Shown here one piece after another: positions 1 to 28,541 of a DNA stretch of 28,541 nt (position 1 is the stretch's first letter; the number at the start of each line of letters is the position of its first letter). Under the pieces are notes generated by a model. It was not told the origin of the DNA. It searched no databases and saw nothing but the letters and a program-made list of their open reading frames with translations. Origin of the DNA: a virus. Made by a program: the position numbers and the translations under genes. The stretch is taken from the IMG/VR virus record IMGVR_UViG_3300025466_000137, positions 1 through 28,541 of that record; one strand, given 5' to 3'.

Positions 1-500
1 TAACTGGGGTGGGTCAAGTAGACGATATTGTTAATCTGGATCATGTTGATCCCTCGGAGGTCGGCCTCTTGGTAGGGCACTGGTGTTCCGACACTACCGG
101 ACGAGGCAGCATAGACGGGTGCCGTACTCGTGGAGGCATAAGTTAGTCCCACTGCTTCCAAGGGAGCACCGGAAGCATAGGTGACACCATTCCATGTTTG
201 GGTAGATGGGTAGGTCATCAAGGCACCGTTCTGCCAAAAACGGATGTACCCCACACCGATTTCCATGATGATTCGATTGGAATCTGAAAGGTTCAAACCA
301 AAAAGACGGCAACGTGTGGTGGATGACTTGGCAGCACCCAAGTACTCGGTGCCACTACGACGGTTGGCAGACCCGTAGGGGGTGATCAGGTAGTTCTCTA
401 GTTTCTTGCAACCGGAACGGTACTTATCAATGGAGGTACGTGCCTCCATGTAGGGACTCAACTCCCCAGCATTAAAGGAGGAGATGATGTCGTTGATCAT
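1..500 (-). CDS. Tail tube protein B (T7 gp12-like), partial
   Basis: The frame is open from an ATG at 500 to the window edge, giving the first 166 residues; the C-terminus lies outside. It begins MINDIISSFNAGELSPYMEA and continues with a Y-x-S-G-C-K-x-L-E-N-Y segment and an R-R-S-G-T-E-Y motif. This is the usual N-terminus of podovirus 'nozzle' proteins (F-x-x-GE-x-S-P, then L-x-N, then RR-x-GT), which close the tail tube below the gatekeeper protein. The ATG overlaps the stop of the upstream tail tube A gene as ATGA, so the start is well fixed and the pair is probably translationally coupled. Family assignment is from recalled sequence pattern and gene order; the missing C-terminal part would confirm it. 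Confidence 0.8.
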   Translation of the reverse strand, partial: MINDIISSFNAGELSPYMEARTSIDKYRSGCKKLENYLITPYGSANRRSGTEYLGAAKSSTTRCRLFGLNLSDSNRIIMEIGVGYIRFWQNGALMTYPSTQTWNGVTYASGAPLEAVGLTYASTSTAPVYAASSGSVGTPVPYQEADLRGINMIQINNIVYLTHPS

Positions 501-1090
501 GGAAGGGAACCGGAGAACCTAGATTGGACGAGGGGGGAATTGACCCATGCCATGACCTTCTTGGGTTTGCTCTGGTTGGCATCAATGCGTCCTGCCTCGG
601 CAATGGACAACTTGAACTGCTGGAGGAGTTGGTTTTTTAAGTTCAGATCCCCTGCAAGTGGCTTGCAAAGGTCACTGGCAAGTTTCAATGCCACCACTTC
701 CACAAAGGTCGTGGAAAAAATGCTGGGGTCGGGATTATTAGAAACGTAGTAGATGTTTGCGTAGGTTTCGTCGGTCAGCAAGGATGTCCCTTGAATCTCA
801 AAGACTGCCGTCATATCGACGTAACCATAATCGTTGAAAGCAATGATTTTGCCGTAGTCGGCAGGTAACTGATAAGAATAAGACCAATTAAAAGAGGGAG
901 CCGTTGTGTTCTGGGCAAGGACGGCAGAGGAGGTTGCAAAACCCCACGTATTGAGCATGAGACATTCTTTGACCACCACCGGATAGAACAAGTTGCAGAA
1001 TCGTGCCTCCATCGAACCATCCGTGAGGGAGGTGATTGATTGGTCTCCGATCTTGGCTAAAGCCAAGTTGCAAATGGTGATGGAATCCAT
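497..1090 (-). CDS. Tail tube protein A (T7 gp11-like adaptor)
   Basis: 197 aa starting MDSITICNLALAKIGDQSI. The N-terminal N-x-AL-x-x-IG-x-x-x-I-x-SL signature followed by E-A-R-x-C-x-x-x-Y is typical of gp11-like proteins, which form the ring between portal and nozzle. A middle Y-x-LP-x-D-x-x-K stretch and a helical C-terminal part (VVALKLASDLCKPLAGD) also fit. It sits between the capsid and tail tube B genes, exactly where T7-like podoviruses carry it. A terminator-like hairpin separates it from the capsid gene, so it may need its own promoter or read-through. There is no Shine-Dalgarno sequence before the ATG; the leader is T/A-rich. Confidence 0.85.
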   Translation of the reverse strand: MDSITICNLALAKIGDQSITSLTDGSMEARFCNLFYPVVVKECLMLNTWGFATSSAVLAQNTTAPSFNWSYSYQLPADYGKIIAFNDYGYVDMTAVFEIQGTSLLTDETYANIYYVSNNPDPSIFSTTFVEVVALKLASDLCKPLAGDLNLKNQLLQQFKLSIAEAGRIDANQSKPKKVMAWVNSPLVQSRFSGSLP

Positions 1091-1104
1091 GCTGAAAAAA
1101 TAAA

Positions 1105-1151
1105 GGTTAAAAGAAAGGGGTGAGGTGCCTGATAAAAAAACACCCCACCCC
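1105..1151 (-). terminator. Terminator-like hairpin after capsid gene
   Basis: Read on the minus strand, GGGGTGGGGTG (1151-1141) pairs with CACCTCACCCC (1127-1117) through 11 positions including one G-T wobble. The 13-nt loop is T-rich and the stem is followed by TTTCTTTTAACC. It lies 14 nt after the capsid stop codon. The T-run after the stem is interrupted, so it may act as a partial terminator or as an mRNA 3'-end stabiliser. Confidence 0.6.
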
Positions 1152-1165
1152 CGACTTGTGAATAA

Positions 1166-2116
1166 TTACTGCTTGGTCGTGTCGGTCAGGATCGTGACCA
1201 CACCTGTATCAAGCAGACGTGTGGCACCGATGACTGCCGTGGAACGAATGACCAGACCGTGACTGAGGTCAGGACGGATGTCCATGTAGGTCTTGCGTCC
1301 ACCATCAACCACCACGAGGGCATTTTTCTGGTAAGCAAAGCAAGTGCGAACCAGAGGAGTTCCTGACGTGCTAAGACCCTCGTAACGGACGATCTTGAAA
1401 CCAAGGAAGGTGTCAATCTGTCCTGCCACAAGTGCTGCCACTTGTGAATAGAGGGTGTTGGTGACTTCCGTTGTTGCCAAGAGATCAGCAATTTCAGCAG
1501 CACTCACGACAAGGATACGATCCTCAACGGGGGCTTCTGCCTTATCGAGCTTATACTTGGCATAACGAACCTTATCGATGGTCAGACCGGAGTTGACGGC
1601 AGTGCCACCAAACGGCACACGATTGACAGCAATCTGCTGGTTGGTCGTGTCGTAGGCAACGGACTGGGTGACTTGGATACCAGAGGAACTGGATGCCGTG
1701 GAGGTAGCAGCACCTGTAGCTGCCGTGTTGATGATGGCATCAACCTGACGGTTATAGGCAGCAACCTGACTCTGCATGATGTCAGAGGAGGGATTGCTGA
1801 CGTTACCGAGGAAGAGGTCATCAAACTCGTCCACGATGTTTGCGACATCGTAAGGAGTCGGATAAGCCCACCGAGTAGGTAGATCAAAGTCTGTGGTAGG
1901 AGTGCTAGCGTTCTTGGTGCTAACAGCAGCCATGTTGAGCAGACCCATCTGATTGAAGCGAACGGCAGCACCGTTAGCCTGTACGAGTTTGCAACGATCT
2001 TTCAGACGTGAATCCAACTGTTGGAGCAAAAGCTGCCAACTGTTTTGGTACATGATCTGATAGTGCTGGGGAATGACTGTCAGGTTTTGACCTGCAGCAG
2101 GAGAGTTAAAAGCCAT
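1166..2116 (-). CDS. Major capsid protein
   Basis: 316 aa, the size expected of a HK97-fold major capsid protein without a long N-terminal delta domain. It starts MAFNSPAAGQNLTVIPQHYQ and has an early helical region (QLLLQQLDSRLKDRCKL). A Ser/Thr/Ala-rich insert lies near residues 140-155. The C-terminal half is beta-rich (ILVVSAAEIADLL, FLGFKIVRYEGL, SHGLVIRSTAVIGATRLLDTGVV), as in P-domain and A-domain segments of this fold. It lies between scaffold and tail tube A genes. The ATG at 2116 follows a G-poor leader ending CAACTACTCAACACT. An unusually structured 266-nt leader and a strong terminator precede it, so its expression is probably controlled separately from the scaffold gene. Confidence 0.85.
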   Translation of the reverse strand: MAFNSPAAGQNLTVIPQHYQIMYQNSWQLLLQQLDSRLKDRCKLVQANGAAVRFNQMGLLNMAAVSTKNASTPTTDFDLPTRWAYPTPYDVANIVDEFDDLFLGNVSNPSSDIMQSQVAAYNRQVDAIINTAATGAATSTASSSSGIQVTQSVAYDTTNQQIAVNRVPFGGTAVNSGLTIDKVRYAKYKLDKAEAPVEDRILVVSAAEIADLLATTEVTNTLYSQVAALVAGQIDTFLGFKIVRYEGLSTSGTPLVRTCFAYQKNALVVVDGGRKTYMDIRPDLSHGLVIRSTAVIGATRLLDTGVVTILTDTTKQ

Positions 2117-2121
2117 AGTGT

Positions 2122-2284
2122 TGAGTAGTTGGGTTCCCTTGGGGTTGGTTGGGGAACCGTGTGGAGTTGATGACCAGTTTCCTCTGATTGTCCCAATCGG
2201 GGTCAGGTTCTCTCTGGGTCAAATCCAACTACTCAGGCCGAAAATCGGTTATCTCTCGTTGGGTTTGTAAATCTTGGTTTACAA
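2122..2284 (-). promoter_or_regulatory. Structured leader of the capsid gene
   Basis: Three inverted repeats lie between the scaffold terminator and the capsid ATG. An 11-bp perfect repeat, TGAGTAGTTGG (2122-2132) and CCAACTACTCA (2225-2235), could pair the bases just upstream of the ATG with RNA about 100 nt earlier. A 7-bp hairpin, GGTTCCC (2132-2138) and GGGAACC (2152-2158), sits between. A third repeat, TTGTAAA (2265-2271) and TTTACAA (2278-2284), adjoins the AGGTGTATATAC motif. No ORF of note fills this region. A role in controlling capsid transcription or translation is inference. Confidence 0.5.
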
Positions 2285-2285
2285 G

Positions 2286-2297
2286 AGGTGTATATAC
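2286..2297 (+). promoter_or_regulatory. Dispersed motif copy AGGTGTATATAC
   Basis: Plus-oriented copy of the phage-wide (A/G)GGTGT(A/C)TATA motif. It lies between the scaffold terminator and the capsid gene and directly abuts the TTGTAAA/TTTACAA dyad. A promoter for the capsid gene is expected here because a terminator closes the upstream unit. Confidence 0.5.
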
Positions 2298-2327
2298 TGG
2301 TCAACAAGTTTCAATCTGGACATCTAA

Positions 2328-2362
2328 AGAAAAACCCCCACCCCGATTGAAGGGTGAGGGTT
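2328..2362 (-). terminator. Rho-independent terminator after scaffold gene
   Basis: On the minus strand AACCCTCACCC (2362-2352) pairs with GGGTGGGGGTT (2343-2333) over 11 bp with one G-T wobble and an 8-nt loop, then runs into T residues. It starts about 20 nt after the scaffold stop codon. This is the strongest intrinsic terminator in the window and separates scaffold from capsid transcription. Confidence 0.8.
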
Positions 2363-2382
2363 CCTCAAGGTCGGACGAGCAA

Positions 2383-3339
2383 CTATCCGTTCTTGATCAA
2401 GTCTGCCACCATGCCGACCACTTCACGGTCACCTGCCACAAACCTCTGGTGGTAGGGGTTTTGGGGGTTACGCATGATGTCAATGCCACGTGCCTGACCT
2501 GCCATAAAGGTTGCTGTGGAATCTGAGGAAACGATCTTATCGTCACTGACCATCCGAGAAAACCTCTCTAGTGCCACAATGACGTTGGGATCACTCAGTC
2601 CCTTGCTATTGGGATCCAGTCCAGTGACCTGACAGGCACGTTTTACGACTGCCATGTTTGTCTCGTACTTCTCACCCCATGCTTGTTCTAGTGCCTTCTG
2701 CCCCTCGGTGTATTCCTTTTGGAGCACTTGAGCCTGTTCTTGGGCACGTGCAGCTTCCAAGGTTGCGTAGTATTTGACGGCCTCGGATGCCTGAGTGGGA
2801 GTCAATCCATTCTTGTGGGCAACCTCATTAAATCCCTTGATGACGTTGGAATCCAAGGTGACACCCTCTGGGATGCCATCTACCTTGGTCGGGTACTTGT
2901 CGGCACTTTCTGGGACTCCTCTTTTGGCATTGAATGCTGCCCATTCTTCCGGTGAGGACTTTTCGTTGGGCATGATGACGGCATCTGCCTTCTTCCCCAT
3001 CAGTCTCTGGAGGTTGATGTAGGATTTCGCTAGTGCCTCGTTGTTCTTAAACTGACCGAGGATCTGCTTGTCGTTGGCAAACTCGGCTGGGAGTCGGTCT
3101 AGCCAACCTTCGTTAAATTCCCCCTTTTCGTTGAGTGCCCACGGGTTCTCAGTCGATGAAGTTGGTGTCGTCGGGGAGGTAGTCCCTCCAGTTGTTTGAT
3201 CGAGTAGACTTCCGGTTCCGGTGGGGGTCGATGTCGTCGTACTCGTCGTGATCGGGTTCTCGACTGCTGTTTGTGCTGCCAGCAGTGCGTTGCCGTCTAC
3301 GGGAGTCACTGAGACTCCTTCTCCTGTGATGATGCTCAT
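2383..3339 (-). CDS. Scaffold (capsid assembly) protein
   Basis: 318 aa. The N-terminal ~65 residues are low-complexity Thr/Ser/Gly/Pro. The central part contains the pattern usual in podovirus scaffolds: W-L-D-R-LP-x-E, then a K-N-N-E-A-L-A-K-SYINLQRLMGKK helix, then IMPNEKSSPEEWAAF and a G-V-P-E-S-x-D-K-Y motif. It continues as a highly charged coiled-coil region (residues ~190-235, rich in E, Q, K, A). Scaffolds of this kind fill the procapsid and leave before DNA packaging. The position between portal and capsid genes supports the call. The ATG at 3339 overlaps the TAA of the upstream small gene (TAATG), which fixes the start. Confidence 0.82.
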   Translation of the reverse strand: MSIITGEGVSVTPVDGNALLAAQTAVENPITTSTTTSTPTGTGSLLDQTTGGTTSPTTPTSSTENPWALNEKGEFNEGWLDRLPAEFANDKQILGQFKNNEALAKSYINLQRLMGKKADAVIMPNEKSSPEEWAAFNAKRGVPESADKYPTKVDGIPEGVTLDSNVIKGFNEVAHKNGLTPTQASEAVKYYATLEAARAQEQAQVLQKEYTEGQKALEQAWGEKYETNMAVVKRACQVTGLDPNSKGLSDPNVIVALERFSRMVSDDKIVSSDSTATFMAGQARGIDIMRNPQNPYHQRFVAGDREVVGMVADLIKNG

Positions 3340-3566
3340 TAGGTTTCATGGGGTTGGGTGTTTGCTACAATGCCCAAAGGTGTATTGACACCTCTGGACA
3401 AAAATTCACTGTGCTCAAGGGGGGAGTGATTCTCCTTGTGCCACTGGATGTATGCTGGGGATCGGGTCACATCCGTGGACTCTTCAACCGTGGGTTGCTC
3501 ACTACTCTCGTTCACCGTAGGGTGCTCACTACTCTCGTTTTGCTTTCGTTTTCTTGGGTGCTTCAT
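3339..3566 (-). CDS. Hypothetical 75-aa hydrophilic protein
   Basis: MKHPRKRKQNESSEHPTVNE at the N-terminus, very charged and probably unstructured. It contains an imperfect internal repeat, NESSEHPTV then NESSEQPTV, encoded by a duplicated 15-bp sequence (3503-3517 and 3524-3538 region). The start lies 38 bp inside the end of the upstream 86-aa gene, and its stop overlaps the scaffold ATG (TAATG). No family is recognised. Residues near the C-terminus (RGVNTP) are encoded by a perfect dyad copy of the dispersed motif. The gene could be real and small, or a translated spacer that couples portal-region and scaffold expression. Confidence 0.5.
   Translation of the reverse strand: MKHPRKRKQNESSEHPTVNESSEQPTVEESTDVTRSPAYIQWHKENHSPLEHSEFLSRGVNTPLGIVANTQPHET
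3378..3393. promoter_or_regulatory. Dyad motif copy AGGTGTATTGACACCT
   Basis: Perfect 6-bp arms (AGGTGT/ACACCT) around a 4-bp centre, 38 nt upstream of the scaffold ATG and inside the preceding 75-aa frame. This is one of two perfect dyad versions of the dispersed motif, as expected of a binding site for a dimeric regulator. Confidence 0.5.
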
Positions 3567-3789
3567 GGGTTGCCTTGTAAGAAAGAGCTTTCATGTGGAG
3601 GTAGACCTGACGTTGACCGTCCCGTATTGCTGCCTTGATCGGGTCAAATGACCCGTCTGCACTCGGCACAAAGGCAGGGGCATTGATCCCAAAGACCTTT
3701 TCCAAGTGTTCCATGAGGGTGATGCCACTCTCCGTGGTCAGGATGCTGTATGCCTTGGTTTCTTTACTGATTGCCACAAACTCACTCAT
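3529..3789 (-). CDS. Small portal-associated hypothetical protein (86 aa)
   Basis: MSEFVAISKETKAYSILTTE start. The middle contains an F-G-I-N-A-P-A-F-V-P motif followed by D-P-I-K-A-A-I-R-D-G-Q-R-Q-V, and the tail is Lys-rich (APKKTKAKRE). Proteins of similar size and position between portal and scaffold genes are common in podovirus-type phages, but I cannot assign a function. The ATG overlaps the portal stop as ATGA, so it is translationally coupled to the portal. Its 3' end overlaps the next small gene by 38 bp. Confidence 0.7.
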   Translation of the reverse strand: MSEFVAISKETKAYSILTTESGITLMEHLEKVFGINAPAFVPSADGSFDPIKAAIRDGQRQVYLHMKALSYKATHEAPKKTKAKRE

Positions 3790-5561
3790 GACTGCTGGAT
3801 TCCTTTTTGGAGTTGCTGACCTACGGCACTCTGGGGATTGACGCTACCGAGTTGCTGGGCAATTTGTGCACCGTGTGCCTGTGCTTGTTGTTGTTGAGCC
3901 TGTGCCTGTGCTTGGGCACGTTGCTGCCTCATCTGGGCAATCTCGGCCTCACTTCTCAGGAAGTCTGGGTCACCTCCGTTTGCCAGTGCCTTTTCCCTGA
4001 CGATTTTATCAAAGTTAAAGTTATCTAGGATGGATTGGTCTTGGGTGACCTGCACGGTCTGAAGGGATTGGGAAACTGCTTCATCAATGGCACTGACACT
4101 CCGAGTAGCAATGGCAATGGACATCTTGTTATTGAAGATGACCTGAGGTTCTGGCAGGTATGCTTCACCACTTGCCGTAAATTGGATGAGTGCCTTGGGT
4201 GGAGGTGGGAAAAGACCTCGACGTGCTAGGATCCCATAGACCCTCTTGATGGTTGGGATGAGTAATTCCGTGGTGAGTCGGGAATAAGTCGGACTCAGCA
4301 TGGTCAACTTTTCACTTTCCATAGCACGGACTTGTGTTGCCGTGATGGGAGATCCCCCAGATCCCAGTTCTTCTTGGGCAAACATCTGGAACATGGGGAC
4401 ATTGAAAGCATCCTCAATGTGTTGCTGCTTCATCTTGATGCGATCCAGACCGACATCGTAACGACCTCCTGTTGCCCATTCACGTGGCATGGCAGAGGGG
4501 TCGGTAGCATTAAAGTAAGTGATGCCTCCTGCCGTGAGATCAGGTTCTCCGTTCATCCCTTCTGGGATCAGCAGTCGTGGGAAGGCAGTCAGTTCTGCCA
4601 ATGCGTCCATCTGCTTCTGGAGGAAGTTGACCTGCTTGGCATCAGGGAGTGCCACCCATGAGGGAGACCAACCGTAGACTCCGTGCTGCCACTTGAGGAA
4701 CCGAGAAATAAAGAAAGGTTGCTCGTCGTAACCGGAATCTCTCAGCACATGCTTGGAGGAACATTCCACGTGAACCGAGGCAAAGGGTTTGTTCTGTCCG
4801 TCCTTCTTGGTCTTGTCCCTCTGGTCATCTGTCCGTGGGTAGATGGCATGGATCATCTCCACCTTGTGCTCGTAGTTCTTGCCGTCACCGGAGTCGTACA
4901 TCTTCCTGACCTGCTCGGAGACGTTCTCAATGCCGTACTCCTCAACCAGTTGCCTCACGGTCATCTCCTTACGAATAAAAATCACGTCACAATACCCTTC
5001 GTTATTTTCACTGGCAGCAAAGGTGCCGAGGTCAAAGGTCTTGAACAGGAGGGGACAATAGGCACCGGAATCCACGTAGAGGGCAGCAGTCCCAAAGGCA
5101 CCACGGTCAAGGTGGCACTCGTGGATCGTGTTATAGAAATTGCTACGTGCTAGTTCCTCTAAGATGACCTCGGTGCAGTCGGCAAAGTATTCACTGACTC
5201 CCTCACCGTCTTCTAGGTTTTCCGGTGCTGCTAGTTGGCACCAAGCACTCCCTGCATCGTTGCAGTAGGACATGATCCCTGCTGCCATCGTCTGATTGGC
5301 ACGGACAGCAGTCGTGTCAAAGAGTTGGGTCTCACGGTCAAGGTTGGGTGAATACTGCTTATTGAGGATATACGACTTCCTTGGCATGACGTAGGTGGCA
5401 AGTTGCTGCCACATGCTCATCCAATAGTTGCGTTCCACGTCCAAAGATGACCACCTTGCCATGATCGATGCTGCTAGATCCGTCTTACCCATCTTCTTGC
5501 CCTTTTTGACAGGAGTGGGTGTATTGACACCCTTGGGTGCAGTGAGTTGGGTGTCTGCCAT
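3786..5561 (-). CDS. Portal (head-tail connector) protein
   Basis: 591 aa, the normal size for the podovirus head-to-tail connecting protein family (T7 gp8-like). Recognisable segments are the N-terminal helical part (SIMARWSSLDVERNYWMSMW, then LATYVMPRK), the D-T-T-A-V-R-A-N-Q-T-M-A-A-G-I-M region near residue 80, the I-S-R-F-L-K-W-Q-H-G-V-Y-G-W-S-P segment in the middle, and A-L-P-D-A-K-Q-V-N-F-L. The last ~60 residues are Gln/Ala-rich (QAQAQAQQQQAQAHGAQ), forming the flexible barrel end. The dodecameric portal sits at one capsid vertex and is the docking site for terminase and tail. It follows a Pro-rich small gene by 15 nt. Codons ~10-15 (KGVNTP) are written by a perfect dyad copy of the dispersed motif. 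Confidence 0.92.
   Translation of the reverse strand: MADTQLTAPKGVNTPTPVKKGKKMGKTDLAASIMARWSSLDVERNYWMSMWQQLATYVMPRKSYILNKQYSPNLDRETQLFDTTAVRANQTMAAGIMSYCNDAGSAWCQLAAPENLEDGEGVSEYFADCTEVILEELARSNFYNTIHECHLDRGAFGTAALYVDSGAYCPLLFKTFDLGTFAASENNEGYCDVIFIRKEMTVRQLVEEYGIENVSEQVRKMYDSGDGKNYEHKVEMIHAIYPRTDDQRDKTKKDGQNKPFASVHVECSSKHVLRDSGYDEQPFFISRFLKWQHGVYGWSPSWVALPDAKQVNFLQKQMDALAELTAFPRLLIPEGMNGEPDLTAGGITYFNATDPSAMPREWATGGRYDVGLDRIKMKQQHIEDAFNVPMFQMFAQEELGSGGSPITATQVRAMESEKLTMLSPTYSRLTTELLIPTIKRVYGILARRGLFPPPPKALIQFTASGEAYLPEPQVIFNNKMSIAIATRSVSAIDEAVSQSLQTVQVTQDQSILDNFNFDKIVREKALANGGDPDFLRSEAEIAQMRQQRAQAQAQAQQQQAQAHGAQIAQQLGSVNPQSAVGQQLQKGIQQS
5517..5532. promoter_or_regulatory. Dyad motif copy GGGTGTATTGACACCC
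   Basis: Perfect GGGTGT/ACACCC arms around ATTG, located in codons ~10-15 of the portal gene. Same architecture as the copy at 3378-3393; both are read as GVNTP in their genes, which suggests DNA-level constraint rather than shared protein function. Confidence 0.5.
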
Positions 5562-5576
5562 AATAATTGGGTGTGG

Positions 5577-5951
5577 TTACTTACCGAGGAGAGAACCGGA
5601 TGGTGGTGCTACTGCTTGGTTCTGGGTGTCTTGATTGCTTTGCAAGAGGGATGCCTTCATGCCAAATCCTTGTGATGCCTGTGCCCCTGCCATCTGTTGT
5701 GCTAGGGCAATATCCAAAGAGGAAGCCGATGGGGGTGGGGGAGGAACAGGTGCCTTGGGCATGGCAGGGATATTGATTATGGGTGCTGCTGGTGTCGGTG
5801 GGATATACGGAGTGCTGCCACCTCCTCCCTTGAAGTTAGCAAGGATTGGTTTATGAGGGAGGATAGGAGGTAACGGGACACCTCCTGCTAGTGCCATCTC
5901 TGGTAATAGGTACGAGACCAACCAACTTACGAAATCTATAACGTCATGCAT
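5577..5951 (-). CDS. Pro/Gly-rich hypothetical protein upstream of portal
   Basis: 124 aa from the ATG at 5951 (MHDVIDFVSWLVSYLLPEMA); a GTG at 5972 would add seven residues. The first ~20 residues are hydrophobic and could form a membrane segment or an amphipathic helix. The rest is low complexity: a GGGG stretch, IPPTPAAPIINIP, and PVPPPPP, followed by a Q/A/S-rich tail. It overlaps the end of the upstream 114-aa gene by 16 bp. Short Pro-rich proteins in this place between terminase and portal are seen in other short-tailed phages, without known function. A near-palindromic motif copy lies right before the ATG. Confidence 0.6.
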   Translation of the reverse strand: MHDVIDFVSWLVSYLLPEMALAGGVPLPPILPHKPILANFKGGGGSTPYIPPTPAAPIINIPAMPKAPVPPPPPSASSLDIALAQQMAGAQASQGFGMKASLLQSNQDTQNQAVAPPSGSLLGK

Positions 5952-6280
5952 TGGGTGTGTATACGCACCCACGGATAGATTCTCAACTTGTTTTTTCGTT
6001 CAAATGACACAAAGGGTAGGGGATAGGGTGCCGAGTCAAAGGCATCCCTAAGATGTCCAGAATACAGATACAAGTGCCAGCAGTCGGCATCTTGGAAGGT
6101 CACCCAAGGGTTGCAGATCCTTTCGTAGGTCGCATTTTGGCACACCGGACGTGCCATAAAGAAAAGGTCATCGTTACTGACAACGATCCCGTAAAGCAAA
6201 TGTGCCTCCAGATCCTCCCGAAATGTCCGTGGGCATGTCTCTTGCTGGTAGACTGCTGCTGCCCTTTGGACGGGTTTCAT
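5936..6280 (-). CDS. Conserved phage hypothetical protein after terminase
   Basis: 114 aa, MKPVQRAAAVYQQETCPRTF start, with aromatic-rich motifs HLLYGIVVSNDDLFFMARPV and D-A-D-C-W-H-L-Y-L-Y-S-G-H-L. Proteins of this type (an A-V-Y-x-x-E-x-C-x-R-T-F-x-E-D-L-E-x-H-L-x-x-G start, then a tryptophan-rich 'W-x-LY-x-x-G' core) are often found next to large terminase genes of podovirus-like phages. The role is unknown; an internal head protein or a packaging accessory is possible. The ATG overlaps the terminase stop as ATGA, so they are coupled. Confidence 0.7.
   Translation of the reverse strand: MKPVQRAAAVYQQETCPRTFREDLEAHLLYGIVVSNDDLFFMARPVCQNATYERICNPWVTFQDADCWHLYLYSGHLRDAFDSAPYPLPFVSFERKNKLRIYPWVRIHTQCMTL
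5953..5970. promoter_or_regulatory. Dyad motif copy GGGTGTGTATACGCACCC
   Basis: Near-palindrome one base upstream of the ATG at 5951, inside the end of the 114-aa gene. The arms are spaced two bases wider than in the perfect dyads, so it is a variant of the dispersed motif. Confidence 0.4.
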
Positions 6281-7620
6281 GCTCCCTTGAATCCCATCTT
6301 GGCATGGGTGGCACGTTTAACCTGATAACCGTAGTTGACCCGTGTCGGCATCTGGCTCCGATCAATGACCAGACCTGCCTTGATTGCTTGGAAGGCAATG
6401 GAAAATGCGTCACTAGCATGGGAGGAATGGTCATGCACCGGAACTTGCTTGATCGTGATGCCGTCACTTTCTTCCTTAGAATGATAGAGATCCAAGGCAT
6501 CCAAACCCAACTGGCAGGTATCTTCCTTAAAACTTACTCGTGGAAAAGCATCTAGTGCCAAGTTGATGCCGTCCCAGACCGAGTTTTGCCTTTGCACTGC
6601 CACTACATTGGTCAGTCCTGCCGTCTGTAGGTTAGGTTGCCATAGGGATCCGTTGATGGCAGCAGCATCGTGGGGAAGGAAATGGGAAGCATACCTATAA
6701 GGTCGATCTAAAAGTCGTTTTACCCAGTCGGCAGGGGTGGAGCAGTCGGCATCACCAAAGAGACTTTCTAGGAAAACGATCCGATCACCGAGGATTTGCC
6801 ACAACCAGACTCGGACGTTGAGTGGTGCACCCACATCCCACGAGGAATAGACCGGAGATTCTTTGTGCCAGAGGATGTTGTTACTGATCCGTGTCTGGAT
6901 CCGTGCATCTTCCAGCACCCGTGAGTAAATGCTCCCTGCTCTGCCTACGGAAAAGTTGCACTCAAATTCTTGTGCAAAGACCCTTTCCGGTGTTCCTGCC
7001 TTGATGGATTCCAATTCTTCCGGTGGGATTAAGCCACTCTCGGAAGATCGTAGGATCATCGTGAACCATTCGGGATCGTCCAGTGCTTCCTTCCATAATC
7101 GCCAAAACCCATTACGACCTGCTGGAGTGCCGATAAAGGTTGCACGTCCTTGGTAGTCGGCAAGGGCAGGACGGATGACTGCCAACCATGCTTGTGGGTC
7201 AAGGTTTGCGTATTCGTCGAGTACCACGTAGTCAAAATAGAGACCTCTCATGCGTTCGTAGGAATCACCTGAGTAGAGTCGGATCATGGCACCATTACTA
7301 AGAGTCACCATCAAATCCTGTTCGTTGACTTTCACGTTCGGTAAATCACTCACGAATCGCTTGAGCATTGCCCAAGCAATGTCCTTGGACTGGTCACGAG
7401 TCGGTGCAATATACGCATACCTCCGTGGAGGGTTGACCCTAGTATCCGTGTGTGCCTTTTGAAGTAGGTCTTGGATACATGCCACGGTCTTTCCTGCTCG
7501 TCGATGACACACCAAACATGCCCACCGTTGTGTCCGTTCTAAAAAGGGACGAAATTGCTTACGTGGACGTGCACGTAACACCACCTCCTGATCAATTTCT
7601 GTCGGAGGGATTGAGTTCAC
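6277..7620 (-). CDS. terL: Terminase large subunit
   Basis: 447 aa packaging motor ATPase and nuclease. Walker A-like motif CHRRAGKT at residues 38-45, Walker B YFDYVVLDE at 128-136 with the catalytic Glu, and a coupling motif TFIGTPAGRNG at about 161-171. The C-terminal nuclease domain begins near YSSWDVG (Asp262), continues with VWLWQILGDRIVFLE and ends with an H-A-S-D-A-F segment (Asp ~413), giving the acidic residues of the RNase H-like fold. The start is a GTG at 7620: an in-frame TAG lies two codons upstream and no earlier Met exists. That start is 29 bp inside the preceding zinc-ribbon gene. The stop is joined as ATGA to the next gene. Confidence 0.95.
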   Translation of the reverse strand: MNSIPPTEIDQEVVLRARPRKQFRPFLERTQRWACLVCHRRAGKTVACIQDLLQKAHTDTRVNPPRRYAYIAPTRDQSKDIAWAMLKRFVSDLPNVKVNEQDLMVTLSNGAMIRLYSGDSYERMRGLYFDYVVLDEYANLDPQAWLAVIRPALADYQGRATFIGTPAGRNGFWRLWKEALDDPEWFTMILRSSESGLIPPEELESIKAGTPERVFAQEFECNFSVGRAGSIYSRVLEDARIQTRISNNILWHKESPVYSSWDVGAPLNVRVWLWQILGDRIVFLESLFGDADCSTPADWVKRLLDRPYRYASHFLPHDAAAINGSLWQPNLQTAGLTNVVAVQRQNSVWDGINLALDAFPRVSFKEDTCQLGLDALDLYHSKEESDGITIKQVPVHDHSSHASDAFSIAFQAIKAGLVIDRSQMPTRVNYGYQVKRATHAKMGFKGA

Positions 7621-7750
7621 AATCTAGGCACAAATAGGTTTCTTTATCCACGGGGGACTTTTTGCCACACTGCTTGCACGTGGGCAGGGTCGGTTTCATG
7701 CCGATACCCGTCTGAATGATCCTGCTCTTTGATTTAGATGGAGTTGTCAT
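7592..7750 (-). CDS. Small zinc-ribbon protein between terminase subunits (52 aa)
   Basis: The frame begins MTTPSKSKSRIIQTGIGMKP, has a basic N-terminus, and carries two CxxC pairs (Cys25/Cys28 and Cys41/Cys44) 12 residues apart, a classic zinc ribbon (T-C-K-Q-C-G ... L-C-L-D-C). The ATG overlaps the small terminase stop (TAATG) and the gene ends 29 bp inside the large terminase gene. A coupled start at both ends makes it likely to be expressed. It could be a DNA-binding accessory of packaging. No family is assigned. Confidence 0.65.
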   Translation of the reverse strand: MTTPSKSKSRIIQTGIGMKPTLPTCKQCGKKSPVDKETYLCLDCELNPSDRN

Positions 7751-8253
7751 TAGTTGACATCCCCCCCAATTTCAAAGACCACACGGGTCTTTCCGGTCTG
7801 TTCTACCTCAATCCGGTCACCATATTTCTTGGGTGCTAGTTTCCCCATGATCCATTTTAAGGTGTCCACCCTGAGTCTTGACCTCTGGACATGCTCTGCA
7901 TTGAGCACAATCCTCTCTTGGTTATTCCGATCTGCCTCCATGATTTCCCAATCGTTCCTGCCGTCATGGGCAATGTCCTTAATTTGCTCTAAAAGTGCGT
8001 CTGCTTGCTTCACCCGTGCACGTGCGTAGTGCTCCCTAAAAAGATGATTCTCTGGATGCTCCAACCACCTGTAGATCATCGACTGACTCGGCATGTGCTC
8101 CAGTAAAGTAATGTGACGGATGGATTCTCCGTCTGCCACCCTCTGGCAAATTTCCAAGGCAATCTCGTCCGAGTAAGCAGAAGGTCTACCGAGTTTCTTT
8201 TCTACAGAAACAAGTGCCGTGGAGGATGCAGGTGCTTTGGGTTTTTTAGCCAT
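7750..8253 (-). CDS. terS: Terminase small subunit
   Basis: 167 aa. The N-terminal half contains the signature LGRPSAYSDEIALEICQRVADGESIRHI, a helix-turn-helix that recognises packaging-start DNA in this terminase family, followed by M-P-S-Q-S-M-I-Y-R-W-L and F-R-E-H-Y-A-R-A-R. The middle (ADALLEQIKDIAHDGRNDW, then RSRLRVDTLKWIMGKLAPKKYGD) matches the oligomerisation region of the same family. The C-terminal ~20 residues (TRVVFEIGGDVN) probably contact the large subunit. The ATG overlaps the DUF3310 stop as TAATG. Confidence 0.9.
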   Translation of the reverse strand: MAKKPKAPASSTALVSVEKKLGRPSAYSDEIALEICQRVADGESIRHITLLEHMPSQSMIYRWLEHPENHLFREHYARARVKQADALLEQIKDIAHDGRNDWEIMEADRNNQERIVLNAEHVQRSRLRVDTLKWIMGKLAPKKYGDRIEVEQTGKTRVVFEIGGDVN

Positions 8254-8465
8254 TACCTAGTCATCTCGGTGATTTCTCTCTGGATAAACCAAAGGGCTTT
8301 ACGGAGGTCTTGCACCTCGGTCTCTCGATCACCCTTTTTTCCAGCACGGTAGATGTATTTGATAGCTGCCCCCCGTGGAAACGGGAGGTGCCCTATCATG
8401 TCAATCAACTCAATCCCTTTCGGGTTGTCCGTGTAATGACTCGGATGGTTAACCGGATCACTCAT
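8253..8465 (-). CDS. DUF3310 protein
   Basis: 70 aa containing the complete family signature: VNHPSHYT, then GIELIDMI, then AAIKYIYRAGKKG and DLRKALWFI. DUF3310 is a small domain widespread in phages; related domains occur in a T7 nucleotide-kinase-like protein (gp1.7), so a role in nucleotide metabolism has been proposed, but the standalone form is uncharacterised. It lies 33 nt after SSB and is coupled to the small terminase. Confidence 0.85.
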   Translation of the reverse strand: MSDPVNHPSHYTDNPKGIELIDMIGHLPFPRGAAIKYIYRAGKKGDRETEVQDLRKALWFIQREITEMTR

Positions 8466-8498
8466 GTTACCATTCCAATGGTGGATCGTTTTTTTTCA

Positions 8499-8813
8499 TT
8501 AGAAAGGAATGTCATCCATCCGTACTTCCTGACGAGGTGCAGGAGCATACCCATTGCCCTTGTCAGTATTGTGCTGAGACATCTGAGGTCTACCTGCACC
8601 GAGAGTCTTCCAGTTGCCTAAGATGGGCAGCTTCATACCGGATGCCCTCTCGTCCTTGGAAAGGGATTGGGTGATAAATCCTTCATTGCCGTGCTCATCC
8701 ACCCTGTCAAAGGTGACTAAGTCTAGGAAGAGGGCTTGCTCACCGTTCTTACGAGTAACTGCTTTAAGTCGGGATTTGTCGATTTTGTTTACGTCTATTT
8801 GTAGTGATAACAT
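8499..8813 (-). CDS. Single-stranded DNA-binding protein (SSB-like)
   Basis: 104 aa. The N-terminus (LSLQIDVNKIDKSRLKAV, then EQALFLDLVTFDRVDEHGNE) looks like the first strands of an OB fold. The very end is MDDIPF, the acidic tip typical of bacterial and phage SSBs that binds partner proteins. A polar linker (GRPQMSQHNTDKGNGYAPAP) joins the two. It would coat ssDNA during replication and recombination by the DnaC and Erf modules. The ATG follows an A/C-rich leader (ACCTACAAATAAACACC) 5 nt after a 56-codon gene. The divergence of the body from canonical SSB leaves some doubt. Confidence 0.78.
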   Translation of the reverse strand: MLSLQIDVNKIDKSRLKAVTRKNGEQALFLDLVTFDRVDEHGNEGFITQSLSKDERASGMKLPILGNWKTLGAGRPQMSQHNTDKGNGYAPAPRQEVRMDDIPF

Positions 8814-8818
8814 GGTGT

Positions 8819-8989
8819 TTATTTGTAGGTGATGACTGTTCGGGTTGCTTTCTTGAGCCTGACCTTTCCGTAGGGAGTTCGGTCTGACTTGAGATTCGGA
8901 AAATTGGCACGAAAAATAGGAAAGTTGTCTCGACGTGAGTCACCCTTACCGACTTGTTTCTCGGAGTGTTGAGTTCTTAAAACAGACAT
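8819..8989 (-). CDS. Small basic protein upstream of SSB (56 aa)
   Basis: Open frame MSVLRTQHSEKQVGKGDSRR to the end RTVITYK. It is rich in Lys and Arg, with no cysteines or membrane segment, and probably binds nucleic acid. It is the first gene of the leftward structural operon, with its ATG 30 nt downstream of a dispersed motif copy and an A/C-rich leader (CTTCCAAGACAACT). The stop is 5 nt before the SSB ATG. No family is recognised. Confidence 0.55.
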   Translation of the reverse strand: MSVLRTQHSEKQVGKGDSRRDNFPIFRANFPNLKSDRTPYGKVRLKKATRTVITYK

Positions 8990-9019
8990 AGTTGTCTTGG
9001 AAGTGGAGGAATGGTATCG

Positions 9020-9030
9020 GGGTGTCTATA
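9020..9030 (+). promoter_or_regulatory. Dispersed motif copy GGGTGTCTATA
   Basis: Plus-oriented copy 30 nt upstream of the minus-strand 56-aa gene, paired with an opposite copy 17 nt away. Confidence 0.5.
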
Positions 9031-9047
9031 TTTGTGGCAAGCAGATT

Positions 9048-9060
9048 CGTATATACACCC
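9048..9060 (-). promoter_or_regulatory. Dispersed motif copy GGGTGTATATACG
   Basis: Minus-oriented copy preceded by GACTCGT. The copy at 22945-22960 is preceded by the similar GAGTCAA, so conservation extends a little upstream of the core. Confidence 0.5.
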
Positions 9061-9263
9061 ACGAGTCATGTGAATGTCTTATTCTGCATCTATCCGTTTG
9101 CACTTTTCTTTTACCTATGTCTTTTCAGACGTAGTATCTATGGGCATCTACAAACAATCTTCTAGCACTTGAAAATATATCGTTGACGATTAATCAAGAT
9201 AAGACTAGGGTGACTTCAGATGAGGCAATCATGCCGAGTCACAACCACTAAAAATACAAGACC

Positions 9264-9653
9264 ATGACCACCACCACCTACACCGCAAACCATCAAGTCG
9301 TCACCGAATACTCAATGATGTTCTGGGCATACTATGATGGGGGATTTTCTTTCCCATGCACCCCCACTGGAGAGATTGAAGAACCTCAGTTTCCAGAGGG
9401 TCGAGCCAATCTTGCCAAGCTGCTCAACGGGGAGATCAGTTACACCCGTAAGGAATTACAGACCTCTATTCGTAGGTTTAGTCTTTGCTCCTGTGGAAGT
9501 GGCAAAACAGATCATTCTGTCTACGATGCCCGTGGCATCTTTGTTGCCAGTGCTTGCCCCAAGTGTGAAGACAAGGTAAAATCCACTTACCGTGCAGAGA
9601 TTTTTACCAACTCTGATTACGATTGTGATGAACTAGTAGATGCTGATTACTAA
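9264..9653 (+). CDS. Cys-rich hypothetical protein, plus-strand cassette gene 1
   Basis: 129 aa, MTTTTYTANHQVVTEYSMMF start. The C-terminal half has a CSCGSGKTDHSVYDARG segment and then SACPKCEDK, four cysteines in two close pairs that probably form a zinc ribbon, and an acidic tail (DYDCDELVDADY). It is the first gene of the only rightward operon, with an A/C-rich leader (CCACTAAAAATACAAGACC) and no Shine-Dalgarno sequence. The function is unknown. Its orientation opposite to all other genes suggests expression at a different time, for example during lysogeny. Confidence 0.7.
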   Translation: MTTTTYTANHQVVTEYSMMFWAYYDGGFSFPCTPTGEIEEPQFPEGRANLAKLLNGEISYTRKELQTSIRRFSLCSCGSGKTDHSVYDARGIFVASACPKCEDKVKSTYRAEIFTNSDYDCDELVDADY

Positions 9654-9672
9654 CCATCAACCGACCACGATA

Positions 9673-9879
9673 ATGACCAAACGTCAAATTAACCGTGCCA
9701 TCAAGCACCTCTACCTTGAGGTGCAGCATGAACGGGGGGCAGGGTATTGCTATTTTACCGGACTTACCACGGGGACAACCGTGGGGGAGTCTGTGATGGT
9801 CTGTTACCTTAACCAACTTACCCTTGAGCAGTGGGTGGATCGTGCCACCCAAGCATTGGAAGAAGGGGGAAACCTATGA
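9673..9879 (+). CDS. Hypothetical protein, plus-strand cassette gene 2 (68 aa)
   Basis: MTKRQINRAIKHLYLEVQHE start, 19 nt after the previous stop. It has a helical N-terminus, then an aromatic beta-like core (GAGYCYFTGLTTG), and a helical end (LTLEQWVDRATQALEE). The ATG at 9673 is preferred over an upstream ATG at 9640, which lies inside gene 1. It ends in ATGA overlap with gene 3. No family is recognised. Confidence 0.65.
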   Translation: MTKRQINRAIKHLYLEVQHERGAGYCYFTGLTTGTTVGESVMVCYLNQLTLEQWVDRATQALEEGGNL

Positions 9880-10226
9880 AAATTCGTATCACTAACCCCC
9901 ACGGAGGCAAATGCCCAAAGTGCAGCAAGCCTGTGCTTGCCATCCGCAACTACACAATGGGCGAGAGTCTGTATGTTCACGCAAATTATGAAAAGGACGG
10001 CATGCCACACATTGACGGGTGTTTTGTAAAGAAACCCAACCCCCACGGAGGTTCCCGCAAGGGTGCTGGCAGACCCAAAGGCACTACGAATCAGGTCAAG
10101 GTTCCCCACAGGGTCATCACCAAATCAGTTTCCATGACTTCCCCCGATTGGGATCGTTTTGATGCCCAGAAAGGCAGTCTTAGCAGGGGGGCATATATCG
10201 TATCGATCCTGCCCCAGTCACATTGA
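9876..10226 (+). CDS. Putative zinc-ribbon plus ribbon-helix-helix protein, cassette gene 3
   Basis: 116 aa. The N-terminus has GGKCPKCSKPVLAI (one CxxC, with a further Cys near residue 49). The middle carries GGSRKGAGRPKG, an AT-hook-like basic stretch common in phage and plasmid proteins that precede a ribbon-helix-helix domain. The C-terminus, HRVITKSVSMTSPDWDRFDAQ followed by SLSRGAYIVSIL, fits the beta strand and S-R-x-x-x-I helix of such a domain. It is therefore the only candidate DNA-binding regulator in the cassette. Its last 47 bp overlap, tail to tail, the end of the convergent PD-(D/E)XK gene. Confidence 0.65.
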   Translation: MKIRITNPHGGKCPKCSKPVLAIRNYTMGESLYVHANYEKDGMPHIDGCFVKKPNPHGGSRKGAGRPKGTTNQVKVPHRVITKSVSMTSPDWDRFDAQKGSLSRGAYIVSILPQSH

Positions 10227-10671
10227 TGTAAGCATTGGTCTTAATCACTTTCCCCCCGTTGATGCACTTGCTGGTCTCCGTACGTTCTAACCGTATTGGA
10301 GGCATCAAATCACCATTGTGATCGGCAATCTTGATGGTCAAAATGAGACCGTCTGGCACGAGGTACAGGAATCCGTAGAACGGGACACATAGAGATTTTG
10401 CAAGGTTGGCACCGTGTACGATTTTTTCGTAAGTCACCAACCACTCGTCCCCCCACTTGGAAAGTTGATCACGGGTCATTTGTCGGCACTTGCTTTCAAA
10501 GCACGAGGTGATCTCATTGTTTCGAATCGTAAACCCATCCACCTTGGAAGGGTTATGCTTAGGGGTATTGACAAACATACTGTCAGGAAAAGTGATCCGT
10601 AGTGAGTCGAGCATTTCCTGCTCCTCCCGTGCAGATTCCTGTCCTTTAGGGGTAAGAATATCAAGACTCAT
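10180..10671 (-). CDS. PD-(D/E)XK nuclease-like protein
   Basis: 163 aa. A restriction-endonuclease-like core is visible: K-V-D-G-F-T-I (Asp45), then a strand ending C-F-E-S-K-C (Glu59, Lys61) and Q-M-T-R-D-Q-L, with an N-terminal helix bearing Glu16/Glu17. This D...E-x-K arrangement is the catalytic pattern of the fold, although the overall sequence matches no family I can name. It is coupled to the helicase-loader gene by ATGA, so it belongs to the replication operon. Residues 34-37 (VNTP) are encoded by a degenerate copy of the dispersed motif. The 3' end overlaps the convergent cassette by 47 bp. Confidence 0.6.
   Translation of the reverse strand: MSLDILTPKGQESAREEQEMLDSLRITFPDSMFVNTPKHNPSKVDGFTIRNNEITSCFESKCRQMTRDQLSKWGDEWLVTYEKIVHGANLAKSLCVPFYGFLYLVPDGLILTIKIADHNGDLMPPIRLERTETSKCINGGKVIKTNAYINVTGAGSIRYMPPC
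10561..10576. promoter_or_regulatory. Weak motif copy AGGGGTATTGACAAAC
   Basis: Degenerate relative of the dyad copies at 3378 and 5517 (shared GTATTGACA), inside the PD-(D/E)XK gene. Listed with low confidence. Confidence 0.2.
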
Positions 10672-11357
10672 AATTTCACAATGCTGGAAAACTCTGCCAG
10701 TCTCCTGACGATTGCCTCACCCCGATCTTGGGAAAACATTGCAAGCAATCCCTTGGCATCCGAATTGGATGTCCAGATAGTAGGCAGTCGGTGAGATGTC
10801 CGGTACTCTAGGATGTCGTAGAGTTCGGCTTCTGCTCGGTCTGTCATCCGTCCCTTACCGAGGTCATCAAGGAGGAGTAAGTCAGCACTCTTGCAAAGTT
10901 TGAGTGCAGATTGTGCAATCACCTTGATGGCAGGACTGTCGGCAAACTGGTTGGCAGCATTGAGGGACAAATCCGGTGATGTCAGAAAAAACGTATTCTT
11001 TCCAACATCTTGGATCCGTTTAAGGAGTATAATGGCTGCCCTCGTCTTGCCAGCACCGGAGGTGCCGATAAACCCTAGTCCCATTGGTTGATATGACCAC
11101 GTCAGTACCGGAGTCGTTAAAGCCTCTGGCAGTCGTTCTAAATCCGTGTCGTGGTAGATCGGAGGGATCATGAGGTTAAAACGAGTCTGAGAGGCATTTC
11201 TGGCGTTCCTAGCAGGTGCCTCTTTCTGGTCTTGGGTGTATTTAAGGCAGCAGTCATCACAATTCCTCTGGAAATAAATGACCTTGCCATTGAATTGGAT
11301 GGGTTCGTGCTCGTAGGGGATGGAGCAGGTTTCACAAATGGAATGAACGGTTGTCAT
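10668..11357 (-). CDS. DnaC/IstB-type helicase loader ATPase
   Basis: 229 aa AAA+ protein. The N-terminus has cysteine pairs (Cys8/Cys11 and Cys33/Cys36) that probably form a zinc finger. Walker A is GTSGAGKT at 98-105, Walker B is LLLLDDLGK at 160-168, sensor I is TSNSD at 196-200, and an arginine pair near 218-219 could be the finger. This is the size and layout of DnaC-like loaders, which place the host replicative helicase at an origin opened by an initiator. The initiator candidate is two genes upstream in the same operon, as with lambda O and P. It is followed by a coupled PD-(D/E)XK gene. Confidence 0.88.
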   Translation of the reverse strand: MTTVHSICETCSIPYEHEPIQFNGKVIYFQRNCDDCCLKYTQDQKEAPARNARNASQTRFNLMIPPIYHDTDLERLPEALTTPVLTWSYQPMGLGFIGTSGAGKTRAAIILLKRIQDVGKNTFFLTSPDLSLNAANQFADSPAIKVIAQSALKLCKSADLLLLDDLGKGRMTDRAEAELYDILEYRTSHRLPTIWTSNSDAKGLLAMFSQDRGEAIVRRLAEFSSIVKL

Positions 11358-11388
11358 GATGGGATTCGGTAAAGATGAAGAATTTTCG

Positions 11389-11904
11389 TTAACCTCTCAG
11401 CCTGCGGAATTTAAGCGTTGGCCATTTTCCTGCCAATGTTCCGATACTGTTTTCACATTTTCTCCATACCATTCCATGTATGTATTCCTGACGCTCATCA
11501 CCCTCACAGATCACCTCGTCATCGCCCAACTCTCGCCATTCGGGTTGTTTATCCTTTGCATCGTTATTCCCCTCATGGGTGAATTTCGTTACATTTCCTA
11601 TGCACTTGTCGGCTAGGGTTTTCTCTGTCGCAGGGGCGAAACGAAACTGGTATAACTTGAACAGAGTTTCTGGATCTTCCTGTTCTTCCTTGCTTCTAAT
11701 CAGTTTTCTCCATTCTGGATGACTCCACTCGTTTTCTGGTGAGTAAATTTCTAGTTTCTCAACATATTTACGGAGCCTTGCGACCTCGTTGTTCTTTTCG
11801 GTGAGTTCTCGTTCTAACTGACGGCAAATCTCAACTGGAACGACATAGGCTTCTAATCCCATTGCTTCTATGGCTTCATCTGTTCGTGGTGTGTCTGATT
11901 TCAT
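11389..11904 (-). CDS. Hypothetical protein with DTPRTD...QLERE motif
   Basis: 171 aa from the ATG at 11904, one base after the initiator stop. It begins MKSDTPRTDEAIEAMGLEAY and continues with ICRQLERELTEKNNEVARLRKYVEKLE, a coiled coil. The 'S-D-T-P-R-T-D ... R-Q-L-E-R-E-L' start is common in phage proteins found near replication genes, especially in metagenomic phages, and has no known function. The C-terminal half is charged, with D-D-E-V-I-C-E-G-D-E-R-Q-E-Y-I-H. It may be a replication accessory. Confidence 0.7.
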   Translation of the reverse strand: MKSDTPRTDEAIEAMGLEAYVVPVEICRQLERELTEKNNEVARLRKYVEKLEIYSPENEWSHPEWRKLIRSKEEQEDPETLFKLYQFRFAPATEKTLADKCIGNVTKFTHEGNNDAKDKQPEWRELGDDEVICEGDERQEYIHGMVWRKCENSIGTLAGKWPTLKFRRLRG

Positions 11905-11905
11905 G

Positions 11906-12577
11906 TTAGAATGCTGATGCAAATTTGGAGTTGTTGACTGACATGGTGGTTGGTTTGTTTCCGGTAGGGGGAGGGGGGAAAATCCCTTGCCACCCGTTGC
12001 TGATGGTGAGTCCGATTGCCGTGATTGCTGCCTGATGTCCCCATTGATCCATTTCCATGAGCTTGGCTTTCACCGAGGAGGGTTTGAGCACAGAGAGACC
12101 TCTCTCCTTTCGATACTGCACGTACTGATCCCAATTCATCCGAAAAGTCTCCGTATCCAGACCCTTGGGAAAAACTGGAGGTGCTGGCACCGACTTCTTA
12201 TTCTTTTCTGTCTCTTTCTCTGTCTCTGTCTCTCTCTCTCTCTCTGAGGTAGCATGTTGCAAGCAAGGTGCTAGCACCGTGCTAGCATCCCCTTGGACAA
12301 CTTCAAAGAATCCCTTATCAATGAGTGGTTTAAGTCCACTCATCACATCCTTGGTGCTGACCCGTAGTCGGAAGACTAGTTCCTCGGTGCTGGCATCAAA
12401 GGTGCCATCCGGTGACTCGGATGCTAGCAACCAAAGGAGTGGTGCTAGCCCCTTGCTAGCAAGATCCAACCCCATGAAATCTCGGTTATTGAGCAAATCA
12501 CGGTGGAGCTTAATCCAAGGGGGTGTCCGATGGTTATAGTGCTGGAATTTACTCCAGTTTTTAGGTTTGAGTTTCAT
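11906..12577 (-). CDS. Replication initiator (lambda O / DnaD-like)
   Basis: 223 aa. The N-terminal ~90 residues (NWSKFQHYNHRTPPWIKLHR, then LASKGLAPLLWLLASE and EELVFRLRV) look like the winged-helix domain of phage initiator and replisome-organiser proteins. A charged linker (ERERETETEKETEK, residues ~112-125) is encoded by a polypurine repeat. The C-terminal domain (FRMNWDQYVQYRKERGLSVL, then KAKLMEMDQWGHQAAITAIG) resembles the helicase-contact region of DnaD/O-type proteins. It lies upstream of the DnaC-like loader. The gene contains clustered GCTAGC repeats, so it probably also holds the origin. Exact family is unproven. Confidence 0.72.
   Translation of the reverse strand: MKLKPKNWSKFQHYNHRTPPWIKLHRDLLNNRDFMGLDLASKGLAPLLWLLASESPDGTFDASTEELVFRLRVSTKDVMSGLKPLIDKGFFEVVQGDASTVLAPCLQHATSERERETETEKETEKNKKSVPAPPVFPKGLDTETFRMNWDQYVQYRKERGLSVLKPSSVKAKLMEMDQWGHQAAITAIGLTISNGWQGIFPPPPTGNKPTTMSVNNSKFASAF
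12200..12246. repeat. Polypyrimidine/polypurine tract in initiator gene
   Basis: An almost pure CT run on the plus strand, with only isolated G residues, ending in about ten CT dinucleotides. It encodes the Glu/Arg/Thr/Lys linker of the initiator. It lies 24 bp from the first GCTAGC repeat. Such tracts can form non-B DNA and may help unwinding at an origin; this role is inference. Confidence 0.7.
12267..12460. other. Candidate replication origin: five GCTAGC repeats
   Basis: GCTAGC occurs at 12270, 12281, 12423, 12444 and 12455, spaced by 11 bp or 21 bp inside two clusters, i.e. on the same face of the helix. The first is inside a 12-bp palindrome, GGTGCTAGCACC (12267-12278). The copies fall in different codon frames, so protein constraint does not explain them. 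An 8-bp inverted repeat, ATGAGTGG/CCACTCAT (12321-12343), lies between clusters. Only two other GCTAGC were seen elsewhere (1904, 21124). Confidence 0.6.
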
Positions 12578-12810
12578 TCCCAGTCGGGTTCCATGTAATC
12601 GTCTGGATCCGGTGTGCTGGATGCCTCTACCTCCTCGGTAGAAACCTCACAACCACACTTGGGACATTCCGCAGGATCACACTCGGCTGCCGACCCCTGC
12701 TCCGCATCCTCCCACCTGCCGGACATCCCTCTATCGGGAGTGGCAGGGTAAAAGGTGACATCAAACTCGTGTTGGCACTCCTCATTGTGGCAGGTGTAGG
12801 ACTCTTTCAT
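12574..12810 (-). CDS. Acidic zinc-ribbon protein (78 aa)
   Basis: It begins MKESYTCHNEECQHEFDVTF and has cysteines at Cys7/Cys12 and a later C-D-P-A-E-C-P-K-C-G-C cluster, consistent with a zinc ribbon or a pair of half-ribbons. The C-terminus is strongly acidic (EEVEASSTPDPDDYMEPDWE). Its ATG overlaps the stop of the DUF1064 gene (ATGA), and its stop overlaps the initiator start by 4 bp. The function is unknown. Confidence 0.68.
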   Translation of the reverse strand: MKESYTCHNEECQHEFDVTFYPATPDRGMSGRWEDAEQGSAAECDPAECPKCGCEVSTEEVEASSTPDPDDYMEPDWE

Positions 12811-13145
12811 TTGAAGTCCTCCTTAACCCAAGCACCCTTACTCCGAGTGATCCCTCGGAAGATAAAATAAGGGAAGAGGGATGCTGCCACCTTGATCTTC
12901 ACCCGTGCGTCATCCTCCCAATATCCCTTGGTCTCGTGCAGTTCCACCGTTCCATCCTTCATGATGACCAAGAAATCCGGTGAATAGGTTGTCCGATCTG
13001 CCAACTTCAGCTTGATTCCTTCAAACTTGTAATCATGCACGTCTCCACCCGTAACGAGCAGGTCAAGGTAGGAAGAATAGGCTGCCTCCAGTTTGTTCAT
13101 GACACCTGCCACGTGGTTGGTTCTCACTCGTGCTCGAAATCTCAT
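12807..13145 (-). CDS. DUF1064 nuclease-like protein
   Basis: 112 aa. The pattern N-K-L-E-A-A-Y (Glu20), then K-L-A-D-R-T-T-Y-S-P-D-F (Asp57), then V-E-L-H-E-T-K-G (Glu71, Lys73) is the PD-(D/E)XK core of DUF1064, a phage family thought to act as endonucleases or Holliday junction resolvases. The tail (ASLFPYFIFRGITR) matches the last core strand. It is well placed between recombination and replication genes to process joint molecules. Both ends are ATGA-coupled to neighbours. Confidence 0.82.
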   Translation of the reverse strand: MRFRARVRTNHVAGVMNKLEAAYSSYLDLLVTGGDVHDYKFEGIKLKLADRTTYSPDFLVIMKDGTVELHETKGYWEDDARVKIKVAASLFPYFIFRGITRSKGAWVKEDFK

Positions 13146-13339
13146 TCAACCTCCTCGTCTGGAAGTTCAACTGCTGCTAAGTAAGTTCCCTCTGGAATCT
13201 CCAAATAGAAACCCATGTCGCGGCACCCGTTCAGATACCCAAATAGGTATCTCTCTTCCGGTGTCGGGCACCTGCCACCTTCTAGGTGACGTACCCCTTC
13301 AGTCTCCCAACTCTCCTCTGCCATCTTTTTAATAGTCAT
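13142..13339 (-). CDS. Hypothetical protein (65 aa)
   Basis: MTIKKMAEESWETEGVRHLE start, acidic overall, with a C-P-T-P-E-E-R-Y-L-F-G-Y-L-N-G-C-R-D-M-G-F centre. No family is recognised. It heads the replication operon: its ATG is preceded by three ACCAA-type repeats and, 21 nt upstream, by a motif copy. The stop overlaps the DUF1064 start. Confidence 0.6.
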   Translation of the reverse strand: MTIKKMAEESWETEGVRHLEGGRCPTPEERYLFGYLNGCRDMGFYLEIPEGTYLAAVELPDEEVE

Positions 13340-13360
13340 TGGTTTGGTTTGGTTTGGTTG
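13340..13360 (-). repeat. AACC tandem leader before replication operon
   Basis: The minus strand reads ACCAAACCAAACCAAACCA directly before the ATG at 13339: a 5-bp unit (ACCAA) repeated. It has no G and no Shine-Dalgarno sequence and would be unstructured in mRNA. It is the extreme case of the A/C-rich leaders found before most uncoupled genes in the window. Confidence 0.65.
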
Positions 13361-13372
13361 TTATATACACCT
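13361..13372 (-). promoter_or_regulatory. Dispersed motif copy AGGTGTATATAA
   Basis: Fills most of the 31-bp gap between two minus-strand genes; the TAG stop of the upstream gene overlaps its first bases. Located 21 nt before the ATG at 13339. Confidence 0.55.
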
Positions 13373-13703
13373 ATCGGCACAAGTCTCCCCCTTGTGACCT
13401 CTTGCTTGCAGTAAATGAGCAGAAGCCGACCATCCTTAGTCCTGCCTCAACCTCTTTTTCGGAAACCTCTCTGGGATCATGCTTGAGCCATTGGTCAAAT
13501 TCCGTGACTCGTTCCAAGCAAAGTTTTCCCCCAAAAAAGTCCCACCAGACAATCCGTGCCACCGAGGGACGAACGTGTTCCGGTACTTCCTCAAGGTCAA
13601 GCACCCATTCCTGTGGGGACTTTTTACGGAGCACACGATAGTTGATCGTGGTATCGGAGGGCATCTTCCGAGTCCGATTGACGGGGTCAAGTGGGATCCT
13701 CAT
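13371..13703 (-). CDS. Hypothetical protein (110 aa), recombination operon
   Basis: MRIPLDPVNRTRKMPSDTTI start. The centre has a tryptophan-rich V-A-R-I-V-W-W-D-F-F-G-G-K segment and F-D-Q-W-L-K. No family is recognised. It is ATGA-coupled to the exonuclease gene and is the last gene before a motif copy, so it closes the recombination operon. An accessory of the exonuclease/annealase pair is possible. Confidence 0.62.
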   Translation of the reverse strand: MRIPLDPVNRTRKMPSDTTINYRVLRKKSPQEWVLDLEEVPEHVRPSVARIVWWDFFGGKLCLERVTEFDQWLKHDPREVSEKEVEAGLRMVGFCSFTASKRSQGGDLCR

Positions 13704-14614
13704 TTGCGTACTAGTGATACCGTAGGTGCCGAGATGGTCACGGGGAGGGGATCCGAGGTCAACTCACTCCACCGTGCCTTGATTGCTTTGGTGTCCACCC
13801 TTTCGGAACCTTTACGAGTCTGGATGCCCCATCCTGTTACCGGAGTTCCCCCCGTAATGGCATCCTTGACGATCTCCTTGACCTTGAGTGCCTCAAAAAG
13901 GTCTTGGAGTGCTTCCAACATGATAAGTGCTATTCCTGCATTGGCAGGTGATGCAGTAATCCACTCTTTGCTTAATTCGACCGGAGTATTGTCTACCAAG
14001 GTCATTGCCAATTCTGCTGGGGCAACCTTCACCGGACAGGTCGTGCGTTTGTGGCACCACTTGCAGTATCGATTTTCCTTGGGAGGTTCTGCTTGGGCAA
14101 CGACCCGATCAATGATGCCATCAATCATTGTCTTGGTCGGTAATAGATCCCAATCGGTTTCGTAATCAATGCCTGTATCAATCCCAATAATGATTGAGGT
14201 GCAGGTTGATTCTCCCGTCATCTCCATAAGCATCAAGGCATACATGCCCATCTGCTCGTGGTACGCCGAGGGATCTGCCAATCGGCCTGATTTGTAATCA
14301 CAGAGGATCAACTCACCATCCGAGTAACCCCAGATGTCTGCCGTCCCAAAGTTGGTCTCCGACAGACCATCTTTGTAATACTGGAGTTTTCTTTCACAAC
14401 CACGGATGTCGGAAACGTAACTTTTCACCCGTGCATAGGCAGCCCGTGCCCCCTCGTCTTTACACGGAATACCTTTCTCGTGCATGACTTGGAGTTGTTG
14501 GTGCAATTCAGTTCCACGTTCTGCTGCCTCACCGACAACCGGATCGGGAGAAAACTGAATGCACAAGTTCAGCTTGGGAAAAGCCGATGGACTTAAGGTG
14601 GGATGGTGACTCAT
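13700..14614 (-). CDS. Cas4-like (DUF2800) PD-(D/E)XK exonuclease
   Basis: 304 aa. The RecB-type nuclease motifs are in order: G-T-E-L-H (Glu36, His38), G-T-A-D-I-W (Asp93), C-D-Y-K-S-G (Asp106, Lys108) and Y-H-E-Q-M-G-M-Y-A-L (Gln121). One cysteine near the N-terminus (Cys18) and three after the nuclease core (Cys184, Cys187, Cys193, as Y-C-K-W-C and T-T-C-P) match the iron-sulphur cluster of Cas4/AddB-like nucleases. This family commonly stands next to phage annealases and makes 3' overhangs for strand annealing. Here Erf is two genes upstream in the same coupled operon, giving a Red-like pair. Confidence 0.88.
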   Translation of the reverse strand: MSHHPTLSPSAFPKLNLCIQFSPDPVVGEAAERGTELHQQLQVMHEKGIPCKDEGARAAYARVKSYVSDIRGCERKLQYYKDGLSETNFGTADIWGYSDGELILCDYKSGRLADPSAYHEQMGMYALMLMEMTGESTCTSIIIGIDTGIDYETDWDLLPTKTMIDGIIDRVVAQAEPPKENRYCKWCHKRTTCPVKVAPAELAMTLVDNTPVELSKEWITASPANAGIALIMLEALQDLFEALKVKEIVKDAITGGTPVTGWGIQTRKGSERVDTKAIKARWSELTSDPLPVTISAPTVSLVRK

Positions 14615-14865
14615 AGGTCACCTCCCGTGAATAGGTTGCGTAGATAGCCAAGGAATGAAAACTTGCTCTCTACCACTTCCTGCTCTTTCAGTTTCCGTGC
14701 TTTCCTACGGAGGTAAGATGCACGGTCATTCTGTGCCTTCCGTGCCTTTTTCCGTTTCTCTGCTGCCTTGGCAAGCAAGGTCTCCCGATTGGCTAGATAA
14801 TACGCACGAGCACGTTCTCTCTGGGTCATTTTGAGATCCTGATCAAAAAGGGATGGGGTGCTCAT
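14611..14865 (-). CDS. Basic helical hypothetical protein (84 aa)
   Basis: MSTPSLFDQDLKMTQRERAR start, followed by a long Arg/Lys/Ala-rich helix (YYLANRETLLAKAAEKRKKA), likely coiled coil and nucleic-acid binding. The C-terminus (SFLGYLRNLFTGGDL) is amphipathic. It is ATGA-coupled on both sides between Erf and the exonuclease, so it probably assists recombination. No family is recognised. Confidence 0.65.
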   Translation of the reverse strand: MSTPSLFDQDLKMTQRERARAYYLANRETLLAKAAEKRKKARKAQNDRASYLRRKARKLKEQEVVESKFSFLGYLRNLFTGGDL

Positions 14866-15518
14866 GCTGCCACCTCCATGTGTGTAAAGGCATACTCCAC
14901 CACGTCCGGCCAGACCTCTGTGACCCTTTGGAGCAGGTTTACTGGTAGATCGGGAATGTATTCTGCCGTCACCTTGGCACCCTTTGCCTCAAAAAATCGG
15001 AAAATGTCCTTATCGGACACCTTGTCCCGATCCATGAGGTCACTGACCCTCTGTGCCCAATCAACCTTGGGTGCTGATGCCTTGGGATGGGTCACCTTGA
15101 CAACCTTTTGGGTATGAATAGGTGAAGGAACTGAAACGGTCATGCTGCCGTCCAAATCCTCCTCGGAAGCAATCATCAAAATACTGCTTGCCGAGTAACG
15201 TCGAGCATACGTCAATGCTCCACCGACTCCGGTCGGGGAGGAATCTTTGAGTGGTAAAAGCAAAAGGGACTCACGAGTCTCACCACTCTTGTGGAGAATT
15301 CTGGTCAAAACTCCTGCTTTTCCATCCTCAAAGACAGGTTCCTGTGATAGGCACAGACCGTGTTTCGCTAGTACAGGACGTGCTGCATCAAGCACAACAT
15401 CAAGAGTGGCAAACCTGCTCTTGAAGTGAGGGTTGGTTGCGTTTTTCTGGACGTTGGAGAGTTCTCCAAGTGCAGCAACCATAGCTGCATTTAGTGTGTT
15501 GGTGGTGGTGTTGCTCAT
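14862..15518 (-). CDS. Erf-family ssDNA annealing protein
   Basis: 218 aa. The ERF signature is complete: N-P-H-F-K-S-R-F-A-T-L-D at 29-40, the H-G-L-C-L-S-Q-E segment near 53-60, I-L-H-K-S-G-E around 74-80, then T-G-V-G-G-A-L-T-Y-A-R-R-Y-S-A near 96-110, and A-S-E-E-D-L-D-G at 117-124. Erf proteins form rings that anneal complementary ssDNA, and can circularise phage genomes after infection. The C-terminal ~75 residues are a separate tail (residues ~145-218), perhaps for partner contacts. The start follows an AATAAAGATATAA leader 20 nt after a 27-codon gene. Confidence 0.92.
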   Translation of the reverse strand: MSNTTTNTLNAAMVAALGELSNVQKNATNPHFKSRFATLDVVLDAARPVLAKHGLCLSQEPVFEDGKAGVLTRILHKSGETRESLLLLPLKDSSPTGVGGALTYARRYSASSILMIASEEDLDGSMTVSVPSPIHTQKVVKVTHPKASAPKVDWAQRVSDLMDRDKVSDKDIFRFFEAKGAKVTAEYIPDLPVNLLQRVTEVWPDVVEYAFTHMEVAA

Positions 15519-15538
15519 TTATATCTTTATTAGGAAGT

Positions 15539-15622
15539 TTATTGGATGTCTTTGGAGATCCTTCCCATGAGGAAAGATACGAGGATTAGTACTGCAACGA
15601 GCACTGCTTGGTATGTGTTCAT
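15539..15622 (-). CDS. 27-aa membrane micropeptide heading recombination operon
   Basis: The frame reads MNTYQAVLVAVLILVSFLMG then RISKDIQ and stop. It is a single hydrophobic helix with a charged C-terminus. Support for translation is indirect: an A/C-rich leader (ACACAACCAAAACTAC) like those of other genes here, a motif copy 35 nt upstream, and first position in an operon, 20 nt before Erf. It could be a small membrane protein or a leader peptide. Confidence 0.45.
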   Translation of the reverse strand: MNTYQAVLVAVLILVSFLMGRISKDIQ

Positions 15623-15657
15623 GTAGTTTTGGTTGTGTTGGGTTTCTGCCCCTTGGA

Positions 15658-15669
15658 TCTATACACCTT
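15658..15669 (-). promoter_or_regulatory. Dispersed motif copy AAGGTGTATAGA
   Basis: Minus-oriented copy in the 129-nt gap between excisionase and the 27-codon gene, 35 nt before its ATG. The gap holds no other feature I can support and must contain the recombination-operon promoter. Confidence 0.55.
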
Positions 15670-15751
15670 GGGACAAAATGAGGTTCCGACTGGAAAGAGT
15701 TTGAGTAAGAAGGGTGCCCACAAAATGTTGGGACGATCTCCGAGATATAAA

Positions 15752-15949
15752 TTACGCATTGCCTTCAACGAGTTGATCCAAATCGGAAACCTTAATGAGA
15801 CGGCATGCACCCACCGTGTAACTCTTGAGGGATCCCGACTTGACGAGTTGGTAAATCATTTCACGTGTGACCGAGATGCGTTGTGCAGCCTCCAGTGGTC
15901 GGAGGTACTTGGGTTCTGTATAGACACCCTTGGGCAAAGTTTTTGACAT
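15752..15949 (-). CDS. xis: Excisionase-type helix-turn-helix protein
   Basis: 65 aa from the ATG at 15949. The region KYLRPLEAAQRISVTREMIYQLVKSG is split by the usual pattern of the 'excisionase family' MerR-like winged HTH: L-R-P-L-E-A-A-x-x-I-x-V-T-R-x-x-I-Y-x-L-V-x-x-G, then L-K-S-Y-T-V-G-x-x-R-L-I-K-V-S-D-L-D. Such proteins bend attachment-site DNA and steer integrase to excision. ATG 15949 follows an A/C-rich leader; an ATG at 16015 would add a low-complexity Asn/Thr stretch and overlap the upstream gene. Codons 7-12 (KGVYTE) are encoded by a motif copy. Confidence 0.8.
   Translation of the reverse strand: MSKTLPKGVYTEPKYLRPLEAAQRISVTREMIYQLVKSGSLKSYTVGACRLIKVSDLDQLVEGNA
15916..15931 (-). 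promoter_or_regulatory. Dispersed motif copy AAGGGTGTCTATACAG
   Basis: Copy in codons ~7-12 of the excisionase gene. A regulator bound here would block transcription right after the start, as in the portal-gene copy. Confidence 0.45.
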
Positions 15950-15971
15950 GGTAGTTTTTGTAGATTGATTG

Positions 15972-16148
15972 TTATTCACGGGGTTTGTATTTGTGTGGGT
16001 AGCGTTTGATTTCATCAAGGATAGGACGTTTCAAATAATCGGATACGGACATTCCAATCCGAGATGCAAGCATGACCAGAATTGTATCCTCTTCCTCCGT
16101 GACCCAGAATGTACGGAGCTTTTTTCCTTTCTGACGTTGATTAGCCAT
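15972..16148 (-). CDS. Small ribbon-helix-helix-like protein (58 aa)
   Basis: MANQRQKGKKLRTFWVTEEE start. L-R-T-F-W-V-T could be the DNA-reading strand, and E-E-D-T-I-L-V-M-L-A-S-R-I-G followed by S-V-S-D-Y-L-K-R-P-I-L the two helices, like the RHH domains of mobilisation and Arc-type proteins. Its place between integrase and excisionase suggests a regulator or recombination cofactor. A motif copy lies 18 nt before its ATG, so it may be regulated by the phage-wide system or, conversely, be part of it. It is separated by 72 nt from the preceding 53-aa gene. Confidence 0.6.
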   Translation of the reverse strand: MANQRQKGKKLRTFWVTEEEDTILVMLASRIGMSVSDYLKRPILDEIKRYPHKYKPRE

Positions 16149-16166
16149 ATGGAGACACTGCCATAT

Positions 16167-16179
16167 CCTATAGACACCT
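16167..16179 (-). promoter_or_regulatory. Dispersed motif copy AGGTGTCTATAGG
   Basis: Minus-oriented copy 18 nt before the RHH-like gene ATG (16148). Confidence 0.5.
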
Positions 16180-16220
16180 GTCCACAACAATTTACACCTA
16201 TTCGCATTGTTCAGAGAAAA

Positions 16221-16382
16221 TTAGAGGCAACTGGTGGAAGAATGCTCGGTTAATGCTTCTTCAGCTAGATCCACAATCGAAAGGATCGTATCACCATCAA
16301 TGTCAGGGTCTTCCTGACCTAGTTGCACAAGTGCATGTAATTGTTCTTTTGTGAAACTGATCGTGTATTGGGGATGTGACAT
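16221..16382 (-). CDS. Acidic hypothetical protein (53 aa)
   Basis: MSHPQYTISFTKEQLHALVQ start, then D-P-D-I-D-G-D-T-I-L-S-I-V-D-L-A-E-E-A. It is a short, acidic, mostly helical protein with no recognised family. It follows the integrase by about 70 nt with a plus-oriented motif copy between. A GTG start at 16403 would add seven residues. Confidence 0.5.
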   Translation of the reverse strand: MSHPQYTISFTKEQLHALVQLGQEDPDIDGDTILSIVDLAEEALTEHSSTSCL

Positions 16383-16411
16383 GACCAACACACATATATT
16401 CACAACTATTG

Positions 16412-16424
16412 GGGTGTCTATATA
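16412..16424 (+). promoter_or_regulatory. Dispersed motif copy GGGTGTCTATATA
   Basis: Plus-oriented copy in the gap between the integrase stop and the 53-aa gene, 29 nt before its ATG, inside an AT-rich stretch. Confidence 0.5.
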
Positions 16425-16451
16425 AAAAACACTTAAAAAAATTTTAATTGA

Positions 16452-17477
16452 CTACAATTCCCACCAGATTGCTGCATCTCTACGTGAGACACTATTGGCA
16501 TAGGTCTCATAGATCAATTTTGCAGAGGCATGACCCATCTCGTATGCAGTCTTGCTCGGATCACGGAAATGAGAGAGGTGGTAAGACGCAAACGAATGCC
16601 TAAGAGCATTCTGAGGAAATCTGTCAAGTCCAAACTTTGCTTCACTAGGCATGCCCCTGTGGCACCTCCATTCTTTACTTTCACCTACCAAACTTCCTTT
16701 TCCTTTTGGTAAATGTCGAAGCACTGCCGGTTGCAACGTGATGCTTCTGGGACGCATTGCTTTGCCTTGTTTAGAATGGTTCTTATTGACGTTGATTTCC
16801 TCAAACTCTGGGTCAACGCAATCATAGGACATTCGTGCTAGTTCACACGTCCGTAGACCTGCAAATCCTCCCAAGACAATCTTGCATTTGATCCAAGGCT
16901 CAACTTCTAGCTTTAACAAATCCCTCATCTGGGAAGGGGTCAAAATCATCTTACGAGCATCTGCATCGTTCTTGGCAGGTGCCTTGATCAAATCAAAAGG
17001 AGAGGTCGGCATGATCCTCCGTACCAAGGTTGAGGAAAAGAATGTCCGTAAGCAGGAAAAATGGTTCCAGATCGTCCTCTGGGCATAATTAAGGGAATCC
17101 ATCCAAGCATCAATGTCGTCAGGGGTGACATCTTTGATCCCCATGTCCCTAAAATGATCGGTAAATCGTCGTAGACAGACCTTTGCCTGTGCCACCCCGT
17201 TCTTTTCCAATCCCTCGGCCTCAAGGGATGCCAAATAAACGGCAACCAGACCACCAACCTTTTCAGACGAGGATGCCTTCTTAATACGACTCTTGATCGT
17301 TTTAAGGGTCAGAGCACTTGTAAAAGATCCGATCCACCGGAAGGCTTCTGGTTGCGTTTTGAAGAACTTTTGAGACCTGCTGCCCCCATTCATGTCGGGG
17401 GGTATGTCAACGACCCATGATTTTCGAGATGGGTAGAACCGTGGAGTGAGGCGTTTGGATCTTTGAATATCAGTCAC
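16452..17477 (-). CDS. int: Tyrosine integrase
   Basis: 341 aa site-specific recombinase. An N-terminal arm-binding or core-binding region (residues ~1-165, including QAKVCLRRFTDHFRDMGI) precedes the catalytic domain. Catalytic residues visible are Arg209 in A-G-L-R-T-C-E-L-A, a Lys in H-S-K-Q-G-K (236 or 239), Arg293 in A-L-R-H-S-F, His316 in M-G-H-A-S, and the nucleophile Tyr326 in Y-E-T-Y-A-N-S. The first His of the H-x-x-R box is Asn290, a substitution I recall in other integrases. The start is a GTG at 17477; no ATG is nearby. The tRNA-derived attachment site lies about 100 bp upstream, the usual int-attP arrangement. Confidence 0.93.
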   Translation of the reverse strand: MTDIQRSKRLTPRFYPSRKSWVVDIPPDMNGGSRSQKFFKTQPEAFRWIGSFTSALTLKTIKSRIKKASSSEKVGGLVAVYLASLEAEGLEKNGVAQAKVCLRRFTDHFRDMGIKDVTPDDIDAWMDSLNYAQRTIWNHFSCLRTFFSSTLVRRIMPTSPFDLIKAPAKNDADARKMILTPSQMRDLLKLEVEPWIKCKIVLGGFAGLRTCELARMSYDCVDPEFEEINVNKNHSKQGKAMRPRSITLQPAVLRHLPKGKGSLVGESKEWRCHRGMPSEAKFGLDRFPQNALRHSFASYHLSHFRDPSKTAYEMGHASAKLIYETYANSVSRRDAAIWWEL

Positions 17478-17574
17478 GACCAGTCACAGATCACATAGTT
17501 GTGAATTGGTGTCAAGTAGTCTGTTTACACTGATAAACAGGGATTGTAGGGGTTTTTTGCTCTACAGAGAAAAA

Positions 17575-17600
17575 TGGCGGTGAGGCAGGGATTCGAACCT
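17575..17600 (-). other. attP: attP core: tRNA-Ser 3'-end copy
   Basis: The minus strand reads AGGTTCGAATCCC, then TGCCTCACCGCCA. That is the T-loop, the 3' half of the T-stem, the acceptor strand CCTCACC, discriminator G and CCA. The acceptor would pair with GGTGAGG, the 5' end typical of tRNA-Ser. Upstream bases do not complete the T-stem, so it is not a tRNA gene. Phage genes on both sides identify it as attP rather than attL or attR. Confidence 0.82.
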
Positions 17601-17617
17601 AATTGTTGGACAGAGAG

Positions 17618-17650
17618 AAAGTGTGACCAAAAACTATACAGTCACACTTT
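17618..17650. terminator. 10-bp perfect hairpin near attP
   Basis: AAAGTGTGAC (17618-17627) and GTCACACTTT (17641-17650) with a 13-nt loop. It lies 43 nt after the metallopeptidase stop and could end lysis-operon transcription before attP, but no T-run follows on the minus strand. It may instead be an integrase-associated dyad, since its arm contains the CAGTCAC repeat. Confidence 0.4.
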
Positions 17651-17661
17651 GGGTGTATATG
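17651..17661 (+). promoter_or_regulatory. Dispersed motif copy GGGTGTATATG
   Basis: Plus-oriented copy directly abutting the 10-bp hairpin in the attP region. Confidence 0.45.
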
Positions 17662-17692
17662 TCTCTGTAGGATTTTGCCCCAACCCTCGGTG

Positions 17693-17953
17693 TCAAGAAT
17701 ATATTCTTCTCCATCCATCAGACCATAACACCGATGCCATTCGTTGGGCAATTTTGATTACAGTTTCCTCGTCGGCATCCGGTAAAATAACATGCGTCAA
17801 TTCGTGCAAAACGGTGTCCAATCGTTGTTGGGAGGTTTGGTTTGGATCAATCTCAATATGAGGAATTTTCCCCTGCCAACATAACCCCATTGCCCGTTCC
17901 TTTCCCAATTTCCGTTCAGTGATCCGAATCTTCCGAGGAAGTGCTACTTTCAT
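17693..17953 (-). CDS. Mini HExxH metallopeptidase (86 aa)
   Basis: Begins MKVALPRKIRITERKLGKER. The centre is R-L-D-T-V-L-H-E-L-T-H-V-I-L-P-D-A with the zinc motif HELTH at residues 50-54, and acidic residues at 61-63 (D-E-E) as possible third ligands. It is a minimal gluzincin-like fold with a strand-helix core and little else. Similar very short HExxH proteins (L-x-H-E-L-x-H-x-x-x-P-x-x-x-E-x-x-V) occur in phages and are often grouped with SprT or ImmA/IrrE-like peptidases; their substrates are unknown. The ATG is coupled to the endolysin stop (ATGA), so it is expressed with lysis genes. Confidence 0.75.
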   Translation of the reverse strand: MKVALPRKIRITERKLGKERAMGLCWQGKIPHIEIDPNQTSQQRLDTVLHELTHVILPDADEETVIKIAQRMASVLWSDGWRRIYS

Positions 17954-18486
17954 GCAAATGCCTTGATTGCCTCGTTCCTGTTGAGCCAACCCGTAAGAAA
18001 CCTAGCACGTGATCCGTGTCCGATCTCCTCGTAGTGTGCTCGTCCAAGGTCAATTAGACGCAATGAGAGGTCGTGCTGGTCAGTTTGCCATGCTGCCCTC
18101 ATCGTGTTGTCTCCTAAAATGCCATCCGCAATTATAGGGGATCCTAGTGCCGTCTGGAGTAATTTTATGGCAGTCTCTTTACCCATGTTTAAGCCATAGT
18201 TTGCCGTAATTTCGGCAACGGATAAGGGCAGACCAGCGAAAGGTAACCAATACTTCCGATAGTAAATCTCTACAATAAAGTTGGGACTTGGTGTTCCCGT
18301 TAGTGGCAATCCGTCCGATTGAGAAGTTAAACCTGCAAATGTTCTACCTTGTCCGTCCGATAGGTATTCATCTTTGATATTCCCGTGGGGATCGGTTTCA
18401 ACCTCCCATTTCAACATAAGAGACAACCAATTATTAAAGACAGCAGACTTGTCTTGGGCTGCATCCAAAATATCTTTGATCTTCAT
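17950..18486 (-). CDS. Endolysin, GH108-like N-acetylmuramidase
   Basis: 178 aa. The N-terminal domain has L-S-L-M-L-K-W-E-V-E-T-D-P-H-G (catalytic Glu28 expected), then G-R-T-F-A-G-L-T-S near 47-55, and I-V-E-I-Y-Y-R-K-Y-W around 71-80, matching the order of motifs in GH108 muramidases (E-G-x-x-x-D, FGI, IYxxxYW). The second part (N-Y-G-L-N-M-G-K-E-T-A-I-K-L-L-Q-T-A-L, then A-D-G-I-L-G-D-N-T) is the associated peptidoglycan-binding domain. There is no signal peptide, so it depends on a holin for export. It is ATGA-coupled to small membrane genes on one side and the metallopeptidase on the other. Confidence 0.88.
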   Translation of the reverse strand: MKIKDILDAAQDKSAVFNNWLSLMLKWEVETDPHGNIKDEYLSDGQGRTFAGLTSQSDGLPLTGTPSPNFIVEIYYRKYWLPFAGLPLSVAEITANYGLNMGKETAIKLLQTALGSPIIADGILGDNTMRAAWQTDQHDLSLRLIDLGRAHYEEIGHGSRARFLTGWLNRNEAIKAFA

Positions 18487-18743
18487 GGGGGAGGTAGGTT
18501 TCCTTCACTGCTTTTCTGCCATGCTTTGGCTCCTGCTAGGGATCCGGTGACCACTGACAACAAATTGGCAAGGTTGGGTGGGCAATCAAATGCTTCATGG
18601 TGAAGGGCATGTCTTACCAAGGTATAGACAACCAAGGCAACCACGGCACCGACCACGGCACCCAATCCCAACCGGATAAACGAAGGTGAACCTCCCGTCT
18701 CAGAAAATGTTTTTTTGAGCCAAGTGAGGATGGACTCAATCAT
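18483..18743 (-). CDS. Putative holin or small membrane protein (86 aa)
   Basis: From the coupled ATG at 18743: MIESILTWLKKTFSETGGSP. One clear transmembrane helix (LGLGAVVGAVVALVVYTLV, residues ~27-46) and a weaker hydrophobic segment (LANLLSVVTGSLAGAKAW, ~59-76) followed by a Lys/Ser/Pro tail. A class II-like holin with one or two helices directly upstream of the endolysin fits. Identification as holin rests on topology and position only. Confidence 0.62.
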   Translation of the reverse strand: MIESILTWLKKTFSETGGSPSFIRLGLGAVVGAVVALVVYTLVRHALHHEAFDCPPNLANLLSVVTGSLAGAKAWQKSSEGNLPPP

Positions 18744-19165
18744 GGAATAAAATGGGCACACCACGTCAATAAGTAGCGACCTGCTGCATAGGCTGCACCG
18801 AAACCTGCTGCAAAAAAAGCCCATTCAATAACCCATTTCCACGGGGGGTTGATCGGGATCTGAAAATCTTGGTATCTGGACAATAACCACCAACCGGAAA
18901 TAAAACTAAATAAGTAGACAAGCACGTCACGTTCCTTGGCATTCTGATGGGCTGCTACATGCCACTGTGCTGCTTCAATGGTCTTAGACTGAAGTGCCGC
19001 ACCCTGCATTTGAAAGTCTGCTTGAGCATGAACTAAAGCATCTTTGTTTTCCTGTTGCAGTTGCCTCATATGATCCAAGGTTTTAAGTATATCCCCCTTG
19101 CTGATTTCGGCATGACATGTCCATGCCGTGAACATGAACAACAGGACGTGTATAAGTTTTCTCAT
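18740..19165 (-). CDS. Membrane protein with signal peptide and coiled coil (141 aa)
   Basis: N-terminus MRKLIHVLLFMFTAWTCHAE is a signal peptide with probable cleavage after C-H-A. Residues ~22-75 are helical and Gln/Ala/Glu-rich (LDHMRQLQQENKDALVHAQA), a likely periplasmic coiled coil. Two membrane segments follow (VLVYLFSFISGWWLLS, and WAFFAAGFGAAYAAGRYLL). No family is recognised. Coiled coil plus membrane anchors in a lysis cassette suggest a spanin-like or pinholin-associated role, but this is inference. Coupled by ATGA to the next gene; 12 nt after the lipoprotein gene. Confidence 0.62.
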   Translation of the reverse strand: MRKLIHVLLFMFTAWTCHAEISKGDILKTLDHMRQLQQENKDALVHAQADFQMQGAALQSKTIEAAQWHVAAHQNAKERDVLVYLFSFISGWWLLSRYQDFQIPINPPWKWVIEWAFFAAGFGAAYAAGRYLLTWCAHFIP

Positions 19166-19177
19166 TTTGTAGATATA

Positions 19178-19339
19178 TCAATGGGATTTTAACCACTCGG
19201 TGACCACGACTGCTTTGGCATCAAGACGATCTGAAATCACTGATGCTTTGGCTAGGTACTGATCGGAGGTAGTAGCCACGGAAGAAGTTGTGTGTATACA
19301 CCCTGAGAGTAAAAAAAAGAGTGGGATCAAGTATTTCAT
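19178..19339 (-). CDS. Small lipoprotein (53 aa), outer spanin candidate
   Basis: The frame reads MKYLIPLFFLLSGCIHTTSS, a textbook lipoprotein signal with lipobox L-S-G-C (Cys14), then a 39-residue mature part ending VVVTEWLKSH. The ATG overlaps the previous stop as ATGA, and its size and place in the lysis cassette resemble Rz1-type outer spanins, though it lacks their proline richness. If correct, the host is Gram-negative. Codons 13-16 are encoded by a motif copy. Confidence 0.7.
   Translation of the reverse strand: MKYLIPLFFLLSGCIHTTSSVATTSDQYLAKASVISDRLDAKAVVVTEWLKSH
19291..19303 (-). promoter_or_regulatory. Dispersed motif copy GGGTGTATACACA
   Basis: Copy inside the lipoprotein gene, with GTGTATACAC as a perfect 10-bp palindrome. 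Unlike the other in-gene copies it is read in a different codon frame. Confidence 0.4.
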
Positions 19340-19569
19340 TTTGACTGTTCCAAGTGGGATTGAATGGCAATCACGTCTGATTGCAACCTGTCCAACATCT
19401 GAGTTTTCACCCCTGCCACGTAAACGGTAATAAAGATTTGAATAATGACTGCTGCACCAATCGTTTTGAGCATTGAACTATTTCCTTGGGCTGCTCGACC
19501 TCGTTCTTCAACAATGGCACGAAGGGTAGCAATATCTTCCCTCAATGAGGCAACTTCATCTGCACTCAT
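19336..19569 (-). CDS. Small bitopic membrane protein (77 aa)
   Basis: From the coupled ATG at 19569: MSADEVASLREDIATLRAIV, an N-terminal coiled coil, then one transmembrane helix (IGAAVIIQIFITVYVAG, about residues 37-53), and a second helical part (QMLDRLQSDVIAIQSHLEQ). With the lipoprotein encoded in the next overlapping gene, this could be the inner-membrane spanin; XhlA-like holin accessory is an alternative. No family call is secure. Confidence 0.62.
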   Translation of the reverse strand: MSADEVASLREDIATLRAIVEERGRAAQGNSSMLKTIGAAVIIQIFITVYVAGVKTQMLDRLQSDVIAIQSHLEQSK

Positions 19570-19919
19570 GATGAAGCGTTCCAATTAAGAATATCTTCAT
19601 TCCAATCATACATTTTACCATCAGATGGGTAGGCAACCGGAGGATTCCAAAGATAGGTAGATTCATCTAAAATCCAACTTGGGAAAGGTTTAGGTGCATA
19701 AAAGCCAACTCCATCCCAAGAATAACCAATCCCAGCATAATTCTTGTTAAGAGCAGTTCCTCCATCAGGATTGCCATCTTGTCCATAGTGAATTCCACCT
19801 CTAGTATTAAAAGAGGTTTGAATCCATTCAGATGCGTTCGGAAGAGATTGAATATAATCTGATTCAGCAACAATTACTTGATCTACTAATCCTTTAATAA
19901 TGTGAGCAAAATGTGCCAT
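19566..19919 (-). CDS. Conserved structural-type phage protein (117 aa)
   Basis: MAHFAHIIKGLVDQVIVAES start and a dense set of motifs: W-I-Q-T-S-F-N-T-R-G-G-I-H-Y, then D-G-N-P-D-G-G-T-A-L, then K-N-Y-A-G-I-G-Y-S-W-D, then F-P-S-W-I-L-D-E-S-T-Y-L-W-N-P-P and P-S-D-G-K-M-Y-D-W-N-E. I recall near-identical domain patterns from marine and cyanobacterial phages, where the gene lies near tail genes and is thought to be a fibre-associated or capsid-decorating protein. It directly follows the adhesin gene (1 nt gap). A/T-rich codon choice matches the adhesin and differs from genes further left and right. Confidence 0.75.
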   Translation of the reverse strand: MAHFAHIIKGLVDQVIVAESDYIQSLPNASEWIQTSFNTRGGIHYGQDGNPDGGTALNKNYAGIGYSWDGVGFYAPKPFPSWILDESTYLWNPPVAYPSDGKMYDWNEDILNWNASS

Positions 19920-19920
19920 A

Positions 19921-20826
19921 TTATGCTTTGTAATAAAGTGTTGTTAAAAATGCAATAATTGTATTAGAACCATTAAGAATTTTTGTATATTGAGTTCCCT
20001 GTGTTGCTGAAGTTGTTCCATTTGTAGTAATATTGGAATCTCCAGAATAATTTGCATTCGGGATGGATAAAACAACAATTCCAGAACCTCCAGAACCTCC
20101 AGTTGATGCTCCTCCAGCACCACCACCACCACCACCTGTATTAGCTATACCAGAAGTTCCATTGGCATTGGTATTACCTTTTCCACCACCACCACCACCA
20201 CCATTACCTCCAGTTCCAGCAGTACCTGAAGAACTATAATTTGCACCACCACCACCACCAGCAAGATAATATGTTGTGGAAACTAGTTGTCCTGCCGTTG
20301 ATCCAGTAATGGGATTAGCAAGTCCAATTCCACCAGATCCAGAAATAAGAGTTCCTCCATTACCGCCAACTGCTCCTGCACCACCACCACCAGCAGCAGG
20401 ATAGTTATTTGCTGTTGCCGTTGAAAATCCTCCATTATTGCCTTGCCCAGAAGGAGTTGCTAATCCTCCAATACCTGTAGATCCAGAAGAACCTCCTCCA
20501 CCACCAGAACCACCATTACTGCCATTAGCTGCTCCACTTCCCCCTGCACCACCACCACCATACGAAACAAACGATGCAAACGAAGTATTACTTCCAGTAT
20601 AACCAATGGTAGTACCACCATTTCCTCCACCTCCTATTGTTATAAGATAGGAAGTTCCTACTGTTAAATTTGAATTTCCTGTTAAAAACCCTCCTGCTCC
20701 ACCACCACCACCATCAGATGCACCACCACCACCACCTCCAGCAACTATTAAATAAGCAGTTGGATAAGAAATCGCAAATGATGCGGATTTCCTACCAATC
20801 TCAGTGCCTAATCCGAGTTGTGGCAT
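19921..20826 (-). CDS. Glycine-rich receptor-binding adhesin
   Basis: 301 aa. After a short N-terminus (MPQLGLGTEIGRKSASFAIS), Y-L-I-V-A-G-G-G-G-G-G-A-S-D opens a glycine-rich domain that runs to about residue 250 with many runs of 4-8 Gly. It ends with G-I-V-V-L-S-I-P-N-A-N-Y and a beta-rich tail (TKILNGSNTIIAFLTTLYYK). This is the known 'Gly-rich domain' of phage tails; in S16 gp38 such stretches fold as polyglycine-II helices that carry receptor-binding loops. Here it probably forms the exchangeable tip of the fibre. Codons are more A/T-rich at third positions than in neighbours, suggesting acquisition. Confidence 0.78.
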   Translation of the reverse strand: MPQLGLGTEIGRKSASFAISYPTAYLIVAGGGGGGASDGGGGGAGGFLTGNSNLTVGTSYLITIGGGGNGGTTIGYTGSNTSFASFVSYGGGGAGGSGAANGSNGGSGGGGGSSGSTGIGGLATPSGQGNNGGFSTATANNYPAAGGGGAGAVGGNGGTLISGSGGIGLANPITGSTAGQLVSTTYYLAGGGGGANYSSSGTAGTGGNGGGGGGGKGNTNANGTSGIANTGGGGGGAGGASTGGSGGSGIVVLSIPNANYSGDSNITTNGTTSATQGTQYTKILNGSNTIIAFLTTLYYKA

Positions 20827-20829
20827 GTT

Positions 20830-21093
20830 CTAGGTAGTGTAAGCAATGACCTTTCCTGAGACTAAGGTAAGAGTTGTAAATACCCCATAAATCACTGTCC
20901 CTGCTGGAAAGGTAACTCCAGTTAAGGAATCTCCGGTCAAGTTACCAACATACTTGGTAGAATCGGTGACGTTGAGGACAGCATCAGCAATGACTTGCAC
21001 GGCATAGAAGTTGCCAGTGTATGTCGTTGTGCCAGAAATAAACTTTCCACCACCACCACCGGAATCAAAAGGGTTACGGATATACATGCTCAT
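20830..21093 (-). CDS. Small tail-associated hypothetical protein (87 aa)
   Basis: MSMYIRNPFDSGGGGGKFIS start, then V-Q-V-I-A-D-A-V-L-N-V-T and T-F-P-A-G-T-V-I-Y-G-V-F-T-T-L-T-L-V-S-G-K-V-I-A-Y. The beta-rich 'G-T-V-I-x-G-x-F-T-x-x-x-L-x-S-G-x-V-I-A-Y' ending recurs in small proteins of phage fibre operons and may be a fibre-tip or trimer-forming domain. Lies between a short fibre-like gene and the adhesin. Confidence 0.65.
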   Translation of the reverse strand: MSMYIRNPFDSGGGGGKFISGTTTYTGNFYAVQVIADAVLNVTDSTKYVGNLTGDSLTGVTFPAGTVIYGVFTTLTLVSGKVIAYTT

Positions 21094-21105
21094 GGTAATG
21101 TGCGA

Positions 21106-21531
21106 TTAGGGGTTGGTAAGGGTGCTAGCAACTTTTTCAGAAAAGTTTTCTTTCTGAGTGTTTTGGGGGTTTGAGACTGAAGGGTGATCCGTGGAATAAA
21201 CTCCATCGATTGGGCAACCACGATCATTCCACCTACGAAGAATGTCGTTAGACATGTCTTTAGGGTAAGAAGTAGAAACCGAAATTGCCGAGGTCGTGGG
21301 CACTGCTGCCGTGATAGCAATCGTGGCACTCGTCACAATTCCATCATTGGTCGTGTCGGTCACCGTGTAGGCACTGCTATTAAGCGTTGTTGCGATTCCC
21401 GTGGAGGTCACCACGGTAGCTACAATCAAGTCAGAATCCTTGATAAAAGGGTAAGGGAAAGTAACAGTCTGACCTGCCGTGTTTGTCCCCGTGACGAGGA
21501 TCTGATTGTTAGGGAATGGATCTAATGACAT
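21106..21531 (-). CDS. Short fibre-type protein (141 aa)
   Basis: From the ATG at 21531: MSLDPFPNNQILVTGTNTAG. The section T-V-T-F-P-Y-P-F-I-K-D-S-D-L-I-V-A-T-V, then N-S-S-A-Y-T-V-T, resembles the N-terminal virion-anchoring domain of T7-like fibres and has the same layout as the start of the larger fibre next door. It ends after a polar C-terminus (K-D-M-S-N-D-I-L-R-R-W-N-D-R-G). It could be an anchor that joins the adhesin to the tail, or a duplicated fibre stub. The upstream ATG at 21573 is not used here since it lies inside the previous gene. Confidence 0.65.
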   Translation of the reverse strand: MSLDPFPNNQILVTGTNTAGQTVTFPYPFIKDSDLIVATVVTSTGIATTLNSSAYTVTDTTNDGIVTSATIAITAAVPTTSAISVSTSYPKDMSNDILRRWNDRGCPIDGVYSTDHPSVSNPQNTQKENFSEKVASTLTNP

Positions 21532-21548
21532 GTGGTGTTGGGTTGGGG

Positions 21549-22928
21549 TTAATTGCCATAAACGACAAGACATGCCGTGTTGGGGTTTTGTGCTGTTCCG
21601 GTAGAATCCAAAAAGTTTACTTCCACACTATTGGTTTTGACGTAGGTAGCAGCAGCACCTGCATTGATGACTGAAAAAGCATTATTGGATGCACCTTGAC
21701 CTGTTACTAAGACGGCATAATTGGCATCTGCCATTGGGGTGGAAAAGTTGACCACAAAATCTCCACCTGCAATTTTTGCTACCGAGGACACATTGTAGCT
21801 ACTTCTAATGGGGCATGCTTGGAACGTGATGGCATTGGCATTTAGTGCCGTAGTTGCCACTGTGGTAATGGCAAACGTAGTCGTGGTCGGTGGTGGGCTT
21901 GCCAAGACAATATAGGCACCAGCAACGACACCGGAGGCAGCATAGACGGTGCTTCCTGCTACAAGGTTATGAGCATTCGTCGTAGTAATGGTTGCCGTGG
22001 TGCTTCCAGCAGTTCGAGAAACTGTAGATGTGCCACCTGCCCATGAAGACGTGGACGATCCGTCAAAATTGCACCATGCTTTGGAAGTGATTTTGGAAAG
22101 GGTGGAAGATGTTTGAGGTGCTGATGCCGTTGCTGCATTGCCGGTACAGGTGGAGGCCGTTGTTGCCGTGACTGCATTCCCAGAGCAAGCAGCAGCAGTC
22201 GTTGCTGTGGCAGCAGTAGTTGCCGTGTCTGCATTGCCTGTGACATTTCCGGTCAGGTTGCCAGTGACATTGCCTGTGACATTTCCGGTCAGGTTGCCAG
22301 TGACATTGCCAGTCAAATTGCCAATGAACCCTGCCAGACCCGTGACGGCAGCAGCAAATGACCATCCAGTGTTGGTTGATGTGGTCAGGTTGCTTGGAGC
22401 AACCGATCCAGCACCAATAGATACCGTGGAAGGGTTGAGCCACTGCAAGGCACCGGATACCAAAGAAAGTGTCCAAGTTCCGGTAGTAGGAGTGGAAGGC
22501 AAAGCAGAAATGTCGGCTGCTGTATCCGAGCCTCGGACGCATTTTCCCAAACCACGTTTTAGTTGCTGGCAAAGTTGGGTGATTTTGTCAAACGATGCCT
22601 CAATCGTTGCAGCAGGGAGACGATCTCCCGTGGTGTAGGAGGTGAGTTGGGTGTAATCGACGTTACGAGCAATGGTCAACGTGGAGGTGGCAGGGATAGC
22701 ATCGTAAACCGTAATGGATCCAGTTGTTCCAGAACCTCCCGTTAAGGTATATTTTCCAGAAGATAAAGTTCCTGTGGTTTGGTATAATGGAACAACATTA
22801 AAATTAGCGTCCGTGGTATAGACAGAAAGTTCCGTTGCCAGATTAAACGGAAAGTCCACGACATACGTTGCCCCTGCAACGGCAGTGCCAGTATAGGTGT
22901 GGGAAGATATGTTGGTTGAAAGGGACAT
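21549..22928 (-). CDS. Tail fibre protein
   Basis: 459 aa. Residues ~1-130 are a T7 gp17-like anchoring domain (A-T-Y-V-V-D-F-P-F-N-L, then S-S-G-K-Y-T-L-T-G, I-T-V-Y-D-A-I-P, S-F-D-K-I-T-Q-L-C-Q-Q-L-K-R-G). Residues ~200-240 hold tandem G-N-(L/V)-T repeats, likely a rigid fibre shaft. The C-terminal part (S-K-A-W-C-N-F-D-G, then S-Y-N-V-S-S-V-A, and F-V-V-N-F-S-T-P-M-A-D-A-N-Y-A-V) is the compact beta head found at fibre ends. It is the first gene of the fibre operon, with a motif copy 16 nt before its ATG. Confidence 0.85.
   Translation of the reverse strand: MSLSTNISSHTYTGTAVAGATYVVDFPFNLATELSVYTTDANFNVVPLYQTTGTLSSGKYTLTGGSGTTGSITVYDAIPATSTLTIARNVDYTQLTSYTTGDRLPAATIEASFDKITQLCQQLKRGLGKCVRGSDTAADISALPSTPTTGTWTLSLVSGALQWLNPSTVSIGAGSVAPSNLTTSTNTGWSFAAAVTGLAGFIGNLTGNVTGNLTGNVTGNVTGNLTGNVTGNADTATTAATATTAAACSGNAVTATTASTCTGNAATASAPQTSSTLSKITSKAWCNFDGSSTSSWAGGTSTVSRTAGSTTATITTTNAHNLVAGSTVYAASGVVAGAYIVLASPPPTTTTFAITTVATTALNANAITFQACPIRSSYNVSSVAKIAGGDFVVNFSTPMADANYAVLVTGQGASNNAFSVINAGAAATYVKTNSVEVNFLDSTGTAQNPNTACLVVYGN
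22233..22316. repeat. 36-bp tandem repeat in fibre gene
   Basis: The unit beginning ATTGCCTGTGACATTTCC at 22233 recurs at 22269 after 36 bp, followed by a partial third unit. It encodes tandem four-residue G-N-L/V-T units of the fibre shaft. Such repeats allow length change by slippage. Confidence 0.7.
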
Positions 22929-22944
22929 CTCGTGGAATCTTTTA

Positions 22945-22960
22945 GTCTATATACACCCTT
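22945..22960 (-). promoter_or_regulatory. Dispersed motif copy AAGGGTGTATATAGAC
   Basis: The core of the 44-bp gap between the giant virion protein and the fibre gene, 16 nt before the fibre ATG, on the same strand as the gene. Confidence 0.6.
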
Positions 22961-22972
22961 GACTCAAATTGT

Positions 22973-25900
22973 TTATTCTGGATTTTGCTCATCTTCTACC
23001 GAATTAGAGACCGGATTATGCCCAGTCATCTGATGATACCGTCTTAAAATCTCTTTTTTCCGTTCAACTGCTGCCTTGTACCTCTGCTGGTCATCTTCAT
23101 CCAAGGTCTTGACCCATTGTTTATCGGTGGCACGGGATCCTGTAAAAGGGTGATTGACGCTTGCCGTAAACCCCCTAGTGATCTCGTGGTGTGACATCCC
23201 CGACTCATCAAGGATCTTCATTTGCTTGGCAACGGCCTCCTCATTGGCATCCTCCAAAGCATACCGGAGTTGTTGAAACTTGGAGACCGGATAGGAACCT
23301 TTCTGGTCATTCTCAGGGTAATTGGCATGCACCCATGCTTTAGCCTTGGGGTACATGGTGGTGATGGGGGAGTAACGATGAATCTGGACACCTGCCGAGG
23401 TGAGCATTTGTTCCCACCATGAAATGGGGTTGGTTTTTCCGGTCTGAGTCCACTGACCCACCATTGACTGCATAGACATGGGAACAATCCCTGCAATGAT
23501 GTCGGCAATGGCATCCCCAACCGTGGTGTGTTCACCTCGGTAGTTGACACCAAAAACACCCTCTTGAATAAACCGACCAACCAAAGGAGAAATACGTCCA
23601 CCAATAAACCCTGTGGTATTGGTGACTAGTTTATACATGTCCTCTGGGACTGATCGAAGTCCGTAGTATTTGTTACCCACACGGATTTCAAATGGGTGAT
23701 CCCACTCATAATCATCGTTGGTCAACTTGTTGAAAATTCGTGCCCCTACAAACTGAACAATGGCAAGAAAAGCAAGTGCTTGGAGTTGTTCTGCACCTAC
23801 CTTTCCACCCACAAGACCCTTGGCAGCTTGACCCACAAACCGACCACGTGCCTCAAGGAAATCCGGTGCCAATAACACAATCTGCATGGCATGACGAATG
23901 GTGGGGTTATGACCCATGTCTGTGTAGTTAAGGTGTCCGTAGGCAGCATTGGCCTGACGTGCTGACAAGTTCTTGACTTGCCACTCATCCACTTTTCCAG
24001 CAGCCAAATCCTTGGCATATCGTTCCATATTCCTTTCCACAATGTGGGTATAGGTCTGAAACTTGAGGGAAGGGATGTATTGAGAAAACAAGTAGTGCTG
24101 ATAGGCATCCACCGTATCTGCTGCCTTGGTACTTAATCCCCAACCGATCTTTCTAAGACCCATCGTGATCAAGTTGGAGTTATTGTCTCCGACACCTTCC
24201 ATAAACAAGGACTGACTCAACCTATCGTGGGCAATCATCAAACCGTGATCAGCAGCATCCCTCATGGCAGGGTCACGGAGATCAATCTTGGGTAGACCAG
24301 CAAATGGGTTAATCCGGTGACCGATGGCATGGATGCCCTCTTGCACTTGGTGGAACGGGGAGAATGAAAGCATGGTGCCTTTTGCGTACCCTTGAGCCTT
24401 CAGTCCAAAATTGACCGTGCTCTTGACGGCATTCAGAAACGGGTTTTCTGTTTTGCTATTGATCCACCTAGTAATGGCACTTGATGAAAGTGCGTTGTTG
24501 AGGTGGGTGGCAATCTCAGGGTGAACGGCAAGGTCACCTTTTGTTAAAATCATGCTTCCGTCATCTGCCTTCCCAGCAAACTTCCAGTCATGGAGTGCAG
24601 GTTGGTCGAGCTTCTTATAGTCCTCCGTGCCCTCGTCGGCTGCATCAGGATATACCAAATGAGTCGTGCCTTTATCAGTCGTGGTTTCAGAACCAGACCC
24701 ACGTCCAGACAAGAGTGGTCTACCATCCGATGCCTTGAGACCTCTTAAATCTTCCACAAACCTACGTGAGTTGATGGCATTTGACATGTCGTTCATGTAG
24801 AGGCCGAGCAATTTTGCAATGTCCTTAGTCTCCGGTTGGTATCCGTTAGATTCTCCCTCGTGATAGGTGTCAAAGGTTCTTTCCTGAGAAAACTTAAAAA
24901 ACTCACTCAACCTCTTGGGTGTGGATCCAGAAGGTGCCTGTGGTTCGGTTTTATAGACGTGCGGCACGTAGTTGTCCCTTGTGCCTAAATCTAGACCCCA
25001 CGAGTTGCCTCGTTTGAGAAGGATGTCAAAAGTGCTCTTGATCTTATTGGCAAGTGCCTCTTGTTCTGGGGTGAAATTCAGTGCTGCTTCATACCCTGCT
25101 TTGTATTTTTCAATAGCAGTGCTGGCACGGAGACGGAGAAGGGATTTGTCACCACCTGCCTCCAACCAATTTGTGATGCCTTCACGGGTCACAAGGTTAG
25201 GGGCAACCTTTTCCACCTCGTGCTGAGCACGTTCAATCTCGTTGGTAGATCGTTGTGATCGACCAGACCATTGCAACAGTGCTCGTTTAAAAGGGGAAGC
25301 AGCAGGGAGATCCTTAATTGTGCTCTGAAGACGTTTGAGAGTTTCCTCAGATTTCTCACGGAAAGTGGGAGGTGGAGGAGTCTTACCCGTGATGATGGGT
25401 TGACCTTTTTGGAAAAGGGTCTGACCACCTTGATCCTCATCATCCCTCTGGAAGAGGGTCGGTTTGTCTAGATTTGAGAATCTTGAGAGTCGGTCTTCTC
25501 TGGTTCCGGTGAGGGATTCGGGGGAGTGTTGTTCGATGGCATCGTTGACGATTTCTGCGTACCTCCTACGAAAATCAAGGATGTCCCGTATTTTGCTATT
25601 GCCTCCTCCGTCGATAAGTCGTTGACGGTAACTTTCCCCTTCCTTGTCGGTATTCCAGTTGTTTTCATTGGCATCTATGGTTGTTTGTGTTCTGTCTACT
25701 GTTAAATCTATACCCTCACGTTCAGCCCATGCACTAATTTTTTGTGTCATGTCATCACGTTGTTTTTCTGTCAGACCTTTTGGCATGAAAGTTCCCTTTT
25801 TTGTGCCAACAAGCATAACCCTTTCCCCATCTCGGTAAGGTTGCACGGTCATACCGGAAATCCCTGCCTCTTTGGCTAATGAGTCTAATTGTTCGGGGGT

Positions 25901-28541
25901 TAATTTACTACCATCACTAGGGTGGCAGAAAATGGCAGAACTATTTTTTCCTCCCTTTTCAAAGATGGCACTCATGCTACCACCCTGCTCAGAGACCAAT
26001 GCCAAGGCATTTCCTAAGAGACCGGCAGATTCGGAACTAGAAAGTGCTTCAATGACCGTGCTAGGACTAGATTCACCACCCCACCTTCCCTGTGATGCAG
26101 AAATTGACCTGATGCGGAGTGACCCACCAATGATCTGTGCTAGTTCAGGTACAGCAGTGGAGATGACTTGATGAGTGATTTTGGATTGAACCTCTTTAGG
26201 TAGAGAGGAAATCTCAGGGAACGTAGCAGGGAGGAGATTGCCTTTAGAGTAGTTTACTTCCGCATAAATATGGGTGGTGTTATGTGCTAGTGCCGTTGCA
26301 ACTGTTGGTTCTGGCAATCCATATTGACGTAAGATCCTCATCCACCCAACTGCTTGTGCCTCGGCAGGATTCCATTTGCCTCCTGCCCATTCTTTTTTAT
26401 TCAAATGGTCAGTCAGGTTGTTTCCCCATTCACTGATTCCTTCATAATTCCCATCACTGGGGGATCCACGTTGATCAACAAACATTTCAAAGGGTTTTCG
26501 ACCTTCAATGCTGACCTTGATCTTTTCTGGCTGAACAATGTCTTTTGTGGATCCATCATCCATTTTTTTGGTGACTGTCTTGGATTCCAGCACCTCAATG
26601 GAAACGGGTTTTTTGTCCACAAAAAGGTTTCCTTCATCTGCCATTTCCTTGAGTCGTGTCAGGGTTTGCTGATCGACGTGACCACTATCACGACCCGTGT
26701 GGACATCAGCAACAAAAGGCATGCCTCCCTCTGGTTTTTCACCCATGTAGGTTCTGGTCGGTCTCTGGAATCCTGCATCCACAAAGTCCGTTAGCTTCTG
26801 ACCAAATCCCTTTTCTGGAACCTGATTGGTCAGGATTCCTTCAATCTTTCCATCTGCCAGACCACCTTTCTTGCCGGTGCCAATCCCTGCCAAACGATCC
26901 TCTACCTTGAAGACATTCCCAAGGGCACCGGAGGGAGAGACATTCTGTTGTGCTGCCAACCATGCCATCATCATGGTCGGAGCATCATCACCAAAGATCT
27001 CGGTGAAGTTGCCTTTGAGTTCCGTGTACCACTTTCTAAAATCGGTGACCTCTTCTGGTTTTAACCAGTGTTCGTTTTCCTTGATCCAATCAGCAAAGGG
27101 TTTCCCACCATGTTTTTCATCTGCACCTACGACAATGTTCCGACCATTTGAGTCGTGGAATCTGGTGAGCAGGTTTTTTGCAACGCCGGTGCCTTCTTTA
27201 CGGTTTTTCTTCTTTTGTAAATTTTCTTTTGTATCTCCCACTGCTTGTCGTAAAAAAGCCAGACCAGACTCGTCAATACCTGCCTGATGCATGATTTCGG
27301 CTTTTAATTCCTCTTTGTCCTTTTGGTACATGGTCTCTCCAGTTGGATCATGTGTTCCTCCATCGTTGGTCAATTTCCATTCATGAAGGGCATTTGCTAA
27401 AATATCACGTGCTGCCTTGATATCAGTAAAATGGGAATTACTCCCCATCTGCCATCCACCAAGTTTTTCAAGGACGGTATCAAGCCATTGTTTAATGGAA
27501 TCACCAATGGTTTTGAACAAAGACGGATCTGATTTTGATAACCGATCCCACATATCTTTGTTTCCAAGGTTGTTCCCAAGGAAATCGGCAATAACCTCAT
27601 CAACACGTTGTGATTCTTTATAGTGGGATTTGTCTGAGTTGACTTTGTCCATGTCCCTGATGAGGGGGAGGAGTTTGGCCTTGAACTTGGCAGCCAAATC
27701 AGGGTGTTGAGTAGAAAGGGAATGCCATAACTCATGACCCAGAGTGAACATGTGGGGACGTGCTCCATCTGCCTTGAGGAAAATATAATCCTTGAGGGCA
27801 TCAGAGGTGTTGATAAACCCATTCCCTGCATTGCCTTTGTCGGTGTTGTAGAGGACAACTTTCTTACCAAAAAGTCTGGCAATCCGGTCTGCCAGTTTGT
27901 AGGCAGGGTCATTTTGGGCTTTTTTAAGTTGCTCTGGAGTGGCAGCAGACACCGTGGTATCGGAAACGTCATTTCCTTTGGCTTTTTCCCGTTCTGTCTC
28001 TGCCTGTAAATTGGTGTTGAGAAGATCGATTGCTTTGGTTGATTCATCTCCTTCTGCGGTGGCAGATAGCTTTATTTCTTCACTTGGATGGTCACCATTC
28101 GTAAGCACAATATCCGGTACTTGGATGGTGATGGTAGGAGATGGTTTTCGTCCCTCATCCAGCACGGTCTTGGCATCATCAGCAGTTGCCGTTGTCCAAT
28201 CATTTCCTTCCTTCATTGTCCGGTCATACTCGGACTGAAGGTGATCTTTCATGGCATCCGTGTAAGCAGTTTCTGCTGCATCCTTGTCGGTAAATGTTGC
28301 CGTGTGAGATTCCCCTTCTGGGGTCATGGTGATGACGTGAAACGTGCCATCGTAATTGTTGACCAACTTGGGGGCATTCGGGGAGCTAATGATGTCAATC
28401 GCCTGTTGGTAATTGTCTTTCTGAAGTTGTTTTCCTGCCTCGATGTCTTCCGAGGTACGCTTATTCCACCCGTCCGTGATTGCTTTGATTCGTTGGTCTT
28501 CCGGCAGTTCAGAAATCCGTGTTGCTTCATCGTGGGAAAAT
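22973..28541 (-). CDS. Giant polyvalent internal virion protein, 5'-partial
   Basis: The frame is open to the window edge, so at least 1855 aa and longer in reality; a TTG at 28366 is internal. Near residue 268 of the visible part (T-L-G-H-E-L-W-H-S-L) is a zinc protease motif, with a downstream R-V-D-E-V-I-A-D-F-L-G that can supply the third ligand Glu. Several 'large polyvalent protein' type regions follow: W-L-A-A-Q-Q-N-V-S-P-S-G-A-L with T-R-T-Y-M-G-E-K-P; R-T-F-D-T-Y-H-E-G-E-S with N-A-I-N-S-R-R-F-V; L-A-V-H-P-E-I-A; and F-S-P-F-H-Q-V-Q-E-G-I-H-A-I, as in LPD38-like C-termini. Hydrophobic stretches near the end suit membrane insertion. Such proteins are carried in the virion and injected with DNA. 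Gene order (before fibres) fits an ejection protein. Confidence 0.78.
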   Translation of the reverse strand, partial: FSHDEATRISELPEDQRIKAITDGWNKRTSEDIEAGKQLQKDNYQQAIDIISSPNAPKLVNNYDGTFHVITMTPEGESHTATFTDKDAAETAYTDAMKDHLQSEYDRTMKEGNDWTTATADDAKTVLDEGRKPSPTITIQVPDIVLTNGDHPSEEIKLSATAEGDESTKAIDLLNTNLQAETEREKAKGNDVSDTTVSAATPEQLKKAQNDPAYKLADRIARLFGKKVVLYNTDKGNAGNGFINTSDALKDYIFLKADGARPHMFTLGHELWHSLSTQHPDLAAKFKAKLLPLIRDMDKVNSDKSHYKESQRVDEVIADFLGNNLGNKDMWDRLSKSDPSLFKTIGDSIKQWLDTVLEKLGGWQMGSNSHFTDIKAARDILANALHEWKLTNDGGTHDPTGETMYQKDKEELKAEIMHQAGIDESGLAFLRQAVGDTKENLQKKKNRKEGTGVAKNLLTRFHDSNGRNIVVGADEKHGGKPFADWIKENEHWLKPEEVTDFRKWYTELKGNFTEIFGDDAPTMMMAWLAAQQNVSPSGALGNVFKVEDRLAGIGTGKKGGLADGKIEGILTNQVPEKGFGQKLTDFVDAGFQRPTRTYMGEKPEGGMPFVADVHTGRDSGHVDQQTLTRLKEMADEGNLFVDKKPVSIEVLESKTVTKKMDDGSTKDIVQPEKIKVSIEGRKPFEMFVDQRGSPSDGNYEGISEWGNNLTDHLNKKEWAGGKWNPAEAQAVGWMRILRQYGLPEPTVATALAHNTTHIYAEVNYSKGNLLPATFPEISSLPKEVQSKITHQVISTAVPELAQIIGGSLRIRSISASQGRWGGESSPSTVIEALSSSESAGLLGNALALVSEQGGSMSAIFEKGGKNSSAIFCHPSDGSKLTPEQLDSLAKEAGISGMTVQPYRDGERVMLVGTKKGTFMPKGLTEKQRDDMTQKISAWAEREGIDLTVDRTQTTIDANENNWNTDKEGESYRQRLIDGGGNSKIRDILDFRRRYAEIVNDAIEQHSPESLTGTREDRLSRFSNLDKPTLFQRDDEDQGGQTLFQKGQPIITGKTPPPPTFREKSEETLKRLQSTIKDLPAASPFKRALLQWSGRSQRSTNEIERAQHEVEKVAPNLVTREGITNWLEAGGDKSLLRLRASTAIEKYKAGYEAALNFTPEQEALANKIKSTFDILLKRGNSWGLDLGTRDNYVPHVYKTEPQAPSGSTPKRLSEFFKFSQERTFDTYHEGESNGYQPETKDIAKLLGLYMNDMSNAINSRRFVEDLRGLKASDGRPLLSGRGSGSETTTDKGTTHLVYPDAADEGTEDYKKLDQPALHDWKFAGKADDGSMILTKGDLAVHPEIATHLNNALSSSAITRWINSKTENPFLNAVKSTVNFGLKAQGYAKGTMLSFSPFHQVQEGIHAIGHRINPFAGLPKIDLRDPAMRDAADHGLMIAHDRLSQSLFMEGVGDNNSNLITMGLRKIGWGLSTKAADTVDAYQHYLFSQYIPSLKFQTYTHIVERNMERYAKDLAAGKVDEWQVKNLSARQANAAYGHLNYTDMGHNPTIRHAMQIVLLAPDFLEARGRFVGQAAKGLVGGKVGAEQLQALAFLAIVQFVGARIFNKLTNDDYEWDHPFEIRVGNKYYGLRSVPEDMYKLVTNTTGFIGGRISPLVGRFIQEGVFGVNYRGEHTTVGDAIADIIAGIVPMSMQSMVGQWTQTGKTNPISWWEQMLTSAGVQIHRYSPITTMYPKAKAWVHANYPENDQKGSYPVSKFQQLRYALEDANEEAVAKQMKILDESGMSHHEITRGFTASVNHPFTGSRATDKQWVKTLDEDDQQRYKAAVERKKEILRRYHQMTGHNPVSNSVEDEQNPE

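Follow-up and report, generated by a model that had tools for sequence, protein, structure and literature searches.

Sites of the window and the element that they share

The window, by which we mean the whole analysed stretch of 28,541 nucleotides, comes from an uncultured bacterial virus and has one short DNA signal repeated about a dozen times directly ahead of its genes, together with the gene of a small ribbon-helix-helix protein, here called RHH1, which adjoins the integrase gene. The sites and the RHH1 gene are as follows:

2287..2296, plus strand: GGTGTATATA, 170 nt upstream of the major capsid gene (1166-2116)
3379..3392, unstranded: perfect dyad GGTGTATTGACACC, upstream of gene 2383-3339
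5518..5531, unstranded: perfect dyad GGTGTATTGACACC; the likely portal start follows 25 nt downstream
5953..5970, unstranded: near-dyad GGGTGTGTATACGCACCC, directly 5' of the ATG of gene 5577-5951
9021..9030, plus strand: GGTGTCTATA, in a divergent region, inverted partner of the 9050 site; retained in G002
9050..9059, minus strand: GGTGTATATA, upstream of gene 8819-8989; the locus is a full dyad in G003 and G007
13362..13371, minus strand: GGTGTATATA, upstream of gene 13142-13339; orthologous sites in G002, G003, G007 and G008
15658..15667, minus strand: weak site GGTGTATAGA
15919..15928, minus strand: GGTGTCTATA, at the 5' end of the HTH_17 (excisionase-like) gene
15972..16148, minus strand: RHH1, ribbon-helix-helix protein of 58 aa (MANQRQKGKKLRTFW...), candidate cognate autoregulated repressor
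16169..16178, minus strand: GGTGTCTATA, 20 nt upstream of the RHH1 ATG, candidate autoregulatory operator
16413..16422, plus strand: GGTGTCTATA, upstream of gene 16221-16382, reverse to transcription
17652..17661, plus strand: one-mismatch site GGTGTATATG, upstream of the integrase; retained in G002
19289..19302, unstranded: one-mismatch dyad TGTGTGTATACACC, in the lysis region
22948..22957, minus strand: GGTGTATATA, 20 nt upstream of the tail-fibre gene (21549-22928)

The motif is real and lies far above chance level: RGGTGTMTATA with up to 2 mismatches has 37 matches in the window, against 15.75 +/- 3.87 in dinucleotide shuffles, none of 100 shuffles attaining 37, and at 0 mismatches there are 8 matches, compared with 0 for the reversed pattern used as a control. 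The initial annotation had counted about 15 copies by eye, and after a check of all the listed positions 14 of the 15 proved genuine, either as exact GGTGTMTATA (2286, 9020, 9048, 13361, 15916, 16167, 16412 and 22945), as exact dyads (3378 and 5517) or with one mismatch each (5953, 15658, 17651 and 19291); the copy listed at 10561, which has three mismatches, is unsupported. The GGTGTMTATA-type motif is one form of a full 14-bp element, the inverted repeat GGTGT-N4-ACACC. In the clade to which the window belongs, most copies comprise one half-site, a fixed spacer (A/C)TAT and, from the second half, only the inner A-C (AGGTGTATATAC), and these directional half-sites coexist with perfect dyads, the asymmetric sites of four genomes being oriented along transcription in 29 cases vs. 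4 opposed to it.

The 36-kb genome has 13-14 sites. In G001, which represents this phage in complete form, 10 of 13 sites are located at most 60 nt upstream of a homology-supported start, compared with 9.6% of random positions, which bears out the clustering at gene boundaries that had been described from the window; in a larger set, 34 of 62 sites are close to gene starts where 5.8 are expected. Site-to-start distances span -5 to >100 nt. Of the peptides previously taken to be encoded by motif copies inside genes, GVNTP, GVNTP and GVYTE do exist, but they come from overlapping upstream genes or from N-terminal extensions before the conserved start. The portal protein probably starts at MGKTDL, 25 nt downstream of its dyad.

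Conservation of the sites and their association with RHH1

The sites are kept at the same genes in relatives whose portal proteins are 65-95% identical, and two of the outcomes that the initial annotation had regarded as fatal to its proposal, equal density in shuffled sequence and no conservation of sites in relatives, were not found. The 3379..3392 locus has dyads in G002 and G003 and one-mismatch dyads in G007 and G008, and the 5518..5531 dyad has a dyad at the orthologous place in G002, G003, G007, G008 and G010. The counterpart in G002 of the near-dyad at 5953..5970 is GGGTGTGTATAGACACCC, and that of the one-mismatch dyad at 19289..19302 is a perfect dyad, GGTGTGTACACACC. The place of the 15919..15928 site is occupied by a full dyad in G007 and G008, the position of the 16169..16178 site is conserved in G002, G003, G007, G008 and G031, and the reversed orientation of the 16413..16422 site is preserved in G002 and G007. 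The tail-fibre site at 22948..22957 is orthologous in G002, G003, G007 and G008 and is a perfect dyad in G012, and in G012 and G010 the capsid gene is preceded by dyads at 125-131 nt, comparable with the window site at 2287..2296. Core identity of orthologous sites is 0.93-0.94 vs. 0.78-0.85 for their flanks, a comparison to which we give little weight because the pairs were selected for carrying the motif.

More distant relatives have six or seven perfect dyads with TATA absent. When dyads with 5-mer half-sites and spacers of 0-12 were scanned for enrichment, GGTGT-N4-ACACC came out first in G001, G002, G003, G007, G012 and G010 and second in G008, and this dyad was not found by the scan in the relatives lacking RHH1. 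Likewise, GGTGT-N2-4-ACACC occurs 39 times in 409 kb of RHH1-bearing phages, where nine permuted half-sites have a mean of 2.1 and a maximum of 5, and 0 times in 238 kb of relatives without RHH1. RHH1 itself is present in every complete motif-bearing relative (it was found in G000, G001, G002, G003, G007, G008 and G012) and in none of the motif-free ones, being absent from G013, G015, G020, G024, G025, G026 and G029; G010 has dyads on a contig that does not include the RHH1 region. A de novo dyad search of the motif-free relatives gave no convincing replacement element, and the repeat of G013 is a coding tandem array.

Taking RHH1 as the sole query, a search of IMG/VR retrieved otherwise different phages, with portals 21-28% identical where comparable, that also carry GGTG dyads, with a lineage-specific spacing of 2, 3 or 4 bp and often immediately ahead of the RHH1 gene. 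The distance from an exact dyad to the RHH1 gene downstream of it is at most about 100 nt in G033, G035 and G036/G037 (N4), G038 (N3) and G039/G040 (N2); no site was found within 260 nt upstream of RHH1 in G012, or within 130-150 nt in G034 and L093. In G037 the half-site is GGTG(G/T) and the top dyad is GGTG-N6-CACC (13 vs. 2.6 expected), and G038 and L101 have GGTG-type dyads with N5; the element thus varies with the RHH1 lineage. Since G033, G035, G039 and G040 have just one or two dyads each, the genome-wide spread is not universal. The CACACACTCC repeats of G039/G040 were set aside as not clearly site-like.

The sequence and fold matches of RHH1 are mostly ribbon-helix-helix DNA-binding proteins, many of which are repressors. 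Its Pfam match is NikA-like (1e-5; the window member scores 26 bits against a cut-off of 27), and across the family 6 of 13 members match NikA-like and 4 of 13 match RHH_1, with scores near or below the curated cut-offs. Profile matches in the PDB comprise AvtR, ORF56, ParG, CopG and Arc. The AlphaFold model has a pLDDT of 86 and, as a monomer, places helices at 18-31 and 35-49 (pLDDT >90) with the strand unpaired; its best PDB folds are NikA/ParG/PutA/Arc, mostly RHH, at Foldseek E-values >0.3. In the search for cultured relatives, no significant match to RHH1 was found among phages and plasmids, the megablast of the window against phages gave no match, and the best matches of the portal were about 28% identical; no bacterial genome encoding the portal or RHH1 was confirmed.

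RHH1 as the likely reader and the alternatives

From this co-occurrence, RHH1 is likely the reader of the dispersed motif, and we strongly infer that it binds the motif sites. The dyad that adjoins its own gene in several lineages is circumstantial evidence that it may bind a dyad or a repeated half-site as a dimer. Both RHH1 and the product of 9831-10226 had been named at the outset as candidate binders; the occurrence of RHH1 only in motif-bearing relatives supports it as the likely cognate regulator, and the 9831-10226 product was rejected because it is also present in relatives without the motif. We consider it probable that the motif copies are dispersed operators of RHH1 as an autoregulated Arc/NikA-like repressor, a reading that sharpens the earlier suggestion of a repressor bound at dispersed sites. 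RHH1 would bind its own leader, giving autoregulation, and also the sites heading most early and late transcription units, and its role in the prophage would be that of a global silencer; initiation would be blocked where a site overlaps a promoter, and elsewhere RHH1 would probably hinder elongation, as L5 stoperators do. Repression rather than activation, the role in lysogeny and the elongation block are what we infer, and some other protein that escaped recognition could be the lysogenic repressor. With a protein of 58 aa and sites of 12-14 bp, simple experiments suffice for the key tests.

Among the alternatives, the one that fares best, although we regard it as unlikely, is that RHH1 binds the sites as an activator or temporal regulator in lytic growth and not as a lysogenic repressor. 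Early and late genes are both preceded by sites, and gene-specific timing can be the role of a viral ribbon-helix-helix factor, as with SvtR of SIRV1, which is thought to restrain late tail-fibre expression (PMC5569661); against this, sites at or just before start codons are poorly placed for an activator, RHH1 adjoins the integrase, and no classical repressor (HTH_3 or CI type) besides the RHH1 candidate was found among the window genes scanned against Pfam.

It is improbable that the motif is instead part of a promoter, as a -10 of the TATA type recognised by the host polymerase or by a phage-specific factor, with its position reflecting transcription starts. Such an element would account for the TATA, for the orientation mostly along transcription and for the frequent location 15-40 nt before the start, but the promoter reading is disfavoured because the dyads of distant relatives lack TATA, the element of G012 and G010 being GGTGTGCATACACC or GGTGTGCGTACACC. 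In addition, G003 and G007 have sites that overlap the predicted start codon, some conserved sites face backwards, the link with RHH1 would be left unexplained, and no conserved -35-like block lies at a fixed upstream distance; the initial annotation, which had kept a phage-specific promoter as its second reading, had likewise noted no fixed -35 box. Sigma region 4 (PF04545) was absent in a search whose controls worked, and the search for a single-subunit RNA polymerase (PF00940), whose control was silent, gave no match.

Very improbable, in turn, is a neighbouring regulator as the reader, either the HTH_17 excisionase-like protein or the AT-hook/RHH2 protein, with RHH1 merely travelling along. 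HTH_17 adjoins RHH1 and has a site at its own 5' end, but both candidates were rejected since they are found in motif-free relatives (HTH_17 in G015 and G020, RHH2 in most of them), and in the RHH1-retrieved phages dyads go with RHH1 even where BLAST gave no match to HTH_17 or RHH2. Start-associated sequences that work at the level of translation or mRNA with no repressor, as in cluster K mycobacteriophages, would fit the tight start-codon link and the preferred orientation, but are hardly credible: the element has dyad symmetry, its spacers are lineage-specific, some copies are reversed, one site precedes the capsid gene by 125-170 nt, and it co-occurs with a DNA-binding protein.

Relation to known dispersed operators

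Operators of lysogenic repressors are also dispersed in phiC31, as conserved inverted repeats, and in P1, as the operators of C1, being dyads in the former and asymmetric in the latter, with repressors and motifs unrelated to the RHH1 system. Dispersed stoperators have been characterised mainly in mycobacteriophages and with one repressor family. In cluster A mycobacteriophages (L5, Bxb1, TipsytheTRex), stoperators occur genome-wide in short intergenic spaces near gene starts, mostly along transcription, and their motif differs between related phages; those of L5 are 13-14 bp long without dyad symmetry, number 20-30 per genome and are bound by a monomeric repressor with HTH plus stoperator domain (PMC6550527, PMC9283540). 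The present sites resemble them as many short, dispersed, directional sites near starts with a lineage-dependent motif, but differ from those of L5 in deriving from a 14-bp dyad, in numbering about 13-14 per genome and in having a 58-aa ribbon-helix-helix candidate; no L5-family repressor (HTH plus stoperator domain) was found among the window proteins scanned. The start-associated sequences of cluster K are asymmetric and lie at a fixed short distance before the start, whereas the present sites lie at variable distances and include dyads.

In Bacillus phage SPbeta, the dispersed SPBRE elements are operators of the prophage master repressor MrpR (PMC10516654), another case of a dispersed repeated element that serves as an operator, as is proposed for RHH1, but MrpR has the fold of a tyrosine recombinase and a motif of 15 bp, with no sequence or fold relation to RHH1. 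SvtR of SIRV1, AvtR, F55 of SSV1 and P22 Arc are small ribbon-helix-helix regulators encoded by viruses, as is proposed for RHH1. SvtR is a repressor of its own gene and has three further binding sites on the viral genome (PMC5569661); in contrast to the proposed RHH1 system, the archaeal-virus regulators have few targets, other motifs and archaeal hosts, with no genome-wide set at most gene starts.

The evidence suggests that a genome-wide off-switch arose here by a separate evolutionary route from the mycobacteriophage one. If true, a second, unrelated repressor would have the same genome-wide directional layout, and such prophage silencing would arise repeatedly. A fuller scenario can be offered tentatively, and we hold it to be less probable than the operator reading itself: an RHH repressor would have evolved stoperator-like genome-wide silencing independently, from one or two dyads found at the repressor locus in some phages, through their spread to most gene starts in others, to their decay in one clade to a half-site that has a direction and a fixed TATA spacer and that blocks elongating polymerase from one side. 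The RHH1 family forms a natural series of local dyad, dispersed dyads and oriented half-sites, with spacers of 2, 3 and 4 bp, in which the spread of an operator through a genome and changes in the specificity of a tiny repressor can be studied.

Genome context and spread of the motif

The window covers part of a tailed-phage genome and carries portal or head-tail connector, terminase, capsid, integrase, Erf-type recombinase and helicase loader genes, nearly all of its genes lying on the minus strand, and no close cultured relative was found in the phage collection. Among the IMG/VR records and loci compared with it (G and L handles, respectively), G001 (3300004770_000003; 36,021 bases, with a 120-base terminal repeat) is its complete form, the circularly permuted window sequence being present there at every 40-base probe tested. 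A tRNA 3' end just upstream of the integrase probably forms the core of attP, pointing to a temperate phage that uses a tRNA gene as its integration site.

17574-17600: tRNA 3' end (reverse complement ...GGTTCGAATCCCTGCCTCACCGCCA, tRNA-Ser-like)
9264-10226, plus strand: three-gene block, its last gene encoding the AT-hook protein RHH2; inverted relative to G003 and G007, where RHH2 is encoded on the common strand
22973-28366, minus strand: part of a 2,411-aa protein, whole in G001, with a HELWH zinc-protease-like motif; Pfam and PHROG searches gave no match

The initial annotation had listed 15 positions for the motif (A/G)GGTGT(A/C)TATA, and we found it at 14 of them; with two mismatches allowed, 37 copies were counted against 15.75 in shuffled sequence, a number reached by none of 100 dinucleotide shuffles, and the window holds eight exact copies and no copy of the reversed pattern. 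The sites are also conserved in related phages, with nine copies in G002 (portal 95% identical), eight in G003 (73%), seven in G007 (73%) and seven in G008 (65%), the reversed-pattern control being zero in each record, while the motif is absent from relatives with portals 55-58% identical.

Two site forms and their placement

In G012 and G010, both among the 55-58% relatives, the half-site forms part of a perfect dyad, GGTGT-N4-ACACC, present seven times in the first and six times in the second; its spacer is GCAT, GCAA, GCGT or GCAG, and it has no TATA. When all 5-mer half-sites were scanned with spacers of 0-12, this dyad ranked first in G001, G002, G003, G007, G010 and G012 and second in G008, and the same scan did not place it among the enriched dyads of G013, G015, G020, G024, G025, G026 and G029. 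The shared dyad and these ranks together indicate that the window clade has two site forms, namely perfect dyads with assorted spacers, three or four per genome, and the asymmetric AGGTGTATATAC. In the dyad frame, the latter reads GGTGT, (A/C)TAT and A, and 22 of 30 sites continue with C; its second half has lost the outer CACC. This form points with transcription 29 times and against it four times (G001, G003, G008 and G031 pooled).

The sites head the same genes across different relatives (tail fibre, portal, 2383-3339, RHH1, HTH_17, 13142-13339, 8819-8989 and 5577-5951), and the capsid-gene site lies 125-170 nt before its gene. The proposed clustering at gene starts held, since 34 of 62 sites in six genomes fell within 60 nt of homology-supported starts against 5.8 expected, the genomes being related and their sites thus not all independent. 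In-gene copies had been ascribed to selection on DNA, and this is borne out by G010, in which a different reading frame (RVYAH) runs through this DNA. These apparent in-gene copies fall either within the overlapping end of the gene before or within N-terminal extensions ahead of a conserved start, which accounts for the GVNTP and GVYTE peptides. In the leader 125-170 nt upstream of the major capsid gene, G003, G007, G010, G012, G019 and G030 share a non-coding block (GAAGGATAACCAATCTTTCGGCCCATGTAGG...GACCCG) that is strongly conserved, lies between operator and gene, and may be a structured leader RNA.

RHH1 as the candidate reader

Three proteins of the window were considered as readers of the sites:

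15972-16148, minus strand: RHH1, 58 aa
15752-15949: HTH_17, excisionase-like
9831-10226: AT-hook protein RHH2

HTH_17 and RHH2 were rejected because both are found in motif-free relatives too. Iterated profile searches found RHH1 in G000, G001, G002, G003, G007, G008 and G012 and in none of seven motif-free genomes; G010 has dyads, and its 25.7-kb contig does not include the RHH1 region. RHH1 is a ribbon-helix-helix protein by its Pfam matches (NikA-like, RHH_1) and by profile comparison with solved structures (AvtR, ORF56, ParG, CopG, CdbA, NikA, Arc), and the closest hits to its predicted fold include NikA, ParG, PutA, Arc, CopG and SvtR, all with E above 0.3. Short tandem repeats of a GGAAC unit occur in the gene directly preceding RHH1 at L077 (G003) and L078/L079.

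We also searched IMG/VR with RHH1 as the sole query, which added phages missed by the portal search, with portals just 21-28% identical in G033, G035 and G039. Most of these phages have an exact GGTGT dyad at most about 100 nt upstream of RHH1, with a spacer of 4 bp in G033, G035 and G036/G037, 3 bp in G038 and 2 bp in G039/G040; L101/L102 have an imperfect 3-bp version, and in G034 and L093 the dyads, four or five in number, are dispersed and spaced by 2 bp. In G037, the half-site is shifted to GGTG(G/T), the top enriched dyad being GGTG-N6-CACC (13 vs. 2.6 expected), and G038 has five GGTG-N5-CACC in 9.6 kb. Overall, 13 records with RHH1 contain 39 copies of GGTGT-N2-4-ACACC, whereas nine permuted half-sites average 2.1 and reach 5 at most, and 238 kb of relatives lacking RHH1 contain none; being collected by RHH1, this set tests for the dyad in RHH1 phages, and not for RHH1 in all dyad phages. 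Six copies each of CACACACTCC were seen in G039 and G040 (L115-L119), all on the strand opposite RHH1.

Proposed mechanism and known systems

A site lies in RHH1's own leader in the window clade, and likewise in five other lineages; this autoregulatory position, the location of sites at start codons or immediately ahead of them, and the ribbon-helix-helix nature of the protein lead us to favour RHH1 as a repressor. Given that the integrase adjoins it and that no CI-like repressor turned up in the scanned window genes, RHH1 is the leading candidate for the role of lysogenic repressor; acting through the dispersed sites, it would silence the prophage at numerous points. P22 Arc is a viral ribbon-helix-helix regulator with few targets. 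So are the archaeal viral SvtR, AvtR and F55 (PMC5569661), and the limited literature searched contained no description of genome-wide oriented operators under the control of a bacteriophage ribbon-helix-helix repressor.

The directional half-sites of the window clade resemble L5 stoperators, where the elongation block requires orientation (PMC9283540, PMC6550527); a comparable block may operate at them. The proposed way of working would be like that of the cluster A mycobacteriophage stoperators and of the SPbeta SPBRE/MrpR system (PMC10516654), but the candidate regulator has no relation to that of either, which places the RHH1 system outside both families. Near the lysis genes, 17693-17989 (minus strand) encodes an IrrE/ImmA-like M78 metallopeptidase (HELTH motif, Pfam PF06114). 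ImmA-type proteases are able to inactivate phage repressors in other systems.

Follow-up and report, generated by a model that had tools for sequence, protein, structure and literature searches.

Spaced palindromes and a purine tract inside a phage initiator gene: a proposed replication origin in a large family of phages

The initiator gene and its repeats

The window, i.e. the whole 28,541-bp stretch of DNA analysed here, is a linear virus fragment with a minus-strand gene for a replication initiator and, two genes downstream of it, a gene for a DnaC-like helicase loader, the expected partner of the initiator. The initiator is laid out as a winged-helix N-domain (around residues 1-96), a low-complexity Glu/Arg/Thr linker and an O-like/DnaD-like C-terminal domain. 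In profile searches, PHROG 26426 ‘replication protein’ matched the N-terminal domain of the 11906-12577 product (E 1.1e-31) and also 62/62 aligned relatives, PHROG 678 (O-like) matched the C-terminal part only (E 6e-6), and PHROG 186 (DnaD-like) gave a weak match. None of the 62 family members had a match at E 0.01 to the Pfam families Phage_rep_O or RepA_N (PF06970), the window protein scored 14.1 bits (E 0.053) for the DnaD N-terminal domain (PF21984) without reaching its gathering score of 27, and no Pfam family threshold was passed by the initiator N-domain.

The AlphaFold model of the initiator (pLDDT 83) places the helices of the winged-helix N-domain at residues 39-52, 64-71 and 75-87. 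The top four VIA-align matches were plasmid-initiator entries, one of them a Rep-DNA complex, with Z scores of 6.4-6.7 over 75-77 residues; we take these structures to be RepA_N proteins of staphylococcal plasmids. The matches are modest, i.e. the candidates came from Foldseek, where E was only around 1-2, and a Z below 8 can reflect merely a common arrangement. The DnaD N-domain (2v79) reached a fold Z of 4.9 with the N-domain model. We found no convincing sequence relative of the initiator with a solved structure, and no relative of the N-domain in the plasmid collection searched.

The features of the locus are as follows, with all sites given on the minus strand.

11906..12577 (-), initiator gene, 223 aa (PHROG matches, AlphaFold model)
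12454..12461 (-), iteron of cluster 1, TGCTAGCA, over Ala40-Ser41; GCTAGC here in 41/43 close relatives
12443..12450 (-), iteron of cluster 1, GGCTAGCA, over Leu44-Ala45; 11 bp from the preceding site; exact in 17/43 relatives
12422..12429 (-), iteron of cluster 1, TGCTAGCA, over Leu51-Ala52; 21 bp from the preceding site; 27/43 relatives
12388..12395 (-), weak iteron-like site TGCCAGCA, one mismatch; occupied only sometimes in relatives
12280..12287 (-), iteron of cluster 2, first in the tandem array, TGCTAGCA, over Ala98-Ser99
12269..12276 (-), iteron of cluster 2, second, TGCTAGCA, over Leu102-Ala103
12258..12265 (-), iteron of cluster 2, third, TGCTTGCA; an exact copy would read TGC-TAG (stop)
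12247..12254 (-), half-site TGCTACCT at the fourth array position; TGCTA or TGAT kept in relatives
12201..12246 (-), purine-rich GAGA/GAGACA tract (CT-rich on the plus strand), encoding the Glu/Arg/Thr linker
12182..12189 (-), outlying iteron-like site TGCCAGCA past the tract, one mismatch, in the window gene
10668..11357 (-), DnaC-like helicase loader (PHROG 50, E 2e-26; Pfam IstB_IS21)

GCTAGC occurs seven times in the window, compared with 1.9 expected, and 0/100 shuffles reached seven. As an earlier note on this DNA had described, five of the seven are clustered within 12270-12460, all inside the minus-strand initiator ORF, starting at 12270, 12281, 12423, 12444 and 12455 (gaps of 11, 142, 21 and 11 bp). 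The fuller repeat unit is the 8-bp palindrome TGCTAGCA, to which eight sites in the gene correspond with at most one mismatch (offsets 116, 127, 148, 182, 290, 301, 312 and 388). The window has no second cluster of this unit, only isolated single copies elsewhere. The two remaining GCTAGC are single (21124-21129 and 1904-1909), the former lying in an exact TGCTAGCA (21123-21130) outside the initiator gene.

The GCTAGC copies do stand in different codon frames as had been claimed, Ala-Ser in one and Leu-Ala in another, and the third frame of the coding strand would hold a stop (TGC TAG). The further claim, that the protein does not force them, is borne out by two codon-preserving nulls: when codons were redrawn by genome usage with the protein kept, 0/20,000 genes reached five GCTAGC (maximum 3), and when the gene's own codons were permuted, 0/20,000 did so (maximum 4). 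TGCTAGCA contains an NheI site, and the text matches that we found in the literature look like unrelated cloning or primer uses; among open-licence papers we found no description of TGCTAGCA as an iteron.

Conservation of the repeats in relatives

Viral contigs were searched protein first with the motif QHY[KRN]xRxPxW, which overlaps none of the repeats; at least 567 relatives were confirmed, the best 80 were kept, and 43 of these differ by at least 10 %. Each of the 43 close relatives has two or more GCTAGC copies within the gene (three or more in 38/43) and 40/43 have at least two TGCTAGCA, the density of GCTAGC being 5.7 per kb in the initiator gene vs 0.08 per kb in the flanks. The offsets recur, i.e. 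117 in 41 relatives, 290 in 38, 149 in 27, 279 in 22 and 128 in 17, with 11, 32, 130 and 21 as the commonest gaps. Ala-Ser at the sites is written GCTAGC in 67/73 cases vs 29/640 in the flanking ORFs, and Leu-Ala is written CTAGC- in 92/115 vs 61/823. Loss of the repeats from related initiator genes had been named as an outcome that would refute an origin here; instead, the repeats are kept and codons are chosen for them. The idea that the sites face the same side of the DNA holds within clusters, where they are 11 and 21 bp apart, and is not shown between clusters, because the inter-cluster distance varies among relatives.

A pattern-first scan of viral contigs for TGCTAGCA-N3-TGCTAGCA returned at least 119 loci, and among the matches listed the tandem lay inside an ORF matching the N-domain profile at 89 of 119; the same pattern read backwards, as a control, gave five loci in the whole collection. 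In individual phages, 3/3 copies of TGCTAGCA in PLPE, 3/4 in phiV208 and 3/5 in Cr-LKS3 fall inside the initiator gene. Titration avoidance, i.e. that the sites are shunned elsewhere in the genome, was considered and rejected: the density of TGCTAGCA in the flanks is around random expectation, with no difference favouring avoidance.

The locus L002, which shares only the C-terminal domain with the window protein (87 % identity), and L005-L008 encode another type of N-domain. Their initiator genes lack GCTAGC, and TGCTAGCA is absent from the whole locus in these C-terminal-only relatives. Since the sites are missing where the N-domain is of another type, the repeats travel with the N-domain; they are conserved at the DNA level and depend on the N-domain type. 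The gene at L002:9599-10291 amounts to a natural domain swap, with a close C-terminal relative joined to a wholly different N-domain and without iterons. Among the family members is also Limnohabitans phage DC33 (L179, PQ492659.1), which is filed under Inoviridae, yet its 39-kb record carries this tailed-phage initiator family, and the label looks doubtful.

Palindrome classes, reading frames and the purine tract

In Xanthomonas phage PBR31, the same gene lacks GCTAGC and carries CGATATCA at offsets 266, 277 and 288. A scan for TGATATCA-N3-TGATATCA, an A+T-rich pattern with a higher background, gave at least 120 loci, and among the matches listed the tandem lay inside a gene of the initiator family at 71 of 120. 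We assembled a non-redundant protein-first set of 90 relatives from the matches listed, with three further scans added (two of viral contigs, one of genome contigs): 63 have at least two GCTAGC (class A), 20 have GATATC instead (class B) and seven are others, so that 83/90 carry at least two copies of GCTAGC or GATATC. One of the seven, L526, carries TTGCAA five times, and pairs spaced by 11 bp occur in each of its two clusters. The GCTAGC, GATATC and TTGCAA arrays have the same 11-bp spacing and a similar position in the gene; clear arrays are missing in six of the 90 relatives.

Class B is nearly a single clade, with class A sequences next to it and perhaps nested within it, according to a quick, weakly resolved tree that does not resolve the number of palindrome switches; the closest pair across the classes (L139 and L409) is 62 % identical. 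All class A proteins have Tyr at residue 14 and all class B proteins have Phe, while the TTGCAA protein has Tyr as well, a rule that is based on the pattern-first loci and the A4 search, as the search motifs A2 and A5 required QHY. Residue 14 may mark or set palindrome specificity. Because class B is nearly one clade, a comparison of conserved residues between the classes is confounded by descent, and the difference may mark descent rather than specificity.

The 11-bp step shifts the reading frame from copy to copy. The first two copies of the linker array stand in frames where the palindrome is readable; at the third, a perfect TGCTAGCA would put TGC-TAG into the frame, and a perfect TGATATCA would put TGA there. 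Among 53 class A genes, none is exact at this third copy, yet 32 match at least six of eight bases, and 35/44 mismatches affect the TAG codon. Among 51 class B genes, again none is exact, yet 50 match at least six of eight; 32 of these sites are CGATATCA and 10 are GGATATCA, only the T of the stop being altered. The third copy is thus off consensus in both classes because an exact copy creates an in-frame stop. At the fourth, a half-site is retained (TGCTA or TGAT). This pattern is hard to explain except by DNA-level selection within the limits of the genetic code. As a case of overlapping coding, the protein sequence of the DNA-binding domain and the linker is partly a shadow of the sites, with deviations dictated largely by stop codons. 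Cluster 1 lies in the code for the DNA-binding domain (helix 39-52), so that Ala40-Ser41 and Leu51-Ala52 are partly dictated by the DNA sites.

The CT/GA tract that had been noticed next to the repeats (around 12201-12246) is real and conserved. At least eight pentamers of the GAGACA/GAGA type lie within 110 nt of the last iteron in 76/89 relatives vs 0.07 % of control windows, and the tract starts around 33 bp after the second array copy in both palindrome classes; the pentamer set was picked after the sequences had been seen, and slippage could add copies. Within the tract of class A genes, Glu is written GAG in 86 % of cases (47 % elsewhere in these genes), Arg AGA in 64 % (17 %) and Thr ACA in 80 % (27 %), and class B is alike, i.e. 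position and codon choice persist in both classes. Together, the linker array and the tract are the best kept element of the initiator family.

The conserved GAGACA/GAGA tract is not A+T-rich, its A+T content being about 0.5. A search for an A+T-rich unwinding element gave no strong peak, with an A+T maximum of only 0.59-0.65 just before the linker array. The 8-bp inverted repeat that had also been reported beside the repeats does exist in the window (12321-12328 / 12336-12343); it is not conserved in relatives and should be dropped from the origin model.

The origin reading and known systems

We propose, with a probability of around 80 %, that the array at 12.2-12.5 kb is the replication origin of this phage, embedded in the gene for its own initiator. 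Sequence comparison supports this reading strongly, without experimental proof of binding or replication; the earlier note's placing of an origin inside this gene gains its support from repeats kept in every close relative (43/43) and in 83/90 wider ones. As proposed, the winged-helix N-domain would bind the 8-bp palindromes (TGCTAGCA), about one helical turn apart and forming one cluster in the DNA that encodes the DNA-binding domain and another in the DNA that encodes the linker; the nucleoprotein complex would open the DNA at or beside the GAGACA/GAGA tract, where the C-terminal domain and the DnaC-like loader would bring in the host's DnaB helicase. It is only inferred that the N-domain binds the sites, that the strands open at the tract, that the helicase is loaded there and that the array is the sole origin. 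The two clusters might differ in role, e.g. origin and autoregulation.

Cumulative GC skew, which had been suggested as a check, agrees in part. Among seven relatives annotated as complete genomes, five (Cr-LKS3, PLPE, phiV208, PBR31 and ct2t2046) have their detrended minimum no more than around 2 kb from the gene, but it is not near the gene in DC33, in ctEw122 or in the 36-kb contig from a phage nearly identical to that of the window. GC skew is confounded by divergent transcription.

The palindromes could instead be operators through which the initiator represses transcription of its own gene, with the origin elsewhere. A winged-helix regulator acting as a dimer could well bind palindromes, and cluster 1, at offset 117, is not far from the start of the gene; however, the sites lie 117-320 nt within the gene and not at a promoter, the linker array has a set place next to a conserved purine tract, for which an operator has no need, and in the known systems related by fold and arrangement such sites serve as origins. 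We therefore regard operators as unlikely. Equally improbable in our view is that the gene-internal array serves only as an auxiliary or late origin, or in incompatibility or control, like the extra iterons of some plasmids: there are two clusters, the first variable in number, and the GC skew of the window's own phage does not point here, yet the linker array with its tract is what the family keeps best, and the window is without any other TGCTAGCA cluster.

A role of the repeats in mRNA or as DNA cruciforms is mostly refuted, and very little is left of it. Two tandem palindromes separated by 3 nt can fold together into an 8-bp hairpin, and the segment has a more stable fold than its shuffled versions (z -4.65), an effect that palindromes yield automatically; but imperfect 11-bp pairs are complementary in 0/42 class A and 0/65 class B cases, neighbouring copies show no covariation above shuffles, 101/237 class A sites stand alone, and there is no Rfam match. 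Least tenable of all, and refuted by the codon tests, is that protein-level constraint or codon habit makes the repeats without any DNA function: the AS-x-x-LA peptides are themselves conserved, but codon choice at the sites is strongly unlike that of flanking genes, codon-preserving nulls do not reproduce the repeats, the same places encode other peptides in class B (DI, IS, RYQ), with three reading frames in use, and third copies deviate mainly at the would-be stop codon.

An origin inside the initiator gene, with sites kept via synonymous codons, appears to be carried by hundreds of little-studied phages. This provides a testable origin for a family of more than 500 members in viral contigs; the genome papers of PBR31 and PLPE, in the passages that we searched, mention neither an origin of replication nor iterons. 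The family also offers a range of naturally occurring initiator-site pairs whose palindrome has changed and whose geometry has not, useful for studying winged-helix site choice, and it suggests that in uncultivated phages the sequence by itself can suffice to locate an origin.

In lambda, four iterons and an A+T-rich tract lie inside O (PMC7466680). The lambda analogy drawn in the earlier note fits, in that an origin lies within the gene of its initiator and a tract of biased composition comes after it: lambda ori in gene O, like that of the Stx phages P27 and 933W, has iterons mid-gene, an adjoining biased tract and a helicase loader nearby (PMC7466680). Repeated sites in the initiator gene that are kept at the DNA level, as expected of a lambda-type origin, are found here, whereas the adjoining A+T-rich unwinding tract is not. 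The four iterons of lambda are longer and form a single block, and its tract is A+T-rich; the window family, in contrast, has 8-bp palindromes at 11 bp in two clusters, one of them inside the code for the DNA-binding domain, and a GAGACA-type tract.

In pSK41-type plasmids, Rep boxes inside rep, in the code for the linker, are bound by the winged-helix N-domain (PMC5703833). These RepA_N replicons share with the window family the sites inside the initiator gene and provide the best structural matches of the model, but the window family is a phage gene without relatives in the plasmid collection, and its sites lie also in the domain code. The gene-embedded origin is best explained as lambda-like or RepA_N-like, bound by the winged-helix N-domain, with binding inferred. 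DnaD-like phage helicase loaders or replisome organisers (PHROG 186, Phage_rep_org_N) show weak profile matches and a similar domain order; however, the matches are below Pfam cut-offs, and this iteron type is undescribed for DnaD-like loaders in the papers found.

The same layout of palindromes and a tract seems to recur in further initiator families. The ‘RepA-like’ initiators of the mycobacteriophages Butters, BigNuz and Fishburne and of Gordonia phage ODay have clustered TCGCGA palindromes in the gene, largely 11-bp spaced, and the array is followed by a simple-sequence tract, of GGAACAGG-type repeats in Butters, Fishburne and BigNuz and of GGAGCAGG in ODay; they differ in initiator family, palindrome and tract. 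A paper on repeats by repA of other mycobacteriophages does not mention this layout (PMC7157519). The TCGCGA sites form two clusters in these genes (L571:1498-2367 in Butters, L569:1498-2388 in Fishburne, L574:701-1597 in BigNuz and L576:701-1522 in ODay). The mycobacteriophages Rebel and Charlie (L572:695-1585 and L573:695-1588), with another N-domain, keep the GGAACAGG tract without a TCGCGA array; therefore, tract and iterons can part. In addition, the initiators of Pseudomonas phages Fyn8 and JBD44, Hafnia phage yong1 and Vibrio phage 36E38.1 (L563, L564, L566 and L568) have TGATTCC-type repeats in the linker code, possibly a tract of a third kind, and the initiators of PHROG 16167/17247/12556/2149 and 9474 at L158, L126, L083 and L159 have tandem copies of TGCTAGCA in the linker that follows the winged helix; L149 seems similar.

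It is tempting to speculate, at what we consider even odds, that one origin grammar is common to a large phage group, i.e. 8-bp palindromes spaced by around one turn and a simple-sequence tract, inside the initiator gene, with TGCTAGCA, TGATATCA or TTGCAA as the palindrome, and TCGCGA in other initiator families. As the palindrome is switched by lineage while position and spacing are nearly fixed, initiator specificity and origin would travel together as one self-contained gene segment. The arrangement of an origin within its initiator was already known from the systems above; new are the palindromes, their switch between lineages, the sites inside the code for the DNA-binding domain and the purine tract.
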